In this document: positions 1 to 64,000 of the stretch, piece after piece | Layout: each line of letters starts with the position of its first letter | Numbering within the stretch: the stretch's first letter is position 1 | Assembly: GCF_900185725.1 (NCBI RefSeq) | Contig: NZ_FYAU01000005.1 | Span: 1 to 64,000 of the forward strand | DNA from: Stappia sp. TSB10P1A | GTDB taxonomy: Bacteria; Pseudomonadota; Alphaproteobacteria; Rhizobiales; Stappiaceae | DNA: 64,000 nucleotides | Direction: 5' to 3' | Translations under genes and position numbers: made by a program | Notes under the pieces: model-generated | The model's input: the letters and a program-made list of their open reading frames with translations, nothing else | Databases searched by the model: none | What the model was told of the DNA's origin: nothing

Positions 1-241
1 TCTCGGCAAGGTCGGTCAGTTTCCGCTCGCCGAGGGTGAAGTGGTTGCCCGGCTCGTCGCGCACGGTGACCGGCTCCAGCGCGGCGGTGACCGTGTCGCC
101 GGTCATCGCCAGCCGGTCCGGCGTGTAGTGGAAGAGCGCGTGGCCGCGCGCCTGCGCCTCCAGCATCATCGCGAAGGCGCTGTCGCCGGCGATGTTGATC
201 GAGGAAATGTGGTCCATCTGGACCGCGACCTGGAGCGTCAT
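1..241 (-). CDS. gshB: glutathione synthetase, N-terminal part (runs off the left edge)
   Basis: Only the first 80 residues or so are inside the window; the rest lies beyond base 1. The protein starts [20 protein letters not shown] and continues with the [18 protein letters not shown] stretch typical of the N-terminal domain of proteobacterial GshB. This ATP-grasp ligase joins gamma-glutamylcysteine and glycine to make glutathione in the cytoplasm. The ATG lies at 241-239 and overlaps the stop of the upstream glutamine amidotransferase gene in an ATGA arrangement, so the two are probably translationally coupled. The ATP-grasp catalytic part cannot be inspected here. Confidence 0.93.
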
Positions 242-1062
242 GACCGCCTCCCGCGCGCGGATACGAGACCGGGTCGCGTGGCCGTGGCCGCGGCGCGCGC
301 AGGCGTCGGATCGCCGGTGAAGACGAGGCCGAGAAACCGGTCGAACCAGTCGACAAAGGGCGGATCGTGGACGAAGCGGCCCGCGATATGCGCCCGGCCC
401 GGCTGGGCGTCGGGCAGATCGAACCAGCGCGCGCCCTTGACCGCCCAGCGATGCATCATCGCCAGCGTCAGTTCCGGGTGGAATTGCAGGCCCCAGGCGT
501 TCTCCCCATGCCGGAAGGCCTGGTTCGGGTAGACCTCGCCTTCGGCCAGGCGAAGCGATCCGCTCGGCAGGTCGCATCCCTCGCGGTGGAAATGATAGAC
601 GTGTCGCGGCCAGTCCGGCAGCAGGGCCTCGCCCTCCTGGGTGGGGGCGATCGGATACCAGCCGATCTCGACCCGGCCGTCCTCGCGGCCCGCGACCGTG
701 CCGCCGAGCTGCTTCACCAGCAATTGCGCACCGAGGCAGATGCCGAGATAGGGCCGGTTCTCGGCCAGCGGCACCGCGAGCCAGTCGATCTCCCGGCGCA
801 CGAAGGGGTCGGTGTCGTTGGCGCTCATCGGACCGCCGAACACGATCGCTCCGGCATGCCGGTCGAGCGTATCGGGCAGCGGATCCCCGAGCGGCGGCCG
901 GCGGATGTCGAGGCGAAAGCCCCGCGCCTCAAGAAGGTGGCCGGCGCGCCCGGCGGTCGAGCGCTCCTGGTGCAGGACGACAAGCACCGGCCTGTCGTCA
1001 GTGGGGGCGCCGGCGGCGGCCGCCCGGGGGCGACGCGGCCGCGTGTCGGATGTCTGCCTCAT
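238..1062 (-). CDS. class I glutamine amidotransferase (GMP synthase-like)
   Basis: A 274-residue cytoplasmic protein with the class I glutamine amidotransferase fold. The nucleophile elbow GICLGAQ carries the catalytic Cys, and GLQFHPELT supplies the His and Glu of the triad, so the ammonia-releasing glutaminase site looks intact. The oxyanion part [12 protein letters not shown] matches the stand-alone GuaA-like subfamily that lacks a synthetase domain. The first 20 or so residues are Arg/Ala-rich and low in complexity, so the true start may be further in. Its stop overlaps the gshB start by 4 bp. The acceptor substrate cannot be told; gamma-glutamyl hydrolysis near glutathione synthesis is a possible role. 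Confidence 0.85.
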
Positions 1063-1128
1063 GTTCGATCCTGTCCGCTTGCGGGGTCGGGTCGCCGTCT
1101 CGATGCCGGCCGGGGCACCGGGCCGGCC

Positions 1129-1803
1129 CTACTGCTCCAGCCGCCCGTAGGCGCGCACCAGGCTCGAATAGGGCGGGACGAACACGATCCGCGTGGCGTC
1201 GCCGATCCGCACCGTGTCCTTCACATCGAAATGCAGATGGACCGGGAGCCAAGTCAGCCAGTCGTTCGAGACCTTGCCGATGCGGTCGCCCGCCTTGACC
1301 GTGTCGAGCTCGGCCACCGCCAGTTCGTCCATCGCCAGATGGACATAGCGGAACAGCGTCCCGTCCCGGCTCTGAAGCGTGATGCTGAAGCGGCCGACAT
1401 GCGCGATCACGCCATCGGCCGCCGCAACCGCCCAATGAGTGTTGTCCTCGCAGGTCTTCGGACGCAGGTCCTGGCCGAAATGGCCTCCCGAGACGCACAG
1501 GGCGATATCGGAGCGGCGGAGCTCGCAGAAATTGTCGCGCCAGGGATAGGAATAGTTGACGGCGTCGCATTCCTCGCCGCCGCCGCCGCGCGCCCCGCCG
1601 GGGCCGAAGGTCGGGGAGTTGGCATAGGCGGGGCCTTCCTCCAGCGGGAAGCGCAGGTCCGGGTAGAGGATCGCGGTGACCGCAATGCCCTCGCCCGAGC
1701 CCGGCAGCAGATCGCCCGGCGGCAGGAAACGGTCGTCGGCACGCGCGGCGCCGGCCGCGAGCAGGAGGCCAAGGATCAGCAGCGGGATGGGACGGGACAT
1801 CAT
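1129..1803 (-). CDS. secreted M23-family (LytM-type) metallopeptidase
   Basis: A 224-residue protein with a signal peptide (hydrophobic LLILGLLLAAGAARA then a likely cleavage site). The core has the Zn site of M23 endopeptidases: GGHFGQDLRP gives the first His and Asp, and HLHFDV the HxH motif. A Gly-rich insert near residue 75 and several Cys residues suggest a periplasmic, disulfide-containing enzyme acting on peptidoglycan cross-links or a similar peptide. The upstream gene's stop overlaps this start in an ATGA, so the two are cotranslated. An inactive scaffold role is less likely because the metal ligands are kept. Confidence 0.8.
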   Translation of the reverse strand: MMSRPIPLLILGLLLAAGAARADDRFLPPGDLLPGSGEGIAVTAILYPDLRFPLEEGPAYANSPTFGPGGARGGGGEECDAVNYSYPWRDNFCELRRSDIALCVSGGHFGQDLRPKTCEDNTHWAVAAADGVIAHVGRFSITLQSRDGTLFRYVHLAMDELAVAELDTVKAGDRIGKVSNDWLTWLPVHLHFDVKDTVRIGDATRIVFVPPYSSLVRAYGRLEQ

Positions 1804-2342
1804 TTCTCGGAGCCTCCGGCAGAAACGAGCGCCGCGGCGGCCCCGGACAGGAAGGCCGGCTCGATGCAGCGCGGATCGGTGAGCGGTTCGTCGCAGGTCA
1901 GGCGCAGCACATAGGACGCCCCGTGGCGGACGAGACTGTAGTCGGCGCCGTCGCCGATGGACTCGTAGCCCTGCACGTCATGGTGAAGGGTGAGCGCCCC
2001 GCTCGCCTCGATGGCCGAGCGCCAGCCCAGCACGCTGAGCTGCGCGCCCTCGAGCCGGTACGCCGCCGCATAGGCCTGTGTCTGGTGGACGAAGCGCGGC
2101 ATGCCCCATTCCTCCACCGGCAGCAGCAGGACGGGAAGGCGGATGCCGTTCGCTCCCGCTGCCTGGGCGAACGCGTCGGCGGTGGCGCGGGCCTGCGGCG
2201 CGGCGGCGGCCGCTTCCGCCTGCGCAGAGGGCCAGTCGATGGCGACCTCGGTCCGCGACAGGACCTCGTTCGCCGCGGCGGGCAAGGGAAGGGCGGGGCC
2301 GGCAAGCGCCAGCAGCGCGGCGAGCAGTCGGTGCGGGGTCAT
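1800..2342 (-). CDS. small secreted protein of unknown function
   Basis: A 180-residue protein that I do not recognise. It begins with MTPHRLLAALLALAGPALP, a clear signal peptide ending near AAA-NEV, so the mature protein should be periplasmic. The mature part contains a stretch about a conserved-looking tract VLLLPVEEWGMPRF and two Cys residues in the C-terminal third (TCDEPLTDPRC), which could form a disulfide. I chose the ATG at 2342 because upstream in-frame sequence is Arg-rich and antisense to the acyl-CoA dehydrogenase. It overlaps the M23 peptidase start by 4 bp, pointing to a shared cell-envelope role. Confidence 0.65.
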   Translation of the reverse strand: MTPHRLLAALLALAGPALPLPAAANEVLSRTEVAIDWPSAQAEAAAAAPQARATADAFAQAAGANGIRLPVLLLPVEEWGMPRFVHQTQAYAAAYRLEGAQLSVLGWRSAIEASGALTLHHDVQGYESIGDGADYSLVRHGASYVLRLTCDEPLTDPRCIEPAFLSGAAAALVSAGGSEK

Positions 2343-2389
2343 TTCGGTCTCCTGGAGAGGATGCGGGCGGGGACGGGCGCCCGCTGGCG

Positions 2390-3607
2390 TCAGTCGCCGG
2401 CGGCGGCGAGGGGGGGCGGTGCGGCGCGCAGCAGAGGGGGAACCGCGGTGCGGGCGGCGGGCACTTCGGCGCGCCGGTGCAGCCGGGTCATCTGGTTCAC
2501 GATGTTGCGGCGATGCATCTCGTCGGTGCCGCCGACGCTGCAAAAGGCGAGGGCGTCGCGCAGGAAGTCGGACACCTCGCCCGCCTGATATCCCTTGCTG
2601 CCATAGAGCCGCAGCAGGTGGAGCGCGCCGGCGACAGCGCTGTCGGCGCCGAGGATCTTGGCGACCGAGCACAGCATCACCGCCTCGTCCTCCCCGCGCA
2701 GCAGCCGGTCGAGCGCGGCATAGGACGTCCAGCGCGCGGCCTCCATGCCGATGCGGATGTCGACAAGGCGGCGCTGCACGTGTTGGTGATCGAGGATCGG
2801 CACGCCGAAGGTCTCGCGGTCCGTGGCATAGTCGACGGCGCGCGCGAGCATCGGCTCCAGGCACCACGCGGCAACGAGGCCGTAATAGATCCGCCCGAGC
2901 GAGACGATGTCGATCAGGTTGCGCAGCCCCCGGCCGGCCTCGCCGAGGAGGTGGCCGTAGTCGAGCCGGACATCGTCGAAGGTCATCCAACTCGTCGGCA
3001 GATCGTGATTGCCGAGCTTGGCGTCCGGCGCCCCGACGCGGATGCCGGGCAGGTCCGCATCGATCAGAACGAGGCTGATGCCCTCTCGCCCCTCGCCGGC
3101 CAGCTTGCACACCACCAGCATGAACCCGCATTCCGGCGCATGGGCGATGTTGTACTTGGCGCCATCGAGGCGGAAGGTCTCGTTCGCCTGCGCGGTGAGG
3201 AGGGTCGACGTCGAGCGGACATCGGTTCCCGTGTCCGGGTCGGCGATGCCGGTCGCGCCCAACTCACCGGCAAGCAGGCGCGGGAAGAACCGCGCCCGCT
3301 GGGCGCTGGTGCCGTGGCGCTCCAGCGCGCGGACGAGCCCGGCCTGGGCGATGACCGACAGCAGCAGTCCGGGCGCCCGGCCGCTGGCGGCGAGCCCTTC
3401 CAGGGCCGCCGTGAAAGCCCACCAGCCGGCGCCGTCGCCGCCATGTTCCTTCGGCACGATCAGGCGCCACAGGCCGGCCTCGCCCAACAGGTGCCAGGTC
3501 TCGGTGTCGAACGCGCCGGGTCGCGGCCGGTCGAGGGTGCTGCGGGCGCCGATATCGTGAAACAGCGCCCGCGTGGCGCGCTGCTCCGGGGTCCATTGCA
3601 GGTGCAT
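2390..3607 (-). CDS. acyl-CoA dehydrogenase family flavoprotein
   Basis: A 405-residue protein with the full acyl-CoA dehydrogenase layout: an N-terminal helical domain, a middle beta domain (GATGIADPDTGTDV), and a C-terminal helical domain ending in LYGSKGYQAGEVSDFLRD and GGTDEMHR. FAD-dependent alpha,beta-dehydrogenation of an acyl-CoA in the cytoplasm is the family reaction. At the place where medium-chain enzymes have their catalytic Glu (EGT) this protein has GGT, so the base must be elsewhere, as in isovaleryl-CoA-type enzymes, or the reaction differs. It sits in a minus-strand run between a thioesterase and a secreted protein; the substrate is unknown. Confidence 0.85.
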   Translation of the reverse strand: MHLQWTPEQRATRALFHDIGARSTLDRPRPGAFDTETWHLLGEAGLWRLIVPKEHGGDGAGWWAFTAALEGLAASGRAPGLLLSVIAQAGLVRALERHGTSAQRARFFPRLLAGELGATGIADPDTGTDVRSTSTLLTAQANETFRLDGAKYNIAHAPECGFMLVVCKLAGEGREGISLVLIDADLPGIRVGAPDAKLGNHDLPTSWMTFDDVRLDYGHLLGEAGRGLRNLIDIVSLGRIYYGLVAAWCLEPMLARAVDYATDRETFGVPILDHQHVQRRLVDIRIGMEAARWTSYAALDRLLRGEDEAVMLCSVAKILGADSAVAGALHLLRLYGSKGYQAGEVSDFLRDALAFCSVGGTDEMHRRNIVNQMTRLHRRAEVPAARTAVPPLLRAAPPPLAAAGD

Positions 3608-3625
3608 GGCGGTCTCCGCTCGGGC

Positions 3626-4048
3626 TTAGACGGTCTTCTGGAAGTCGAGCACGCCGCGCCGGAAGTCTTCCGGGATCGGGTAGGTCTGCTGGCGCTCGTA
3701 GTCGAACATCACGTGGACCGACTCCCCGCGCGCGACCACCTCGGCATCCGCGTCGTTGAGATGCATGACATGCTCCATCTCGAAGCTCTTGGTGCCGAAC
3801 TTCTTGATGTGACTGAGCACGATCAGCCGGTCGCCATATCTTGCCTGCGAGACGTAGTCGCAGGAGGTCTTGACCATGATATGCGGAAGCTTCTTGTCCT
3901 TGGGGATGCCCAGCAAGCTGTGCATGTATTCCAGATAGGCGGACTGGATGTATTCGTAATAGACGGGACTGCTGACATGGCCCATGGAATCGGTATCGCG
4001 ATAGCGGATCGCCATCTCTGTCTGGAAGTACTGCTTCGTCATCTTCAC
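3626..4048 (-). CDS. hotdog-fold acyl-CoA thioesterase (4HBT/YbgC type)
   Basis: A 140-residue single hotdog domain. The N-terminal motif RYRDTDSMGHV contains the Asp that acts as catalytic residue in the 4HBT/YbgC group, followed by a long helix (PVYYEYIQSAYLEYM) and the strand SFEMEHVMHLND. It would hydrolyse an acyl-CoA in the cytoplasm. It lies 5 bp from the BacA-like gene upstream and 18 bp from the acyl-CoA dehydrogenase downstream, so the three form one unit: possibly release or editing of the acyl group handled by the dehydrogenase. The substrate cannot be read from sequence. Confidence 0.8.
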   Translation of the reverse strand: MKMTKQYFQTEMAIRYRDTDSMGHVSSPVYYEYIQSAYLEYMHSLLGIPKDKKLPHIMVKTSCDYVSQARYGDRLIVLSHIKKFGTKSFEMEHVMHLNDADAEVVARGESVHVMFDYERQQTYPIPEDFRRGVLDFQKTV

Positions 4049-4053
4049 CTCCG

Positions 4054-4719
4054 TTACAGGGGATGGATCGCGGCGGGTGCGGTCGCAACGTCCGACGCCG
4101 CCGCGGCAAAGGACGCGAACGGACGGACGCTGCGCGGTCCGTGGATCGTGAAAGCCATCGGGATGCAGCCGTAGTTGTGCAGGACCGAGAGGCCGTGGAC
4201 GCGGGCGGCGCAGAGCGTCGTCACGCAGCCGTCGGCCTGTCCGCTGACGCAGTCCTGCGCGGCCAGGACATTGCTCGCCACATAGCGGCGCTCGATGCTT
4301 GGGGGCAGCAGGTGCTCGGGCGCGGGATGGGTGGCGCAGACCTTGGGCAAGGCGCCGCTGGAGGAGGCCAGCACCATCTCGTCGGTGTCCATGATGAAGG
4401 CTTCGAGGATCTGCAGCCGCTCGATCCGGCTGTAGATCAGTGTGTGAAGCTGCGGATAGGCCGCCACACCGACGAGAACGGCGTCATTCCGGCCGAGCAC
4501 GGCGTCGGCGGCCGCCTCCAGCGTCGGATGCAGCTCGACCCAGGCATTCGGGCAGCGGTTGGTGCGCCACAGAAGGGCCGCGCGCTCGCAATTGGTTCCA
4601 GCCGGTCCGAGCGTGTGCAGGGACCGCACCCAGGCACAGTCCGATGTGGTGCGCGCCGGGGTCTCGAAGGCGGGGTCGGTTGGCCGTTCCGGCCTGTACA
4701 AGGGATCGCCCATGGTCAC
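4054..4719 (-). CDS. BacA / prephenate-dehydratase-like protein
   Basis: A 221-residue protein. Near residue 36 it has LGPAGTNCERAALLW, the opening motif of the prephenate dehydratase fold and of the prephenate decarboxylases (BacA, AerD, SalX types). The rest follows the same two-lobe substrate-binding layout without the C-terminal ACT domain of PheA. Family members convert prephenate, by dehydration or by non-aromatising decarboxylation, but other short homologues of unknown role exist. It is the first gene of a unit with a thioesterase and an acyl-CoA dehydrogenase, which suggests a small secondary pathway rather than phenylalanine synthesis. The catalytic Thr-Arg-Phe motif of PheA is not obvious to me. 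Confidence 0.6.
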   Translation of the reverse strand: MTMGDPLYRPERPTDPAFETPARTTSDCAWVRSLHTLGPAGTNCERAALLWRTNRCPNAWVELHPTLEAAADAVLGRNDAVLVGVAAYPQLHTLIYSRIERLQILEAFIMDTDEMVLASSSGALPKVCATHPAPEHLLPPSIERRYVASNVLAAQDCVSGQADGCVTTLCAARVHGLSVLHNYGCIPMAFTIHGPRSVRPFASFAAAASDVATAPAAIHPL

Positions 4720-5069
4720 TCCGTCGTGGCGGGAACCCCTTCCCAGGGCATCGCCCCGGCGCCTATGTCGACCCCGTTGGGGATCGGGCGCGGGGAACGG
4801 GGTTCTCTACCTTGGTGATATGCGTGCAAAAAAATCCCTCTAAGGTTGCGAAAAAAGTAAACATCAGGGTGCGTTCGGCGATCAAATCGTTATTCGTGAA
4901 GTCTGCCCTCGGGTCCGGCGAGATCGCGATAAATCATGATGGAAATCACGACGGTGGAGGACCTCGGCCTTTTCGAGGGCAGACCACGGAACGAACGAAT
5001 GGATTGGCTGACGTGCTTTCAGGCAAGTGTCGAGATCGGGCGAGGTCGGCCCGGCCGGAGGCGCGCTGC
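4720..5069. other. intergenic region between divergent genes
   Basis: About 350 bases without a convincing gene, between the BacA-like gene (minus) and the anion transporter (plus). The part from about 4820 to 4930 is clearly richer in A and T than its surroundings and probably holds the promoters of both units, but I see no strong paired -35/-10 boxes. A short open frame at 4936-5193 has no family features and I do not call it. Confidence 0.4.
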
Positions 5070-6542
5070 ATGGGGAACGTCGAAGGAGCAGGATCAACCG
5101 GACGGGCGCTGGAGCTTGCGCGCCGGCTCGGAGGGACCGGTGCGACCCGTCGCGTGGGGGCCTGTCTCGCATCCGCCGGCCTCGTCGGCGTAGCCCTGTT
5201 CGCCCTGCTGCCGGCGCCGATGGCGCTCGTAGCGTGCCTCGCCGTTGCGGCCATGGCGGCGTGGGCGACCAATCTCGTGCCGCCGCACTGGCCGGCGCTT
5301 GCCGTGTTCACGCTGGCCGCCACGCTGATTCCGGGCGCGGCGCCGGTGGTCTTTTCCGGCTTCCAGTCCTCGACCTACTGGCTGCTGTTTGCCGGCTTCG
5401 TGCTCGGCAGCGCGATCCGCCATGTCGGGCTTGGCGCACGCATCGCGCAGCCGCTTGCACGATGCCTTGCCGGCAGCTATCGGCGATCGGCCTACGGGAT
5501 TGCCGGGGCCTGTCTCCTGCTCGGCTTCGTCATGCCCTCGGGCATGGGGCGGATCGTATTGATGCTGCCGATCGTCATGGCCGTCGCGGAGGATCTCGGT
5601 TATCCGCAAGGATCGGACGGCTGGATCGGACTGGTCGCGATCGCCGCCTTCTCCTGCTTCCTGCCGGCCTTTGCCATTCTGCCGTCGAATGCGCCGAACA
5701 TGATCCTCGCCGGGCTCGCCGAGACCGTCTATGGCCATCGGATCGGCTACTTCCGGTACCTCTGGATGCATTTTCCGGTGCTTGGTCTCCTCAAGACCGT
5801 CGTGCTGGTCGAACTGTCGCTGCGTCTCTTCCCGTCTGCGGCGCCGGCGCCGGCCTCGGCGCGCCGGAGCGCCGACACCCTGGTGGGCCCCTGGACCCTC
5901 GCGCAGACCGCGCTGGCACTGCTGCTGGCCCTGTGCCTCGTCCTGTGGATGACCGACGCGCTGCACGGCATCGCCGCCGGCTGGGTCGGGCTTGCCGCCG
6001 CGCTCGTCTGCCTGTTTCCGCCCGCCCGCCTGACCCCGGCGGACTGTGTCGCGCGCGAGGTTCAGCACGGGACGCTGCTGTTCGTCGCCGGGGTCATGGG
6101 CCTCGGTGCCCTCATTTCCGCAAGCGGATTGGGGGCGACGCTGGTCGATGGGCTTGCCGGTGCAACGGGCCTCGCTGCGCCGCCCGACGCCGGCGACGGG
6201 TGGCAGCCCGGCCCGGTCGGCACGCTGGCAATCCTTGCCATGATGTCCACGGCCGCCGCCGTTCTCGCCAATCTGGCCGGAGTGCCGGCGATCCTCACGC
6301 CGCTTGCAGGCGAAACCGCCCGGCTCACGGGTCTGGAGCTCGACCTGGTGTTGATGACCCAGGTGCCCGGCTTCTCGAATGTCCTGCTGCCCTACCAGGC
6401 GCCGCCGCTGATCTATGCGATCCAGGTGGCCGGCCTGCCGTTCGGCCGGATGACGCGCATGTGCCTGCTGCTGTTCGCGGCAAGCCTCGTCTTCCTGCTG
6501 CCGCTCGAGCTGCTTTGGTGGCGACTGATCGGCGCTGTCTGA
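5070..6542 (+). CDS. DASS/SLC13-like anion transporter
   Basis: A 490-residue integral membrane protein with about 11-12 hydrophobic segments. The first is LVGVALFALLPAPMALVACL; later pieces such as GFQSSTYWLLFAGFVLGSAI and MPSGMGRIVLMLPIVMAVAED, and the second half with VPAILTPLAGE, resemble the divalent anion:sodium symporter (SLC13/CitT) fold with its two-fold repeat. Members import dicarboxylates, sulfate or related anions using Na+. I chose the ATG at 5070 because a GGAGG lies at 5057-5061 with good spacing. It is monocistronic; the LysR gene downstream may regulate it. The substrate is unknown. Confidence 0.8.
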   Translation: MGNVEGAGSTGRALELARRLGGTGATRRVGACLASAGLVGVALFALLPAPMALVACLAVAAMAAWATNLVPPHWPALAVFTLAATLIPGAAPVVFSGFQSSTYWLLFAGFVLGSAIRHVGLGARIAQPLARCLAGSYRRSAYGIAGACLLLGFVMPSGMGRIVLMLPIVMAVAEDLGYPQGSDGWIGLVAIAAFSCFLPAFAILPSNAPNMILAGLAETVYGHRIGYFRYLWMHFPVLGLLKTVVLVELSLRLFPSAAPAPASARRSADTLVGPWTLAQTALALLLALCLVLWMTDALHGIAAGWVGLAAALVCLFPPARLTPADCVAREVQHGTLLFVAGVMGLGALISASGLGATLVDGLAGATGLAAPPDAGDGWQPGPVGTLAILAMMSTAAAVLANLAGVPAILTPLAGETARLTGLELDLVLMTQVPGFSNVLLPYQAPPLIYAIQVAGLPFGRMTRMCLLLFAASLVFLLPLELLWWRLIGAV

Positions 6543-6588
6543 GCGGTCCGCATGTGGCTTGTGCGATGCACAATATTTCAGTGTGCGC

Positions 6589-6616
6589 TTGCGAGTAATG
6601 CAATCTCTGGTATAGT
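6589..6616 (+). promoter_or_regulatory. sigma-70-type promoter for the structured leader and LysR gene
   Basis: TTGCGA at 6589-6594 and TATAGT at 6611-6616 are separated by 16 bases. Transcription would start near 6623, giving a leader of more than 220 bases before the LysR start codon. Confidence 0.5.
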
Positions 6617-6619
6617 CAC

Positions 6620-6849
6620 CCCGTCGGACAGGTCCGACTGACCGGCGTCCCCACCAAGACGTGCCCTCTCCGTGGTTGGACCACGGCTGAGGTGCCCCAG
6701 GCCGGAACGCCGCCCGCAAGCGCTGTTGGCGGTCCCGTCCGCGACGGGGCCGTGCGAGTTTCCCAGCCAGTGGGCGCCAAGCGCCTGAGCAAGACTGTGC
6801 CGCGCCGACGGCGCCCTCTCCTGTGTTCAATAGGGGCGTGAAGCACGTT
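6620..6849 (+). ncRNA. GC-rich, hairpin-rich leader of unknown class
   Basis: Between a plausible promoter and the LysR start codon there are about 230 bases with several perfect hairpins: GTCGGAC/GTCCGAC near 6624-6639, CCGTGGT/ACCACGG near 6680-6697, and CCCGTC/GACGGG near 6737-6751. There is no good gene inside on either strand. It could be a cis-acting mRNA leader or an independent small RNA. I could not match it to a riboswitch consensus that I know (cobalamin, glycine, SAM, fluoride, guanidine or Mn types). Confidence 0.4.
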
Positions 6850-7713
6850 ATGGAGTTCCATCAACTGAAGACATTCGTCGCCGTGGCCCGGGAAGGCAGC
6901 ATTACCCGTGCCTCCGAGCGGCTCCATCTCAGCCAGCCGGCGGTCAGCGCCCATATCAAGTCGATCGAAGACCGCTACGACCTCTCGCTGTTCGAGCGGA
7001 CGTCGCGAGGAATGACGCTGACCGGCGACGGCCTGCGCCTTCTCGCCAAGGCGGAAAGGGCGCTGGAGGCGCATGGCGAGGTCCTGTCCGAGGCGAGCCG
7101 GCTTCGCGGCACGTTGACCGGCCGCATCCGCATCGGTGTCGGCAGCAACGCCTGCAATCCGTTGCTTGAGACCCTGCTGATCCGCCTTGCCGACAGCTAT
7201 CCGGATGTGGAGATCCGCACCCAGCATGCCTCCGGTCGCGAGACGGTTGCCGCCTTGCGCGGCGGCGCGATCGACGCCTGCTTCTTCAACAGCATCGACG
7301 ATCCGGAACCGGACATCTCGGCTATCGACGTCGACCAGTTCAGCATCTTCCTCGCCGCCGCGCCCGGAACCGTACCCTGCACGCAGCCGCTCGACTGGGC
7401 GCGTGTCGCCGACCTGCCCTGGATCTATCCCCGATGCAGCAGTTGCTGCGGCCGGGCGACGGACACCCTGTTCCTGCGCCATCGGTTCCGCCCCAAGCGG
7501 GTGATCAGCGTCGACCGGGAAGGGATCACGCGCTCCCTCATCGTCGGCGGCATCGGCATCGGCCTGCTGCATGCGGAAACGGCACGCGAGGCGGAAGCCC
7601 GTGGCGAGGTCGAATTGCTGCATGAACTGTCGCAGCCCGTGCGGGTGTTCTTCGCCCATCTGGCGAGCCGCGACAACGACCCGATCCTCGCCCTGTTGCG
7701 GGGTTTGCTCTAG
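6850..7713 (+). CDS. LysR-family transcriptional regulator
   Basis: A 287-residue regulator starting MEFHQLKTFVAVAREG, the canonical LysR opening, with the winged helix-turn-helix at residues 3-62 (SITRASERLHLSQPAVSAHI) and an effector domain from about residue 90 (RIRIGVGSNA...). I preferred the ATG at 6850 over upstream GTG codons because the family almost always begins about here. An unusual feature is a Cys-rich patch, PRCSSCCGRATD, in the effector domain, which might bind metal or sense redox. It is preceded by a long structured leader. The likely targets are the flanking transporter or itself. Confidence 0.88.
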   Translation: MEFHQLKTFVAVAREGSITRASERLHLSQPAVSAHIKSIEDRYDLSLFERTSRGMTLTGDGLRLLAKAERALEAHGEVLSEASRLRGTLTGRIRIGVGSNACNPLLETLLIRLADSYPDVEIRTQHASGRETVAALRGGAIDACFFNSIDDPEPDISAIDVDQFSIFLAAAPGTVPCTQPLDWARVADLPWIYPRCSSCCGRATDTLFLRHRFRPKRVISVDREGITRSLIVGGIGIGLLHAETAREAEARGEVELLHELSQPVRVFFAHLASRDNDPILALLRGLL

Positions 7714-7730
7714 CGTCCTCCCGCTTCGGG

Positions 7731-7758
7731 CGGAGGGCGGAGGGCGGAGGGCGGAGGG
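7731..7758 (+). repeat. tandem heptamer repeat, four copies of CGGAGGG
   Basis: Four perfect head-to-tail copies of CGGAGGG, with partial copies on both sides, directly after the stop of the LysR gene and before the convergent haloperoxidase-like gene. It is noncoding as far as I can see. Such short repeats change copy number by slippage; a role is not evident. Confidence 0.8.
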
Positions 7759-7852
7759 CGGACGCCGGCCGGACCCTTGTCCGCCCGGTGCCCGTCGCAG
7801 TCTGTCGCAGTTCATCGCAGGGCGGGCCGTCGCACCGCCGCCGCCGGCTCCC

Positions 7853-9139
7853 TCACTGCCTGGCGAGGCAGCCGCTCGCGGAAAGGTCGGTGACCGGTGC
7901 CGCCTCGGCGCGCGGGGCGAGGGCCGCGACCACCTTCGCCGCCACCTGGGCGCCAAGCGCGCTGCCCGCCACGTTCGACCAGCGGAAATGAGCCCCGCCA
8001 TAGATGCGCGACTGCGCCTCTTCCTCGGCAAAGGCCCGCAGGCTCGTATAGTCGCCTGCCAGCCCGCGGTCGCCGGCAAAGGTGAAGTGCACCGGTCCGG
8101 TTCCGAACACCGCCTCCAGCGCCCCTTGCGCCGCCGAGCCGTTCGCGCAGTGCTGGCAGGGATACTCCGGGTGGCGCGGCGTCTCCAGCACCGGTGCCCA
8201 ACTCGTGTCCGGGGCGATGTCGGGCCGGCTGAATCCGGCGCCGCCCTCGTGGATGACGGTGATCGGCCGCCAGAAGTTGTAGCGGTACTTGGCCGTCATG
8301 CCGGATATCAGCGTGTCCGACATGGCCAGGGTGAGCAGCGCGAGCGCACGGGCCTCCTCGACCACGGGCAGATCGCAGCGGGAGAGCAGACCCTCGCCGA
8401 TCTGGATCCATGCGGCGGCGCCGGAGCCGGCGTGAAGTCGGGCGATCATCACCTTTTCCGGATCGGTCTGGCTTTCGAGGCCGCCACTCTCACGGACTTC
8501 CGCGAGGTCGCGCTGGAACTGGGCGCTGTCGAGCGACGGCGGCGACGGCGGGAGCAGGGCGTCCGGTGCGGCGAGCACATAGGGACGCATGGCGGAGATG
8601 TTGGGCAGCACCATCGGCTTGTCGGAGGTCCGCCGATAGACGCCCGGAGCCTGCGGCGGCTCGGTATAGTCGCCGCCGAAGTCGGCGCCGTCCGCCGCGC
8701 GGGCCGCCAGCACCGCCTCCGCCGCGCGCTCGCCGAGTGCAAGGCTCGCCGACAAATCGCCGGAGCCCGCATGGCGGGCCAGCAGATCGTCGCGCCGGGC
8801 GGCCAGGGCCTGCACCTGGTCGGGCAGGAAGACGCTCAGGACGCGGAACGCCGCCTCGGACGCGGCCGCCGCCTCCGAACCGCCGGCAAGCGGCTCGCCG
8901 GTCAGCGCATAGGCGGAAAAGCGGCCGGCCACGCCATTGGCCGCATCGAACAGGGCTATGTTGAGGATGGTCAGTCCGCGCAACTGTTCGTGGGGCGACC
9001 AGTTGCTCTCGCGCATCGCCGTGCGGGCGATGTCCTGCCAGTCGAGCGCCACGCCGGCATCCGCCGGATCGGTGGTTGCGAGGGCCGCCGCGAAAGCGGC
9101 GGGCAGAAGGCCAGTCAGGATTGCCGTGGATCGCATCAA
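7853..9139 (-). CDS. vanadium-haloperoxidase / PAP2-like secreted protein
   Basis: A 428-residue protein with a signal peptide (LTGLLPAAFAAALA). The three active-site blocks of the vanadium chloroperoxidase/PAP2 superfamily are visible in the second half: KYRYNFWRP (K-x6-RP), PCQHC in place of PSGH, and SRIYGGAHFRWS for the SRxxxGxHxxxD block, where the final Asp is Ser. These residues bind vanadate or phosphate and include the catalytic His. Homologues with this GGAHFR-type motif are usually periplasmic and of unproven activity: either halide oxidation with H2O2 or acid phosphatase. It is transcribed alone, convergent with the LysR gene. Confidence 0.8.
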   Translation of the reverse strand: MMRSTAILTGLLPAAFAAALATTDPADAGVALDWQDIARTAMRESNWSPHEQLRGLTILNIALFDAANGVAGRFSAYALTGEPLAGGSEAAAASEAAFRVLSVFLPDQVQALAARRDDLLARHAGSGDLSASLALGERAAEAVLAARAADGADFGGDYTEPPQAPGVYRRTSDKPMVLPNISAMRPYVLAAPDALLPPSPPSLDSAQFQRDLAEVRESGGLESQTDPEKVMIARLHAGSGAAAWIQIGEGLLSRCDLPVVEEARALALLTLAMSDTLISGMTAKYRYNFWRPITVIHEGGAGFSRPDIAPDTSWAPVLETPRHPEYPCQHCANGSAAQGALEAVFGTGPVHFTFAGDRGLAGDYTSLRAFAEEEAQSRIYGGAHFRWSNVAGSALGAQVAAKVVAALAPRAEAAPVTDLSASGCLARQ

Positions 9140-9216
9140 GGGTCCTCCGATGGGAATTCCGCAACCTTAGGAGGAAGTTCATCCTTGATGTAGAGCCCTG
9201 GATGTGATGGCGATCC

Positions 9217-10641
9217 TCAGGTTCGCCGAGGGCCGGCCGCCGCCGCGGGCGCCCGCGTCGCGGCCACGAGCGCCATGGCGGCGAGGCTCGCGGCGAGCGC
9301 AAAGGTCGCCTGCATCGCGCTGGCGATCTGGTCCGGGCCGGCGGCCTGGAGCGTGTCGACGCCGGTCGCCAGCGCAAAGATCGTCCCCATCACCGAGGCC
9401 CCGGTGACGAGGCCGAGATTGCGCGACAGGTTGAGCATCGCCGAGGTGACGCCGAGCGTGTCGGCCGGCGCGTCTTGCAGCACGGCGGTGTTGTTCGCCG
9501 CCTGGAACAGCGCGTAGCCCGAGGTCATCACGGCAAGCGGCAGCACATAGGCGGCAATGCCGAGGCTCGCCGGCAGCAGGGACAGCAGGAGCGCGCCGGC
9601 GCAGAGCGCGATGAGGCCGGCGACGCTCGTCGTTTGCGCCCCGACCCGATCAACGAGGCGTCCCGAGGGAACTCCGGCAATCGCGGCCACCGCCGGGCCG
9701 ACGGACATCGCCAGGCCGATCGCGGTCGGGCCGAGCCCGAGCCCCCCGGCCAGATAGAACGGGCCGACAACGAGGGTGGCCATCATGATCGTCGAGACCA
9801 GCACGTTCATCACCAGCCCGCTTGCAAGTCGCCCCCTCGCAAGGAGGCCGATGCGGATGAGCGGGGCGGCAACCCGGCTCTCGACGGCGAGGAAGACGGC
9901 CGCGCCGGCAAGGGCTATGCCGAACAGGGCGGGCGAGACTGCTCCGCGGGTGCTCGTCATCGACAGCGCATAGGCGGCAAGGGTTGCGCCGAGCAGAAAC
10001 GTGCCGGCAAGATCGAAGCGCGGCCGGCCGGCCGCAGCGTCCCGGGGCGGATCGGCGGGCAGCGCGACGGCGGTGAGCGCGACCGCACCAAGCCCGAGCG
10101 GTACCATGACCAGGAACACCGCGGGCCAGCCGGCCGCCTCGATCAGTGCCCCTCCGAACGAGGGGCCGAGCGCCGTGCCGACGGCCGACAGGCTGCCGAG
10201 CAGGCCCATCGCACCGCCCGTCCGCTCGCGAGGCACGACCTGTCCGACCATGGCCATGGCGAGCGCCATCATGGCGGCGGAGCCGGCGCCCTGTAGCGCC
10301 CGGGCGGCGATCAGGACCGGCAGCGACGGGGCCAGCGCGCAGAGCAGCGAGGCCGCCGAAAACAGTGTCAACCCGGCAAGAAGCAACCGGCGGCGCCCGA
10401 ACAGGTCGCCGAGCCGGCCGATGCTGACGATCAGCGTGGTAACGGCCAGCAGATAGGCGATCACCACCCATTGCACCTGCGCGAAAGGAGCATCGAAGGC
10501 CTCCGCCAGCATCGGCAGGGCCACGTTGGCGATGCTGACGCCGATGGCGGAGAGCAGGGCCGACAGGCCAAGTGCCGCAACGGCAAAGCGCGGCGCGCCG
10601 ATAGAACCTGTTTCGGAGAGGGTGGTACGGCCTTCGCTCAC
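9217..10641 (-). CDS. MFS drug efflux transporter (DHA2-like, 14 TM)
   Basis: A 474-residue major facilitator with many membrane spans. Diagnostic pieces are GRLGDLFGRRRLLLAG (the loop 2-3 motif A), RALQGAGSAAMMAL (motif B region) and LGPSFGGALIEAAGW (motif C, the antiporter signature). It should export toxic organic compounds in exchange for protons. I chose the GTG at 10641 because a perfect AGGAGG (10655-10650) sits 8 bases upstream; residues before it look noncoding. It is followed, going upstream, by DUF2798, DUF2938 and methyltransferase genes in one tightly packed unit, divergent from a LysR gene that may control it. Confidence 0.88.
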   Translation of the reverse strand: MSEGRTTLSETGSIGAPRFAVAALGLSALLSAIGVSIANVALPMLAEAFDAPFAQVQWVVIAYLLAVTTLIVSIGRLGDLFGRRRLLLAGLTLFSAASLLCALAPSLPVLIAARALQGAGSAAMMALAMAMVGQVVPRERTGGAMGLLGSLSAVGTALGPSFGGALIEAAGWPAVFLVMVPLGLGAVALTAVALPADPPRDAAAGRPRFDLAGTFLLGATLAAYALSMTSTRGAVSPALFGIALAGAAVFLAVESRVAAPLIRIGLLARGRLASGLVMNVLVSTIMMATLVVGPFYLAGGLGLGPTAIGLAMSVGPAVAAIAGVPSGRLVDRVGAQTTSVAGLIALCAGALLLSLLPASLGIAAYVLPLAVMTSGYALFQAANNTAVLQDAPADTLGVTSAMLNLSRNLGLVTGASVMGTIFALATGVDTLQAAGPDQIASAMQATFALAASLAAMALVAATRAPAAAAGPRRT

Positions 10642-10660
10642 GATATCGGCCTCCTGCAGG

Positions 10661-10894
10661 TCACGCCCGCTGCGGGGGAAACAGTCGGTTGACGGCCCGC
10701 CGCGCCAGCGGGGCAACCACCAGCACGACCGGGAAGGCGACAACCCACGACGACAGCCAGCCGCCAAGCCAGATCGGCACGAAACCGTCGTCAAGGCCGA
10801 TGGCACGGGCTGTGGCGATGCCGGAGACGATGAGCGACATCATCCCGGACAAGAGAAAACCGAAGGCAATCGGTGCAAGGCGGTGCTGGGTCAT
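10661..10894 (-). CDS. DUF2798 small membrane protein
   Basis: A 77-residue protein with two hydrophobic segments (IAFGFLLSGMMSLIVSGIATA and a second starting WLGGWLSSWVVAFP), ending in basic residues. The layout and the SGIATARAIG piece match the DUF2798 family of two-span inner-membrane proteins, which has no known biochemical role. Its start overlaps the stop of the DUF2938 gene by 4 bp, and the efflux pump starts 19 bp downstream, so it belongs to the same operon. It may be an accessory of the pump, but that is a guess. Confidence 0.75.
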   Translation of the reverse strand: MTQHRLAPIAFGFLLSGMMSLIVSGIATARAIGLDDGFVPIWLGGWLSSWVVAFPVVLVVAPLARRAVNRLFPPQRA

Positions 10895-11457
10895 GAGGCT
10901 CGATCTTCGTGTGTTGAGGGGGATGCCGGAGTGATGGGAGCGGTCGCGGCGGCCAGGCCCCAATGGCTGCGGGCCTGGCAGACGAGCCAGCCGGCGGCGA
11001 ACAGGCCGACGCCGAAAACGGCGTGTCCGGACAGGCTGCGCATGCGGCCGGCCAAGGGATCGGGCGTCAGGCTCGCGGCAATGCCCGAGCCCATGGCCGG
11101 CTGCATCAGCAGGAACGGCGCGACGACGGACGCCACGCCGAAGGCGAGGGCCGGCAGCAGGGTCGGCCGTGCCAGCCATCCCCGCCCGACGAGGGCCACG
11201 AACAGAACCCCGAAGACAGCGCCGACCAGGTAGTGGGCGCTCCAGCCGATCACCACCTCGCCGGCGACGGGCGCGCTGGTGCGGATCGAGTCATGGAGGA
11301 ACTGCCCCTCGCTCATATGGCCGATCCAGCGACCGACCGGCGCCATGCTCGCCGGCCGCATGCCGAACAGGGTCGATCCGATCAGCGTCCACAGATCAAG
11401 GACGGCGGTCGCGGCAAGGCCGAGTCCGGCCGCGGCGGCGACATCCCGGGCATTCAT
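10891..11457 (-). CDS. DUF2938-like membrane protein
   Basis: A 188-residue membrane protein with four or five hydrophobic stretches and short loops; WTLIGSTLFGMRPASMAPVG, WIGHM near residue 50 and GWSAHYLVGAVFGVLF are typical of the DUF2938 family. No catalytic motif is evident. I chose the ATG at 11457, which has a GGAGG a few bases upstream, rather than an earlier Arg-rich stretch that overlaps the methyltransferase. It overlaps both neighbours by 4 bp (ATGA), so the methyltransferase, DUF2938 and DUF2798 genes are translationally coupled. Confidence 0.7.
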   Translation of the reverse strand: MNARDVAAAAGLGLAATAVLDLWTLIGSTLFGMRPASMAPVGRWIGHMSEGQFLHDSIRTSAPVAGEVVIGWSAHYLVGAVFGVLFVALVGRGWLARPTLLPALAFGVASVVAPFLLMQPAMGSGIAASLTPDPLAGRMRSLSGHAVFGVGLFAAGWLVCQARSHWGLAAATAPITPASPSTHEDRAS

Positions 11458-12068
11458 GCCGCCGCCTCCGCGCTCGTGGCGCGCCTTGCGCGCACCACGC
11501 AATCGATCGCGGTGCCCCCGTGCGCGTGACGCTCGACCGTTCCGGCGGCCTCGATCAGGAGCCCGCCGTCCAGTGCGGCCGTGACATCATCGGCGGAGTA
11601 GAGCACGGCCGGGTCACGCGGGCCGCCGGAGCCATGCGTCAAGTTGCTCGTGTCGTGGCCGACGAGCAGCAGCGTACCGCCGGGCGCGGTGGCTGTGGCC
11701 GCCCGTTGCAGGATCGGGCCGAGCTCGAATTGCGGGATCTGCAGATAGGCGATCAGGACGAGATCATAGGCACCCGAGTGCGGCTCGAACTGGCGCAGGT
11801 CCGCGCTCTCGAACCGCACGTGCTCGCCGACGCCGTGGTGGGCTGCGGCCGCTTCGGCCTTGGCCAGTGCGACGTCCGAGAAGTCGACCGCGTGTACTTT
11901 CCAGCCGCGCCCGGCGAGCCAGAGGGCATTGCGCCCTTCGCCGGCGGCGAGATCGAGCGCACGACCTGGAAGAAGCCCGGCAGCCTCGCCCGCGACCCAG
12001 GCGTTCGGCTCCAGCGTCCAGATGAACTCGCTCGTGTCATAGCGTCTGTTCCAGTCCTCGCGTTCCAT
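11454..12068 (-). CDS. class I SAM-dependent methyltransferase (TehB-like)
   Basis: A 204-residue cytoplasmic enzyme. The SAM-binding motif I is ALDLAAGEGRNALWLA, followed by the acidic strand end VHAVDFSDVAL (motif II) and the post-motif LVLIAYL. The N-terminal WNRRYDTSEFIWTLEPN resembles TehB/thiopurine-type methyltransferases that detoxify metalloids or thiols. Its position as first gene of an operon with a drug-efflux pump fits a detoxification role. Substrate unknown. The divergent LysR gene begins 150 bp away. Confidence 0.8.
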   Translation of the reverse strand: MEREDWNRRYDTSEFIWTLEPNAWVAGEAAGLLPGRALDLAAGEGRNALWLAGRGWKVHAVDFSDVALAKAEAAAAHHGVGEHVRFESADLRQFEPHSGAYDLVLIAYLQIPQFELGPILQRAATATAPGGTLLLVGHDTSNLTHGSGGPRDPAVLYSADDVTAALDGGLLIEAAGTVERHAHGGTAIDCVVRARRATSAEAAA

Positions 12069-12220
12069 GCCGCGCGCCTCCGTGGTCTTGCTCAGCGGCG
12101 CCAGCCGCTATGGCTCGCCGGATCGGGGCTGGCCTTCGCGGCCGGCTTCCGTCATCAATAGAGCGCAGCGATGACTGGCGGAACGCGCAAGGATCTCAGG
12201 TCATCATTGCATCTGACGCC

Positions 12221-13198
12221 ATGTTCTCGCAGAGCTCGCGGAGCGACGCCGTGTTCCGTCCGGACCTGAACCTGCTTGTTACGCTTGATGTCCTCCTGTC
12301 GGAGGGCAGCGTCGCGGCCGCGGCGAAGCGGCTGCGGCTCAGCCCCTCGGCGATGAGCCGGCAGCTCGCACGGCTGCGCGAGGTCACAGGGGATCCGCTT
12401 CTGGTGCGCGCTGGGCGCGGCCTGGTTCCGACACCGCGGGCGATCGAGCTCGCACCTCTTGCGGCCACTCTGGTGCGCGATGCCGAGGAGATGCTGCGCC
12501 CCGCGCAGCGCCTCGACCTCGCCGGGCTGGTGCGGCGGTTCACCTTGCGCGTGACGGATGGGTTCCTGGAGAATTTCGGGCCGGCCCTGATCGCGCGCGT
12601 CGAGGCGCAGGCGCCCGGCGTCCGGTTGCGCTTCGTGCAGAAGACGGACCGGGACAGCGCCCCTTTGCGCGACGGCTCCGTGGATCTGGAGACCGGCGTC
12701 GTCGGGCGTCACCATGGCCCCGAACTCATGACCCAGGCGCTGTTTCGTGACCGCTTCGTCGCGGTGGTGCGCCCGGGCCATCCTCTCGCGGACGGTATTG
12801 TGACACCGGAGTGCTATGCTGCGGCCCGTCATGTTCTGGTCTCGCGCAAGGGCGTGGAGCGCACCCATGTGGACGAGGTGCTCGCGACACTCGGCCTGAC
12901 GCGGGCGATCGCGACGGTGGTGGGGAGCTTCTCGGCGGCGCTCGCCCTTGCTGGCGCGACCGACCTTGTCGCCACCGTGCCGGAGCGCCACACCGGCTCC
13001 CTGCGCGATCGGCTGATCACTTTCGCTGTTCCCGTTGCTCTGCCGGAGATCACCGTTTCGCTGCTTTGGCATCCGCGTCACGATGCCGATCTCGCCCACC
13101 GCTGGCTGCGTGGCTGCGTGCGGGAAATATGCTCCAGCGGTGCGGTCCCGGAGGCAGACCCCGCCCCCGAGGCGCCGGTTGGGGTATCCCCGGCGTAG
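12221..13198 (+). CDS. LysR-family transcriptional regulator
   Basis: A 325-residue regulator. The helix-turn-helix region follows FRPDLNLLVTLDVLLSEGSV and AAAKRLRLSPSAMSRQLARL, the NodD/LeuO-like subgroup with the DLNLL opening, and the effector domain runs from about residue 100. The ATG at 12221 starts MFSQSSRSDAVFR; upstream in-frame codons look like leader sequence. It is divergent from the methyltransferase-DUF2938-DUF2798-efflux operon, the usual LysR arrangement, so it most likely controls that operon in response to a toxic compound. Confidence 0.87.
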   Translation: MFSQSSRSDAVFRPDLNLLVTLDVLLSEGSVAAAAKRLRLSPSAMSRQLARLREVTGDPLLVRAGRGLVPTPRAIELAPLAATLVRDAEEMLRPAQRLDLAGLVRRFTLRVTDGFLENFGPALIARVEAQAPGVRLRFVQKTDRDSAPLRDGSVDLETGVVGRHHGPELMTQALFRDRFVAVVRPGHPLADGIVTPECYAAARHVLVSRKGVERTHVDEVLATLGLTRAIATVVGSFSAALALAGATDLVATVPERHTGSLRDRLITFAVPVALPEITVSLLWHPRHDADLAHRWLRGCVREICSSGAVPEADPAPEAPVGVSPA

Positions 13199-13218
13199 AC
13201 CGCCTCTCGCCAGAATTA

Positions 13219-14436
13219 TCAGGCCACGACCTGGCTCTCTTGCCGGCAGGAGGCCTTCAGGAAGGTCAGGAATGCCTTCTGGACCGGCCCCGGCTGCCAA
13301 TCGGCTCTCGTGGTCACACCGATCGACCGGCTGGTCTCGGGCAGCGGGAACGGAACCACCTTCAGCAGGTTCAAGCGCTCGTCGATCACGATCTGGCGCA
13401 GCGACAGCAATGTCAGCCGGTCGCTCTCGGCAAGGATGCCGCGCGTGGCCACCAGCGAGCTGGTTTCGATATTCGCGCGGGGACGGCAAGGTGTGTCGGC
13501 AAACAGCATGTCGAAGGCGCGCCGTACGGGCGTCCCCGCGCGGGGGATCACCCAGTCGTACTGCGAGAGCATCTCCCGGGTGACGTGCGGCGCGTTCAGC
13601 AATGGATGGCCGGCACGGGCGATGATCGCATAAGGGTCGGAAAAGAGGGGTTCTTCGACGACGTCCGTCGCCGGTGGCGGCTGGCGGAGGGCACCGAGAA
13701 GGAAATCCACGGTGCCATGACGAAGGTCGTTGAGGACGGTCTCATAGGGGCCGTCGATGACTTCCACCTTCGCTTCCGGGTGCTGTTTCAACAGGCTGTT
13801 GATCGCCCGCGGGAGAATGAGCGTGCGCGACAGCGGCAGGGATGCGACGGCAACGCGCCCGGCAACCTGTCCCTTGAGCGCATCGATCTCCTCCGCAGCG
13901 AGGTCCAGTTCACGCAACGCGACACGAAGCCGGCGCGCGAGTTCCTGTCCGACGCGGTTTGCGCTCACGCCCCATGACGAGCGCACGAAGAGCCGCCTGC
14001 CGACAATCTTCTCCAGATCGCGCGCCGACCGATTGAGGGACGGTTCGGCGATCTGCAGCCGGCGCGCGGCGACGCTGAACGATCCGGCTTCGGCAACTGC
14101 AATGAACGCCCGCATCTGGGGATAAGTGAGACGGTTCAGGACCGCGGCGGCAACCTCCGGGTTGCGCCCTCCGGCAGCGCCCATGCCCTGCGAGATTGCC
14201 GTCACGCTTTGCCGGAAGAAGCGGGTCACCCGGGCTTCGAGCGCTGTCCCCGCATCCGTTGCATAGGTCCCGTTCGCCCGCCTCGTCAGCAGCGACGCGT
14301 CGAAGTGCTTCTCCAACTGCTTCATCGCCTGGGTGACGGCAGGCTGGGTGAGGCTGACCGCCTGGGCGGCGAGATTGATGCTGTTGTGCCTGAACACGGC
14401 CTCGAAGGCGCGCAGGTGGCGCAAATTCGGGATCAC
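13219..14436 (-). CDS. LysR-type regulator with two DNA-binding domains
   Basis: A 405-residue protein, about 100 longer than normal LysR regulators. Residues 4-62 form a complete LysR winged helix-turn-helix (RHLRAFEAVFRH, NLAAQAVSLTQPAVTQAM). After a linker of about 40 residues, residues 103-162 form a second one (YPQMRAFIAVAEAGSF, VAARRLQIAEPSLNRSA), followed by a normal effector-binding domain (VAGRVAVASLPLSRTLIL onward). I chose the GTG at 14436, preceded by a GGAG with 7-base spacing, rather than a TTG at 14475. It is divergent from galB and so is the likely regulator of the PDC/oxalomesaconate genes. Confidence 0.85.
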   Translation of the reverse strand: MIPNLRHLRAFEAVFRHNSINLAAQAVSLTQPAVTQAMKQLEKHFDASLLTRRANGTYATDAGTALEARVTRFFRQSVTAISQGMGAAGGRNPEVAAAVLNRLTYPQMRAFIAVAEAGSFSVAARRLQIAEPSLNRSARDLEKIVGRRLFVRSSWGVSANRVGQELARRLRVALRELDLAAEEIDALKGQVAGRVAVASLPLSRTLILPRAINSLLKQHPEAKVEVIDGPYETVLNDLRHGTVDFLLGALRQPPPATDVVEEPLFSDPYAIIARAGHPLLNAPHVTREMLSQYDWVIPRAGTPVRRAFDMLFADTPCRPRANIETSSLVATRGILAESDRLTLLSLRQIVIDERLNLLKVVPFPLPETSRSIGVTTRADWQPGPVQKAFLTFLKASCRQESQVVA

Positions 14437-14568
14437 CCTCGTTCTCCAGCGTTTTCTCGCAACCGCACTTCGCAATTTCTTATATCCCTTACCACGCCTT
14501 TGATTAGCGAGGCTCCCTTTTTCCTGTCAGGTCATGTGCAGATGACAGCAAGGGAAAATCGCGGTCTG
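14437..14568. promoter_or_regulatory. divergent regulator/galB intergenic region
   Basis: 132 bases between the double-HTH LysR gene and galB. It contains an AT-rich stretch (about 14473-14510, with TTTCTTATATCC and TTTGATTAG), the natural place for a LysR operator of the T-N11-A type and for the galB promoter. I cannot define the boxes with certainty. Confidence 0.4.
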
Positions 14569-15303
14569 ATGAGCAAGAAAACGGCTTTGGTGGTGAGTGC
14601 CCATTCCGCAGACTTCGTGTGGCGCGCAGGCGGTGCGATCGCGCTTCATGCCCGAAAGGGTTATGAGGTGACGGTGGTCTGCCTGTCCTTCGGCGAGCGC
14701 GGTGAATCGGCCAAGCTCTGGAAGGTGCCGGGTTTCACGGTCGAGGCGGTGAAGGAGAACCGCAAGCGGGAGGCGGAGAGAGCCGCCGACGCGCTCGGCG
14801 TTGCGGATATTCAGTTCTACGATCTCGGCGACTATCCGCTGACCATTCCCGACGAAGCGTTCCACAGGCTCGTCGATCTCTACCGCGCCATCAGGCCGGA
14901 ATTCGTCCTGACGCATTCGCGCAAGGACCCTTATAACTTCGACCATCCGCTGACGACGGAGTTTGCCCAGCATGCGCGCGTCATTGCCCAGGCGCATGGC
15001 CATAAGCCGGGTGAAAAGGTCCTGGGCGCGCCGCCGGTCTATCTCTTCGAGCCGCACCAGCCCGAGCAATGCGACTGGAAGCCCAACTTCCTGCTCGACA
15101 TCACGCAGGTCTGGGACAGGAAGCGGGCCGCCATCGAATGTATGGAAGGCCAGGAACACTTGTGGGAATATTATACCCGCGTCGCGCTTCAGCGGGGTGT
15201 CCAGGCCTCCCGCAATTCCGACTACAAGATCGCATACGGGGAAGGCTACGAAGCGGTCTTCCCGCATGTGACGGGCGAACTCGGTCACGGGGCGGTGGCA
15301 TGA
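14569..15303 (+). CDS. galB: 4-oxalomesaconate hydratase, PIG-L family
   Basis: A 244-residue zinc enzyme of the PIG-L deacetylase fold. The N-terminal [17 protein letters not shown] is the GalB form of the metal motif (His and Asp ligands), with [10 protein letters not shown] as the later His ligand. GalB hydrates 4-oxalomesaconate to 4-carboxy-4-hydroxy-2-oxoadipate in gallate and protocatechuate-4,5 degradation in the cytoplasm. The aldolase gene follows with a 4-bp overlap, and the tautomerase and lactonase lie in the same island. An in-frame start about 10 codons earlier is possible. A plain deacetylase is less likely given the neighbours. Confidence 0.85.
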
Positions 15304-15971
15304 GCGTCGTCGTCACCTCCGTGGAGCGCCCACCCCTTGCGGTGGTGGACGCGCTTGCCGAGCCAGGCGTTGCCACCGTGCACGAGGCGCAGGGACGCAT
15401 CGGCCTCCTGCAGTCTCACATGCGCCCGATCTATCGCGGCGCGCGCGTGGCGGGAACCGCCGTCACGGTCTCGATCCCACCCGCCGACAACTGGATGCTG
15501 CATGTGGCGGTGGAGCAATGCAGCGAAGGCGACATTCTCGTGGTGTCGCCGACATCGCCCTGCGATGCCGGCTATTTCGGCGAACTGCTCGCCTGCTCGC
15601 TCAAGGTGCGCGGCGTGCGCGGGCTGATCATCGAGGCGGGCGTGCGGGACGTGCGCGAGCTCGAGGAGGCCGGGTTCCCCGTCTGGTCTAAGGCGATCTC
15701 CGCCCAGGGAACGGTCAAGGAAACGCTCGGGTCGATCAACATACCGATCGTGTGTGCCGGTCAGACGATCGAGCCGGGCGACGTGATCGTGGCCGACGAT
15801 GACGGTGTCGTCGTCGTCCGTCGGCTCGACGCCGAGGACGTGCTGCGGAAGAGCAAGGCGCGCCTGGAGAAGGAAGCCGAAACCCGCAAGCGGCTGCTGG
15901 CCGGCGAGTTGGGGCTCGATATCTACGGCATGCGCCAACGGCTGAAGGAAAAGGGGCTGCAGTATCGCTGA
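15300..15971 (+). CDS. ligK: 4-carboxy-4-hydroxy-2-oxoadipate aldolase / oxaloacetate decarboxylase
   Basis: A 223-residue protein of the RraA-like class II aldolase family (LigK/GalC/ProA). Diagnostic are [13 protein letters not shown] near the N-terminus, [10 protein letters not shown], and [20 protein letters not shown], which holds the Arg-Asp pair that binds pyruvate and Mg2+. It cleaves CHA to pyruvate plus oxaloacetate and can decarboxylate oxaloacetate. The charged C-terminal helix ([24 protein letters not shown]) fits the hexameric family. Start overlaps the galB stop in ATGA. Confidence 0.88.
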
Positions 15972-16170
15972 CGCTGGTGTGGTGGATTTGACAGACGCCT
16001 CGTTCCGGTGGCGACCGCCCGAACGTCTTTCAGATTCGAAAACCACATTGGAAACATAAACTTGCCAGTCATCTCCTGAATCTGAGTTCGTACAGGGCAT
16101 GCCGCCAGGTGTGACGAACTTCAGCTTCGGGTGACTGGGTCGGCGCCTGCGGCCGGGAGGACAGACTGTC

Positions 16171-17073
16171 GTGACCATCATCGCGTTCATCGGTTTCGGC
16201 GAGGCCGCTCAAGCCATCGCCGCGGATCTCAACAAGGCTGACGGCGTCTCCCGCCTGCTCGCCTATGACCTTCGTTTCGCGAACGCAGCGGGGGATCTGC
16301 AAGAGGCAGCCCTGGCTCGCGGTGTCGAGCCGCTGGCGGATATCGCCGGCATCGGGGAGGCCGAGATCGTGCTGTCGCTCGTGGTCGGCGCGGCCGCGAT
16401 ACCCGTTGCCCGCAGCGCGGCTCCCCACCTGCGGGAGGGGCAGGTCTATGTCGATCTCAACTCGATCGGCCCGCAGGCCAAGGCGCAGGTCGGTGAGGCG
16501 CTGGCCAAGGCGGGAGGGGGCGCCTTCGTCGAGGGCGCGGTGATGGCGCGCGTCCCGCCCTTTGGCAGCCGCGTTCCGATCCTGACTGCGGGACGCTGCG
16601 CGGCGGATGTCGCGGAACGGCTCAATGCGATCGGCATGTGCTGCGAGGCCGTGGGCGAGCGGATCGGTCAGGCTTCGGCCGTCAAGATGATCCGCTCCGT
16701 CATGATCAAGGGGGTGGAGGCACTCCTGATCGAGAGCCTGACGGCCGCCGAGCGGGCCGGGGTCACCGAGCGCATCCTGGAGTCGATCACCGAGACCTTT
16801 CCGGGCATCGATTGGCGCGAGACCGCCACCTATTATATCGGCCGCACGCACCAGCATGGCGCCCGCCGCGTCACGGAAATGAACGAATCCGCCGAGACCC
16901 TGCGGGGCCTGGGTGTGGAGCCGGTCCTGTCGAACGCCATCGCAGCCACCATTGCGAACGCCCATGCGCGGCTTGCTTCGGCTGTGCTGCCGCCGAACAC
17001 CCACTACGAGGCTTTGCTGCACGTTCTTGCGCAGGACAGCGTGGCGGCAATGGTCTCGGACGGGGGACGGTGA
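16171..17073 (+). CDS. NAD(P)-dependent dehydrogenase, 6PGDH-like with DUF1932
   Basis: A 300-residue protein. The N-terminal Rossmann domain has IAFIGFGEAAQAIAADL, the GxGxxA dinucleotide motif, and a beta-hydroxyacid-dehydrogenase-like order of later motifs (GAVMARVPPFGSRVPILTAG). The C-terminal half is the helical DUF1932 domain (SAVKMIRSVMIKGVEALL, a likely catalytic Lys in KMIRS). Start is GTG with a GGGAGG 10 bases upstream. It lies between the aldolase and the TTT transporter, 1 bp before tctA. It might oxidise a hydroxy-acid entering the oxalomesaconate route; it is not of the LigC family, so its exact substrate is open. Confidence 0.75.
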   Translation: MTIIAFIGFGEAAQAIAADLNKADGVSRLLAYDLRFANAAGDLQEAALARGVEPLADIAGIGEAEIVLSLVVGAAAIPVARSAAPHLREGQVYVDLNSIGPQAKAQVGEALAKAGGGAFVEGAVMARVPPFGSRVPILTAGRCAADVAERLNAIGMCCEAVGERIGQASAVKMIRSVMIKGVEALLIESLTAAERAGVTERILESITETFPGIDWRETATYYIGRTHQHGARRVTEMNESAETLRGLGVEPVLSNAIAATIANAHARLASAVLPPNTHYEALLHVLAQDSVAAMVSDGGR

Positions 17074-17074
17074 C

Positions 17075-18562
17075 ATGGGCGGCATGATCGAGGCCCTGGG
17101 CACCATCTTCAGTATGTGGGGGCTTGCCTGCCTCCTCGCGGGGACCGCGATCGGCATCGTCGTCGGCGCCCTGCCGGGGCTGGGTCCCTCCATCGGCATC
17201 AGCCTGCTGATCCCTTTCACATATACGCTCTCCCCGGAACTCAGCATGCTGCTGCTCGTTTCGCTCTACATGGGCGCCGAGTATGGCGGTTCGGTCAGTG
17301 CGATCCTTCTCTCCACCCCTGGGACCGCGGCCGCGGCATCGACCGCGCTCGACGGCTATGCGATGACGCGACAGGGGCGGGCGAACGAGGCCCTGGCGAT
17401 TTCGCTCGGCTCGTCCGCCGTTGGCGGCGTGATCGGCGGACTTGCTTTGCTGGTCCTTGCCGGGCCGCTTGCCTCGCTGGCATTGAAGTTCGGTCCCGCG
17501 GGCTATTTCGCTGTCGGCCTCTTCGGCCTGACGTCGGTTGCCGCACTCTCCGGCGGCTCGCTGGTAAAAGGCCTTCTTGGCGCGGCATTCGGCCTTGCCA
17601 TTGCCACGGTCGGCATCGATCCGATCGCCGGCGTCCCGCGCTTCACCTTCGGTTTCATCGAGCTTTATGAAGGTGTGCCTTTCCTCACCGCGCTGATCGG
17701 CTTGTTTGCCGTATCGGAAGCGCTCGTCCTTGCCGAAAATGGCATCCGGTCCTCGGCAGACGGTCAGGGTCCGGTGCGCAGTGTGCTGCTGCGCGCCAGG
17801 CAGTGGCGGGACCTGTTCCCGACGATGCTGTCCGGCTCCGTCATCGGCACGCTGCTCGGCATCCTGCCGGGCGTCGGCGGCAACATCGCCTGCTGGATCG
17901 CACGCGATTTCGCGCGCCGACGCGACAAGGATCCCGACAGCTTCGGGCACGGCGCGGAAAAGGGCGTCGCCGCTCCCGAAGCCGCGAACAATGCAACCGT
18001 CGGCGGCGCGCTGATCCCGCTCCTGTCGCTGGGTGTCCCGGGTTCGCCCACGACGGCCGTACTTGTCGGGGCGCTGATCCTGCATGGCCTGCGGCCGGGT
18101 CCGCAGCTCTTCTCGGAGGCGCCCGCGCTCGTCTATTCGATCCTGATCGGGGTGATCGTCAGCGCGCTTGCCATGTTCGCCGTCGGAACGCTGTGCCTGC
18201 CGATCTGGGCGAGGGCCATCAGACTGCCGCGTTCGGTCATCGCCACCGGCATCATGGCTTTTGCGGTTCTCGGCGCCTTCGCCCTGCGCAACCTCGTCTT
18301 CGACGTCTCGATGATGCTTCTGTTCGGTCTGCTGGGATATGTGCTGAAGAAGCTCCGCTTCTCCGTCGCGCCCATCGTGCTGGCGATGGTTCTTGGGTAT
18401 CTCGTGGAATCCAATTACCGCACGGCGCTCGTCACATCGCAGGGCAGCTATTCCATCTTCGTGACGGACCCGATCAGCGTCACGTTCCTGATCCTGAGCG
18501 CAGTCAGCCTCATACTGCCGATCCTGCGCAGCCTTCGCAGCCGACGGAGATCGGCGCTCTAA
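17075..18562 (+). CDS. tctA: tripartite tricarboxylate transporter, large permease TctA
   Basis: A 495-residue membrane protein with about 12 spans. It opens with IGIVVGALPGLGPSIGISLL, the signature GxLPGLG loop of TctA, repeated in the second half as LGILPGVGGNIACW, and has SVSAILLSTPGTAAAAST. TctA and TctB form the ion-driven importer that takes its substrate from the periplasmic receptor TctC. Start is the ATG one base after the stop of the dehydrogenase gene. Its place inside the galB-galD cluster points to import of a tricarboxylate-like aromatic breakdown product such as 2-pyrone-4,6-dicarboxylate. Confidence 0.9.
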   Translation: MGGMIEALGTIFSMWGLACLLAGTAIGIVVGALPGLGPSIGISLLIPFTYTLSPELSMLLLVSLYMGAEYGGSVSAILLSTPGTAAAASTALDGYAMTRQGRANEALAISLGSSAVGGVIGGLALLVLAGPLASLALKFGPAGYFAVGLFGLTSVAALSGGSLVKGLLGAAFGLAIATVGIDPIAGVPRFTFGFIELYEGVPFLTALIGLFAVSEALVLAENGIRSSADGQGPVRSVLLRARQWRDLFPTMLSGSVIGTLLGILPGVGGNIACWIARDFARRRDKDPDSFGHGAEKGVAAPEAANNATVGGALIPLLSLGVPGSPTTAVLVGALILHGLRPGPQLFSEAPALVYSILIGVIVSALAMFAVGTLCLPIWARAIRLPRSVIATGIMAFAVLGAFALRNLVFDVSMMLLFGLLGYVLKKLRFSVAPIVLAMVLGYLVESNYRTALVTSQGSYSIFVTDPISVTFLILSAVSLILPILRSLRSRRRSAL

Positions 18563-18586
18563 TCCTGACAACTGGGAGGAAAAACG

Positions 18587-19558
18587 ATGTTCAGACTGAT
18601 GCGACATGCGAAAAAGGTCGTGGCGACGATCGCCCTTGGCGCGGCCTTCGCCATTCCTGCGGCGCAAGCTGCGGACTTTCCCGAAAAGCCGGTGACGCTC
18701 GTGGTGTGGTCGGGTGCGGGCGGCGCGCTCGACGTCTATGGCCGCAAGCTTGCCGAACTCCTGGAGAAGGAGGCGGGATGGACCGTCAAGGTGGAGAACA
18801 GGCCGGGCGGAACCGGCGCCGTCGGCATGTCCGCCGTGCTCACGCAGCCGGCGGACGGCTACAACATCCTCGTCCACACCGGCGCGCTGACCTTCGGCAT
18901 CGCGCAGGGCCTGATCCCCTTCAAGCTGGAGGATCTTCGCTTCCTGCGGGCGATGCAGTCCGAGCCGTCATCGCTTGCGGTGAGAGCCGATAGCCCGTTC
19001 CAGAGCGCGGAGGAGTTCATCGCCCACATGAAGGCCAACCCCAATGGGTTGAGAATAGGTGGCCACGCGCCGGGCGGCTTCCACCAGTACATGCTCTACC
19101 AGCTGATGCAGCAGGGCGAATTCGAGAGCGGCTGGATACCGCATGATGCGTCGGGCAAGGTGGCCCTGGCGCTGATGGGCGGTCATATCGATGCGGCGAT
19201 GATGACCCCGTCCAGCGGACTGGCACAGGTCGAGGCCGGTCAGATCAGGCTCCTTGGCATCTCCACCGACGAGCGCTCGGACTATTTCCCCGATACGCCC
19301 ACGTTCAAGGAACAGGGCTATGACCTCGTGGACGAGATCTGGCGCGGGATCGCCGTGAAGGCAGGCACGCCGGACGAGGCGGTGAACGCCATCCAGAAGG
19401 CCATCGACAAGGTCACCGCGTCTCCCGAATGGCAGACGTTCCAGGCGGACCAGAAACAGGAAAGCCCGGATTGGCAGGAGGACGAGTTCACCGCCAATGT
19501 CGGCAGGCAGCTTGACAGCCAGGCGGCATTCCTGAAGGCCGCAGGTATCACCCAGTAA
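18587..19558 (+). CDS. tctC: TTT-family periplasmic substrate receptor TctC (BUG protein)
   Basis: A 323-residue protein with a signal peptide (VVATIALGAAFAIPAAQA before ADFPEKPV). The mature part has the BUG-family opening VTLVVWSGAGGALDVYGRKL and VENRPGGTGAVGM, which hold the carboxylate-binding loops. It should bind a di- or tricarboxylate in the periplasm and deliver it to TctAB. It lies between tctA and tctB, 24 bp after tctA with a clear Shine-Dalgarno (GGGAGG). Receptor residues alone do not define the ligand. Confidence 0.9.
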   Translation: MFRLMRHAKKVVATIALGAAFAIPAAQAADFPEKPVTLVVWSGAGGALDVYGRKLAELLEKEAGWTVKVENRPGGTGAVGMSAVLTQPADGYNILVHTGALTFGIAQGLIPFKLEDLRFLRAMQSEPSSLAVRADSPFQSAEEFIAHMKANPNGLRIGGHAPGGFHQYMLYQLMQQGEFESGWIPHDASGKVALALMGGHIDAAMMTPSSGLAQVEAGQIRLLGISTDERSDYFPDTPTFKEQGYDLVDEIWRGIAVKAGTPDEAVNAIQKAIDKVTASPEWQTFQADQKQESPDWQEDEFTANVGRQLDSQAAFLKAAGITQ

Positions 19559-19621
19559 CGGATGCGGGCGGCGGCGTCCGCGCCGTCGCCCGTCATTCGA
19601 CCCCGACCACGGAGAACGGTC

Positions 19622-20053
19622 ATGACGCGCTGGTTTCATTTCCTTGCCGCCGTGGGCTTCCTCGGCTGGAACGGGTTCTTTCTCGTCAGCGCACTGTCGC
19701 TGCCGGCCAGCGCTTCGCGCGGGGATGTCGGGCCGGCGGAACTGCCCGTCGGCATCGCCGCAGTCGGCATGGCGCTTGCCGTTACCTATGCCGCCGCGGC
19801 GCTTCTCGGCCGCGAGGGCGGCATCGACGGCGCGCTGTCCATCAGGCCGCTGATCTTCGCCCTGCTGTTCGCCGGCGTGATCCTGGCCGCGCCCCATACA
19901 GGCCTTGCGGTGGCTCTGGCGGCGGCTGTCGCGCTGGGTGTCGTGCTCATCGATGGAACCGCCGCAATTCTGCGGGCGGGGGCCGCCGGTCTCGGGGCCT
20001 GGGCTCTTGCCGCTTTGGGTTTCGGCGGACTGCTCGGCCTGCCTCTGCCCTGA
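19622..20053 (+). CDS. tctB: TTT-family small permease TctB
   Basis: A 143-residue membrane protein with four predicted spans (FLAAVGFLGWNGFFLVSAL, AVGMALAVTYAAAALL, RPLIFALLFAGVILAA, and a C-terminal WALAALGFGGLLGLPLP), the standard size and layout of TctB. I chose the ATG at 19622 because upstream codons are Arg/Pro-rich and unlike the family. The A-C-B gene order differs from the common C-B-A order of the family. It lies 20 bp before the tautomerase gene. Confidence 0.82.
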   Translation: MTRWFHFLAAVGFLGWNGFFLVSALSLPASASRGDVGPAELPVGIAAVGMALAVTYAAAALLGREGGIDGALSIRPLIFALLFAGVILAAPHTGLAVALAAAVALGVVLIDGTAAILRAGAAGLGAWALAALGFGGLLGLPLP

Positions 20054-20073
20054 CGCCTGTATGGAGATGAGTG

Positions 20074-21135
20074 ATGGATGACGGTATTGCCTGTATGATG
20101 ATGCGCGGCGGCACGTCGAAAGGCGCCTATTTTCTCGCCCGGGATCTGCCGGAGGATGGCGAGGAGCGTGACCGACTGCTCCTGTCGATCATGGGCTCGC
20201 CGGATGCGCGCCAGATCGACGGCATCGGCGGGGCGGACCCGCTCACCAGCAAGGTGGCCGTGATCCAGCCGTCCAAACGGCCGGGTATCGATGTCGACTA
20301 CCTGTTCCTGCAGGTCTTCGTCGACCAGCCACTGGTCAGTTCCGGCCAGAATTGCGGCAACATCCTTGCCGGCGTGGCTGCCTTCGCCGTGGAGCGGGGG
20401 CTGGTCCGGGGCGCGGACGGGGAGACGACCGTCACCGTCTTCATGGAGAACACCGGTCAGACGGCGCGCGCCACCATCCCCACCCCTGGCGGGAGACCGA
20501 CCTATCGGGGCGCGGCGGCGATCGACGGAGTTCCCGGCGGGGCCGCCCCGGTGCTCCTGAGCTTCGCCGATGCGGCCGGCTCCACCTGCGGCGCACTCCT
20601 GCCCACCGGCCGCGCCTGCGACGAGATCGAGGGCGTAGCCTGCACCTTGATCGACAACGGCATGCCCGTTGTCGTCCTCAGGGCCGAGCATCTGGGCATC
20701 AGCGGCTACGAGACGCGCGAAGAGCTGGAGGCGAACGCGGATCTGCGCGCCCGTCTGGAGCGTATCCGCCTTGCCGCCGGCCCGCTGATGAACCTCGGCG
20801 ACGTTGCCGAGAAAAGCGTGCCGAAGATGACGATGGTCGCCCGGCCGAGCAACGGCGGTACGATCATGACGCGGACCTTCATCCCCCACCGCTGCCATGC
20901 CTCGATCGGCGTGTTCGGCGCGCTCAGCGTGGCGACCGCCTGCCTCCTGCCGGGTTCGCCGGCACACGCCCTGGCCTCGATCCCCGAAGGAGACCGCAAG
21001 GCATTGCGCGTGGAGCACCCGACCGGACAGTTGGAGATCGTCGCCGCCATGGACGAGACCAGCGGTGAGATCCGCGAGGCGGCCTTCGTGCGCACCGCGC
21101 GCAAGCTGTTCGACGGCCGGGTCTTTCCACGCTGA
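20074..21135 (+). CDS. galD: 4-oxalomesaconate tautomerase (PrpF family)
   Basis: A 353-residue protein of the PrpF/diaminopimelate-epimerase fold. The N-terminal MMMRGGTSKGAYFLARDLP is the hallmark of GalD and PrpF, with GIGGADPLTSKVAV and SGQNCGNILAGVAAFAVE following; the Cys in QNCGN is the expected active-site residue. GalD interconverts keto and enol forms of 4-oxalomesaconate, the step between LigI and GalB. The ATG at 20074 has GGAGA 6 bases upstream; the adjacent GTG at 20071 would be too close. It is the last gene of the plus-strand operon and is followed by a terminator. Confidence 0.85.
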   Translation: MDDGIACMMMRGGTSKGAYFLARDLPEDGEERDRLLLSIMGSPDARQIDGIGGADPLTSKVAVIQPSKRPGIDVDYLFLQVFVDQPLVSSGQNCGNILAGVAAFAVERGLVRGADGETTVTVFMENTGQTARATIPTPGGRPTYRGAAAIDGVPGGAAPVLLSFADAAGSTCGALLPTGRACDEIEGVACTLIDNGMPVVVLRAEHLGISGYETREELEANADLRARLERIRLAAGPLMNLGDVAEKSVPKMTMVARPSNGGTIMTRTFIPHRCHASIGVFGALSVATACLLPGSPAHALASIPEGDRKALRVEHPTGQLEIVAAMDETSGEIREAAFVRTARKLFDGRVFPR

Positions 21136-21146
21136 CCTACTGGAGA

Positions 21147-21192
21147 GGGAGAGGACGGACGCGGCGGTGCTTTCCGTCTTCTCCCGCTTTTT
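21147..21192 (+). terminator. rho-independent terminator after galD
   Basis: The arms GGGAGAGGACGGA (21147-21159) and TCCGTCTTCTCCC (21173-21185) pair over 13 positions with one G-U pair, followed by CTTTTT. It ends the plus-strand galB-to-galD transcript before the convergent ligI gene. Confidence 0.75.
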
Positions 21193-21216
21193 GCCTCCTC
21201 GCGGGTCTTGCAGCCG

Positions 21217-22077
21217 TCAGGACCAGTACAGCCGCGTCGGATTGTCCACCAGAAGCGCCTGAAGCTGCGCGGGTTTTGGCGCGATGATCTGCAGAAGATC
21301 GACCAGCGCGCCGTCGTCCGGCATGTCCTTCTTGATGTTGGGATGCGGCCAGTCCGTGCCCCAGAGAACGCGGGCGGGAAAGCTCTCCACCAGAAGCTTC
21401 CCGTATCGTGCCGCGTCGTGAAAGGGCGGTCCGGTGCGCGAAACGCGCTCGGAGCCGCAAACCTTCACCCAGAAACGTTCGTCTTCCATCAGGTCAAGGA
21501 GAAGCCGGAAGGCAGGCTGGTCGACACCCGCGCTGGCGTCGATCCGTCCCATGTGATCCACCACCATCGGCAGGTCGAGCGTCTTCAGGAAAGGCGCCAG
21601 TTCTTCCAGCCTGTGCGCGTCGAAATGGACGACAGCATGCCAGCCGAGCGGGATGACCTTGGCGACGATCGCCCGGATCGCGGCAAGATCGGCGGGAGCG
21701 CCGAGATGAGCCACGAAGTTGAAGCGAACGCCCCTCACGCCGCCCTCGTGCAGCGCCTGCAGGTCTTCCTCCGTAACGTCACGCTCGACCATCGCGACGC
21801 CGCGATAGCGGCCGCCGGCCGCGGCGATGGCGTCCAGCATCGCGCGGTTGTCGGTGCCGTGGCAACTCGCTTGTACCAGCACAGAACGCTCGATCCCGAG
21901 ATGCCGATGGAGGGCGAAAAGCGTCTCCTTCGGCGCGTCGATGGGGGTGTAGGTCCGCGACGGGGCAAACGGGAAGCGGGCCGCCGGGCCGAACACGTGG
22001 CAATGGGCGTCGCAGCTCCCGGCGGGCAGCACGATTTCGGGCTTCTTCGGATTTTGGTGAAACGGCAAAGCAGTCAT
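21217..22077 (-). CDS. ligI: 2-pyrone-4,6-dicarboxylate lactonase (amidohydrolase)
   Basis: A 286-residue amidohydrolase of the COG3618 group. It has CDAHCHVFGPAARFPF near residue 23 (the DxHxH-like start, metal-free in LigI), MVERDVTEEDLQALHEGGV, RGVRFNF, HFDAH and WGTDWPHPN near the end with the catalytic Asp. LigI hydrolyses PDC to 4-oxalomesaconate. The upstream TRAP permease stop is immediately followed by this ATG (TAAATG), so the two are cotranslated: strong evidence that the TRAP system imports the substrate of this lactonase or a close relative. Confidence 0.85.
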   Translation of the reverse strand: MTALPFHQNPKKPEIVLPAGSCDAHCHVFGPAARFPFAPSRTYTPIDAPKETLFALHRHLGIERSVLVQASCHGTDNRAMLDAIAAAGGRYRGVAMVERDVTEEDLQALHEGGVRGVRFNFVAHLGAPADLAAIRAIVAKVIPLGWHAVVHFDAHRLEELAPFLKTLDLPMVVDHMGRIDASAGVDQPAFRLLLDLMEDERFWVKVCGSERVSRTGPPFHDAARYGKLLVESFPARVLWGTDWPHPNIKKDMPDDGALVDLLQIIAPKPAQLQALLVDNPTRLYWS

Positions 22078-24060
22078 TTATGGTCTCTGGTTGCGGGGAA
22101 TCCGAGGGTCGGGCCTGGCCGCGGTGTTTGCGCTCCTGAAGACAGCGCCGACCAGCACCGCAAGCCCGACCGCGCGAGCGGCCAGGGTAAGCGCGTCGGT
22201 GGCGTCGACTGCCGTCGGCCATGCGACCAGAAGGGCACCTGCGGCGAAAGCGATCCTTTCGAGCCCGCTCAGGGGCCGCACGAGCCAGCCCGCGAACGCC
22301 ACCGAGAGGCCGGCGATTGCGAGGGTGGCGAGCACGATCGAAATGGCGATCTGCATGCCGGTGCCGGTCATCAGGAGGCCGGGCATGGTCACGAAAGCAA
22401 AGGGCACCAGCAGCTTCACGAAGCCGAGGCGCATGGATTCGACCGCTGTGGCATTCGCGTCGGCGCCGGCGATGCTTGCCGCGGCGTAGGCCGCGAGCGC
22501 CACCGGCGGCGTGATCGCCGAGACCAGCCCGAAATAGAAGATGAACATATGTGCCACGATCGGCGACAGTCCGAGCCGCGTGAGCGCGGGTGCCACGAGG
22601 ACAGCCAGAAGCAGATAGGCCGCCGATGTGGGCAGGCCCATGCCGAGCACGAAGGAGGCGAGTGCTGTCAGCAGCAGGATCGCCCACAGATTCGCCCCGC
22701 CCAACTCGACGATGAGGCTTGAAAGCATCAGGCCCATTCCGGTCAGGTTGAGCACCCCGATGACCACGCCTGCGGCGGCGACCGCCGCAACGATGGGGAG
22801 GGTTGCGGTCAGCGTGTTGCGGCAGACCAGGGCGAGGTCCAGCGGCCCCATCCGTGTCTCCTTGCGCCACGGGCTGATCAGAAGGGCGAAGGCAAGGCAG
22901 TGGACGGCCGCCTGGGTGGGCGTCATGCCGCGCATGAGCAACACGACGAGAGCGATCAGCGGCAGGAGGAGATATCCGCGCCGCGCCAGCGTCTCCCACA
23001 GAAACCGCCACCCGCCGGACGTGTCGCGCTCCAACCCCAGCCGGCCGGCTTCCAGCCGGACCGCGATCAGGAGAGCGAGAACGTAGAGCAGGCCCGGCAC
23101 CAGCGCTGCAAGGGCGATCTGCTGGTAGGGCACGCCGATCATTTCGGCCATGAGGAAGGCCGCCGCTCCCATGATCGGCGGCAGGATCTGTCCCGCCGAT
23201 GAGGCGGCCGCCTCGATGGCGCCGGCGAGCGTCGGCGAATAGCCGACGCGCTTCATGAGCGGGATGGTGAAGGTACCGGTGGTGACCACATTGGCCACCG
23301 CGCTGCCGTTGATGGTGCCGAGCATCGCGCTTGAGAGTGCGGCAGACAGACCGGGGCCGCCCTGCACGCGCCCGGTCAGGCCACGCGCAATGTCGACGAA
23401 CACCTCGCCGGTGCCCATCTTCATCAACAGCGTGCCGAGCAGTGCGAACAGGAAGATGTATTCCACCGCCACACCCATGGGCACACCGAAGACGCCTTCG
23501 GTGGACAGGAACAGCGTGGAGGCGAGGCGCGAGATGTCATAGCCGCCATGGCCGTATTTGCCGGGAATGAGATACCCGAAATAGGCATAGGCAAGGGAGA
23601 CGGCGGACAGCACCACCAGTGCCCGACCGAGGGTGAGGCGCACGAGGACGATCACGACGAGAAGCAGCGTGAGAAAGATGATCTCGTCCGTGCGGGTCGC
23701 GATCGCCCCGCGCATGATGACGTCCAGATAGGAATGCCAGAGATAAGGGCCCGGCACGAGGGCCCCGGCCGCCAGCAGATAGCAGGCGGCGCGGCGATAG
23801 CCGGGGCGCATGCGCAGCGCCGCCCCGGCAAGTCCCGCCGCCGCCACACCCGAAAAGAACAGGGAACGCAGGAGCAGTGCCGTTATGCCGCCGAAATAGG
23901 CGCCATAGACGACAAGGCCGGTGACCGCCAGCGCAAGCAGCGTGTAGACGATCGAGACCATTCCCGCTTCCCGCTTGCCGGTCAGATACCACGGCAGCCG
24001 GAGCTTGCTCATCATGTCGGCCATCGCAGGATAAAACCGGCCGGGACTAGCGGCGTTCAT
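22078..24060 (-). CDS. TRAP transporter fused permease (TAXI type, DctQM fusion)
   Basis: A membrane protein of up to 660 residues with some 16-18 hydrophobic segments: a short N-terminal DctQ-like part fused to the large DctM part (ALLGTLLMKMGTGEVFVDIA, then GPGLSAALSSAMLGTINGSA, ASSAGQILPPIMGAAAFLMA). Such fused permeases pair with TAXI receptors and use a Na+ or H+ gradient. Starts at 24060 (overlapping the TAXI stop by 14 bp) or 24024 are both possible. It is sandwiched between the receptor and ligI with no gaps. Confidence 0.88.
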   Translation of the reverse strand: MNAASPGRFYPAMADMMSKLRLPWYLTGKREAGMVSIVYTLLALAVTGLVVYGAYFGGITALLLRSLFFSGVAAAGLAGAALRMRPGYRRAACYLLAAGALVPGPYLWHSYLDVIMRGAIATRTDEIIFLTLLLVVIVLVRLTLGRALVVLSAVSLAYAYFGYLIPGKYGHGGYDISRLASTLFLSTEGVFGVPMGVAVEYIFLFALLGTLLMKMGTGEVFVDIARGLTGRVQGGPGLSAALSSAMLGTINGSAVANVVTTGTFTIPLMKRVGYSPTLAGAIEAAASSAGQILPPIMGAAAFLMAEMIGVPYQQIALAALVPGLLYVLALLIAVRLEAGRLGLERDTSGGWRFLWETLARRGYLLLPLIALVVLLMRGMTPTQAAVHCLAFALLISPWRKETRMGPLDLALVCRNTLTATLPIVAAVAAAGVVIGVLNLTGMGLMLSSLIVELGGANLWAILLLTALASFVLGMGLPTSAAYLLLAVLVAPALTRLGLSPIVAHMFIFYFGLVSAITPPVALAAYAAASIAGADANATAVESMRLGFVKLLVPFAFVTMPGLLMTGTGMQIAISIVLATLAIAGLSVAFAGWLVRPLSGLERIAFAAGALLVAWPTAVDATDALTLAARAVGLAVLVGAVFRSANTAARPDPRIPRNQRP

Positions 24061-24973
24061 CGAAGTAGCGCTGCGCGCCCGGGTGAAGCGGGATCGGCGT
24101 GTTCGGCGCCGTTTCAAGCGCGATGGCGGCCGCCTGCGGGTGCACCTGCGCCAGGGTGTCGAGATGATCGAAGACCGCCTTCGTGATGCTGTAGATCGTC
24201 TCGTCCGGCGCGCTCTCGCTGGTGAAGAGGGTCGCGGGGTCGTTGATGGCGATCACCGGCGCGTCCTGGCCGCTATAGGTGCCGGCGGGGATCTCATAGG
24301 GCTGGTAGAAAGGGTAGCGGGCGACAAGATCTGCCAGCCGCTCGGTTTCCACGGGGATCAGCCGCATGTCCCGCTGGGCGGCGAGATCGATGAGAGCCGC
24401 GGTCGGGGCTCCGGCGAGCACCACCGTGGCATCGAGCGTGCCGTTCAGGAGGGCGCTGGTGCCTTCGGTGTAGGAAAGGAACTGTGCGGTGCCGGCGTCG
24501 AAGACGCCGTAGGCTTCCAGGATGCGCTGGGCGAGAACGGCGGCATTTGATCCGGGAGGCCCGAGATTGATCCGCTTGCCGGCAAGGCCTTCGATCGTTG
24601 CGATGCCGGACCCTGCGGTGGTCGCGATCTGCAGAACCGCCGGATAGAGATAAGCCATCGCAGAGACCGGCAGCGCCTGCTCGAAGGGACCTTCGCCGAC
24701 GGAGGCTTCGTAGAGCGTGGAGGACGAAGAGAAGCCGAACGTCATCTGGCCGGCGGCGACCCGGCGGATGTTTTCCACCGATGCGCCGGTAACCTCGGCG
24801 CGCGCGGTGGTGCCTGCCATGTTCTGGTTGAGCAGATCCGCCACGCCGGCTCCGATCACGTAGAAGAGCCCGCCGGTGCCTCCGGTGCCGATGGAGATGC
24901 GCTCCTGCGCCACCGCCGGACCGGCAATTGCAGCGGCAAGTCCCGCCGCAAGCATTGTCTTGAGAAAATCCAT
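24047..24973 (-). CDS. TAXI-family TRAP solute receptor
   Basis: A 308-residue protein with a signal peptide (LAAGLAAAIAGPAVA). The mature start SIGTGGTGGLFYVIGAGVADLLN is the TAXI family hallmark, followed by TGASVENIRRVAAGQMTFGF. It binds a carboxylate in the periplasm and hands it to the fused permease encoded next to it. It is 27 bp downstream of the TetR gene and overlaps the permease start. Together with ligI these genes form a single operon, likely controlled by the TetR protein. Confidence 0.9.
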   Translation of the reverse strand: MDFLKTMLAAGLAAAIAGPAVAQERISIGTGGTGGLFYVIGAGVADLLNQNMAGTTARAEVTGASVENIRRVAAGQMTFGFSSSSTLYEASVGEGPFEQALPVSAMAYLYPAVLQIATTAGSGIATIEGLAGKRINLGPPGSNAAVLAQRILEAYGVFDAGTAQFLSYTEGTSALLNGTLDATVVLAGAPTAALIDLAAQRDMRLIPVETERLADLVARYPFYQPYEIPAGTYSGQDAPVIAINDPATLFTSESAPDETIYSITKAVFDHLDTLAQVHPQAAAIALETAPNTPIPLHPGAQRYFDERR

Positions 24974-25000
24974 GAAACCCTCCCTTGCTGTGTGATGTTC

Positions 25001-25654
25001 TTATTCGGTCGCCTGACGCGTCTCCTCCGCCAGGCCCCGGAAGCTCGCATAGCTTGCGCCGACGAGTTGATTGATCGCCGCCTCGTGGTCGCTGCCGTCG
25101 ACCTCTCCGCCGGAAAGCCGCGTCACGCGCTCCGGATTGATGAGGGCGTAGTAGAGGCCGCCGAGCAGGAACTGGCTGCGCCAGACGAGCCCCTCGTGCG
25201 ACGCACCCGGCACGCATTCGCCGATCGCCTCGAGAAAGGTCCGGCTCATCGCATCGAAGGCGTTGGCGATGATTGCGCGCGCATCCTCATTGCCTTCGGC
25301 GGACAGGACGGCGCGCATGCGGGTGAACTCGGCTCCTCCGCCGTCGTGATCGGAGGACGAGGAATAGGCCGGCACGATGTAGGCCCTGAGGATCGCCATC
25401 AGGCGTTCGTCCGGATTCTGGACGCGCCTTGCTTCTCCGAGCAGTTCCAGGCGGCGGCGGTTCATCGGCGCGGTGTGGCGATCGTAAATCTCGCGCAGGA
25501 GATTCGCCTTGGAGCCGAAATGATAGGTGAGGCTTCCCACGTTCACGCCGGCGGCCTTGGCAATCTCCCGCATGGAAACGGCGTTGTAGCCATTGCGGGA
25601 GAACAGCTTCACCGCAGCTTCCAGCAGCGCCTCTCGGATGTTTCCCTGTCGCAT
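25001..25654 (-). CDS. TetR-family transcriptional regulator
   Basis: A 217-residue regulator. The helix-turn-helix is at residues 1-50: NIREALLEAAVKLFSRNGYN, SMREIAKAAGVNVGSLTYHF and KANLLREIYDRH, the classical TetR pattern. The C-terminal ligand domain is variable. I chose the ATG at 25654 (MRQGNIREAL); codons upstream overlap the promoter region. It heads the operon with the TAXI receptor, permease and ligI, and is divergent from a soluble binding-protein gene, so it probably represses both in the absence of its ligand. Confidence 0.88.
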   Translation of the reverse strand: MRQGNIREALLEAAVKLFSRNGYNAVSMREIAKAAGVNVGSLTYHFGSKANLLREIYDRHTAPMNRRRLELLGEARRVQNPDERLMAILRAYIVPAYSSSSDHDGGGAEFTRMRAVLSAEGNEDARAIIANAFDAMSRTFLEAIGECVPGASHEGLVWRSQFLLGGLYYALINPERVTRLSGGEVDGSDHEAAINQLVGASYASFRGLAEETRQATE

Positions 25655-25681
25655 CTTCAATCTGACTGCTTGACCAAATTT

Positions 25682-25703
25682 CTTATACAAATGTACAAAT
25701 AAG
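25682..25703. promoter_or_regulatory. imperfect palindrome, candidate TetR operator
   Basis: CTTAT at 25682-25686 and ATAAG at 25699-25703 are inverted arms around an AT-rich centre containing TGTACA. It lies about 28 bases upstream of the TetR start, in an otherwise GC-rich region between divergent genes, where a TetR operator is expected. Confidence 0.4.
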
Positions 25704-25779
25704 ATGTTCGAGTCAACAGCCATTCCGATGGCGCATGGCTCCTGCTGACACAAACCCAATCCGCACGGGGCCTTTGCTC

Positions 25780-26511
25780 ATGACCGAGACCGCTGCCACA
25801 GCCGCCATAGCCCGCGAAATCGCGCCAAAAGGTCGCCTGCGCGTCGCGCTCAACCATGGCAATGTCGTCCTGGTGCAGCGCGGCGGTGCGGATGGGGAGG
25901 CGCGCGGGATTACGGTTGACCTTGCGCGCGCATTGGCCGGTCGGCTCGGCCTCGACGTCGAATTCGTCCATTTTCCGCGCGCGGGCGACGTGACGGACAA
26001 CGCTGGTGTCGATATCTGGGACGTGTGCTTTCTGGCCGTCGATCCCCAGCGGGCGGAGCAAATCGCCTTCAGCGCACCTTATGTCGTGATCGAAGGGTGC
26101 TACCTCGTTCCAGACGGGTCGACCGCGGCAACTGCGGCGGACGTGGACCGGCTGGGATTACGGATCGGCGCGGTGCGGGGCAGTGCCTATGCGCTGCACC
26201 TGGCGCGCACCGCCGAGGGCGCGCAGATCATAGCATTCCAGCACTTCACCGAGGCTGCCGAGGCGCTGGCGGATGGTTCGGTCGACGGCTTGGCCGGCGT
26301 GAGACAGGCCATGGAGCAGCACGCCTCGTCCACCCCCGGGTACCGGCTCCTCGAGCCCCCCTTCATGGAGATCAGGCAGGCGATGGGCGTTGTGGCGGGG
26401 CGCCCGAACGCGGCGGAATTCGTTCGCCAGTTCATTGACGAGATGCGCGCGAGCGGCCGCGTCGCCGAGGCGGCGAAGCGGCACGGCATCGAGGGCGTGA
26501 CGTTGCCATGA
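25780..26511 (+). CDS. solute-binding-protein-like protein without signal peptide
   Basis: A 243-residue protein of the family 3 extracellular solute-binding (amino-acid type) fold: GRLRVALNHGNVVLVQ, GITVDLARALAGRLGLDVEF, IAFSAPYVVIEGCYLV, GLRIGAVRGSAYALHL. There is no hydrophobic N-terminus from either the ATG at 25780 or the one at 25735, so it seems to stay in the cytoplasm. Such soluble relatives may be sensors or enzymes (cyclohexadienyl dehydratases share this fold) rather than transport receptors. No permease genes are adjacent. It is divergent from the TetR gene. Confidence 0.7.
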   Translation: MTETAATAAIAREIAPKGRLRVALNHGNVVLVQRGGADGEARGITVDLARALAGRLGLDVEFVHFPRAGDVTDNAGVDIWDVCFLAVDPQRAEQIAFSAPYVVIEGCYLVPDGSTAATAADVDRLGLRIGAVRGSAYALHLARTAEGAQIIAFQHFTEAAEALADGSVDGLAGVRQAMEQHASSTPGYRLLEPPFMEIRQAMGVVAGRPNAAEFVRQFIDEMRASGRVAEAAKRHGIEGVTLP

Positions 26512-26628
26512 GCCTGTGGCTTCAGCTTTTGCTCCGCGCGCCTGGAGCAGGCGCAGTCGCCGCGGGACCTTCACGACCAAGGGCTTGCGATGTGCGGCCG
26601 CGACCGACCGCCAAGGCACGACAGAGGG

Positions 26629-27423
26629 TCAGCCGTTCGACCCTTTTCCACTGACGAGAGCGAGCACGCGCAGCGGGCTGCCCGACCCGTTGAGGATCTT
26701 GAGTGGCGCGGTGATCAGGGTCGCGCCGGTTGCCGGCAACTGATCGAGGTTGCGCAGGCATTGCAAGCCGTATCGACCGGCACCGTGCAGGAAGTGGTGC
26801 GCCGGATGGGGCGGATTGAAATGCGCGGCCTGGCCGGCATCGGTGCCGATGGTCTCGGTGCCGAAGCCAAGGATGCCGCGCTCCTCCACCAGCCATTGCA
26901 TGACCTGCGGATCGGGCCCTGGCGTATGCGCACCATCCGCTCTCAGGTTGGCATAATCTTTCGCGCTGCGCTTGGACCAGTCGGTGCGTAGCAGCACCCA
27001 GCTTCCGCTGGCGACCTGGCCGTGAACCCGCTCCCAGGCCTCCACGGCTGCTCGCGTCAGCAGGAAGTCCGGGTCGGCCGCCGCCTCGCGCGAGCAGTCG
27101 ATGACGCAGGCCGGCGCGATCATGTGCTCCACGGGAAGCGTGTCGACGGCATTGTTTGGCAGGGTCCTGCCCGTGTGCCAGTGGATCGGCGCGTCGAAAT
27201 GGGTCCCGGTGTGCTCGCTCAAGGTGATGTTGTTCCAGTACCATCCCGGCCCGTCCGCGTCGTAGCGGGATATCTGCTGGATGCGCAGGGGAGAGGCCTG
27301 TCCGAACTCGGGCGGCAGCACGATCACCGGAAACTCCGGCGACAGCGTGAAGGTGAGATCGACGAGGCGCAGCGATCCCGCTGCGATGGCGGCCGCAATG
27401 TCGTGTGGCGTGAAATCGGTCAT
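26629..27423 (-). CDS. isatin hydrolase-like cyclase-family hydrolase (copy 1)
   Basis: A 264-residue enzyme of the cyclase/kynurenine-formamidase family. The metal motif HTGTHFDAPIH at residues 71-81 supplies His71, His75, Asp77 and His81. The surroundings (VDLTFTLSPEFPVI, LPPEFGQ, SRYDADGPGWYWNN, GTDAGQ, LKILNGSGSPLRV) closely match the characterised isatin hydrolase type, which opens isatin to isatinate with Mn2+. It is the last gene of a five-gene minus-strand operon, overlapping the DUF35-SDR gene by 4 bp, next to the thiolase-like gene that could make isatin. A second copy lies at 42064. Confidence 0.82.
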   Translation of the reverse strand: MTDFTPHDIAAAIAAGSLRLVDLTFTLSPEFPVIVLPPEFGQASPLRIQQISRYDADGPGWYWNNITLSEHTGTHFDAPIHWHTGRTLPNNAVDTLPVEHMIAPACVIDCSREAAADPDFLLTRAAVEAWERVHGQVASGSWVLLRTDWSKRSAKDYANLRADGAHTPGPDPQVMQWLVEERGILGFGTETIGTDAGQAAHFNPPHPAHHFLHGAGRYGLQCLRNLDQLPATGATLITAPLKILNGSGSPLRVLALVSGKGSNG

Positions 27424-28676
27424 TGTCCTGCCTGTCCGTTGCCCTGACGCGCCAGCTCGTGTTCCAGTGCCTTGGGGTTGGCCTGCAACCTGCGCCGGAC
27501 ATCCTCCGCAACGTCCCCGACGAACACATCCTCGATGCCCCTGTCCAGGGCCGACACGATCGCCTTGGCGAGGGTCTGCGGTGCGACCTTGGGCGGCGGC
27601 ACGGTCTGGAACCATTCGGTGTCGAGCGGCCCCGTGAAGAAGTTGATGACGCGGATTCCGCCGGGTCGCATCTCCGCGCGCAGGCAGTGCGACAACGACA
27701 GGCAGGCGGCTTCCACCGCGCTGAAGGTGCCGTAGGCGGGCCAGTTGGCGAGAGCGTAGACGGAGAACAGGTTTACCCATGCGGCGGCACTGTCGATACC
27801 GTCCGCGCCCCTGCCGCGCATCGCCGGACCGAAGGTCTGCGCCAGATGCACGAGGCCCAGATAGTTGTGCTCGATCTCGCTGCGGATCGTTCCGGTGCCG
27901 CGCCGGTCGAGAAGACCGCCGGGGCGGGCATACTCGGCGGTGTTGACAAGGATGTCGACCTTGCCGCCGATATCGGCGGCGAGATCCCGCACGGATCGTT
28001 CGTCGGTCACGTCAAGCGGGACGATCTCGCAGGATTGCGGCAACGCCTCGCCGTCGAAGGGCTTCCATGGCTCCGCGATGCCGACATGCACCGTCGCTCC
28101 CGCGGCCGCCAGAGCCGCCGCGGTCGCCCGGCCAACCGCGGTGCGTCCGTCCGTCACCAGCGCGCGGCGAAATTTCGGGGAAGCCGTCATCTCCCGCCAT
28201 TGCGGGTCGTCCGCCGCGTCGGGGGGGATGTTGGCCGGCCGTGCGAATGCGGCGGCAAGGCCCGCCTTGTCCAGTTGCAGGGACATCGTCACCCGGTCTC
28301 CTTCCCCGCAACCGGCATGAAGATGCGCCAACACGACGGGGCCGCAATCGAGCTTGACCAGGGCGACGCGCCAGGGCGCGCGTTCCTTGAAATAGACATC
28401 GGCGGGGACGCGCACCGTCGTCTCGGAGACGACGAGACCGCCTGTCGGGGCGTCCTCCAGCGCAAGCTCGACCGACAGGCAGACGGGACAGGCATCGTGG
28501 GCGGGGTAACAGAACGTGCCACAGTCCCGGCAGCGCTGCAGGGCGAAGCGTCCTTCGGCAGCCGCCTTGGTCAGCAGCATCCCGGACCGGCTGCGGATGA
28601 CCGGGGGGAGTGCCTGGCGTCTCGTGCGCTGCAAAGGGGTCCTGCGCGCGGGTTTCTGCAACGGTTCCACCATCAC
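27420..28676 (-). CDS. DUF35 (Zn ribbon + OB fold) fused to a degenerate SDR domain
   Basis: A 418-residue fusion. Residues 49-66 form a rubredoxin-like zinc ribbon (CRDC ... CPVC), followed by an OB fold to about residue 145, the DUF35 unit that partners thiolase-like acyl-CoA lyases. From about residue 170 runs a short-chain dehydrogenase domain (TDGRTAVGRATAAALAAAGA, NLFSVYALANWPAY). The SDR active-site signature YxxxK reads FSAVE (Phe318, Glu322), so both catalytic residues are lost and the domain is probably structural or regulatory. It overlaps both the thiolase-like and isatin hydrolase genes by 4 bp. Likely role: partner subunit of the thiolase-like protein. Confidence 0.8.
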   Translation of the reverse strand: MMVEPLQKPARRTPLQRTRRQALPPVIRSRSGMLLTKAAAEGRFALQRCRDCGTFCYPAHDACPVCLSVELALEDAPTGGLVVSETTVRVPADVYFKERAPWRVALVKLDCGPVVLAHLHAGCGEGDRVTMSLQLDKAGLAAAFARPANIPPDAADDPQWREMTASPKFRRALVTDGRTAVGRATAAALAAAGATVHVGIAEPWKPFDGEALPQSCEIVPLDVTDERSVRDLAADIGGKVDILVNTAEYARPGGLLDRRGTGTIRSEIEHNYLGLVHLAQTFGPAMRGRGADGIDSAAAWVNLFSVYALANWPAYGTFSAVEAACLSLSHCLRAEMRPGGIRVINFFTGPLDTEWFQTVPPPKVAPQTLAKAIVSALDRGIEDVFVGDVAEDVRRRLQANPKALEHELARQGNGQAGQ

Positions 28677-29854
28677 GACTCTCCCGCAAGGATCACCGCC
28701 CCGGAGGAGAGGCCGCGATCGTAGTTTATCATGCCAAAACCGGATGCGAGGCCAACCCGCGCACCCGGCACCTGTGTCGGTCCGGCGGTGCCGAGCACCT
28801 GGCGCACCGCTTCGGTGACCCCGAGATAGGCGCCGGCCGCGCCGGCTTGCCCGGCCGAGAGCTGGCCGCCGGAGGTGTTGTGCGGAAACGTGCCGTCGAT
28901 GGTCAGATCGTGTTGCTGCACGAAGGCGGCGCCCTCCCCCTTCCTGCAGAATCCGAGGTCTTCCAGTTGCATCATCACGATGACCGGATAGTCGTCATAT
29001 GTCTGCACGAAATCCATGCGATCCGGCCCGACGCCGGCCATCGCATAGAGGTCGTCGATGTCGGCGACCCAGCCGCCATGGTTCTGCACCACGTCGTCGA
29101 GGCGGGCATTGTGCCGTTCGATGGAGCCGAGGATGCGCGCGCCCTTTATGCCGGCGGATGCTGCGGTTTCCTCGCGCATGACCAGAAAGGCTTCCGCGCC
29201 GGCACAGGGCATGACGCAGTCGTAGAGATGGATCGGATCGGCAATGGGCCGGGCCGCCATGTACTGCTCCAGGGTCAGCGGCGTCTTCATCAGGGCGTTC
29301 GGGTTGCGCAGGGCATTGGCGCGCTGCGCGACCGCGATGCGCCCGAGATCCTCGCGGCGGACACCGAAGCGGTTCATGTAATGGCGGGCGATCAGCGCGA
29401 AGCTCGCATTGGCCCCGCCGGCGCCATAGGGATAGACGGCGTCCTGCGAGAAGCGAGAGAAATTCTCCAGGGTGCGACGGAACGAGTCCACGTGGTTGGT
29501 ATCGCCGCCGACACAGGCGACCACATCGCAGTCGCGCGCCTGCACCGCGCGGGCCGCTCGGCGCAGCGCCGCGATGGCGCTCGCCCCGCCAAGCGGTATG
29601 TGGTCGAGCCAGCGCACGCTGAGACCGAGATGCTGGGTCAGGCCGATGGCGGTGTCCGGGCCGACGGTGAAGCTCGACAGGCAGAAGCCGTCGAAGTCGC
29701 GCGCGGAAATGCCGGAGGTTTCAGCCAGGGCACGCAGGGCGCGGGCTATCCACCAATGCGCGCTTTCGATCGAATAGCGCTCATAGGGGATCGTCACCGG
29801 CGCGGCGATCACCACTCCGTCATAGGGCGTTCTGGGGGAAGCGGGTTTGGGCAT
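28673..29854 (-). CDS. thiolase-like protein, possible retro-aldolase (Ltp2-like)
   Basis: A 393-residue protein with the non-decarboxylating thiolase fold of the SCP2/lipid-transfer group: CVGGDTNHVDSF, RYGAGG-like YPYGAGGANASFAL, NTSGGQLSAGQAGAAGAYLG near the C-terminus. The nucleophilic Cys of true thiolases is absent (LGGASA at about residue 88), and the C-terminal GHP motif reads GQA. In the same fold, Ltp2-type proteins lack these residues and, with a DUF35 partner, cleave tertiary beta-hydroxyacyl-CoAs by retro-aldol reaction. The DUF35 fusion partner is encoded right after it with a 4-bp overlap. Substrate proposal: dioxindole-3-acetyl-CoA, giving isatin and acetyl-CoA. Confidence 0.7.
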   Translation of the reverse strand: MPKPASPRTPYDGVVIAAPVTIPYERYSIESAHWWIARALRALAETSGISARDFDGFCLSSFTVGPDTAIGLTQHLGLSVRWLDHIPLGGASAIAALRRAARAVQARDCDVVACVGGDTNHVDSFRRTLENFSRFSQDAVYPYGAGGANASFALIARHYMNRFGVRREDLGRIAVAQRANALRNPNALMKTPLTLEQYMAARPIADPIHLYDCVMPCAGAEAFLVMREETAASAGIKGARILGSIERHNARLDDVVQNHGGWVADIDDLYAMAGVGPDRMDFVQTYDDYPVIVMMQLEDLGFCRKGEGAAFVQQHDLTIDGTFPHNTSGGQLSAGQAGAAGAYLGVTEAVRQVLGTAGPTQVPGARVGLASGFGMINYDRGLSSGAVILAGES

Positions 29855-29863
29855 TGCAGCAGG

Positions 29864-30295
29864 TTACCCGTTGGCGATCGTCAGGACGACGTCGATGTTT
29901 CCGCGCGTTGCTTTCGAGAAGGGGCAGCGCTCATGCGCGCCGGCCACCAGCCTTGCCGCGGTGTCATGGCCAACACCCGGCATCGCGACCACGAGTTCGA
30001 CAGCGAACATGTAGCCGCCATCGACGGCGCCGACCCCCACCTTTGCCGTTACGGCCGCATCGGCCGGGACCGCGACCTTGTCGAGCCGTCCGACGAGCTT
30101 GATCGCGCTGAGGAAGCAGGCGGCATAGCCGGCGGCAAAGAGCTGTTCCGGATTGGTGCCGCCGCCGCCTGGTCCGCCGAACTCTACGGGTATGGAGAGG
30201 GAGACATCCAGACGCCCGTCGCTGCTGGCGGCACGACCATCGCGCCCTCCGCTGGCCGTGGCCTCGGTGGCATAAACGATCTTCTCGGGCGTCAT
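29864..30295 (-). CDS. ohr: Ohr-type organic hydroperoxide resistance protein (OsmC family)
   Basis: A 143-residue protein with both redox-active Cys motifs of Ohr: AACFLSA near residue 60 and CPFSKAT near residue 124, about 64 apart. The N-terminal EKIVYATEATASGGRDGRA is typical of Ohr rather than OsmC. It reduces organic and lipid hydroperoxides with thiol help in the cytoplasm. It lies in the operon with the racemase-like and thiolase-like genes (4-bp overlap upstream, 9 bp downstream), which is unusual and may relate to oxidants made by the flavin monooxygenase of the same regulon. Confidence 0.88.
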   Translation of the reverse strand: MTPEKIVYATEATASGGRDGRAASSDGRLDVSLSIPVEFGGPGGGGTNPEQLFAAGYAACFLSAIKLVGRLDKVAVPADAAVTAKVGVGAVDGGYMFAVELVVAMPGVGHDTAARLVAGAHERCPFSKATRGNIDVVLTIANG

Positions 30296-31104
30296 TTCAG
30301 GAAATCCTCTCGAAGGGAACGGGCAGGCGTACCTTGCGCGACAAGTTGGCGGAAGTCGTGCCTGGCGCGGTCGCCGGCAAGGCGGAAGCTCGGTCCCCGG
30401 CTCGGCTCGATGCCGCTGAGCGCCCGGAGCTGCCCCCACATCTCCGCCGATTTGAGGGCCACCGCCGCGCAGTTGAGAACGGGTGCGTGGCCGATCTTGA
30501 AATTGTGTTCTCCCCCGATCAGCAGGCCAGGCAGCACTCCGGCGGGCACGATCACATCGGCGCCGCGCTCCACCATCGTCCGGGCGCAGGCGGAGAACTG
30601 CGCCAGCAGCCGCTCCCTGGCAAGGTCGTCGCCGGCGAAGCAACGGTCGAAATCCTCCGGTCGGCACCCGAGGCCCGCAACGTGCTGGACCCGGCCCGCA
30701 AGGCCGTATCGTTCCGCCTGTTCGAGATGCCAAACCTCGAATGCCGGATCCAGCGTCACCAGCCCCAGGCGCCGGCCGAGCTGCGAGGCGGCCAGGAGCG
30801 TGGCTTCGCCGACCCCGACCACCGGGATCCTCAGGGCCGACCGGAGCTCGTAGAGGCCGGGGTCCTGGAAATGTCCCATGACATAGGCATCGAAGCCGTC
30901 GGCTTCCGCGCCGAGGCCGGCGTCCACGGCCTGTATGGCGCAACGAAACTCCGCCAGCCGGCCGAAATCTCGGTCGGAAGGGGACATGCCGAAGACGTCG
31001 ACCCGCGTGCCGGGCGCCGCGATGTCGTTGAGAAAGGTTCGAAGCGTGTCCAGGTAGGACGCACCGACCGCCTCGTCGACGAAGCTCTGCCAGAAAATGC
31101 GCAT
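30292..31104 (-). CDS. Asp/Glu/hydantoin racemase-superfamily protein lacking both Cys
   Basis: A 270-residue protein with the two-lobe racemase fold; GHFQDPGLYELRSALRIPVVGVGEATLLAA and RLGLVTLDPAFEVW match the superfamily core. The two catalytic Cys positions are not Cys: the first reads MGHFQD (His), and the second lies in VIVPAGVLPG (Gly or Val). It is therefore probably not a racemase; related proteins act as isomerases, decarboxylases or hydrolases. First gene of the five-gene minus-strand operon that ends in isatin hydrolase, with operator site A upstream. Function unknown. Confidence 0.7.
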   Translation of the reverse strand: MRIFWQSFVDEAVGASYLDTLRTFLNDIAAPGTRVDVFGMSPSDRDFGRLAEFRCAIQAVDAGLGAEADGFDAYVMGHFQDPGLYELRSALRIPVVGVGEATLLAASQLGRRLGLVTLDPAFEVWHLEQAERYGLAGRVQHVAGLGCRPEDFDRCFAGDDLARERLLAQFSACARTMVERGADVIVPAGVLPGLLIGGEHNFKIGHAPVLNCAAVALKSAEMWGQLRALSGIEPSRGPSFRLAGDRARHDFRQLVAQGTPARSLREDFLK

Positions 31105-31238
31105 CTAGCCTCCGCTCGCCAGCGAGGCGCGCCTTTGCGGCCGTTCGCCGCTCGCGAGCCGGGGTGACGTCCCGTGCCGACCTCCCTCCAAACCGTGGTG
31201 CACGCCTACCCTCCCGCTGCGATCAGTAGCTATAAAAT

Positions 31239-31252
31239 TATGCATCAACATA
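31239..31252. promoter_or_regulatory. operator site A, TATGCATCAACATA
   Basis: A member of the TATG-N6-CATR palindrome family found in front of each unit of this regulon. It lies in the region between the racemase-like (minus) and dctP (plus) genes, two bases before a TTGACA (31255-31260). Binding here could control both divergent operons. I infer the two MarR proteins of the window as binders. Confidence 0.65.
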
Positions 31253-31353
31253 GATTGACATATAAATCATATTACGCCTTACTGTCAATGCGCGGCAAGG
31301 GAAAACAGATAGATGCCCGGCCGCGAAGCTCGAGGAACGAGGGGAGCTAGGTG

Positions 31354-32370
31354 ATGAGGAACAGTCGGTTTTCCTGCATGCTGCTGGGAGTGACAGCACT
31401 TGCCGGTGTCTTTGGATCGGGGGCGCTGACAAGCGCGATGGCCGCCGACAAGATCCGGGCCATCGTCGCTCTTCCGCTACCGATTTCAGACAATGTCGAT
31501 TTCTTCGAGTACATCAAGCTCATCAACGAGCGCGGCAAGGGCATCGTCGAGATCGAGGTCGTCGGCGGTCCCGAGGTCATCCCGCAGGACCAGCAGGCGG
31601 ATGCTGTCCGAAGGGGCATCGTCGACATGCGATATGGCCCGGCCACCCACAATCTGGGGGCCATGCCCGAAGCCGATGCTTTCGTCGGCTCGACGATTAC
31701 GGCGGCGGAGGCTCGCGACAATGGCGGCTTCGACGTCATGCGGGATGCGTTCAGGAAGCGACTCGGCGTGGAGTTCCTCGCGCTCCTGAAGAGCGGGGTC
31801 GAGTTCCGCATCTATGTCACCCAGGAGCCGGCGCGAACCGAGGACGGCGGTGTCGACCTTGCCGGCTATCGCCTCCGCTCGATGCCGGTTTACCGCGCCT
31901 TCTTCGAGTCCCTCGGCGCGGTCCCGATCTCCGTGCCGATCGCCGATGTCTATACCGGACTGGAGCGCAACACGTTCGAGGGGCTGGGCGCTGCGGCCAC
32001 CGCCGTTCTCGATTTCTCCTGGGAAAACTACCTCAAGTACCAGATCGAGCCCGGTTTTCTGCAGACCGACCTCGTCGTTCTGATGAACCCCGACAAGTGG
32101 GAGAAGCTGTCTCCGGAAGCCCGGCAGATCATCGAGGAAACGTCGATCGAATACGAAAAGACGTCGAACGAGAACGTGGCGGCGGCCATCACCGACGTCG
32201 ATCGGCGGGCGGCTGAACTCGGCATCCGGAAGGTGACCCTCGAGGGCGAGGCGCGGCAGAAGTTCCTGGATGCCGCATATGGCGCCACATGGGACCGTCT
32301 GAAGGCGTCGGGCTCGGAATTCCACGATGCGCTGCGGGCCACGTATTTCCGGCCAGAGAAGCTCCAATAG
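31354..32370 (+). CDS. TRAP transporter receptor DctP (copy 1)
   Basis: A 338-residue periplasmic receptor with a signal peptide (LGVTALAGVFGSGALTSAMA). The DctP fold is clear: IVEIEVVGGPEVIPQDQQAD, GYRLRSMPVYRAFFESLGA with the ligand-binding Arg, and MNPDKWEKLSPEARQIIEE. The ATG at 31354 has GGGGAG 7 bases upstream. It is the first gene of an operon with a second receptor, DctQ, DctM and a CoA ligase, so the ligand is a carboxylic acid that is then thioesterified, plausibly indole-3-acetate or a derivative. Confidence 0.9.
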   Translation: MRNSRFSCMLLGVTALAGVFGSGALTSAMAADKIRAIVALPLPISDNVDFFEYIKLINERGKGIVEIEVVGGPEVIPQDQQADAVRRGIVDMRYGPATHNLGAMPEADAFVGSTITAAEARDNGGFDVMRDAFRKRLGVEFLALLKSGVEFRIYVTQEPARTEDGGVDLAGYRLRSMPVYRAFFESLGAVPISVPIADVYTGLERNTFEGLGAAATAVLDFSWENYLKYQIEPGFLQTDLVVLMNPDKWEKLSPEARQIIEETSIEYEKTSNENVAAAITDVDRRAAELGIRKVTLEGEARQKFLDAAYGATWDRLKASGSEFHDALRATYFRPEKLQ

Positions 32371-32466
32371 CCAGACCGGGTGACGCCCGCCACAGGCGGG
32401 CCGGCCATAGGGGGCGGCGGCCATAGGGCCGGCCGCATCACTCAGGTGCAAGCAGGAGGAACTCGA

Positions 32467-33495
32467 ATGAAGACGTGTCTTGAAGCCATTCTCTCCCATC
32501 TCGGCTCAGGGTTCGGCAAGGCGCTTGCCGTCGTGCCTGCCACGATGATGGTCCTTTCCGGCGTGAATGCCCATGCCGAGCAGCAATTGCGAGCGATCGC
32601 GGTATTCCCGCCCTCGGAAAACACGACCGAGGCCTACCGGGAGTTCATCGATCTGGTGAACGAACGGGGCAAGGGCATCGTCCAGATCGAATTCGTCGGA
32701 GGTCCGGAAGTCATTCCGGCAATGCAGCAGTTCGATGCCGTACGCCGCGGCGCGGTCGACATGACCTATGCCCCTGCGAGCTACAGCATGGGCACCGTCC
32801 CGGAAGCCGGAGCGCTGGTCGGCGCCACGGTGTCGCCGCAGACCGCCCGTGACAACGGCGGCTTCGAGCTCCTGCAGGGCATCTTCCAGGAGCGGCTGGG
32901 CGTGGAGCTCCTCGGCAGGCTGGCCCCGGCAGCCAACTTCCACCTGTTCCTTGTCGATGAGCCGAAGCGCACCGACGACGGCGGCGTCGACTTGACCGGA
33001 CTGCGGATCCGCTCCGGGCCGCTCTTCAACGCCTTCTTCGAGGATCGGGGCGCGGTCCCGATCGTCGTTCCCGTGCCGGACATCTACACCGGTCTGGAGC
33101 GCCGCACATTCGATGCTCTGGGATACTCGATGCCGGCCGTGAAAGGCTTCTCCTGGGAGCGGTTCCTCAAATACCGGATCGATCCCGGCTTCTTCCAGAC
33201 CGATCTCGTGATCGTCATGAATCCGACCAAGTGGGCAGGTCTCAGCGAGGAGGCGCGGCAACTCCTCAGCGAGGTCGCTCTCGAATACGAGCAGAAGTCC
33301 CATCGCGATGTCCAGGCCCTTTCCGACCGGATCAAGCACGAGTTGGAAACCGCAGACGGGGTCAAGACCATCACCCTGGAAGGCGAGGGGGCGCGGCGGT
33401 ATCTCGACTCGGCCTACGGCTCGATTTGGGCGCAGTTGGAAGCCTCGGGAAGCAAATATTACGAAGCGCTCCGCGCCAAGTTGTACGACCGCTGA
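32467..33495 (+). CDS. TRAP transporter receptor DctP (copy 2)
   Basis: A 342-residue paralogue of the gene just upstream, similar over its whole length (for example ERGKGIVQIEFVGGPEVIPA against ERGKGIVEIEVVGGPEVIPQ). Signal peptide to about residue 37 (MMVLSGVNAHA). The ligand loop reads LRIRSGPLFNAFFEDRGAVP, differing from copy 1 near the binding Arg, which suggests a related but different ligand. A good Shine-Dalgarno (AGGAGGA) lies 6 bases before the ATG. Having two receptors for one permease pair broadens the range of substrates. Confidence 0.88.
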   Translation: MKTCLEAILSHLGSGFGKALAVVPATMMVLSGVNAHAEQQLRAIAVFPPSENTTEAYREFIDLVNERGKGIVQIEFVGGPEVIPAMQQFDAVRRGAVDMTYAPASYSMGTVPEAGALVGATVSPQTARDNGGFELLQGIFQERLGVELLGRLAPAANFHLFLVDEPKRTDDGGVDLTGLRIRSGPLFNAFFEDRGAVPIVVPVPDIYTGLERRTFDALGYSMPAVKGFSWERFLKYRIDPGFFQTDLVIVMNPTKWAGLSEEARQLLSEVALEYEQKSHRDVQALSDRIKHELETADGVKTITLEGEGARRYLDSAYGSIWAQLEASGSKYYEALRAKLYDR

Positions 33496-33584
33496 TGAGC
33501 CGGCGCGGCCGGGGGACGCGCCCCGGCCAGCGCCCGTGTCACCCTAGCTTCCATATCCTTTCCGGGTTTCTCAACGAGGACCAG

Positions 33585-34082
33585 ATGCATATCCGTCACG
33601 TCTATGATTGGCTGATCGTCGGGCTGGCGACACTCGCCGGCATCACCCTGGTCTTCGTCACCGGCTCCATCATTGTCGACGTGATGCTGCGCAACCTCGG
33701 TTTCTCGCCGATGCGCTGGACCAGCGCGGTCGTGGAATATGCGCTGCTGTTCGTGACCATGGCCGGGGCCCCCTGGCTGGTGCGAACGAATGGCCATGTC
33801 GCAATCACGTCTTTCGTGGCGTTGCTGCCCGAGCGCCCGCGCCGGATCGTTGCCAGGGCAGGGCTGCTGTTGTCGATCGCCGTGCTGTCCATCCTGTCCT
33901 GGAGAGCGAGCCTGCTGACCATGGAGACGTTCGCCTCCGGGACGGTGGATGTCAGGTCGATCAATATTCCGAGCTGGGTCCTCTACGCGATGTTGGCCGG
34001 CGGCTTCTGCCTGATGGCACTGGAGTTTCTCCGTCTGCTGCTGCGCGGAGAGACGTTCACCGGCGCATCGGGGGCTCATTGA
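33585..34082 (+). CDS. TRAP transporter small permease DctQ
   Basis: A 165-residue protein with four hydrophobic spans (WLIVGLATLAGITLVFVTG, VEYALLFVTMAGAPWLV, RAGLLLSIAVLSILSWRA, VLYAMLAGGFCLMALEFLRL) and the usual DctQ motif ISTRRNL-like DVMLRNLGFSPMRW in loop 1. It pairs with DctM, whose gene starts one base after this stop. The ATG at 33585 follows a GAGGA. Confidence 0.85.
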   Translation: MHIRHVYDWLIVGLATLAGITLVFVTGSIIVDVMLRNLGFSPMRWTSAVVEYALLFVTMAGAPWLVRTNGHVAITSFVALLPERPRRIVARAGLLLSIAVLSILSWRASLLTMETFASGTVDVRSINIPSWVLYAMLAGGFCLMALEFLRLLLRGETFTGASGAH

Positions 34083-34083
34083 C

Positions 34084-35403
34084 ATGATGCCCTGGTACGA
34101 AGCTGCTTTTCTCCTGATGGGCGGGCTGGTCGCGCTGATGCTCTTGGGCGTGCCGGTGGCCGTGGCCTTCCTTGCGATCAACGTCGTCGGCGTCGTCGTC
34201 TTCATGGGCGGGCTGGTCGGAATCGACCAACTGATCGCCAACTCGACATCCGCCGTCACGAATTTCACCCTGGTTCCGGTGCCTCTGTTCGTGTTGATGG
34301 GCGAGTTGCTGTTCCATACCGGGCTGGCCCTGCGCGTCTTCGACGCTTTCGACAAGTGCTTCGGCGGCATCCGCGGGCGGCTGTGCTACCTCTCGGTGGG
34401 CGGCGGCACGGTTTTCGCCACCCTTTCCGGATCGTCTATGGCCAACGCGGCGATGCTCGGCACCTCGCTGATGCCGGAGATGATCAAGCGCGGCTACAAG
34501 CGGTACATCATCATCGGACCGATCATGGCCGTCGGCGGGCTGGCGATGATCATCCCTCCCTCCTCGCTGGCCGTCCTGCTGGGGTCCCTCGCCCGCATCG
34601 ATGTCGGCGCGCTGCTCATCGCCGGCCTGATCCCGGGGTTGCTGCTGGCCATCATGATCGTCGCCATGATCCGGTTCCTGATCGCCATCGATCCGGAGGC
34701 GGCGCCGGGCTATGTCGCGGAACGTGCACCTGTCGGCGAAATCCTCAAGGCGCTGCTGCGCGACGTGGCGCCGATGGGGCTGGTCGTCTTCGCGGTGATC
34801 GGCATGATCCTGCTCGGGTGGGCCACCCCGACGGAGTCGGCCGCGTTCGGCACCTTGTCCGTTGTCGTGCTGGCGGCGCTCTACCGTCAACTGGCCTGGG
34901 ACTCGGTCCTCAAGTCGTTGCGGGGCACGATAGCGGTCTCCGTCATGATGCTGGTGATCATTGTCGGCTCGACGACCTTCTCGCAGGTGCTGGCCTTCTC
35001 AGGCGCTTCGGCGGGGCTGATTGCCAATGCCACCAGCATGGATCTCGCCCCCTATGTGATGCTGGCGGCAATGTTCCTGGTTCTGATCGTGCTGGGGATG
35101 TTCATGGATCCGCTCTCGATCATGATGCTGACGCTGCCGATCTACATGCCGCTGGTGACGCTTTACGGCTTCGATCCGGTCTGGTTTGGGGTCGTGCTGC
35201 TCCTTGGCCTCGAACTCGGGTTGATCACGCCGCCCTTCGGTCTCCTTCTCTTCGTGATGGTCGGCGTCAGCCCTCCAGGCACCACCGTGGCGCAGGTATC
35301 TCTGGCGGCACTTCCCTTCATCGCATGCATCCTGCTGCTGGTTCTCCTGCTCATGTTCTTCCCGGAACTGGCGCTTTGGCTGCCAAACCTCATGCGGTCC
35401 TAG
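34084..35403 (+). CDS. TRAP transporter large permease DctM
   Basis: A 439-residue membrane protein with 12 spans. Family pieces: LLLGVPVAVAFLAI-like start, GGGTVFATLSGSSMANAAML, GPIMAVGGLAMIIPPSSL, and MFMDPLSIMMLTLPIYMP with the GLITPPFG loop near the end. It forms the ion-coupled channel with DctQ, fed by the two DctP receptors. The gene overlaps nothing but follows dctQ by one base, and a CoA ligase gene follows 71 bp later. Confidence 0.92.
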   Translation: MMPWYEAAFLLMGGLVALMLLGVPVAVAFLAINVVGVVVFMGGLVGIDQLIANSTSAVTNFTLVPVPLFVLMGELLFHTGLALRVFDAFDKCFGGIRGRLCYLSVGGGTVFATLSGSSMANAAMLGTSLMPEMIKRGYKRYIIIGPIMAVGGLAMIIPPSSLAVLLGSLARIDVGALLIAGLIPGLLLAIMIVAMIRFLIAIDPEAAPGYVAERAPVGEILKALLRDVAPMGLVVFAVIGMILLGWATPTESAAFGTLSVVVLAALYRQLAWDSVLKSLRGTIAVSVMMLVIIVGSTTFSQVLAFSGASAGLIANATSMDLAPYVMLAAMFLVLIVLGMFMDPLSIMMLTLPIYMPLVTLYGFDPVWFGVVLLLGLELGLITPPFGLLLFVMVGVSPPGTTVAQVSLAALPFIACILLLVLLLMFFPELALWLPNLMRS

Positions 35404-35474
35404 GGGAGAGACACGCGCCCGGCTCGCTTGGCGGACCGCAGCGCAGGCTTTGAAATCTGGAAACGGGAACCGAC

Positions 35475-37109
35475 ATGGACGAGACCCAAACGCCCTCCCG
35501 CGCCGCCAGTGCCGGGGACAGATACGCCCGGATCGCGGCGGCCTTCGCGCCGGCGGACCGGACGCTGCCGACAATCCTGCAACGTCAGGCCGAACGCTAT
35601 GCGGACCGGGTCCTGTTCAAGTCGGGTTCGACGCAGTGGACCTATGCCGAGACGGCGGCGATGGCTGCGCGCTGGGCGCAGAGGCTTGCGAACGCCGGCG
35701 TCACCGCCGGCGACCGGGTGGCGATCATCTGCGGCAATCGGCCGGAGTTTCTGCAGATCTATCTGGGATGCGGATGGCTTGGTGCGGTGGCGACGCCGAT
35801 CAACACGGCCTTTCGCGGCGCGCAGCTCGCGCATGTGCTCGGCAATGCCCTGCCGAAGCTTCTCGTGGTCGAGGCCGGGCACCGCCCCATTCTGGAGACG
35901 GTGTCCGACGAGGTGATCCCGGCGATGGTCTGGGACATCGGCGCCGAGGGTGTGCGGGACCAGGACGGCACTGTGCTGGTGGACGATCCCGGCGACCCGA
36001 CGCTGCCTGCACCAGCCCTCGGTCCGGGCGACACCGTGGCGATCCTCTACACATCCGGCACCACCGGACCGTCGAAAGGGGTGTGCTGTCCGCAGGCCCA
36101 GATGTTCTGGTGGGGCATCTATTCGGCGCGCGCGCTCGGCATCCAGGAAGGGGACGTCCTGTTGACGACGCTTCCCATCTTTCACACCAACGCCCTCAAT
36201 GCCTTCTACCAGGCCCTGCTCAACGGCTGCACCTATGTCCTGGAGCCGAAATTCTCCGCGTCCGGATTCTGGAGCAGCCTTCGCGACAACCAGGCGACGG
36301 TGACCTATCTGCTCGGTGCGATGGCAGCGATCCTGCTGTCCCGGCCCGAAGCGCCCGAGGATCGGCAGCACCAGGTCCGGGTCGCGCTGGGGGGTGGGGT
36401 TCCCGAGCGTTTCCACGCAACCTTTCTGGAGCGCTTCGGCGTGCCGCTGGTGGATGGCTACGGGTCGACGGAAACCAATTTCGTCTTTGCCAGCCCTGTT
36501 CCGTCCGATCATCCCGGCAGCATGGGCTATCTGATGGACGGGGCCGAGGCCCGTATCGTCGATGGCAACGACGCGCCTTTGCCTGACGGGGAGGCCGGCG
36601 AACTGCTGCTGCGCCCGGTCGAGCCCTTCTCCTTCGCGACCGGCTATTTCAACATGCCGGACAAGACCGTGGAGGCGTGGCGCAATTTCTGGTTCCACAC
36701 CGGAGACCGGGTGGTGCGCGAGCCGGATGGCCCCTATCGCTTCATCGACAGGGTCAAGGACGCCATCCGCCGGCGCGGTGAGAATGTCTCCTCATGGGAG
36801 GTGGAACAGGTCCTGTCGGGTCACCCCCTGGTGGCGGCGAGTGCGGTTTTTGCGGTGCCGTCGGAGTTTGGGGAAGACGAGGTGGCGGCCGCGCTGCAGC
36901 CGAAACAGGGCGCTGTCATCGATCCGGTCGAGATCATGCGCTTTTGCGAAGACAGGCTGGCCTATTTCGCGGTGCCGCGCTTCCTGAGGTTCCTGTCCGA
37001 GATGCCGCTGACCGAAAACGGCAAGATCAGAAAGGTCGCCCTGCGGGAGCAGGGCGTAACCCCCGATATGTGGGACCGCGAGAAGGCGGGCTACCGGTTG
37101 CGGCGATAG
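35475..37109 (+). CDS. acyl-CoA ligase (AMP-binding), copy 1
   Basis: A 544-residue adenylate-forming enzyme. Motifs in order: YTSGTTGPSKG (phosphate loop, about residue 193), DGYGSTETN (A5), WFHTGD (A7), the hinge IDRVKDAIRRRGENVS, and ENGKIRK with the catalytic C-terminal Lys. It activates a carboxylate to its AMP ester and then its CoA thioester. It is the last gene of the TRAP operon, so it probably activates the imported acid or its first oxidation product. Its place next to a monooxygenase operon with another ligase suggests dioxindole-3-acetate or indole-3-acetate as candidate substrates. Confidence 0.88.
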   Translation: MDETQTPSRAASAGDRYARIAAAFAPADRTLPTILQRQAERYADRVLFKSGSTQWTYAETAAMAARWAQRLANAGVTAGDRVAIICGNRPEFLQIYLGCGWLGAVATPINTAFRGAQLAHVLGNALPKLLVVEAGHRPILETVSDEVIPAMVWDIGAEGVRDQDGTVLVDDPGDPTLPAPALGPGDTVAILYTSGTTGPSKGVCCPQAQMFWWGIYSARALGIQEGDVLLTTLPIFHTNALNAFYQALLNGCTYVLEPKFSASGFWSSLRDNQATVTYLLGAMAAILLSRPEAPEDRQHQVRVALGGGVPERFHATFLERFGVPLVDGYGSTETNFVFASPVPSDHPGSMGYLMDGAEARIVDGNDAPLPDGEAGELLLRPVEPFSFATGYFNMPDKTVEAWRNFWFHTGDRVVREPDGPYRFIDRVKDAIRRRGENVSSWEVEQVLSGHPLVAASAVFAVPSEFGEDEVAAALQPKQGAVIDPVEIMRFCEDRLAYFAVPRFLRFLSEMPLTENGKIRKVALREQGVTPDMWDREKAGYRLRR

Positions 37110-37182
37110 CCCGGCCGGGCCTGAACGCACGCCAGCCCGCCAGCACGGAGCCAGCGATGCCTTCAGATCGCGGAGCGCCCCG

Positions 37183-37224
37183 TTGACAAAAAATTGTAAA
37201 TGACTAAACATATGCTAACTCATA
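37183..37224 (+). promoter_or_regulatory. promoter and operator site B, TATGCTAACTCATA
   Basis: TTGACA at 37183-37188 with a TAAACA 16 bases later (37205-37210), directly followed by the palindrome TATGCTAACTCATA at 37211-37224. The palindrome lies over the expected transcription start, 16 bases before the ATG of the second CoA ligase, a textbook place for a repressor. Confidence 0.65.
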
Positions 37225-37239
37225 TTTGCAGGGAGGCAA

Positions 37240-38898
37240 ATGGCTACCATGAGCGCGCAGGGGCACGGCAGCGTCGAGGATCTGCATTCCGAACTGGCAT
37301 GGGATGCGTCGGTCTTCTCGCGTTTCCAGGCGACCGCGCTTGCCAAGGGTGAGGCCGCCTTCCTGAAGGTTCTGGATGAGCCGGCGGGCGGGGATCGCGT
37401 CGCGGCGGGCGTCGTCAGCTATGCGGTCATGCTGCAACGGGTGGAAGCGTGGAAAGCCGCCTTCCGCCAGCAAGGCTACGGACGCGGGCACCGGGTGGGG
37501 CTGCTGCTGAAGAACCGGCCGGATTTTCTGGAAGCCTGGTTCGCGCTCAACGCGCTCGGCGTCTCGGTGGTGCCCATCAACTCCTATCTTCGCGGGAGCG
37601 AACTTGAGTATATCGTCGCCCATTCCGAGATGACGGCCGCGCTTGTCCTTCCGGAGCGCTCGGCGGAGGTCGTGTCTGCCTCGGTGGCAAGCGGGCGGCC
37701 GATCCCGGTGTTTTCGCCCGGTGAACAGGTCCCCGCCCCCTTCGACGGTCCGCGCGACCAGGGTGAGGGCGATGCCGCGAGCGAGTGCGCCCTGCTCTAT
37801 ACCTCCGGCACCACCGGTCGCCCCAAGGGCTGCGTGCTGACCAACGAGTACTTTCTCTATTCCGGAGACTGGTACCGCGATATCGGCGGGACGATGGCCC
37901 TGCGGGAGGGCGACCGCATGCTTACCCCGCTCCCCGTATACCACATGAACGCCATGGCGGTTTCGGTGATGGCCATGGTGACTGTCGGTGGCTGTCTGAT
38001 CCTGCTCGATCGCTTTCGGCCCACCACCTGGTGGGATCATGTCCGCGAGACCCGGGCGACATGTCTGCATTATCTGGGGGTGATGCCGTCGATGCTGATG
38101 GGGGCGCCGGCCTCGCCGCGCGACCGGGATCACTGCGTTCGCTTCGGTTTCGGAGCCGGGGTCGACAAGCAGCTTCACGGTCCGTTCGAAGAACGGTTCG
38201 GCTTTCCGCTGGTCGAGGCCTGGGCCATGACCGAAACCGGAAGCGGCGGCGCCATCTGCGCCAATCGCGAGCCGCGCAAGATCGGAACGAGTTGCTTCGG
38301 CCGCCCCTCGCCTGACGTGGAGGTGCGCATCGTCGATGAGGCCGGAAACGACGTCGAATGCGATCTGCCCGGCGAACTGCTCGTGCGGCGGGCTGGCCCG
38401 AACCCCCGCTTCGGCTTTTTCCGCGACTACCTCAAGGACCCGCAGGCGACCGACGAGGCATGGGCAGGCGGATGGTTCCACACCGGAGATGTGGTGTCGC
38501 GCGACCGCGATGGCGACCTGCACTTCGTCGACCGCAAGAAGAACGTCATCCGCCGGTCGGGCGAGAACATCGCAGCGGTGGAAGTGGAGACCGTCCTCAA
38601 TGAGCACCCGCTGATCCGCCAATCCGGAGTGACGGCGACGCCCGATCCGGTGCGCGGCGATGAGGTGGCGGCGCTGATCGTCCTGGAGCGGCCAGGCCTG
38701 GAGTCCGAGGACCTCGTCCGCTGGGGGCTGGAGCGGATGGCCTACTACAAGGTGCCCGGCTGGATCGCGTTCGTCGATGCGCTGCCGCTGACGGCAACCG
38801 AGAAGATCCAGCGCGCCGGATTGAAAGCCCAGGTCGAGGAACTGATGGCCAAGGGTGCCCTGCAGGACATGCGGCATCTCAAGAAGCAGCAGCTTTGA
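37240..38898 (+). CDS. acyl-CoA ligase (AMP-binding), copy 2
   Basis: A 552-residue ligase, only moderately similar to copy 1. Motifs: LLYTSGTTGRPKG (about residue 186), EAWAMTETGSGG (A5, with a WAMTE core instead of GYGSTE), WFHTGD, VDRKKNVIRRSGENI and LTATEKIQR, where the C-terminal Lys is kept. Start is the ATG at 37240 behind GGGAGG. It opens the monooxygenase operon, so one of the two ligases probably activates the acid substrate and the other an oxidised intermediate. Confidence 0.87.
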   Translation: MATMSAQGHGSVEDLHSELAWDASVFSRFQATALAKGEAAFLKVLDEPAGGDRVAAGVVSYAVMLQRVEAWKAAFRQQGYGRGHRVGLLLKNRPDFLEAWFALNALGVSVVPINSYLRGSELEYIVAHSEMTAALVLPERSAEVVSASVASGRPIPVFSPGEQVPAPFDGPRDQGEGDAASECALLYTSGTTGRPKGCVLTNEYFLYSGDWYRDIGGTMALREGDRMLTPLPVYHMNAMAVSVMAMVTVGGCLILLDRFRPTTWWDHVRETRATCLHYLGVMPSMLMGAPASPRDRDHCVRFGFGAGVDKQLHGPFEERFGFPLVEAWAMTETGSGGAICANREPRKIGTSCFGRPSPDVEVRIVDEAGNDVECDLPGELLVRRAGPNPRFGFFRDYLKDPQATDEAWAGGWFHTGDVVSRDRDGDLHFVDRKKNVIRRSGENIAAVEVETVLNEHPLIRQSGVTATPDPVRGDEVAALIVLERPGLESEDLVRWGLERMAYYKVPGWIAFVDALPLTATEKIQRAGLKAQVEELMAKGALQDMRHLKKQQL

Positions 38899-38981
38899 CG
38901 CACAGGATGGCGACGAGCCGGGTCAGGCCGGCGGCCAGCATGCCACCTCGACGCGGAACGCGAAATTCAGGAGGAGATCCG

Positions 38982-40130
38982 ATGAACAAACCCCTCGCAA
39001 AGGACAGGGCGCGACCCGTTGTCCTCTCGGAGGTTCTGGGTGAAATTCGTGCCCGGCGCGACGAGTTCGAGAGGCTGACCTATGTCCCGCGCGACATGGT
39101 CGAAAAGCTCCAGAAGCTTGGCGTCTACCGGGCCTTCGTTCCCAAGCAGCTTGGCGGCGACGAGCTGGATCCGGCGTCCTTCTGCCGGCTTATCGAGACG
39201 ATCTCGGCCGCGGATGCCTCGGTCGGATGGGTTGCAAGCTTCGGCGTGTCGGCGGTCTATCTGGGAGCCTTGCCGCCTGCGACCTACGAGGCGATCTACG
39301 GCAAGGACCCCGACACCGTGTTCGCCGGCTCGATCTTTCCGCCGCAGGCGGCAGAAGAAGTCGAAGGCGGATTCGAGGTGCAGGGGCGCTGGCCCTACTG
39401 CTCCGGCTGCATGGGCGCATCGCTGATCGGCGCGGGCATTCGCGTCGAGGGAAGCAGTTCGTCAGGCCTCCCGCGTATGGCGGTCATGCCGCGCGAGAAG
39501 GTCTCGATCAAGCACACCTGGGACTCCATTGGCCTGACTGCGACCGGCAGCCACGACATCGTGGCGGACTGCGTGGTGGTGCCGGAGGAGTGGACCTTCG
39601 TCCGCGGCGGCAAGGCGCAGCGCGACGAGCCGATCTTCCGATATCCGTCGATGGCGCTGGCAGCGCAGGTGCTCGCGGTCGTCGGGCTTGGAACCGCGCG
39701 TGAAGCGCTCGACTGGATCCATCGCGAGGCAACCGAGAAGCCGGCGATCACGGGGGCGCCCCCGATCGGCGCCCGGCCCTATATCCAGAACGATCTCGGC
39801 AAGGCCGAGGCAAGGCTGGGTAGCGCGCGCAGCTTCTTCTACGACGCGATCGAAGAGGCGTGGGAAGACGTCGTCGCCGGTCGGGAGCTCGATCGCGGCA
39901 CCCATGTCCGCCTGCGTCTGAGCGCCACCGAGGCGGCGCATGCGGGCGCGGAAGCGACCCGAATGGCGTTCGTGATGGCGGGAACCGAGGCCCTTCGCAA
40001 GGGACATCTCGTATCGCGTTGCATGATCGACGCGGCTGCCGTGGCGCAGCATGCCTTCCTCGGTGCCGGCACCTGGACCTCCGCCGGCGCGGCGTTGCTC
40101 AGCCAGTCGACACCCCCAGGCTATCCTTAA
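38982..40130 (+). CDS. iacA: IacA-like flavin-dependent monooxygenase (acyl-CoA dehydrogenase fold)
   Basis: A 382-residue flavoprotein of the group D hydroxylase family, which has the acyl-CoA dehydrogenase fold but oxygenates using reduced flavin from a separate reductase. Diagnostic: RRDEFERLTYVPRDMVEKL, GVYRAFVPKQLGGDELDP, DASVGWVASFGVSAVYLG and WPYCSGCMGASL, which closely follow IacA, the first enzyme of indole-3-acetate degradation. A strong GGAGGAG precedes the ATG. The small IacB-like gene, an SDR and a flavin reductase follow in the same operon, the same gene types as in iac clusters. Likely reaction: oxygenation of the indole ring of indoleacetate. Confidence 0.78.
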   Translation: MNKPLAKDRARPVVLSEVLGEIRARRDEFERLTYVPRDMVEKLQKLGVYRAFVPKQLGGDELDPASFCRLIETISAADASVGWVASFGVSAVYLGALPPATYEAIYGKDPDTVFAGSIFPPQAAEEVEGGFEVQGRWPYCSGCMGASLIGAGIRVEGSSSSGLPRMAVMPREKVSIKHTWDSIGLTATGSHDIVADCVVVPEEWTFVRGGKAQRDEPIFRYPSMALAAQVLAVVGLGTAREALDWIHREATEKPAITGAPPIGARPYIQNDLGKAEARLGSARSFFYDAIEEAWEDVVAGRELDRGTHVRLRLSATEAAHAGAEATRMAFVMAGTEALRKGHLVSRCMIDAAAVAQHAFLGAGTWTSAGAALLSQSTPPGYP

Positions 40131-40144
40131 GGAGACCAATCAGG

Positions 40145-40513
40145 ATGACCGACCAGAAACCCATCCGCGTGCTGTTCTGCATTGCCGTCCAGCAGACCTT
40201 TTTCGAGTTGCCGTTCTCCGAGATCGGTCCTGTCTGGAAGGCGTTCGGCTCGATGATGAAGGGGATCTCCGAACTGCCCGGGGTCACGATCCTCGGCATG
40301 CTCGACGATGACGAAACCATGGTCGGCACGTCGCCGGCCGGCTTCCCCTGGACCGCCTATATCATGGCCGACGTGCCGGACCGGGAGACCGTGCGACAGG
40401 CCTGCAACCTGTTCCGCACGACCCCGGTCGGCGACACCGACTATCGGCTCTGGAAATATTGTCGTGTCGAGGCCCGGATGGGCCGGGCCCTCGAAGTGCC
40501 CGCCAATCTGTGA
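40145..40513 (+). CDS. iacB: IacB-like small protein of unknown function
   Basis: A 122-residue protein without a known enzyme motif. The sequence IRVLFCIAVQQTFFELP, GMLDDDETMVGTSPAGFPW and YRLWKYCRVEARMGRALEVP matches what I recall of IacB, the small protein encoded right after iacA in indoleacetate clusters, thought to aid the pathway in an undefined way. Start is the ATG at 40145, 14 bp after iacA, preceded by a GGAG. The fold may be a dimeric ferredoxin-like barrel, but that is a guess. Confidence 0.65.
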   Translation: MTDQKPIRVLFCIAVQQTFFELPFSEIGPVWKAFGSMMKGISELPGVTILGMLDDDETMVGTSPAGFPWTAYIMADVPDRETVRQACNLFRTTPVGDTDYRLWKYCRVEARMGRALEVPANL

Positions 40514-40578
40514 CCGGACGGCGCTGGAACCACGATCCACATCTTGCAGGGAGCGTCGCGGGGCGACGGGGTATCGCT

Positions 40579-41340
40579 ATGGCAATGTCTTTTCCTGATC
40601 GGCCGCAGGTTGCCATCGTTACCGGAGCCGCTTCCGGGTTCGGAGCCGTGGTCGCGCGCACGTTCCATGCTGCGGGCAATCGCGTCGTAATCAGCGATGT
40701 CGATGCGGATGCCGCGTTTCGGCTGGCGAGCGAACTGGATCCTGACGGTGAAACCGCCGTTGCCATGCGGCTGGACATCCGCCGGCCGCAGGAGTTCCAG
40801 CAGGTGCTGGACGAGACGGTCGCGCGCTGGGGCACCGTCGAGGTTCTGGTCAACAATGCGGCCGTGACCAAAGCCCGGCCACTGCTGGAGATCGACCCGG
40901 CCGAGTTCAACGAGGTGATGGCGATCAATGCCGGCGGCGTCTTTGCCGGCAGCCAGGTTTTCGGTCGCTATTTCAAGTCGAGGGGCTACGGCCGCATCGT
41001 CAATCTGGCCTCGCTGGCGGGGCAGAATGGCGGCACGGCGACCGGTGCGCATTACGCCGCCTCCAAGGGCGCGATCCTGACATTGACCAAGGTCTTCGCG
41101 CGGGATCTCGCGCCCTTCGGTGTCACCGTCAATGCCGTCGCGCCGGGGCCGATGGATACACCGCTGGTGCATGCCCTCGTTCCGGACGAGAAGATGCCGA
41201 GCCTGCTTGCCGGCATTCCGGTCGGCCGGCTGGGCGATCCGGAGTTCGTCGCGCTGATGATACTGCTGCTCGCGTCCCCTCAGGCGGCCTCCGTGACCGG
41301 TGCCTGCTGGGACGTCAATGGCGGCCTTTTCATGCGGTGA
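40579..41340 (+). CDS. short-chain dehydrogenase/reductase (IacE-like position)
   Basis: A 253-residue classical SDR. Rossmann motif VTGAASGFGAVVARTF, structural NNAA, the catalytic Ser in LASLAGQNGG, and the HYAASKGAI active site with intact Tyr and Lys. It should oxidise or reduce a hydroxy or keto group with NAD(P). The position after IacA/IacB and before the flavin reductase matches IacE in iac clusters. Possible substrates are dioxindole or dioxindole-3-acetate type alcohols. A second in-frame ATG lies 6 bases downstream of the chosen start. Confidence 0.82.
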   Translation: MAMSFPDRPQVAIVTGAASGFGAVVARTFHAAGNRVVISDVDADAAFRLASELDPDGETAVAMRLDIRRPQEFQQVLDETVARWGTVEVLVNNAAVTKARPLLEIDPAEFNEVMAINAGGVFAGSQVFGRYFKSRGYGRIVNLASLAGQNGGTATGAHYAASKGAILTLTKVFARDLAPFGVTVNAVAPGPMDTPLVHALVPDEKMPSLLAGIPVGRLGDPEFVALMILLLASPQAASVTGACWDVNGGLFMR

Positions 41341-41379
41341 CATCAGGCAGGCGCACAGCCTCACCGAAAGGAAGAGACC

Positions 41380-41889
41380 ATGGAAGCGGATGCCGATACC
41401 TTCCGACAGGGCATGAGCTGCCTCGGGGCGGCCGTCAACCTGATCACCTCCGATGGGCCCGAAGGGCGCCATGGCATGACGGCATCGGCTGTCTGTTCGA
41501 TCACGGACAGCCCTCCGACGCTGCTCGTCTGCGTCAACCAGAAGAACCGCTCGCACGACGTTTTCAACGGCAACGGCAACTTGTGTGTGAACGTGCTCGC
41601 CAGCCGCCACATCGAACTGTCGAATGCCTTTGCCGGACGTACCGATCAGGACCGGTTCGCAACAGGAGCGTGGTCCACGCTGGCAACCGGCGCGCCGGTG
41701 CTGGAAGATGCCGTGGTCGCCTTCGACTGCAGGATCGTCGAACGGCGGGCCATCGGCAGCCATTCGGTGTTCTACGCCAGGGTGGTGGGAATGCTGATCT
41801 CGTCGGCGCCGGCCGAGACACTGATCTGGTTCGACCGCAAGTATCATTCCCTGACTGCGGAAGAGCCGGCTGCGCGGAAACCCGTGTAG
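41380..41889 (+). CDS. flavin reductase domain protein (FMN-binding split barrel)
   Basis: A 169-residue protein of the HpaC/IacG flavin-reductase family: HGMTASAVCSITDSPPTLLV contains the flavin-binding loop, FNGNGNLCVNVL and FADRFATGAWS-like QDRFATGAWST follow, and a conserved His lies near RKYHSL. It would supply reduced FAD or FMN to the IacA-like monooxygenase of the same operon using NADH. It ends the operon; the second isatin hydrolase has its own promoter further on. Confidence 0.85.
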   Translation: MEADADTFRQGMSCLGAAVNLITSDGPEGRHGMTASAVCSITDSPPTLLVCVNQKNRSHDVFNGNGNLCVNVLASRHIELSNAFAGRTDQDRFATGAWSTLATGAPVLEDAVVAFDCRIVERRAIGSHSVFYARVVGMLISSAPAETLIWFDRKYHSLTAEEPAARKPV

Positions 41890-41930
41890 GCGCCTCGCAG
41901 GCCGGCAAAGCCGACGCTCTCGGGCGTTGG

Positions 41931-41971
41931 TTGACACTGGAAGTGTATTCATAAGACTATGTATTGCCATG
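41931..41971 (+). promoter_or_regulatory. promoter and operator site C, TATGTATTGCCATG
   Basis: TTGACA at 41931-41936, then the palindrome TATGTATTGCCATG at 41958-41971, placed with the same distance from the -35 box as site B. A clear -10 box is not visible. It lies about 90 bases before the second isatin hydrolase gene. Confidence 0.6.
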
Positions 41972-42063
41972 GAAACCATCGGGATCTGCCTTGGGGGCGG
42001 ATCCGGTCCTGCACGGGCCGACCGATGATGGGGTGTCATCTGGCACTGTGGAGGACCGATCGC

Positions 42064-42858
42064 ATGAGCGCAGCTTCGGGTGAGATTTTGCTGTCCCTCG
42101 TCGGGGCGATCGCCGGCGGGTCGATCAAGGTGGTGGACCTGACGAACACGCTCAGTCCGGACTTCCCCGTCATCGCGCTGCCACCGGAATTCGGCCAGTG
42201 CCAGCCGTTCCGTATGGAAACCGTGTCGCGCTATGACGAGAATGGGCCGGCCTGGTACTGGAACAATTTCTCGATGAACGAGCACACGGGCACCCACTTC
42301 GATGCGCCGGCGCATTGGATCTCGGGGAAGGGCGTGGCGAACGGTACCGTCGATACGGTCGCGCCGGAAAACTTCGTCGCCCCCGCGGTCGTCATCGACA
42401 TTTCCCGTCAGGCGGCGGCCGATGCCGATTTCGTGCTGACGCGCGCCTTCCTGGAGGATTGGGAGCGCACACATGGTCCCATTCCCGCTCGCCACTGGAT
42501 CCTGCTGCGCACGGATTGGCACAAGCGGGTGGGGACGCCCGACTATCTGAATCTCAAGGACGACGGCGCGCATTCTCCCGGGCCGGACGCGGAGGCGGTG
42601 ACGTTTCTGGTGAAGGAGCGCGACTGCATCGGTCTCGGCGTCGAAACCGTGGGAACGGATGCCGGCCAGGGGTTCGGGTTCGAACCGCCCCTGCCGGCGC
42701 ATACGATCCTGCACGGCAACGGCCGTTTCGGCCTGCAATGCCTGCGCAATCTCGACCAGCTCCCGACATTCGGGGCGGTGATCGTCGCCGCCCCGCTCAA
42801 GATCGAAGGAGGGTCGGGGAGTCCGCTCAGGGTGATCGCGCTGACCACCGGGCGGTGA
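42064..42858 (+). CDS. isatin hydrolase-like cyclase-family hydrolase (copy 2)
   Basis: A 264-residue paralogue of the gene at 26629. The metal motif HTGTHFDAPAH lies at residues 74-84 (His74, His78, Asp80, His84). It is closer to characterised isatin hydrolase than copy 1 in the N-terminal VVDLTNTLSPDFPVIALPPE, ISRYDE-like VSRYDENGPAWYWNN and GTDAGQGF. Reaction: isatin plus water to isatinate. I chose the ATG at 42064 because GAGG lies before it and the family begins here. It has its own promoter and operator and is convergent with the MarR genes. Confidence 0.87.
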   Translation: MSAASGEILLSLVGAIAGGSIKVVDLTNTLSPDFPVIALPPEFGQCQPFRMETVSRYDENGPAWYWNNFSMNEHTGTHFDAPAHWISGKGVANGTVDTVAPENFVAPAVVIDISRQAAADADFVLTRAFLEDWERTHGPIPARHWILLRTDWHKRVGTPDYLNLKDDGAHSPGPDAEAVTFLVKERDCIGLGVETVGTDAGQGFGFEPPLPAHTILHGNGRFGLQCLRNLDQLPTFGAVIVAAPLKIEGGSGSPLRVIALTTGR

Positions 42859-42909
42859 GCCCGGTGGTGAAACCACGCGGCTTCGCCTCGCTGGCGACCG
42901 CGAACCGGC

Positions 42910-43410
42910 TCAGGACGCGGCTTCGCCGAGATTGCGGATCATCGTCTTCAGCGTGTTGACGCAGGTTTTCAGGTCTTTCTCCGGAATCCCGGCGATCAGG
43001 CGTTGATGGTTGCAAACCATGAGCGGCCAAAGCGTGTGGAGAAGGCTCCGCCCCTTGTCGGTCAGGACAATTTCGCGGCGGCGAAGGTCCTTCTCCGAAA
43101 TCTGCCGCTGAACCAGCCCGTCCGCGACCATCAAATCGATTGTCCTGCTGGCATTCGACTGCTCGATAACGGCATAGGCGGCAATCTCGTTGACGGTCAG
43201 TGTCGGGTGCATGTTGAGAACGGAAAGGGTCCGCAGCACGGTACTGTTAATCCCGTGCTCGTTGAGATCCCGGTTCTGATCGAGATTCCAACGGTTCGTC
43301 ACCAGGTTCAGCAAGTACGGAATGTAATTGCGCAACTCCTCTACAGTGCTGAAAGGCTCCGATGTGCTCGCGCCCGATATGTCTTTTCTGGCGCGTCCGG
43401 CCTTAGTCAT
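42910..43410 (-). CDS. MarR-family transcriptional regulator 1
   Basis: A 166-residue regulator. The winged helix-turn-helix covers about residues 55-125: LTVNEIAAYAVIEQSNASRTIDLMVADGLVQRQ, then the wing EKDLRRREIVLTDKGRSLL. It is translated from an ATG that overlaps the stop of MarR 2 by 8 bases, so both are produced from one message, together with the thioesterase and IorAB genes upstream. MarR proteins control most auxin-degradation clusters (IacR). Probable role: repressor binding the TATG-N6-CATR palindromes, released by indoleacetate or an intermediate. Confidence 0.86.
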   Translation of the reverse strand: MTKAGRARKDISGASTSEPFSTVEELRNYIPYLLNLVTNRWNLDQNRDLNEHGINSTVLRTLSVLNMHPTLTVNEIAAYAVIEQSNASRTIDLMVADGLVQRQISEKDLRRREIVLTDKGRSLLHTLWPLMVCNHQRLIAGIPEKDLKTCVNTLKTMIRNLGEAAS

Positions 43411-43918
43411 TTCGGCGTCCCTGTATGCCTGAAGACAGCAATCTGAGTGTCGTAAGCGCCTTTTCCAACTCTGGCAACGGCACCTCGGCGAAACAGCGCG
43501 CCAGCGTCTCGGCGTGAAGGGCATTGGCCCTGTCGAAAAGCTCTTTGCCTTTCGGGGTGAAGTGCACGATGAAGGACCGTCGGTCTTCCTGCGACATGGT
43601 CTTGGTGATGAGCCCGTCCGCAAGCAGGCGCCGGACCAGCCCGGACACGTTGCCGCTCGTGACCTTGAGATTGGCTGAGATCTGCCCGAGGCTGATGCCG
43701 GCAGGATAGCGCTCGATCTGCGCCAGAAACTCGAATTTGGCGACGGAAATGCCGAATTGAGCGCTCAAGGCGCCATTCAATTTCGAGAAAATCTCGCTTT
43801 CCAGCGAAAGCACCGACAACCAGATCCGTGTTTCAACTCTGCTCCTGTCCAGCCCCTTGCCCTCGCTGATAGTCTTGCCCACTGCGACCCTCGCATCTGT
43901 CGGGAGGTTCCGGTTCAA
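43403..43918 (-). CDS. MarR-family transcriptional regulator 2
   Basis: A 171-residue regulator from the same family but clearly different from MarR 1. The helix-turn-helix reads ISLGQISANLKVTSGNVSGLVRRLLADGLI, with the wing QEDRRSFIVHFTPKGKELF. It lies directly upstream of MarR 1 with an 8-bp overlap; its start is 49 bp after the thioesterase stop. Palindrome site G lies in this gap, so it may regulate its own expression. The two proteins could form heterodimers or respond to different ligands. Confidence 0.86.
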   Translation of the reverse strand: MNRNLPTDARVAVGKTISEGKGLDRSRVETRIWLSVLSLESEIFSKLNGALSAQFGISVAKFEFLAQIERYPAGISLGQISANLKVTSGNVSGLVRRLLADGLITKTMSQEDRRSFIVHFTPKGKELFDRANALHAETLARCFAEVPLPELEKALTTLRLLSSGIQGRRND

Positions 43919-43967
43919 TGCCGCCCGAATTCGGCTCCGGCATCACGTGCGATTCCGGTCCCTTACT

Positions 43968-44447
43968 TCATGATTTTGCATAAATAAGCAAGGCGGCACG
44001 CAGGTCTTCCGGGATCGCGGTCGGGCGATGGTTGTCAAGGCTCGTCGTGACAACCGTAAAACGTCCTCTCAGGGCCTCTTTCTCTCCGTTGAAAGCATGA
44101 AGCAACAGGTTGAAAGAGGATGTCCCCACCCGCTCGACGTCGAGGGCCACGTCGAGCGTCGTGCCCATCCGGCAGGGCGCGAAGAAATCCGCATGCGCAT
44201 TCACATATCCAAGACCGACGCGCCGCGCACCGATGATTTCGTAATAGTCGATGCCGAGCGCATGCTCATACCACTTCTCGATGACGACATTGAAGATGTC
44301 GAAGAAATTCGGCGTGTAGACGATGCCTGCCGGGTCGCAGTGTCCGAACCGGATTTTCGTTGCGGTCGACCAAAGTCCGTTTTTGAGATCTTTGAGAAGA
44401 AGCGGGATCGGCCGGGAGGCGACCGGAGTTTCGAGGGGCTTGTTCAT
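43968..44447 (-). CDS. 4-hydroxybenzoyl-CoA-type thioesterase
   Basis: A 159-residue hotdog protein with FGHCDPAGIVYTPNFFDIFN, the hallmark of the Pseudomonas-type 4HBT family; the Asp in CDPAG is the catalytic residue. The usual substrates are aromatic acyl-CoAs such as hydroxybenzoyl-CoA. It overlaps the iorB stop by 4 bp (ATGA) and precedes the MarR genes. In the proposed pathway it would hydrolyse anthraniloyl-CoA, made by IorAB from isatinate, to anthranilate. That use is inference. Confidence 0.83.
   Translation of the reverse strand: MNKPLETPVASRPIPLLLKDLKNGLWSTATKIRFGHCDPAGIVYTPNFFDIFNVVIEKWYEHALGIDYYEIIGARRVGLGYVNAHADFFAPCRMGTTLDVALDVERVGTSSFNLLLHAFNGEKEALRGRFTVVTTSLDNHRPTAIPEDLRAALLIYAKS
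43969..43982. promoter_or_regulatory. operator site G, CATGATTTTGCATA
   Basis: On the minus strand this reads TATGCAAAATCATG, matching TATG-N6-CATR. It overlaps the last codons of the thioesterase gene and lies about 50 bases before the start of MarR 2, a position suited to autoregulation. Because it lies partly in coding sequence, it is the weakest of the seven sites. Confidence 0.4.
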
Positions 44448-46003
44448 AGGAATGACTTTATGGTTGCTATCGTGCCGTCCAGTTGCTTCTGGGACGCGTC
44501 CCGGATCGCGGCTTCTCGCAGGCGTCGCGCCCAGTCTGCAGCGTCCGCGCGTCCCTCCAGGAGGGCGATCGTGGCCACGACCTTGTCGAATTTCGACAGG
44601 CCGCGGGTATGGGTGTCGGAGTAGCCCTTGACGAGGCGCCGGCATTGGAGAACTTCCACGCCGAGCTGGTAATTGTTCGCCAGTGCGCGGGTGGCGGCTG
44701 CGAGCCAGGCATCCCGGTGCGCCGTCTCGACCTCATGGCGCAACGACCGGCGCCGGAGCCAGCGCAGGCTGCTCACGAGGTAGAGCATCAGGAACCAGCG
44801 CAAGGTGTAGGTCCTGACCCGTCGCCCCTTGCTGATCCGCCGGTCGAGCCAGGCGAAGAGGCGCGGTCGCGCTTCGATCCAGCGACCGAGCCGGGCGGGC
44901 AGGAGGCCGTTCACTTCCTCCATGCGCGGATGCATGAACTCGGTCGTCTGGAGCACCTGGCCCTCCCGCAGGCCCATCTCCCGTTCGATGCGCGCTCGCC
45001 GTTGCGCGCGTGTCTTCAGGTCCGCCACGCGAATGACGTCGTCATAGGCCATGGCATTTGCCAGATACTTGGCCGCGGTCACCGTGAAGAGATGTCCCTT
45101 GCCGGCCCCCCCCGCCTCCGCGTCGGCGGCGTGCAGCCGATCGAGCAGGTCGAGATACTCGCGCCCATAGTCGAGGTCCTGATAGTCGACGACCTTGCGC
45201 AGGCCAGCTTCGGCCATCGCATGCGCGGCGTCCGGCAGGGTCTCGCGCAGGCGGGTCAGCAAGGGGAGGAAACGCGGGTCGACGGTGGCGGCCTCCGCAG
45301 GCGGCCTCTCGGGTTGCTCACCCGTCTGCGCAGGCGCCGCGCCCGAGTTGGCGCGGGTATATGCTGCCTCGAAGGTGCGGATGCTCGCTTCCACGCCTCG
45401 GCCGCCTTCGCGGATGACGGTCAGGTAATCGTCCTGGCCGAAGGGCAGGATATCGGCACCGGCAAGCGCACCGAACATCGCCGCCGAGATGACGCTGCCG
45501 TTCCTGACGGCCAGGGCGTCCATGTCGAACACGATCTCGCGCCGTGCCGTCACGCCGATCGCTTGCGAGACAGCGGACTTGTCGGCAATCCCCTCGCCGG
45601 GGGCCATTTTCTCGGTGATGGCCAGCGAGCGATGGTTGGAGGCGATCAGCGTGGTCCGGTCGGGCGTGACGATTCCTCGCAGGATCGACCGGCCCGCTTC
45701 CATGAACTCCGACGCGAGCACCACATCGACATCCCCGGGCGTCGGCATCTGGGCAAGGATGGGCCTGCGTCCGTCGAGCGGCGGCATCATCTCGACATAG
45801 TAGATCGTGGCCCCGGTCCGCTGCGCCACACCCGGTACGGATGTCGACTGGGCAACCCAGCCCTGGTTCTCGGCCAGTTTCACAATCCAGTCTGTGAGCA
45901 CGCCGCCGCCCTGCCCGCCCATCGCCACGATGGCGATGGAGATCGGACGCTCCGTCGCCGGGCCGGCCGCCGGAAGCGTCAGCTTGACTGTGTCGTCTTT
46001 CAT
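44444..46003 (-). CDS. iorB: indolepyruvate/2-oxoacid:ferredoxin oxidoreductase, beta subunit (long form)
   Basis: A 519-residue protein. The first 200 or so residues are the pyruvate ferredoxin oxidoreductase gamma-type domain (AIVAMGGQGGGVLTDWIVKLAE, VPGVAQRTGATIYYVEM), as in IorB. A long C-terminal extension of about 300 residues, rich in Arg (GRRVRTYTLRWFLMLYLVSS), contains the DUF6537-like part seen in proteobacterial fused forms. With IorA it oxidatively decarboxylates a 2-oxoacid to acyl-CoA and reduces ferredoxin. The stop overlaps the thioesterase start, and the start overlaps the iorA stop by 4 bp. Substrate in this context: indolepyruvate or isatinate (2-aminophenylglyoxylate). Confidence 0.88.
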   Translation of the reverse strand: MKDDTVKLTLPAAGPATERPISIAIVAMGGQGGGVLTDWIVKLAENQGWVAQSTSVPGVAQRTGATIYYVEMMPPLDGRRPILAQMPTPGDVDVVLASEFMEAGRSILRGIVTPDRTTLIASNHRSLAITEKMAPGEGIADKSAVSQAIGVTARREIVFDMDALAVRNGSVISAAMFGALAGADILPFGQDDYLTVIREGGRGVEASIRTFEAAYTRANSGAAPAQTGEQPERPPAEAATVDPRFLPLLTRLRETLPDAAHAMAEAGLRKVVDYQDLDYGREYLDLLDRLHAADAEAGGAGKGHLFTVTAAKYLANAMAYDDVIRVADLKTRAQRRARIEREMGLREGQVLQTTEFMHPRMEEVNGLLPARLGRWIEARPRLFAWLDRRISKGRRVRTYTLRWFLMLYLVSSLRWLRRRSLRHEVETAHRDAWLAAATRALANNYQLGVEVLQCRRLVKGYSDTHTRGLSKFDKVVATIALLEGRADAADWARRLREAAIRDASQKQLDGTIATIKSFL

Positions 46004-48162
46004 GTGCTGGCCGCGCTGAACTGGATACGGCGCATGGCGCGCCTCCTTTGCAGGGCCCCGATGACTGCCATGGTCAGGCTCGCCTTGAACTTGTCCCAGC
46101 GGGTCGGGTTGTGGATCACGTCGGCGCGGAAGAAGGAGGGACAGAGCACGGCAGCCTCCGCCACCTCCCCGCAATTGCCACAGGCGACGCAGGAATTGTC
46201 GATCGAGGCGACGGGGTCGTCGCGCAGCGGGTCGTCCAACTGTTTGACCGACAGCGATGGGCAGCCCGAGAGCCGTATGCAAGCATGGTCTCCCGTGCAC
46301 ACATCCTCATCGACACCGAAACGCTCCTTGACCACGCGCTGGCCGCCCTTGATGGCCTTGGCGATCTGCGGCTTCACCCGGCGCTGCTTGTTGAGCATGC
46401 ATTCCGACGAGGCGACGATGATCTTCGGACCTTCCTCCTTGGTGGTGAGCGCCTCCTTCAGCGTGTCGCGCATCTTGGTGACGTCATAGGTCCGGTCGAT
46501 CTGGCGCACCCATTTGGCGCCGATGCCGTGCAGCGCCTCGACAATGGAGTTGTTGGTGCTCCGATTTGCGTTTTGGGCGCGCGAGGAGAGAATGTCCTGG
46601 CCGCCGGTCGCGGAGGAATAGTAGTTGTCGACGATGACGAAAACGCCGTCGTGCTTGTTGAAGACGGCGTTGCCGATGCCGCTGGTCAGCCCGTTATGCC
46701 AGAAGCCGCCGTCGCCCATTATCGCGATCGAGCGCTTGTCGGCCTTGACGTTGAAGGCCGAGGTCGAGGCCGGGCCAAGGCCGAATCCCATCGTGGTCGC
46801 GCCGAGGTCGAAGGGTGGCAGGATCGAGAACAGATGGCAGCCGATGTCGGCCGAGACATGGTGCGTTCCCAGTTCCTCTTCCACCAGCTTCATGGAGGCG
46901 AAGATCGGTCGCTCGGGACAGCCGGTGCACAAGCCGGGCGGGCGCGGTGGTACGACCGTCTGCAGGCGCTGCACTTCCGGCAGGGCCAGCACGGGCTTCG
47001 GGTCGGGCAGGGGCGGGCGGTTGCCGAGAAGATGCGGATCGTTGGTTGCCAAGAACGTCTCGATCCCCTGCATCAGCACCTGGGCGGTGTAGTCGCCGCC
47101 CATCGGCAGGACATCCTTGCCGGAAACCCGCGTGTTGATGTCGCGTCGGCGCAAAACGGTGTTGATGGCCTGCTCTAGGTATTCGGGCTGGCCTTCCTCG
47201 ATCATCAGCACCGCATCTTTATCGCGGCAGAAATCGGCAACCTCCGTGTCGATGACCGGATAGGTGACGTTCATGACGTAGAGCGGAACCTTGGTGTTTC
47301 CATAGGCGTCCGAAAGTCCGAGATACTGAAGTGCGCGGATGACGCTGTTGTACATCCCGCCCTGTATCAGGATGCCGATCTTCCCTTCGCTCGGGCCCAT
47401 CCACTCGTTCAGCTTGTTGTCGCGCACGAAGTCGATGGCGGCGGGCAGGCGCTTGTGGATCTTCTCCTGCTCGTGCTCGTAGGCCGCCGGCGGCAGAACG
47501 ATGCGGCTGAGATCCCGCTTGGGATTGTTGAGGGCGTCTTTCAGCGTGAAGACCGGCTTGACGTTGTCCTTGGCGACGAAACTGCCATGCATGTGGCAGG
47601 TTCGCACCCGCACCTCCAGCATCACCGGCGTGTTGGAGGCTTCCGAGAGCTGGAAGCCCTTCTCGATCAGGTCGACGATACAGGTATGGTCGGGACGCGG
47701 GTCGAGCAGCCACATCTGCGACTTCATGGCGAAGGCGTGCGTACGCTCCTGCATGATCGACGATCCCTCGCCGTAGTCCTCGCCGATGATGATCATCGCG
47801 CCGCCGGTGACCCCGCCGGACGACAGATTGGCCAGCGCGTCGGAGGCGACATTGGTGCCGACGGTCGACTTCCATGCCACGGCGCCCCGCAAGGGATACA
47901 TCACCGAGGCGGACAGCATCGCGGCGGCCGTCGCCTCGTTGGCGGAACTCTGGAAGATGACGTCGAGCTCGTCGAGCACGTCCTTGGCATCGGCCAGCAC
48001 GTCCATCAGGTGCGAAATGGGCGAGCCCTGGTAGCCGCCGACATAGGACACGCCGGACTGCAGCAGGGCCTTGGTGATGGCAAGGATTCCTTCGCCGCTG
48101 AATATTTCCCCACCCGACAGGCGCAGATCCTCAACCTCGCGAGCAAATGAGCGTTCAGCCAT
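46000..48162 (-). CDS. iorA: indolepyruvate/2-oxoacid:ferredoxin oxidoreductase, alpha subunit
   Basis: A 720-residue protein. Parts in order: the pyrimidine-binding domain (GVSYVGGYQGSPISHLMDVL, SSANEATAAAML), the IorA middle domain, the TPP-binding domain (GLCTGCPERPIFASM, MGDGGFWHNGLTSGIGNA and the DNYYSSATGGQ loop), and a C-terminal 2[4Fe-4S] ferredoxin region with CTGDHACIRLSGCP and CVACGNC. It forms the catalytic subunit with IorB. It is the first gene of a five-gene operon (iorA, iorB, thioesterase, marR2, marR1) with promoter and operator site D upstream. The class prefers aryl pyruvates or aryl glyoxylates. Confidence 0.92.
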   Translation of the reverse strand: MAERSFAREVEDLRLSGGEIFSGEGILAITKALLQSGVSYVGGYQGSPISHLMDVLADAKDVLDELDVIFQSSANEATAAAMLSASVMYPLRGAVAWKSTVGTNVASDALANLSSGGVTGGAMIIIGEDYGEGSSIMQERTHAFAMKSQMWLLDPRPDHTCIVDLIEKGFQLSEASNTPVMLEVRVRTCHMHGSFVAKDNVKPVFTLKDALNNPKRDLSRIVLPPAAYEHEQEKIHKRLPAAIDFVRDNKLNEWMGPSEGKIGILIQGGMYNSVIRALQYLGLSDAYGNTKVPLYVMNVTYPVIDTEVADFCRDKDAVLMIEEGQPEYLEQAINTVLRRRDINTRVSGKDVLPMGGDYTAQVLMQGIETFLATNDPHLLGNRPPLPDPKPVLALPEVQRLQTVVPPRPPGLCTGCPERPIFASMKLVEEELGTHHVSADIGCHLFSILPPFDLGATTMGFGLGPASTSAFNVKADKRSIAIMGDGGFWHNGLTSGIGNAVFNKHDGVFVIVDNYYSSATGGQDILSSRAQNANRSTNNSIVEALHGIGAKWVRQIDRTYDVTKMRDTLKEALTTKEEGPKIIVASSECMLNKQRRVKPQIAKAIKGGQRVVKERFGVDEDVCTGDHACIRLSGCPSLSVKQLDDPLRDDPVASIDNSCVACGNCGEVAEAAVLCPSFFRADVIHNPTRWDKFKASLTMAVIGALQRRRAMRRIQFSAAST

Positions 48163-48184
48163 AGCTGGAGTCTCCCTATAATAG

Positions 48185-48221
48185 TATGCAGCAGCATAGA
48201 TTTATCAGTTAAGTATGTCAA
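48185..48221 (-). promoter_or_regulatory. iorA promoter with operator site D, TATGCAGCAGCATA
   Basis: On the minus strand TTGACA (48221-48216) is followed after exactly 17 bases by TATGCT (48198-48193). The -10 box is embedded in the perfect palindrome TATGC-AGCA-GCATA at 48185-48198. A protein bound here would block RNA polymerase. This is the clearest promoter-operator overlap in the window. Confidence 0.78.
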
Positions 48222-48326
48222 CGCGCCACACCGCCTGACCATCCGCCGCGGGACCGATGCTGCTGCCGGTGTCTCCGTCAATCGCCCTCTCGGGGCACCG
48301 TAGCTGAGCCCCGCTTGCAATCCAAC

Positions 48327-48345
48327 TATAATATGATGTAGCATA
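48327..48345 (+). promoter_or_regulatory. aldehyde dehydrogenase promoter with operator site E, TATGATGTAGCATA
   Basis: A consensus TATAAT at 48327-48332, overlapping by one base the palindrome TATGATGTAGCATA at 48332-48345, which therefore covers the start site. The -35 region is weak, as expected for an inducible promoter. It lies about 60 bases before the aldehyde dehydrogenase start. Confidence 0.7.
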
Positions 48346-48406
48346 ATCTTATAAGTGAAATAAAAATCGCGGCGCTGAGGGGCGCCAATCATGGAGGGAG
48401 TGCGAC

Positions 48407-49921
48407 ATGCGCATCGCGCAGCCAGACAAGCCGGTTGAGGAAATTTCGCCCGCGGTTCGCTCGTTCATCGAGTCCGACATCCGCATGGTCATCGGCAGGC
48501 ATCACGAGCGTGCGGCCTCGGGTGAGAGCATCACGGTCTACGAGCCGGCGACCGGACGCGAGCTTGCCTGCGTGCCCCGCGGCGGGGCCGAGGATGTCGA
48601 CCGTGCGGTGCGGGCCGCGCGCGCCGCGCTTGAGGGGGAATGGTCGACCATGCTCGCCGCCCAACGCCAGCGCCTGATGCTGAAGCTCGCCGATCTGATC
48701 GAGGAAAACGGCGAGGAACTGGCGCAGCTCGAGACGCTCAACAACGGCAAGTCGGTGATGCTGTCGCGCCTCATAGAGGTGGGCGCGTCGGCGGAATATG
48801 TGCGCTACATGGCCGGCTGGGCCACCAAGATCACGGGCTCGACCATCGATGTGTCGATCGCCGTACCGCCCGGCGCGCGATACCAGGCGTATACCCGCAA
48901 GGAGCCGGTCGGTGTGGTCGCCGCGATCACCCCGTGGAATTTCCCGCTCAACATGGCCTGCTGGAAGATCGCACCGGCACTCGCCTGCGGCTGCACGGTG
49001 GTGCTGAAGCCGGCCGAGGAAACGCCGCTGACCGCCATTCGTCTTGCCGAACTGTGCCTTGAGGCCGGCTTTCCGGAAGGTGTCGTCAATGTGGTGACTG
49101 GCACGGGAGAGGAAGCGGGGGCTGCGCTCGTCGCCCATCCCGGTGTCAACAAGATCGCTTTCACCGGGTCCACCGAGACCGGCAAGCTGATCGGCGCCCG
49201 CGCCATGCAGGATGTGAAGCGCGTCACGCTCGAACTCGGCGGCAAGGCGCCGATGATCATGTTCGACGACATGGATCTCGATCAGCTTGGCATTGCGGCC
49301 GGGATCGGCGCCTTTTTCAATGTCGGGCAGACCTGCTGCGCCGGGTCTCGCATCTATGCGCAGAAAGGCATCTATGATCGGGTCGTGGAGACCTTCGCCG
49401 GCATTGCTGCCTCGCTGCCGATGGGCTCGGGTCTTGATCCGGCAAACCAGATCAACCCGCTGGTGTCGGCCCGGCACCGCGCGCATGTCAGCGCCTGCAT
49501 CTCGCGTGCCCTCGAGCAAGGTGCAAGGCCCGTGGTCGCGGCCGAAGCGTATGACGGCGACGGCTATTTCGTCCGGCCCGAGATTTTCACGAATGTCGAC
49601 CAGTCCATGGCGATCATGCAGGACGAAGTGTTCGGCCCCGTCGTCACCGTGACGCCGTTCGAGGAGCCGGAGGAGGCGATCCGTCTTGCCAACGACACCC
49701 GCTATGGGCTCGGCGCCTCGATCTGGACCACCAACCTCAACAAGGTTCTGCGCCACGTACCGAAGATCCAGGCCGGCACGGTCTGGGTGAACACCCATAA
49801 TCTTCCCGACCAGAACATGCCGTTCGGCGGCGTCAAGCAGTCGGGCCTCGGCCGGGAGCACGGGAGTGCCGCGCTCGATGCCTATCTCGAAACCAAATCC
49901 GTCTGCATCGCAGTCGGCTGA
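48407..49921 (+). CDS. aldehyde dehydrogenase 1
   Basis: A 504-residue NAD(P)+-dependent aldehyde dehydrogenase. Motifs: PWNFPLNMACWKIAPALACG, FTGSTETGK, LELGGKAP with the general base Glu, and NVGQTCCAGSRI with the nucleophilic Cys; the C-terminal MPFGGVKQSGLGRE is standard. In a regulon with an aminotransferase of primary-amine type and an indole monooxygenase, oxidation of indole-3-acetaldehyde to indole-3-acetate is a reasonable role. First gene of a four-gene plus-strand operon. Confidence 0.9.
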   Translation: MRIAQPDKPVEEISPAVRSFIESDIRMVIGRHHERAASGESITVYEPATGRELACVPRGGAEDVDRAVRAARAALEGEWSTMLAAQRQRLMLKLADLIEENGEELAQLETLNNGKSVMLSRLIEVGASAEYVRYMAGWATKITGSTIDVSIAVPPGARYQAYTRKEPVGVVAAITPWNFPLNMACWKIAPALACGCTVVLKPAEETPLTAIRLAELCLEAGFPEGVVNVVTGTGEEAGAALVAHPGVNKIAFTGSTETGKLIGARAMQDVKRVTLELGGKAPMIMFDDMDLDQLGIAAGIGAFFNVGQTCCAGSRIYAQKGIYDRVVETFAGIAASLPMGSGLDPANQINPLVSARHRAHVSACISRALEQGARPVVAAEAYDGDGYFVRPEIFTNVDQSMAIMQDEVFGPVVTVTPFEEPEEAIRLANDTRYGLGASIWTTNLNKVLRHVPKIQAGTVWVNTHNLPDQNMPFGGVKQSGLGREHGSAALDAYLETKSVCIAVG

Positions 49922-49964
49922 AGCAGGAAGCCGGGCCGAGCCGGCGTTGAAGGAGGGCAACACC

Positions 49965-51335
49965 ATGCTGGACAGGCGCGACAATTTCCTTCGTGAGCAC
50001 AACACGAAGCACCAACTGCACCCGATGATCCACCCGCTGCTTTCGCGCGAGCACCCACCCCAGATCATCACCGATGGCGACGGGGTCCATGTCACCGATA
50101 TCGATGGCAAGACCTATGTGGACGGCATTGGCGGTCTGTGGAACGTCAATGTCGGTCACAATCGCAAGGAGGTGAAGGACGCGATCATCGCCCAGATGGA
50201 CCGCATCAGCTACTACTCCTCCTTCGCCGGTACCACGACCGGACCCTCGATCGAGCTGTCTGCGAAGATCATTGGGATGGGAGCCGAGGAGGAGGCAGAC
50301 AAGGTTCTGTTCTCGGCGAACGGGTCTGACGCGGTCGAGACGGCGCTGAAACTGGCGCGGCAGTACTGGCGGCTTGTCGGTGAGCCGCTGCGCAGCAAGT
50401 TCATTTCGCTCAAGCAGGGGTATCACGGGGTCCATTTCGGCGGCGTTTCCGTCAACGGCAGCACCTATTACCGCTCGTCCTACGAACCGCTGCTGCCGGG
50501 GTGCTTCCAGATCGATACCCCCTGGCCCTACCGAAATGCCTGGACAGAGGATCCGGAGGAGCTTGCCGGCATCGTTGCCACGCTTCTCGAGCGCGAAATC
50601 CTGCATCAGGGACCGCACACGGTCGCCGCCTTCATTGCCGAGCCGGTGCAGGGTGCCGGTGGTGTCATTGTTCCGCCGGCGAGCTTCTGGCCGAAGGTGC
50701 GCGAGGTGCTCGACCGCTACGGCGTTCTGTTGATTTCCGACGAGGTGGTCACGGGGTTCGGGCGCAGCGGATCGATGTTCGGCGCGCGGGGCTGGGGTGT
50801 GAAGCCGGATATCATGTGCCTGGCCAAGGGTCTGTCCGCCGGCTACATCCCGCTCGGTGCCACCGTGCTCAACAAGCGCGTGGCCTCCGCTTGGTATCAG
50901 GGCGTCACGCCCGAAGGCTTCATCATGCACGGCTATACCGCGACGGGGCATCCGCTCGCCTGCGCCGCCGGCATCGCCGCGCTGGAGATCGTGGAGCGTG
51001 AGGACCTGCCGGCGAACGCGGCGGTGCAGGGCAAGCGCCTGCTCGACGGGCTCCAGCACCTGCCCGGTCTGTCATCGATCGTCGGCGAGGTGCGCGGCAA
51101 GGGCCTGATGGTCGGCATCGACCTTGTCGCCGACAAGAAGACCCGTCAGCCCCTGGATCCGGGAACGGGCTTCGGCGAGGCGGTGGCTGCCTTCGCGCGC
51201 GAGGAGGGCGTGATCGTGCGGCCTGCCGGCGCCACGATCATCATGTCGCCACCGCTCGTCATTGCTGCCGAGCACGTCGACAAGATCGTCGATGCGCTCA
51301 CCACGGCCTTCACACGGTTTGAAAAGCTGAAATAG
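49965..51335 (+). CDS. class III aminotransferase (omega-transaminase)
   Basis: A 456-residue PLP enzyme. Evidence: YVDGIGGLWNVNVGHNR, FSANGSDAVETALKLARQYW, KQGYHGVHFGGVSVNG, LISDEVVTGFGRSG (Asp contacting the PLP ring) and MCLAKGLSAGYIPLGA with the Schiff-base Lys. Class III enzymes transfer amino groups from omega-amines or beta-amino acids to pyruvate or 2-oxoglutarate. With the ALDH gene just upstream it could convert tryptamine to indole-3-acetaldehyde, but other amines are possible. Strong Shine-Dalgarno GGAGG before the ATG. Confidence 0.88.
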   Translation: MLDRRDNFLREHNTKHQLHPMIHPLLSREHPPQIITDGDGVHVTDIDGKTYVDGIGGLWNVNVGHNRKEVKDAIIAQMDRISYYSSFAGTTTGPSIELSAKIIGMGAEEEADKVLFSANGSDAVETALKLARQYWRLVGEPLRSKFISLKQGYHGVHFGGVSVNGSTYYRSSYEPLLPGCFQIDTPWPYRNAWTEDPEELAGIVATLLEREILHQGPHTVAAFIAEPVQGAGGVIVPPASFWPKVREVLDRYGVLLISDEVVTGFGRSGSMFGARGWGVKPDIMCLAKGLSAGYIPLGATVLNKRVASAWYQGVTPEGFIMHGYTATGHPLACAAGIAALEIVEREDLPANAAVQGKRLLDGLQHLPGLSSIVGEVRGKGLMVGIDLVADKKTRQPLDPGTGFGEAVAAFAREEGVIVRPAGATIIMSPPLVIAAEHVDKIVDALTTAFTRFEKLK

Positions 51336-51505
51336 CCGGCGGTCGGGAGCGCCGGGGCGGGAACCCGGCCGGTCCATCGACGGTCCATCGGTATCGGCGC
51401 GGCCCAGGATTGGTGCCGGCACCTCGCCGTGCAGCGGGCGTGTGTCTTGCGGTCAGGGCGCCTGACTCACCACAGATCTCGAAAATCCAGGGAGGAATGT
51501 TGTCT

Positions 51506-52600
51506 ATGCGGATTGCAGTACTGGGAGGCGGCAACGGGTCGCTCGCCGCCGCGGCGGATTTCGCGCTGGCCGGACACGATGTCGTCCTGTGGCGGCGCAA
51601 TGCGGAGGACGTGGCGCGCCACCTTTCTCTAAACAACATTATCGCCTTGCGGGACGGCAAGGGACGGCGGGAGGCGGTCCTTGCCGAGGTGACCGACCGG
51701 ATGGGCGACGCGCTCGCCGGGGCGGAACTGATCTTCTGTCCGGTCCCCGCCACGGCGCACGAAGCGCTCGCGCCTGTACTGGCTCCGCATCTGCGGCCGG
51801 GCCAGGTCGTCTACATGCCTCCCGGCACGCTCGGTTCGCTGATCTTCGCCGGTGCGGCGCAGGCGGCCGGCACGGCGGACGGGGTTGCCTTCGCCGAGTC
51901 GGGCACTTTGCCCTGGCTGGTGCGCAAGCATGGCTTTGCGGAGATCGTCGTCAGCGCGCGCGGCACGCGGCTCCCGACCGGTGTGTTTCCACGCTCCGGG
52001 ATGGATCGGGCGCTGAGCGTGATCGGGCAGGCCTTTCCCGGTGCGATAGAGCCCTGCGGCGACGTTCTGTCGGCGGCACTGATGAATGCCGGCCCCGTCA
52101 TCCACCCACCGGTGATCACCATGAATGCCGGACCGCTCGAACATTTCGACGCATGGGACATCCACAACGAGGGTACACAGCCCTCGATCCGCCGGGTGAC
52201 GGACGCGCTCGACGCGGAGCGGATCGCGGTACGGGAGGCGCTCGGCTACCGGGCTCCGCATTTCCCGCTCGCCGACCACTACAGCGACGAGGGCGAGGAG
52301 TGGATGTATGGGCGGGAGTCTCATCACGAACTGAAGGAGTCGGGCGACTGGCGGGAGAAGATCGTGCTCACCGAGCATCGCTACATGATGGAGGATGTTC
52401 GCCTCGGTCTCTCTCTCCTGGTGTCGATCGCTGATCTGGCCGGTGTCGCCGTGCCGATCGCGGCAGGCCTGCTGGCGATCGGCTCGGCGGTGTGCGGCGA
52501 GGATTTCGCCCGCAACGGGCGTCCGCTCTCCAGCGTGGGGCTCGGCGGATACTCGCGCGAGGACATCGCGGCGTTTCTTGAGCGGGGGTTTTCGGCATGA
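51506..52600 (+). CDS. NAD/NADP octopine/nopaline dehydrogenase-family protein
   Basis: A 364-residue protein. The N-terminal Rossmann motif is MRIAVLGGGNGSLAAAADFA, and the C-terminal helical domain (GPVIHPPVITMNAGPLEHF, HYSDEGEEWMYG) is the opine dehydrogenase type, with the catalytic His likely in VIHPP. Opine dehydrogenases form or break secondary amines between an amino acid and a 2-oxoacid. In a catabolic operon it may work in the oxidative direction. The next gene overlaps by 4 bp. A start at 51497 is too close to the GGAGGA. Confidence 0.75.
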   Translation: MRIAVLGGGNGSLAAAADFALAGHDVVLWRRNAEDVARHLSLNNIIALRDGKGRREAVLAEVTDRMGDALAGAELIFCPVPATAHEALAPVLAPHLRPGQVVYMPPGTLGSLIFAGAAQAAGTADGVAFAESGTLPWLVRKHGFAEIVVSARGTRLPTGVFPRSGMDRALSVIGQAFPGAIEPCGDVLSAALMNAGPVIHPPVITMNAGPLEHFDAWDIHNEGTQPSIRRVTDALDAERIAVREALGYRAPHFPLADHYSDEGEEWMYGRESHHELKESGDWREKIVLTEHRYMMEDVRLGLSLLVSIADLAGVAVPIAAGLLAIGSAVCGEDFARNGRPLSSVGLGGYSREDIAAFLERGFSA

Positions 52601-53604
52601 GCGGCAATGTCACCGGCGCGAGCCCGCGCGAGAAGGTCGTCGCCCTTGGCGCCGGCCGCATGGGTAGGGGAATTGCCATCGTCTTCGCCTATGCGGGCCA
52701 TCCGGTCACGCTGATCGACTTCAAGGAGCGGCCGGCGGAGGAATTCGCGGCTCTCGCCGAGGAGGCGCGCGGAGAAATTCTCGAGACGCTCCTGTTGCTG
52801 AAGGACCTCGGCCTGTTCGAAGGGAGCGGAGCGGCCGAGCGCATCGCCGGCCGCGTCACCGTGTTGCCGAAGTCGGCGGCGGGGGATGCGCTGGGCGAGG
52901 CGGACCTCGTCTTCGAAGGGTTTCCCGAAGTCCTGGAGCTCAAGCGGGAGGCGCTTCGCGAGGCCTCGCGCCTGTGTTCGCCCGAGACGATCATCGCCTC
53001 CACGACCTCGACCATCCTGGTCGACGATCTGTCGCCGGCGGTCGAGGGGCCGGCGCGTTTTCTCAACGCGCACTGGCTCAACCCCGCCTTCATCGTGCCC
53101 CTGGTCGAGCTGTCGCCCGGCAAGGCGACATCGGATGCGGTCACACAGCGCCTCGTGGCTCTGCTCGAACAGATCGGAAAGGTACCGGTGCTGTGTGCGC
53201 CGACCCCCGGCTATATCGTGCCGCGCATCCAGGGTATCGCGATGAACGAGGCGGCGCGCCTGGTGGAGCAGGGTGTTGCCTCTGTCGAGGATGTCGAGAA
53301 GGCGGTGAAATATGGCTTCGGGTTCCGCTTCTCGGTGCTGGGGCTGCTGGAGTTCATCGATTGGGGCGGCGGCGACATCCTTTATCACACCAGCCGCTAC
53401 CTGTCGGGGGCGCTCAACGATGAGCGCTATGCGTCGCCTCCGATCATCGAACGCAACATGGCGACGGGCCGGATCGGTCTGAAGACCGAGGCAGGCTTCC
53501 TCGACTACCGGGCCATGGACGTTGCGAAGTACCGGGAGGAGCGCCTGGCCGCGTTCATCGATCGCCTCCGCCACCTGGAACTGGCCAAGCCGCCGGTGCT
53601 CTGA
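52597..53604 (+). CDS. 3-hydroxyacyl-CoA dehydrogenase family protein
   Basis: A 335-residue NAD-dependent dehydrogenase. The Rossmann motif GAGRMGRGIAIVFAYAGHPV and the catalytic segment LNAHWLNPAFIVPLVEL (His) followed by PGYIVPRIQGIAMNEAARLV fit the family. Members oxidise 3-hydroxyacyl-CoAs, but short relatives also act on carnitine or hydroxy acids. Overlaps the opine-dehydrogenase-like gene in ATGA. It is the last gene of the ALDH operon; a hairpin without T run follows. Confidence 0.85.
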   Translation: MSGNVTGASPREKVVALGAGRMGRGIAIVFAYAGHPVTLIDFKERPAEEFAALAEEARGEILETLLLLKDLGLFEGSGAAERIAGRVTVLPKSAAGDALGEADLVFEGFPEVLELKREALREASRLCSPETIIASTTSTILVDDLSPAVEGPARFLNAHWLNPAFIVPLVELSPGKATSDAVTQRLVALLEQIGKVPVLCAPTPGYIVPRIQGIAMNEAARLVEQGVASVEDVEKAVKYGFGFRFSVLGLLEFIDWGGGDILYHTSRYLSGALNDERYASPPIIERNMATGRIGLKTEAGFLDYRAMDVAKYREERLAAFIDRLRHLELAKPPVL

Positions 53605-53742
53605 AAAGCCTGTGTGGCCGCGAGGATGCGCGCCGTTGGGGAGCGCATCCGGTCGCATCGTCACGGCGGGCTCAACGTCTCCGCGATCGGCAGCAACTGA
53701 ACCTATGCTCGGTACGTCGGAACCGATCACACGGTATAAAGT

Positions 53743-53770
53743 TTGACAAATAAGAATATGTAAGATCATG
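53743..53770 (+). promoter_or_regulatory. permease promoter region with operator site F, TATGTAAGATCATG
   Basis: TTGACA at 53743-53748 and, 8 bases later, the palindrome TATGTAAGATCATG at 53757-53770, in a sharply AT-rich stretch about 30 bases before the ATG of the amino-acid permease. The palindrome lies in the spacer/-10 region. Confidence 0.65.
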
Positions 53771-53798
53771 TAATATAGTTGACAGAGGAGGGGAACCC

Positions 53799-55247
53799 AT
53801 GACGTCCAAAACTGCTGCAGGTCAGGCAGAGGTGTTGGCCAGAAACTCGCTCGGACTGGCGCATATCGTCTTCTTCGTCGTTGCCGCCGCTGCACCGCTC
53901 ACCGCGGTTGTGGGGGCGACTCCGGTGGCTTTCGCATTCGGCAACGGGCCCGGCGTCGCCGGCGCCTTCCTTCTTGCTGGTGTGATGTATCTGCTGTTCA
54001 GCGTTGGCTTCACGGCGATGAGCCGCCATGTGCGGGGGGCGGGAGCGTTCTACACCTACATCGTCCAAGGGTTGGGAAGGCCCGTCGGCGTCGGCGCGGC
54101 GATGATCATCCTGTTGGCCTATAACGCGGTACAGCTCGGCATCTATGCGCTTTTCGGCGTCTTTGTCGCGGCTGCGCTGGAGCCGCTCGGCATCGATCTG
54201 CCCTGGTGGGTCTACTCGATCGCCGGCATCGCCATCGTGACGGCTCTGGGACGGCGCAACATCGCCTTCAGCGGCCGCGTGCTGGGATTGTGCCTGGTTG
54301 CCGAGGTTCTGATCCTGCTGCTCCTGGGCGTGGGCATCCTGTTGCGTGGCGGCGGTCCGGAGGGGCTGAGCCTTGATGTCTTCGCGCCGTCGACGGTGTT
54401 CACGGCCGGGCTGGGAGCAACGCTCGTCTTCGTCATTGGCTCCTATATCGGCTTCGAGGCCACGGCGATCTTCGCGGAAGAGGCGAAGGAGCCGCGCCGC
54501 ACGATCCCGCGCGCAACCTATGCGGCGGTCGGGCTGATCACGGTCTTCTATGCGTTCTCGACCTGGGCCATCGCGCAATATTACGGGCCTTCCCAAGTGG
54601 CGGCGGCGGCCCAGTCCGGCCTCGAGGAGTTCTATTTCACCGCCTCCGCCGACATTCTCGGGCCCTGGTCGGTGCCGACCATGAGCATCCTGCTGATCGT
54701 CAGCCTCTTTGCCTGCGTGCTGTCGTTCCACAACACGATCAGCCGTTATTTCTTTGCCCTCGGCAGGGAGGGAGTGCTCGCCTCGGCGCTGTCGCGGGTG
54801 CATCCCCTCCACCGGTCTCCTCATGTCGCGGGCCTTGCGCAGAGCGGTCTTGTCGGGTCGGTTCTGCTGATCATGGCGTTGGCGGGGCTCGACCCCTATG
54901 GGGTCATCTTCTCATGGATGTCGGTGATCACCGTGCTCGGGGTCCTGACCGTGCAGGCCCTTGTCAGCCTGGCGGTGATCCAGTTCTTCCGCACTCTGCC
55001 GGCGGGCGAGCGTCCGGGGGCGTTCGCCGCGCTCTTCGCCCCCGCCCTCAGCGTCCTGTGCCTGGGTGGCGCGGTGGGTCTGGTGATCAGCAACATCGAG
55101 TTCCTGTCGGGCACGGAAAGCCCCATCGTGCAGACGTTCCCCGTTCTCATAGCCGTGGTCGGCATCGGTGGCGCCCTCTTTGCCAACTGGCTCAGGAGCA
55201 ACCGTCCCGTGCTCTATGCGAGATTGGGCAGGGCGCTCGAGCAGTAG
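53799..55247 (+). CDS. APC-superfamily amino-acid/amine permease
   Basis: A 482-residue membrane protein with 12 hydrophobic segments. The first span region (GLAHIVFFVVAAAAPLTAVVG) has the unwound GA-type motif of APC transporters, span 3 onward YLLFSVGFTAMSRHVRGAGAFY is characteristic, and span 6 has GSYIGFEATAIFAEEAKEP. It imports amino acids or amines, likely proton-coupled. The upstream operator suggests the same regulation as the indole genes, so tryptophan, tryptamine or a related amine is a plausible substrate. Followed by a strong terminator. Confidence 0.88.
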   Translation: MTSKTAAGQAEVLARNSLGLAHIVFFVVAAAAPLTAVVGATPVAFAFGNGPGVAGAFLLAGVMYLLFSVGFTAMSRHVRGAGAFYTYIVQGLGRPVGVGAAMIILLAYNAVQLGIYALFGVFVAAALEPLGIDLPWWVYSIAGIAIVTALGRRNIAFSGRVLGLCLVAEVLILLLLGVGILLRGGGPEGLSLDVFAPSTVFTAGLGATLVFVIGSYIGFEATAIFAEEAKEPRRTIPRATYAAVGLITVFYAFSTWAIAQYYGPSQVAAAAQSGLEEFYFTASADILGPWSVPTMSILLIVSLFACVLSFHNTISRYFFALGREGVLASALSRVHPLHRSPHVAGLAQSGLVGSVLLIMALAGLDPYGVIFSWMSVITVLGVLTVQALVSLAVIQFFRTLPAGERPGAFAALFAPALSVLCLGGAVGLVISNIEFLSGTESPIVQTFPVLIAVVGIGGALFANWLRSNRPVLYARLGRALEQ

Positions 55248-55574
55248 TCCGGCAGGATCCTCCGCGTTCCCGCGGAGCGGCGCGGTCCACGGCCCTTCTC
55301 CCCTAGCCGGGCGTGGGCCTCCTCCCTGACGGCAGCCCGGCGTGACCCCTCACGCCGGGCTGTTCTTTTTGCCAATGGCGCTTGGCCGAAACGGCATAGT
55401 TCACGGTCGAAACCGAAATGGACCCGCCGTTGGGCGATGACCTAGTCTTCCTCGATAACAGGAAGGGGAACGAAGAGTGTCTGTGATTGCCTTGCCGGAT
55501 GCGGCAGCCCTCGCCGAATGTCCGCCGATCCTGCGCGTTTCGCCGTGCGGCGACCTGTCCGGGAGCGCTGCTCG
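55248..55574. other. intergenic region after the permease
   Basis: About 330 bases without a gene. It contains the strong terminator described separately, then a stretch (about 55371-55560) that must hold the promoter of the aldehyde dehydrogenase-ABC operon. I see no TATG-N6-CATR site and no clear -35/-10 pair there. Confidence 0.45.
55334..55370 (+). terminator. strong rho-independent terminator
   Basis: Perfect 12-bp stem AGCCCGGCGTGA (55334-55345) and TCACGCCGGGCT (55350-55361) around a CCCC loop, followed by GTTCTTTTT. It separates the indolic regulon from the next operon. Confidence 0.92.
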
Positions 55575-57071
55575 ATGACTGCCGCCGCGCGCGCCGAGGG
55601 GCTCTTGGCGAAGATCCCTTGCGGGAAACTGTTCATCGGCGGACAGTGGCGCGAAGCCGGCGACCGGACACAGCTCCCCGTCATCGATCCGGCCAGCGAA
55701 CGTGTCATCGCCCATATTCCGGCGGCCACCGCGCAGGACGTCGATGAGGCCGTCGAGGCCGCCCATGCCGTCTTCACCGATCGCAGATGGCGGCACATGC
55801 GACCGCTCGACAGAGGACGGCTGCTCGAGCGCCTTGCCATGCTGATCGAACGAGAGGCCGACGAACTCGCTGCCCTGGAGACGCTCGACAATGGCAAGCC
55901 GCTCTGGATCTCGCGCAACATTGACATGCGCTTTGCCGTCGACGCGCTTCGCTACTATGCGGGCTGGGCGTCGAAGATCACCGGCGAGGTCATCACGCCG
56001 TCGCCGTTGGTCGACGACGGCGGCATCTATCGCACCTATACCGAGCGCGTGCCGGTCGGCGTGGTGGCCGGGATCACGCCCTGGAACTTTCCGCTCGGCC
56101 AGGCCATCCAGAAGCTGGCCCCCGCGATCGCCTTCGGCTGCACGGTGGTGCTCAAGCCTTCGGAAATGACCTCGCTGACAAGCCTCCGCCTCGCACAGCT
56201 TATCGAGGAGGCGGAGTTTCCGGCCGGCTCGGTGAGCATCGTCACGGGCTTCGGTCACGAAGCGGGCGCCGCCCTGGTGCGTCATCCGAGGGTCCGCAAG
56301 ATCGCCTTCACGGGGTCGACCACAACTGGTCAGGCCATTCTTCTGGAGGCGACACGCAGCCTCAAGCGGGTCACCCTGGAGCTTGGTGGCAAGTCGCCGA
56401 CGATCGTCCTCGCCGACGCCGACCTTGAGGGCGCGATCGAGGGCGCGGCGAATGCGATCTTCGCCAATTCCGGCCAGGTCTGTACGGCCGGGTCCCGGCT
56501 GCTGATTGCGGCACCGGTGTTCGAAGAGGTGGTGAAAGGGGTGGCGGAGCGCGCCGGGCGGCTCCGGCTCGGCAGCGGGTTCGATGCCTCGACGGACCTC
56601 GGGCCGCTCGTCTCGGCAGCCCAATGCGAGAAGGTCTCGGCCATCGTTTCAGCCGCGATCGACGGCGGTGCCGAGGTCAGGGCCGGCGGTCACTGCCCTG
56701 CGGGCGCCGGCTATTTCTTTCGCCCGACCGTCCTGACCCGGCCGGATCCGGCTTGTGCAGCGGCGACCGAGGAGATTTTCGGGCCGGTCGTCGTCGCCAT
56801 GCCGTTCTCCGACCGCGGCGAGGCCGTTGCTCTTGCCAATGCCACGCCATTCGGCCTCGGAGCATCGATCTGGACGCGCGACCTCGACGCCGCGCATCTG
56901 CTGGCCGAGGATATCGAAGCCGGCACGGTCTGGCTCAACACGCATAACGTGCTGGATGTCGCGGTTCCTTTTGGCGGCATGAAGATGTCGGGCCTCGGCC
57001 GGGAGTTCGGCAGCGAAGTCGTGCACGCCTACACCGAAGTCAAATCCGTATCGATGCGATTGCGGCCCTGA
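55575..57071 (+). CDS. aldehyde dehydrogenase 2
   Basis: A 498-residue aldehyde dehydrogenase, clearly related to but distinct from ALDH 1. Motifs: PWNFPLGQAIQKLAPAIAFG, FTGSTTTGQ, LELGGKSP (Glu), NSGQVCTAGSRL (nucleophile Cys) and VPFGGMKMSGLGRE. Start at 55575 has GGGAG 9 bases upstream. It is the first gene of a unit with a peptide/opine-type ABC importer, so it probably handles an aldehyde produced from the imported compound. It is outside the palindrome regulon. Confidence 0.9.
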   Translation: MTAAARAEGLLAKIPCGKLFIGGQWREAGDRTQLPVIDPASERVIAHIPAATAQDVDEAVEAAHAVFTDRRWRHMRPLDRGRLLERLAMLIEREADELAALETLDNGKPLWISRNIDMRFAVDALRYYAGWASKITGEVITPSPLVDDGGIYRTYTERVPVGVVAGITPWNFPLGQAIQKLAPAIAFGCTVVLKPSEMTSLTSLRLAQLIEEAEFPAGSVSIVTGFGHEAGAALVRHPRVRKIAFTGSTTTGQAILLEATRSLKRVTLELGGKSPTIVLADADLEGAIEGAANAIFANSGQVCTAGSRLLIAAPVFEEVVKGVAERAGRLRLGSGFDASTDLGPLVSAAQCEKVSAIVSAAIDGGAEVRAGGHCPAGAGYFFRPTVLTRPDPACAAATEEIFGPVVVAMPFSDRGEAVALANATPFGLGASIWTRDLDAAHLLAEDIEAGTVWLNTHNVLDVAVPFGGMKMSGLGREFGSEVVHAYTEVKSVSMRLRP

Positions 57072-57104
57072 CCGCCGGACACTGCCAGCCAGAGGAGAGC
57101 GACA

Positions 57105-58631
57105 ATGAAGGACATCGACAGACGCTTGTTCATGAAACTGGCCGGGGTTGCCGGCGGCGCGTTGCTCGTGCGACCGGATTTCGCGCTTGCCGGCGACATC
57201 GATACGGTCTCCATCGCCTGGATGACCGATCCGGTGACCTGGGACCCGAACCAGCGGCTGGCGCCAGATCCGCAGACCGTTCTCAAGATGCTGTTCGACC
57301 AGCCGCTGAACCAGACGGCCGACCTTGAACTGGTACCCAACGTGGTCACGCAGTGGAAGCTTGCGGACGATGCGCGCAGCCTTCATGTCGTGCTTCGGGA
57401 CGACGTCACCTTCTCGGACGGGACCCCGCTGACGGCCGAGGACTTCCGCTTCACCTTCTTCGAGCGCCTTCAGCGCGGCGACGGGATCGACCTTATTGTC
57501 GGCTTCGGTGTCGTGTCGGACATCGAAGTGGTCTCGCCGGTGGAGGCCATCATGCGGTTCAAGGATCCGTTTCCGACGGCGCCGCAATGGCTCGGTTTCA
57601 GCGCGAGCTACATCGTCTCCAAGGCATATGCCGAAAAGGTGGGGGTCGAGGGCATGCAGACGGCACCGATGGGATCGGGGCCCTATGTGCTCAAGGAATA
57701 TCGGCGCGACAGCCGCATCGTGTTTGTCCGTCGGGATGATTACTGGGGAGACCTGCCCTCGGTCCGGCAGATCACCTTCGAGATCATCCCCGATCCCACC
57801 GCGCGCCTGGCGGCGCTGGAGTCCGGGACGGTCGACATGGCGCTGGAACTGTCGATCCGCGATGTGAAGCGGCTGCAGCAGGGCACCGCGTTCAACGCCA
57901 TCGCGAACCCGATCGCGCGGATCATCTATGTCACCGTGCGGGCGGACGGCGCCTTCGCCGACCACAATGTCCGTCTGGCGGCGCATAAGGCGATCGACAA
58001 GGCGACGCTCAGCCGGGCCTTCTTCGGCGGCGACGCCGTGACCATCGACGTTCCGACGATCCCCGGCATGCCGGGCAACCCACAGGACTTCGCCTTCGCC
58101 TACGATCCGGAAGGGGCGGTGGAACTGCTGGCGACCTCCGGTCATGGCCCCGACAAGCCGGTCAAGCTCGGGTTTGCGACGACGAACGGCCAGTTTCCGG
58201 GCGACTACGATCTGGCTCGCGCCATCGTGACGATGTGGAGGAAGGTCGGTATCGAGGCCAGCCTGACCGTGATCACCGAGGCGCAATGGTACGAGCTCAA
58301 CGCCACCGGCAAACTGCCCGACGCCTCGCTGTTCGTCTGGGAAAACGGGACCGGTGATCCGGAGCTGTTCGCCGGCCATATGTTCAATCAGGATCTGCCC
58401 TTCTCCACCTATCGGACCGAGGAGGTGACGGCCCGGGTCCAACCCCTGTTCTCGGAGCCGGACTACGAGACGCGCATCCGGGGCTATGAGGACCTGAACG
58501 CGTATCTGGTCGAGGAAGGAGCCATCATCCCGCTTCTTCAGGCCATTCAGACCATCGGCTTCCGGAAGGGCCTCAACTTCAAGCCATGGTCGAACGGCCT
58601 GGTGTTGCCGGGGGCCATCACGCCGGCCTAG
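57105..58631 (+). CDS. ABC transporter substrate-binding protein, dipeptide/oligopeptide type
   Basis: A 508-residue family 5 solute-binding protein. The N-terminus DRRLFMKLAGVAGGALLV is a twin-arginine (Tat) signal, as in many alphaproteobacterial members. Core motifs: LHVVLRDDVTFSDGTPLTAE, APMGSGPYVLKEY and LAAHKAIDKATL. It binds peptides or other large ligands in the periplasm for the permeases encoded downstream. The 165-bp gap to the permease contains a perfect palindrome. Confidence 0.9.
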   Translation: MKDIDRRLFMKLAGVAGGALLVRPDFALAGDIDTVSIAWMTDPVTWDPNQRLAPDPQTVLKMLFDQPLNQTADLELVPNVVTQWKLADDARSLHVVLRDDVTFSDGTPLTAEDFRFTFFERLQRGDGIDLIVGFGVVSDIEVVSPVEAIMRFKDPFPTAPQWLGFSASYIVSKAYAEKVGVEGMQTAPMGSGPYVLKEYRRDSRIVFVRRDDYWGDLPSVRQITFEIIPDPTARLAALESGTVDMALELSIRDVKRLQQGTAFNAIANPIARIIYVTVRADGAFADHNVRLAAHKAIDKATLSRAFFGGDAVTIDVPTIPGMPGNPQDFAFAYDPEGAVELLATSGHGPDKPVKLGFATTNGQFPGDYDLARAIVTMWRKVGIEASLTVITEAQWYELNATGKLPDASLFVWENGTGDPELFAGHMFNQDLPFSTYRTEEVTARVQPLFSEPDYETRIRGYEDLNAYLVEEGAIIPLLQAIQTIGFRKGLNFKPWSNGLVLPGAITPA

Positions 58632-58697
58632 GTCGCCATGCGTTTATCAAGACGCACAAAAGGCCATCCGGCTGTTTGACTCTCCGTATCGTGCTTT

Positions 58698-58721
58698 CCG
58701 AAAACCGAGTTCGGTTTTCGG
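58698..58721. repeat. 24-bp palindrome (hairpin), possible Rhizobiales repeat
   Basis: Arms CCGAAAACCGA (58698-58708) and TCGGTTTTCGG (58711-58721) match perfectly around GT. It lies between the binding-protein and permease genes, where hairpins stabilise the abundant upstream message. The motif resembles a palindromic element that I remember as common between genes in Rhizobiales. Confidence 0.6.
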
Positions 58722-58796
58722 GCCGATGCTGTGGCAGCTTCAGAGGGATCCGCGCAGGGAACGGTCCCGCGCATCACGCCGGAGGGGGGCGTCGAG

Positions 58797-59810
58797 GTGT
58801 TCAGGGCACTGCTATGGGTGGTCGCAAGGCGGTTGGCGGCGATCATGCCGGTATTCGCCGTCGTTTCGATGCTCGTCTTCCTGGCGCTCAGGGTGCTGCC
58901 GGTGGATCCGGCGCAGATGTCGCTGCCGCCATCGGCGACGATCGAACAGGTCGAGGCCAAGCGGATCGAGATGGGTCTGACCAAACCGGTCTGGGAGCAA
59001 TACGCGGTCTGGCTCGGCAGCGCGGTACGCGGCGATTTCGGCGAGTCCGCCCAATATCGCATGCCGACCTCGACGCTCGTTCTCCAGCGCCTTCCGGCCA
59101 CCATCGAGCTTGCGACATGTGCTCTGGCCTTCGCCATCGTCTTCGGCGTTGCCATGGGGCTGCTGATCTTCGCCGCGCGCGGGACGGTTCTTGCATCGGC
59201 CGGCATGGTCGTCACCTCGGTGATCATGGCCCTGCCGGACTTCCTGCTGGCACTGTTGTTCATCCTGTTGCTGGGCGTGTTGATGCCGCTGTTCCCGGTG
59301 AACGGCAGGCTCGCTCCGGGACTGTCGGTTCCCGACCTCACCGGCTTCCTGCTCGTCGACACTCTGGCCGCGGGGGAGCCGCGGCTGTTCCTCAACGCCC
59401 TGTCCCACATGGCGCTCCCCGTGCTGGCGCTGGGGCTGGCCTTTTCGCCGGCCATCATCCGCGTCCTGCATTCCAGCCTCGTCGCCACCTATCAGCAGAG
59501 CTACATCCGGCAGGCGCGGCTACGCGGACTCAGCGACCGCAGCATCCTGTTCGGGCAGGCGCTGAAGAATGCCATCCTGCCGGTCGTCGTGCTGGTCGGC
59601 ACGCAGTTCGGCGGCCTGTTTGGCGGCACGTTGCTGGTCGAACTGATCTTCTCCTATCCCGGCCTCGGCAACCTGATGCTGAGAGCCATGCAGACGGTCG
59701 ACCTCAACGTCATCATGGCGGTTGCCCTCATCTATTGCGCGACCACCCTGATCTTCAATTCGCTTGCCGATGCCGGCGTCTATCTCCTCAATCCCAGGCT
59801 GAGAAGCTGA
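58797..59810 (+). CDS. ABC transporter permease (DppB/OppB type)
   Basis: A 337-residue membrane protein with six spans. The N-terminal part (RRLAAIMPVFAVVSMLVFLALRVLPVDPA) and the cytoplasmic EAA loop (RQARLRGLSDRSILFGQALK) are those of DppB/OppB. I chose the GTG at 58797, behind a GGAGGGGG, over a GTG at 58731, because the earlier residues are low complexity. It pairs with the DppC-like gene 3 bp downstream. Confidence 0.88.
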   Translation: MFRALLWVVARRLAAIMPVFAVVSMLVFLALRVLPVDPAQMSLPPSATIEQVEAKRIEMGLTKPVWEQYAVWLGSAVRGDFGESAQYRMPTSTLVLQRLPATIELATCALAFAIVFGVAMGLLIFAARGTVLASAGMVVTSVIMALPDFLLALLFILLLGVLMPLFPVNGRLAPGLSVPDLTGFLLVDTLAAGEPRLFLNALSHMALPVLALGLAFSPAIIRVLHSSLVATYQQSYIRQARLRGLSDRSILFGQALKNAILPVVVLVGTQFGGLFGGTLLVELIFSYPGLGNLMLRAMQTVDLNVIMAVALIYCATTLIFNSLADAGVYLLNPRLRS

Positions 59811-59813
59811 GCG

Positions 59814-60665
59814 ATGCATGGTTTCGCCCGATATGCGGACATCCGGCTGATCCTGAGCGGAGGGGCGGTCTCGGCCATCCTTCTGATGGCGCTGCTTGCG
59901 CCATGGATCGCACCCCATGAGCCGAACGACCAGGATCTGCTGAGCATCCTGATGCCGCCGGTTTTCGCCGGCGGGTCGGCGGAGCATCTGCTGGGGACCG
60001 ACAGCCTCGGCCGCGATATCCTGTCGCGACTGATCCATGGCGCGCGCACCGCCATGACCGTCGCGATCTTCGCGTCCTGCGGCGCCATGCTCCTTGGCAG
60101 TGTCCTTGCCTGCATCGCAGGCTATTTCGGCGGCAGGATCGACTGGGCAATCTCGCGGATGGTCGAGATCTGGTTGTCCTTCCCGCCGGTCGTTCTGTCG
60201 ATGCTGCTGATCGTCGGGCTCGGCATCGGCACGGACAAGGTCATCCTCGCGATCATCCTCGTCGACTGGACCCGCTTCTGCCGGGTCCTGCGCACCGAAG
60301 TTCAGGTGACGCGGCGACAGGACTATGTCGCCTATGCGCGCCTTGCCGGCTTCTCCCACGGACGCATCATCCTCCGGGAAGTGCTGCCCGGCGTGCTGCC
60401 GATGATCGTCACGCTGTTCAGCCTGCAGATGGGGATCTCGGTCGTCGTGGAAGCGATCCTGTCCTTCGTCAGCATGGGCGTTCCCGCCGACGTGCCCGCC
60501 TGGGGTCAGATGATCGCGGATGCACGCATCGATATCTACTCGGCGCCCTGGGGGCTCGCTTTGCCGATCCTGATGATCTTCGTCACGGTCCTGAGCTTCA
60601 ACGCGCTGGGCGACAGCCTCAATCGTGTCCTTGATCCCCGCTCCTCAGCCAGACGGCCGGTTTAA
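59814..60665 (+). CDS. ABC transporter permease (DppC/OppC type)
   Basis: A 283-residue protein with six spans. It begins with a single span (ILLMALLAPWIAP) then HLLGTDSLGRDILSRLIHGA, the DppC/OppC signature, and the EAA loop is YARLAGFSHGRIILREVLP. It forms the channel with the DppB-like protein. The ATP-binding gene begins right after the stop. Confidence 0.9.
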   Translation: MHGFARYADIRLILSGGAVSAILLMALLAPWIAPHEPNDQDLLSILMPPVFAGGSAEHLLGTDSLGRDILSRLIHGARTAMTVAIFASCGAMLLGSVLACIAGYFGGRIDWAISRMVEIWLSFPPVVLSMLLIVGLGIGTDKVILAIILVDWTRFCRVLRTEVQVTRRQDYVAYARLAGFSHGRIILREVLPGVLPMIVTLFSLQMGISVVVEAILSFVSMGVPADVPAWGQMIADARIDIYSAPWGLALPILMIFVTVLSFNALGDSLNRVLDPRSSARRPV

Positions 60666-60668
60666 GTG

Positions 60669-62507
60669 ATGAAACAGCAGAATGTGCTTGAGATCAGCGG
60701 GCTCGACGTCTCGCTTCCCACCGGCGATCGGATCCTGAGCGGGGTCGACCTGGCGATCGGCGGGGGCAGGATCCTTGGTGTTATCGGCGAGTCCGGAGCG
60801 GGCAAGTCGATGATCGGCGCCTGCATTGCCGACACGCTGCCGGACGCACTCGCTGTGTCCGCCGGATCGATCGAGTTCGACGGCCTTCCGCTGGGCAGCA
60901 TGACGCGGGCGACGCGGCGCGACCTGCTGGGACGCGACATCGGGTTCATTCCCCAGGAGCCCATGACGGCGCTCAATCCCGCTCTGACGATCGGGCAGCA
61001 GTTCGGCAGTCATCTTGCCCGGATCGGCTTCAGATGGCCGAAGGAGCGCAAGGAGCGGACCATCCAGCTTCTGGAGGACGTACATCTTCCCCGGTCGAGG
61101 GAGTTGCTTTCGCACTACCCGCACCAGCTCTCCGGCGGCATGCTGCAACGTGTCCTCATCGCCATGGCATTCGCGTCCAATCCGAAGCTGGTCGTGGCCG
61201 ACGAGCCGACGACCGCGCTCGATGTCACGATCCAGGCGCGGGTGGCCGAGCTCATCGCGAGAATGGTCGAGACCCATGGGGCCTCGGTTCTCTTCATAAC
61301 CCACGATCTGTGTTTGGCGGCCGATCTTTGCGACGAGGTCGCGGTGCTTTACGCCGGCCGTATCGTGGAAAGCGGTGCGGCGGAAACCATCATCGGCAGT
61401 CCTGCGCACCCCTATTCGCGCTGCCTCAGTCTCGCAACCCCCACCCTCTCGGGGCCGCCGAGGCCGTTGCTGACCCTGCCGGGAACCATGCCGAGCGCGT
61501 TGGAGCGAAGCGTCATGGCGGGCTGCGAACTCGCCCCGCGCTGCCCGGTCGCCGAGATGAGATGCCACACGGACAAGCCGTTGCTTGCCAGCACCACCAC
61601 CGGCCATCGCAGCGCCTGTCACTTTCCCGAGCGCGTCTCCGCCATCCAGGCTCCGGCCGAAGAGCCTCAGGCCGCGGCACGGGAGCCCGGGCCCGACGTC
61701 GTACTGCGTGCCGAAGGATTGGCGAAAACCTATATTGCGCGCGACTGGATTGGGCGCATGCGCCGGGTCGAGGCGCTTCGGGGCCTCGACTTCGAGGTGC
61801 GCGAAGGCGAGTTCGTCGGCGTGGTCGGGGAGAGTGGATCGGGCAAGAGCACGCTGACCAAGCTGATCCTCGGTCTCGAGGACGTGACGACCGGGCGGCT
61901 CGATGCGGCCGGGTTTGCAGGATCGGACCGCTCTGCCGCCACCTTGCGGGCGCTGCGCGCCCAGGTGCAGCTCGTGTTCCAGGACCCGCAGTCGGCGCTC
62001 AATCCGCGGCGCAGCATCGGCAGCCTTGTCACGCAAAGCCTCGAGGTGCGCGCGGAGCGGCCGTCGCGGGCGGCCCGCAGCGCCATCGCCAGGGACCTGC
62101 TCGCCAAGGTGCTGTTGCCGCCGGACGTCATCGATCGCTTTCCCGACCAGCTTTCCGGTGGCCAGAAGCAGCGGGTCAATATCGCCCGAGCGCTGTGTTC
62201 CAACCCGCGGCTGCTGGTCGCCGACGAGATCGTGTCCGGCCTCGATGTGTCGGTTCAGGCGCAGATCCTCGAACTGCTGAAGGCGCTTCGCGAAGAGGCC
62301 GCGATTTCGTTGCTGCTGATTTCCCACGACCTTGCGGTCGTTCGGCACATCTGTGACCGGACGGTGGTGATGTTCAGGGGAGAGATCGTCGAGCAGGGGC
62401 CGGTCGAGGAGGTGTTCGGCAACCCAAGGCACGACTATACCCGTGCGCTTGTCGCCGCCGCGCAAGGGGGGACCTCCCTGCGCAAGACCATGTCCCAAAG
62501 CCAGTGA
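60669..62507 (+). CDS. fused ABC transporter ATP-binding protein (DppD-DppF)
   Basis: A 612-residue protein with two nucleotide-binding domains. Domain 1: Walker A GESGAGKSMIG, signature LSGGM, Walker B VVADEPTTALDV. Domain 2: Walker A GESGSGKSTLTK, signature LSGGQKQR, Walker B LLVADEIVSGLDV. Both domains look active. Between them is the oligopeptide-type C-terminal region with CELAPRCPVAEMRC, a Cys cluster of the kind that binds an iron-sulfur cluster in DppD. Start ATG at 60669, with a GTG at 60666 also possible. Confidence 0.92.
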   Translation: MKQQNVLEISGLDVSLPTGDRILSGVDLAIGGGRILGVIGESGAGKSMIGACIADTLPDALAVSAGSIEFDGLPLGSMTRATRRDLLGRDIGFIPQEPMTALNPALTIGQQFGSHLARIGFRWPKERKERTIQLLEDVHLPRSRELLSHYPHQLSGGMLQRVLIAMAFASNPKLVVADEPTTALDVTIQARVAELIARMVETHGASVLFITHDLCLAADLCDEVAVLYAGRIVESGAAETIIGSPAHPYSRCLSLATPTLSGPPRPLLTLPGTMPSALERSVMAGCELAPRCPVAEMRCHTDKPLLASTTTGHRSACHFPERVSAIQAPAEEPQAAAREPGPDVVLRAEGLAKTYIARDWIGRMRRVEALRGLDFEVREGEFVGVVGESGSGKSTLTKLILGLEDVTTGRLDAAGFAGSDRSAATLRALRAQVQLVFQDPQSALNPRRSIGSLVTQSLEVRAERPSRAARSAIARDLLAKVLLPPDVIDRFPDQLSGGQKQRVNIARALCSNPRLLVADEIVSGLDVSVQAQILELLKALREEAAISLLLISHDLAVVRHICDRTVVMFRGEIVEQGPVEEVFGNPRHDYTRALVAAAQGGTSLRKTMSQSQ

Positions 62508-62552
62508 AGGCTGGTCGCGAGTGGCTTTCCGCGGCTCCGGCCCGATCCGCGC

Positions 62553-63845
62553 TCAGAACCGGTCGAACCGATAGGGGTCTGGGTCGACGATCGGCGATGC
62601 GCCGGTGACGAGGTCGGCGGCAAGCTGGCCGGCTGCCGGAGATGTGCCGAAGCCGTGGCCGGAGAAGCCGGAGGCTATGGTCAGGCCGGGAAGGGCGGCG
62701 ACCGGCGAGATCACCGGCAGCGAGTCCGGAGTGACATCGATCATGCCGGCCCAGGCTTGGCGGATGACGACATCCTTGAAGACCGGCCAGGCCAGCGCAA
62801 GGTTGCGCAGCGCCTCGGCATTGAGCGCGTCGTTCACGGGCGGATCGAGTGTTCGCACCAACTCGAAGGGCGAGGCCCGGTCGCCACTCCAGCGGCGGGC
62901 GAGCGACAGATCGCGCAGCAGGTCTCGGCCGAACGATATCCGCACATTCTTCCATTGCGCTCGCAAGGTCGACAGGTAGCGATGGCCGATCAGCAGGTGG
63001 TCGAGCATCAGCGGGGCGACCAGCGCGCCGCGCTGGGTGATCGTGTAGCCGCCGTCATGGCGCTTGCGGAACGAGAAGTCCGGGGCGCCGACGGCGATCT
63101 CCGTCGGCCCGTCCATGGGGGCTGTGCGCGCGACCGAGGCGACCAGCGGCAGAGCCGGCAGCGACAGGCCGAGGTTGCCGAGAAAACGGCGCGACCACAC
63201 CCCGCCCGCCAGCAGCACCTGGTCGCAGCCGATCTCTCCCCGTTCCGTGATGACGCCGCATACCCGCCCGGCCGCTGTGGAAAGCGTGCGCACGGCGCAG
63301 TCTTCGACGATGACGGCGCCCTTTGTCAGGGCCGCGCGGGCGACCGCGCTGGAGGCGAGCGTGGGTTCGGCGCGCCCGTCGGAGGGGGTATGAATGCCGC
63401 TGACCCAGCGACCCGCGCCACCGGGGACAAGCCGATCGATCTCCGCCGGGGCGAGCAGGCGGGAATCGAGGTCGAGGTCCCGGACTGACGCCAGCCAGTT
63501 GCGGTGCCCCGCCATTTCGGCTTCGGTTCGGGCGAGATACATGATGCCAGCCCGCCGGTAGCCGATATCGGCGCCGAGCCGCTCGGGCATCGTCGCCCAA
63601 AGCCGGTCCGATTCGAGAGAGAGCGGGATGTCGGCCCTGTCGCGGCCCATCTTCCGGATCCAGCCGAGGTTTCGCGAGGATTGCTCCCCGGCGATGCGGC
63701 CCTTTTCCAGCACCGTCACCGGCACCCCGCGCTCGGCGAGCGTCAAGGCGGCGGTCAGGCCGACAATGCCGCCGCCGATGATGGCGACGGTCGTTGCGGC
63801 AGGGAGTTCGGCAGAGGTGTGGACGGGGAGGATGACGGGAGCCAC
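62553..63845 (-). CDS. FAD-dependent amino-acid oxidase-like oxidoreductase (DAO family)
   Basis: A 430-residue flavoprotein. The N-terminal VAIIGGGIVGLTAALTLAERG is the FAD-binding Rossmann motif, and SGFSGHGFGTSPAAGQLAADL near the C-terminus is the conserved second FAD contact of the DAO/glycine oxidase family. It oxidises amines or amino acids to imines with FAD. It lies 74 bp downstream of the end of a RidA-like gene, which would detoxify imine products. It is convergent with the ABC operon (45 bp gap) and may use the imported compound. Confidence 0.88.
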   Translation of the reverse strand: MAPVILPVHTSAELPAATTVAIIGGGIVGLTAALTLAERGVPVTVLEKGRIAGEQSSRNLGWIRKMGRDRADIPLSLESDRLWATMPERLGADIGYRRAGIMYLARTEAEMAGHRNWLASVRDLDLDSRLLAPAEIDRLVPGGAGRWVSGIHTPSDGRAEPTLASSAVARAALTKGAVIVEDCAVRTLSTAAGRVCGVITERGEIGCDQVLLAGGVWSRRFLGNLGLSLPALPLVASVARTAPMDGPTEIAVGAPDFSFRKRHDGGYTITQRGALVAPLMLDHLLIGHRYLSTLRAQWKNVRISFGRDLLRDLSLARRWSGDRASPFELVRTLDPPVNDALNAEALRNLALAWPVFKDVVIRQAWAGMIDVTPDSLPVISPVAALPGLTIASGFSGHGFGTSPAAGQLAADLVTGASPIVDPDPYRFDRF

Positions 63846-63919
63846 GGCTCTTTTCCTTGGTTTCGGGGCGCCGGGTCAGCGCGGGCAGGACGCGGTGCGG
63901 CAGCGGTCGGCAAGCCGGC

Positions 63920-64000
63920 TCACAGCGAGATCTTCATCATCCTGGCGTTGGCGGTGGCTGCGCCGCGATAGGCCGTTACCTCGATCTCGACCCGATATTC
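63920..64000 (-). CDS. RidA/YjgF-family protein, C-terminal end (partial)
   Basis: Only the last 26 codons are inside the window, ending RMMKISL and starting EYRVEIEVTAYRG. The piece EIEVTAYRG strongly resembles the C-terminus of RidA-type enamine/imine deaminases, whose active-site Arg and Glu lie nearby. The rest of the gene is beyond base 64000. Pairing with an amino-acid oxidase gene downstream is common for RidA. Identification from such a short stretch is tentative. Confidence 0.6.
   Translation of the reverse strand, partial: EYRVEIEVTAYRGAATANARMMKISL

Follow-up and report, generated by a model that had tools for sequence, protein, structure and literature searches.

A candidate Rieske-free hybrid of the iac and iad pathways for indoleacetate catabolism in Stappia sp. 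TSB10P1A

Introduction

The iac locus of Pseudomonas putida 1290 and others takes indoleacetate (IAA) via dioxindole-3-acetate (DOAA) to catechol, with IacE required alongside IacA for the entry step (PMC7225977) and the Rieske pair IacCD required from DOAA to catechol. The iad locus of Variovorax, Achromobacter and Bradyrhizobium leads from IAA through isatin to anthranilate; its description already includes a proposed step by a CoA ligase and a thiolase, with chemistry different from that considered below (PMC9613470, PMC12633357). The genes iadA and iadB are treated as exclusive markers of iad loci (PMC9613470), and for homologues of the genes described here iadFGHI have been shown to be needed for anthranilate. 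The C-C cleavage that removes the acetyl group of auxin was assigned from annotation in a 2025 preprint, whose authors fell back on annotated function in naming IadG a ketothiolase and IadH an alcohol dehydrogenase (PMC12633357).

Here we describe a locus of Stappia sp. TSB10P1A (Stappiaceae; draft assembly GCF_900185725.1, completeness 99.66%) in which parts of both systems occur together. The window, meaning the whole 64,000-nt stretch of DNA analyzed, comprises positions 1 to 64,000 of contig NZ_FYAU01000005.1.

Gene content of the locus

Pfam and NCBIfam profile searches recovered every gene named in the first-pass annotation of this DNA, and the features are as follows.

26629..27423, minus strand: isatin hydrolase 1, IadI-type cyclase family (PF04199; PDB 5nnb/5nna; GLQC and HxGTHxD)
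27420..28676, minus strand: IadH-type DUF35 (zinc ribbon and OB) fused to a degenerate SDR domain (PF12172, PF01796, PF00106)
28673..29854, minus strand: IadG-type thiolase-fold protein, proposed Sal/Ltp2-like retro-aldolase (PDB sequence matches, Y286-D-D-Y, Foldseek)
29864..30295, minus strand: OsmC-like protein (PF02566; start chosen in this analysis)
30292..31104, minus strand: Asp/Glu/hydantoin racemase-family protein (PF01177)
31239..31252, plus strand: operator site TATGCATCAACATA, between the racemase and TRAP operons
31351..35403, plus strand: TRAP transporter (two DctP, DctQ, DctM)
35475..37109, plus strand: acyl-CoA ligase 1, PRK06155 family (PF00501; NF004808 above cut-off; 33% to IadF)
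37211..37224, plus strand: operator site TATGCTAACTCATA, upstream of acyl-CoA ligase 2
37240..38898, plus strand: acyl-CoA ligase 2, orthologous to IadF and opening the hybrid operon
38982..40130, plus strand: IacA, flavin-dependent IAA monooxygenase
40145..40513, plus strand: IacB (identity to Martelella IacB)
40579..41340, plus strand: IacE short-chain dehydrogenase (start chosen in this analysis)
41380..41889, plus strand: IacG flavin reductase (RutF/HpaC-type matches and Martelella identity)
41959..42858, plus strand: isatin hydrolase 2, closest to an IadI (5nna; GLQC motif)
42910..43410, minus strand: MarR regulator, IadR-like (PDB 7kym; start chosen in this analysis)
43403..43918, minus strand: second MarR regulator
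43968..44447, minus strand: 4HBT-family thioesterase (PF13279)
44444..46003, minus strand: IorB-like (IadB) with DUF6537 (PF01558, PF20169; NF006179 above cut-off)
46000..48162, minus strand: IorA-like (IadA) TPP subunit with C-terminal ferredoxin-like cysteines (TIGR03336 below cut-off)
48185..48198, both strands: operator site TATGCAGCAGCATA, upstream of iorA
48332..48345, minus strand: operator site, upstream of the aldehyde dehydrogenase
48407..49921, plus strand: aldehyde dehydrogenase (PF00171)

The 4-bp overlaps reported earlier between isatin hydrolase 1 and the DUF35-SDR gene (27420-27423) and between the 4HBT gene and iorB (44444-44447) can be read from the sequence, as can a further 4-bp overlap of iorB with iorA (46000-46003). 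The first-pass annotation did not contain the IacB gene (40145-40513), the second isatin hydrolase (41959-42858) or the operator copy ahead of the aldehyde dehydrogenase and aminotransferase genes on the right side, nor did it recognize the SDR of the middle operon as IacE or CoA ligase 2 as an IadF orthologue. An ORF at 41337-41954 was dropped as a gene; it has no Pfam match, and the flavin reductase (41380-41889) uses another frame.

An apparent mosaic of iac and iad genes

Homology points to a mosaic locus, with an iac front (IacA, IacB, IacE, IacG) and an iad back (IadF, IadG, IadH, IadI, with IorAB corresponding to IadAB). IacA, present together with IacE and IacG, is 59% identical to IacA of the Martelella iac operon and 69% to that of Neorhizobium, where, as in all other genomes, Iac and Iad names were given in this analysis from family and order. 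Identity to the Martelella proteins is 59% for IacB, for which a Pfam search gave no match; 69% for IacE, which keeps TGxxxGxG and YxxxK; and 60% for IacG, whose RutF/HpaC-type profile matches fall below their cut-offs. The back half has the complete IadF-G-H-I set along with iadA/iadB, and its acyl-CoA ligase 2 is 61% identical to Sulfitobacter IadF and 54% to Roseibium IadF.

An isatin hydrolase had been expected from the outset, and PDB matches and motifs point to two of them rather than one. Isatin hydrolase A gives the best PDB matches of copy 1 (5nnb/5nna, E about 3e-112), and copy 2 matches 5nna at E 1.6e-109 and is 75% identical to Sulfitobacter IadI. Both carry GLQC and HxGTHxD, the signature of the family being an HxGTHxD metal site with GLQC/GLAS (PMC6117287); overall, the metal site is found in 118/118 proteins and GLQC/GLAS in 115/118. 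The function itself has been demonstrated for homologues in papers.

What the source genome appears to lack is the Rieske component of either pathway. Across the 99.66% complete draft there was no match to Ring_hydroxyl_A, the Rieske alpha-subunit family, and none to IadD at E 1e-30, a query that matched 12/20 and 32/38 other genomes. Within the window, no match was obtained for IadC or IadE, or for IacC, IacD, IacF or IacH (the reference set was without IacI). With no Rieske alpha-subunit match in the genome, neither the IadDE pair of iadCDE nor the IacCD pair would be available there, so that neither published route could run alone and the two halves would work only jointly. The route from IAA through isatin to anthranilate is as such already known; the first point that seems novel is that an iac front seems here to be joined to an iad back in a genome without a Rieske alpha-subunit match.

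The proposal that the operons share one operator is borne out by the pattern TATGCN5CATA, whose 5 matches fall at 4 sites (31239, 37211, 48185 and 48332, that at 48185 readable on both strands) against 0.03 expected from 100 dinucleotide shuffles. The same pattern is present at iad operons in other genera. The MarR protein encoded at 42910..43410 has as its best PDB match 7kym (E 1.8e-47), a code deposited with PMC9613470 and, by elimination among the codes of that paper, that of the B. japonicum MarR. IadR homologues have been shown in papers to bind IAA, and the IadR-like protein here probably regulates the whole locus through these sites.

Proposed pathway and the role of IorAB

We consider it likely that these genes together specify a Rieske-free hybrid route of IAA catabolism with an IacABEG front and an aldolase-based iad back. 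IacA, with reduced flavin from IacG and with IacE, would convert IAA to DOAA, and IadF (acyl-CoA ligase 2, although ligase 1 may also serve) would form the CoA ester, a tertiary beta-hydroxyacyl-CoA. IadG and the DUF35 domain of IadH would then cleave DOAA-CoA in a retro-aldol reaction to isatin and acetyl-CoA, with Tyr286 of IadG deprotonating the hydroxyl at C3; the SDR half of IadH is predicted to lack dehydrogenase function. Isatin hydrolase would yield isatinate, which would proceed to anthranilate or anthraniloyl-CoA, perhaps via IorAB and the 4HBT thioesterase. The reactions of IacA and IacE have been demonstrated for homologues in papers; what we infer is that the cleavage is retro-aldol, that it acts on the CoA ester, how the pathway ends and how this locus is regulated. 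Much of this had been anticipated in the first-pass annotation, of which entry by IacA with a flavin reductase, CoA activation by an acyl-CoA ligase, the aldolase pair and isatin hydrolysis are all supported by homology.

The action of IorAB on isatinate, with the 4HBT thioesterase releasing anthranilate, is the weakest step of the proposed pathway. IorB exceeds the NF006179 cut-off, and IorA reaches 279.8 bits against the IOR alpha equivalog TIGR03336, far under the cut-off of 650.9 for a canonical IOR, with no PDB match at E 0.001. In Variovorax, a nine-gene segment, iadC-K2, was enough to restore anthranilate (PMC12633357), which argues that IadAB is dispensable for the anthranilate step there.

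If IorAB and the thioesterase instead served a neighboring function, converting indolepyruvate to indoleacetyl-CoA and freeing IAA for the pathway, then anthranilate would have to arise from isatinate through an unlinked enzyme. This would agree with the NCBIfam annotation of IorAB, with the common operator ahead of iorA, with the sufficiency of iadC-K2 and with the C7H7NO seen in Variovorax, by formula possibly 2-aminobenzaldehyde (PMC12633357). The aldehyde dehydrogenase at 48407..49921, 74% identical to one about 5 kb from the Gemmobacter iac operon and possibly an indoleacetaldehyde dehydrogenase, is also under an operator copy, which makes IAA supply genes plausible here. The low IorA score is harder to reconcile with such a role, as are the use of iadA/iadB as exclusive iad markers, the fact that isatinate is itself an aryl 2-oxoacid and the occurrence of IorA in 17/117 aldolase loci (the subset of 127 fetched stretches, 4-33 kb long, with a match of 50% or higher; most are from Bradyrhizobium and some genomes possibly occur twice, so that counts over them are neither independent nor complete). 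We regard a supply function for IorAB as quite possible, while stopping short of calling it probable.

Recurrence of the lower module

The hybrid arrangement is found elsewhere: iacABEG and the same lower module recur in Bosea lupini, Chelatococcus, Rhizobiales MAG 65-9 and Neorhizobium SOG26, with no match to IacC, D, F or H in the fetched stretches. Among 58 aldolase-bearing genomes, IacA occurs in 5/17 without a close IadD and in 2/41 with one (Fisher p 0.019; p 0.008 for the first 20 genomes alone, hand-picked from 80 named loci to span genera), p values that are only a guide since the genomes are related. In this scoring, IadD matches of 38-42% (3 genomes) counted as lacking and those of 45-48% (2 genomes) as having, and 4 of the 17 (G173, G200, G303, G469) contain nothing closer than a distant homologue of the aldolase (40-47%). 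IacA and IadD do not exclude each other strictly, as 2/58 genomes carry both; in both of these, IacA contains a stop codon.

It could be argued that the left operon (racemase, OsmC, thiolase-like protein, DUF35-SDR and isatin hydrolase 1) is dedicated to some other 3-hydroxyoxindole acid and that the middle operon handles IAA by itself. The IAA scheme assigns no step to the racemase or OsmC; on a Sulfitobacter plasmid, a second thiolase-like/DUF35 pair, of the window clade, is found in addition to a canonical iad operon; and in 4/20 genomes of the first batch the lower module is present but IacA and a close IadD are both absent. We nevertheless think a separate substrate unlikely. The source genome has one match to the thiolase-like profile (E 1e-100) and one to the DUF35-SDR protein (1e-30); in Neorhizobium a same-clade aldolase directly adjoins IacA, E and G, with no second aldolase match in the 33-kb stretch; and 3/3 Bradyrhizobium genomes tested by name have IadD plus an aldolase of this clade. 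The aldolase tree speaks against a left operon unrelated to iad, a reading that was dropped: the window falls in one clade with the Bradyrhizobium loci and the other IacA-linked loci (support 0.964). OsmC and the racemase were likewise dropped as chance neighbors, being present in 60/117 and 80/117 aldolase loci.

A candidate thiolase-fold retro-aldolase

Returning to the proposed IAA pathway, its central step depends on IadG, whose nucleophilic thiolase Cys had been described as lost. Alignments place a Gly in that position, and no Cys occurs in the nucleophile region of any of 124 homologues. The best PDB sequence matches are 9myr (Sal), which ranks first, 4u4e, 7yvy and 6ok1 (Ltp2), and the YDDY motif, conserved in 124/124, aligns with YDCY of Sal and YDHF of Ltp2. 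An AlphaFold model built from a 47-row alignment (mean pLDDT 87), which superseded a 9-row model (mean pLDDT 43), has the Sal-DUF35 and Ltp2-DUF35 aldolases as its top Foldseek matches.

The expected DUF35 partner is present as the N-terminal part of IadH (PF12172 and PF01796), fused to an SDR-like domain (PF00106); it retains the C4 zinc ribbon and has lost the SDR Tyr/Lys and the full Gly motif. Among 120 homologues the ribbon is kept in 119, the remaining one being gapped, and neither the SDR Tyr+Lys pair nor a complete Gly motif occurs in any, whereas Y...K was found in 36/37 IacE/IadJ-type control matches under a looser test that accepted the motif anywhere in the match. Decay of the SDR is only partial, since Tyr is retained in 73/120 and Lys in 5/120. 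At two loci, a DUF35 protein without the SDR fusion adjoins the thiolase-like protein. From sequence and model, IadG/IadH look like a Sal/Ltp2-type retro-aldolase with its DUF35 partner, which is the second point that seems novel.

The Asp at the third motif position counts against an aldolase. In the passages of PMC12329534 considered here, Sal has Cys304 at this position and Ltp2 has a His there, the second catalytic residue being Cys304 in Sal and Tyr344 in Ltp2; activity was not detectable in Sal variants C304A, C304S and C304H, and no Asp variant appears. In IadG, Asp288 aligns at Cys304, and no Tyr stands opposite Tyr344 in the alignment to Ltp2. Evidence from Variovorax also has to be accommodated: the iadF, iadG, iadH and iadI mutants lose anthranilate and accumulate C10H9NO4 (DOAA), and the iadI mutant accumulates C8H7NO2 (isatin plus two hydrogens), attributed by the authors to reductive side-chain removal (PMC12633357). 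Given that C8H7NO2, an aldolase would require reduction of isatin by another enzyme. The alternative put forward for Variovorax, in which IadG acts as a genuine ketothiolase, IadH as an alcohol dehydrogenase, and both with IadF strip off the acetyl side chain by reduction to give C8H7NO2, seems to us improbable: these names rest on annotated function, no homologue has a Cys in the nucleophile region, the SDR Tyr+Lys pair or a complete Gly motif, and thiolysis of DOAA-CoA is not expected because it has no beta-keto group.

The aldolase proposal makes the gap left by the annotation-based assignment testable, and it bears also on Variovorax and Bradyrhizobium, which guard plant roots against excess auxin. 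If true, it would extend the Sal/Ltp2 mechanism past steroids, for which the passages of PMC12329534 considered here describe it. The hybrid, for its part, would make DOAA an exchange point common to both recognized auxin pathways, and surveys that take neighboring iacCD (Rieske) genes as their seed, like that of PMC9613470, would not pick up such loci as starting points. A bolder generalization, which we put forward tentatively and with some doubt, is that in all iad-type degraders, Variovorax included, IadG-IadH is a DUF35-assisted thiolase-fold retro-aldolase (with Asp for the Sal Cys and a dead SDR), that IacABEG and IadCDEJ are exchangeable front ends, and that with IorAB, isatinate exits as anthraniloyl-CoA straight into CoA-bound aerobic ring degradation.

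Comparison with known systems

With the iad locus, the window has in common orthologues of IadF, IadG, IadH and IadI, IorAB (IadAB) and an IadR-like MarR; it differs in that IacA, B, E and G lie between iadF and one iadI copy, with IacE in the place of IadJ. With the iac locus it shares orthologues of IacA, IacB, IacE and IacG in the same order A-B-E-G, but it has no IacC, IacD, IacF or IacH match and its genome no Rieske alpha-subunit match. Compared with isatin hydrolase A (Labrenzia 5nna/5nnb, Ralstonia 5nmp), its best match in the PDB with like motifs, the cluster holds two copies, 61% identical to each other. Like Sal-Shy(DUF35) and Ltp2-ChsH2(DUF35), IadG has the thiolase fold, the Tyr of the YDxx motif, Gly at the lost nucleophile and a DUF35 partner, and it keeps the GGQLSxGQ glutamines of Sal. 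It differs from both in having Asp as the third motif residue where Sal has Cys and Ltp2 His, in a partner that bears a degenerate SDR and not a MaoC domain, and in a proposed substrate that is an oxindole where theirs is a steroid.

Mosaic of iac and iad genes

Family searches of the window recovered, at 26.6-48.2 kb, every gene listed in the first-pass annotation, and the 4-bp overlaps claimed there are borne out by the coordinates in the sequence. The window is part of one contig of a 5.13-Mb draft genome (64 contigs).

26629-27423, isatin hydrolase 1
27420-28676 (-), IadH, DUF35-SDR protein
28673-29854 (-), IadG, thiolase-like protein, proposed aldolase
29864-31104, OsmC-like and Asp/Glu/hydantoin racemase genes
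35475-37109, acyl-CoA ligase 1
37240-38898, acyl-CoA ligase 2
41959-42858, isatin hydrolase 2
48407-51335, aldehyde dehydrogenase, then class III aminotransferase
51410-53604, octopine-dehydrogenase-like and 3-hydroxyacyl-CoA dehydrogenase genes

When set against annotated iac operons from Martelella AD-3 and Gemmobacter, one from Shinella (sequence matches) and an iad operon from a Roseibium aggregatum plasmid, all with Iac/Iad labels that we assigned here by family and gene order, this locus is a mosaic of the two. The left operon encodes IadG and IadH together with isatin hydrolase 1, and the middle operon runs ligase 2, IacA, IacB, IacE, IacG, isatin hydrolase 2. Identities to Martelella are 59% for IacA, 59% for IacB, 69% for IacE and 60% for IacG; IacE retains both TGxxxGxG and YxxxK, and IacA with IacE converts indole-3-acetate (IAA) to dioxindole-3-acetate (DOAA) in E. 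coli (PMC7225977). Ligase 2, with 61% identity to Sulfitobacter IadF and 54% to Roseibium IadF (33-34% for ligase 1), is the IadF orthologue, and isatin hydrolase 2 is 75% identical to Sulfitobacter IadI.

Among 117 aldolase loci (retrieved stretches with a thiolase-like match of at least 50% identity), the OsmC-like and racemase genes, which have a place in no scheme, accompany the aldolase in 60 and 80, respectively, and the octopine-dehydrogenase-like and 3-hydroxyacyl-CoA dehydrogenase genes are near it in 6 and 17. The aldehyde dehydrogenase and aminotransferase lie downstream of one operator copy and possibly lead from tryptamine or indoleacetaldehyde to IAA; the dehydrogenase is 74% identical to one near the Gemmobacter iac operon.

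Interdependence of the two halves

A search of the source genome for the Rieske alpha-subunit family (PF00848) gave no match (4 of 14 named control genomes were positive), nor did one for IadD with the Roseibium protein as query (positive in 12/20 and 32/38 other genomes). IadDE is required in Variovorax, and conversion of DOAA to catechol by the iac route requires iacC and involves iacDF (PMC9613470). In the source genome, each half is therefore incomplete without the other, and the two belong together.

The same iacABEG set occurs elsewhere. Bosea lupini, Chelatococcus asaccharovorans and Rhizobiales MAG 65-9 have it at a distance of about 21-29 kb from their aldolase gene (IacA 78-81% identical); IacC, D, F and H were not found in the retrieved stretches of the iacABEG-bearing hybrid loci, nor IadD in these three genomes. 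In Bosea TND4EK4, the set is on a 58-kb contig apart from the aldolase, and its IacA is interrupted by one stop codon. In Neorhizobium SOG26, the set directly adjoins the lower genes: IacB/IacA/IacE/IacG face the genes for ligase, isatin hydrolase, DUF35-SDR protein and thiolase-like protein, all inside 8 kb (L103:15403-23313); this is the most compact hybrid found and a good model strain.

In a tree of the aldolase, IacA-linked members, a tag that includes Shinella L104 and Martelella L048 with IacA on another replicon or contig, are scattered within one clade, from which we infer that the iac/iad swap may have occurred more than once or often been undone. The genomes of four loci (L020, L087, L088, L095) contain the lower, iad-type module, but searches for IacA and for a close IadD gave nothing in them; their DOAA may come from another oxygenase or from uptake. 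IacA homologues with one in-frame stop codon occur at G030:C29:148589-149737, G055:C61:178895-180043 and G835:C14:54749-55918; IadD is also present in two of these three genomes. A cytochrome P450 fused to a 2Fe-2S reductase part adjoins an iad and a hybrid locus (L106:17964-20282 and L163:7851-10058).

The DUF35-SDR protein is matched (E 1e-30) in 18 of the 87 genomes searched from the family of the source organism, source included. Within the genus, the source genome is the sole match among 14, which suggests that the locus was gained by transfer.

Regulation

The motif TATGCN5CATA occurs at four sites in the window against 0.03 expected: one site separates the racemase and TRAP operons, and the others precede ligase 2, iorA and the aldehyde dehydrogenase. 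It is present in 14 of 165 retrieved loci. Among these, it immediately precedes iadC in Sulfitobacter (L111) and iorA in Shinella (L104), and in Phyllobacterium (L083) it falls at the 5' end of the iadC reading frame. Since none of the Bosea, Chelatococcus or Bradyrhizobium loci among the 165 has it, this operator is not a constant feature of such loci. The first MarR gene product is closest in the PDB to 7kym (E 1.8e-47), one of the codes of PMC9613470 and, by elimination, B. japonicum IadR; the window protein may bind IAA.

End of the pathway

IorA and IorB are found in 17 and 16, respectively, of the 117 aldolase loci, and 16 of the 117 contain a gene related to the salicylyl-CoA 5-hydroxylase/oxidoreductase family, to which 2-aminobenzoyl-CoA monooxygenase/reductase also belongs. 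A bifunctional homologue of this family, above the cut-off, is encoded on another contig of the source genome (L107:8800-11244) and may be the enzyme that attacks the ring of anthraniloyl-CoA. The Bosea lupini, Chelatococcus and MAG 65-9 hybrid loci carry a gentisate-dioxygenase-like cupin (below the model cut-off) and a fumarylacetoacetate-hydrolase-like gene, neither of which is in the window. Exit as anthranilate or anthraniloyl-CoA is compatible with these homologues, which are the best support for the last step proposed in the first-pass annotation but assign no enzyme to it. In Variovorax, a nine-gene region, iadC-K2, restores anthranilate (PMC12633357). Judged by name and number, this region excludes iadA and iadB, terms absent from the main text of that preprint, so IorAB seems not to be required there.

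IadG and IadH as a proposed Sal/Ltp2-type pair

Since the beta carbon of DOAA-CoA bears a hydroxyl and not a keto group, the reaction to expect is retro-aldol cleavage into isatin plus acetyl-CoA rather than thiolysis. In PDB sequence searches, IadG is nearest to Sal, a steroid aldolase (9myr; E 1.4e-49, or 5.7e-63 with a profile), followed by 4u4e (putative Sphaerobacter thiolase) and then, in either order, 7yvy (a thiolase from Pyrococcus) and 6ok1 (Ltp2). An AlphaFold model (alignment of 47 sequences; mean pLDDT 87, pTM 0.90) has Sal-DUF35 (E 2.8e-37, TM 0.87) and Ltp2-DUF35 (5.1e-31) as top Foldseek matches. Other thiolase-fold proteins rank close behind, so the fold alone is not decisive.

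Across 124 aligned sequences (the window protein and 123 homologues from retrieved loci), YDDY and both Gln of GGQLSxGQ are kept in all, and Cys is missing throughout from the nucleophile region; in Sal, the position of the nucleophilic Cys is taken by Gly (PMC12329534). For IadH, the four zinc-ribbon Cys are kept in 119 of 120 homologues (one gapped). In the SDR half, none of the 120 combines Tyr with Lys (73 retain only the Tyr and 5 only the Lys), and none of the 120 has all three motif glycines; Y...K, sought anywhere in the match, is present in 36 of 37 IacE/IadJ-type controls. A Sulfitobacter plasmid with an iad operon bears a second thiolase-like gene whose adjoining DUF35 partner has no SDR part (L111:10722-11129), and in genome G288 an unfused DUF35 protein is followed by an IadJ-type SDR.

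Comparison with described systems

Bradyrhizobium and Variovorax are already known to degrade IAA to anthranilate by way of isatin (PMC9613470); the same paper profiled loci via adjacent iacCD homologues and defined "hybrid" clusters in its methods. Sphingomonas genomes are reported to have iac with fragmentary iad clusters (PMC11630574). Searches of the open-access PMC library, which leaves most subscription papers outside, brought up neither a Rieske-free iac/iad operon nor any suggestion that auxin degradation involves an aldolase of the Sal/Ltp2 type.

A 2025 preprint reports that iadF, iadG, iadH and iadI are all needed, with IadG a ketothiolase and IadH an alcohol dehydrogenase, both taken from annotation (PMC12633357). 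The C8H7NO2 found there in an iadI mutant has two more hydrogens than isatin, which argues against a simple retro-aldol product unless another enzyme reduces isatin. The correction of both assigned functions is well supported and testable.

The locus is real and coherent, the first-pass reading is mostly correct, and what it describes is a new combination built from two known pathways. The catalytic residues of Sal are Tyr302 and Cys304, within YDCY, and those of Ltp2 are Tyr294 of YDHF and Tyr344 (PMC12329534); IadG differs from both by Asp288 and would, if it acts as its sequence suggests, be a third active-site type beside them.
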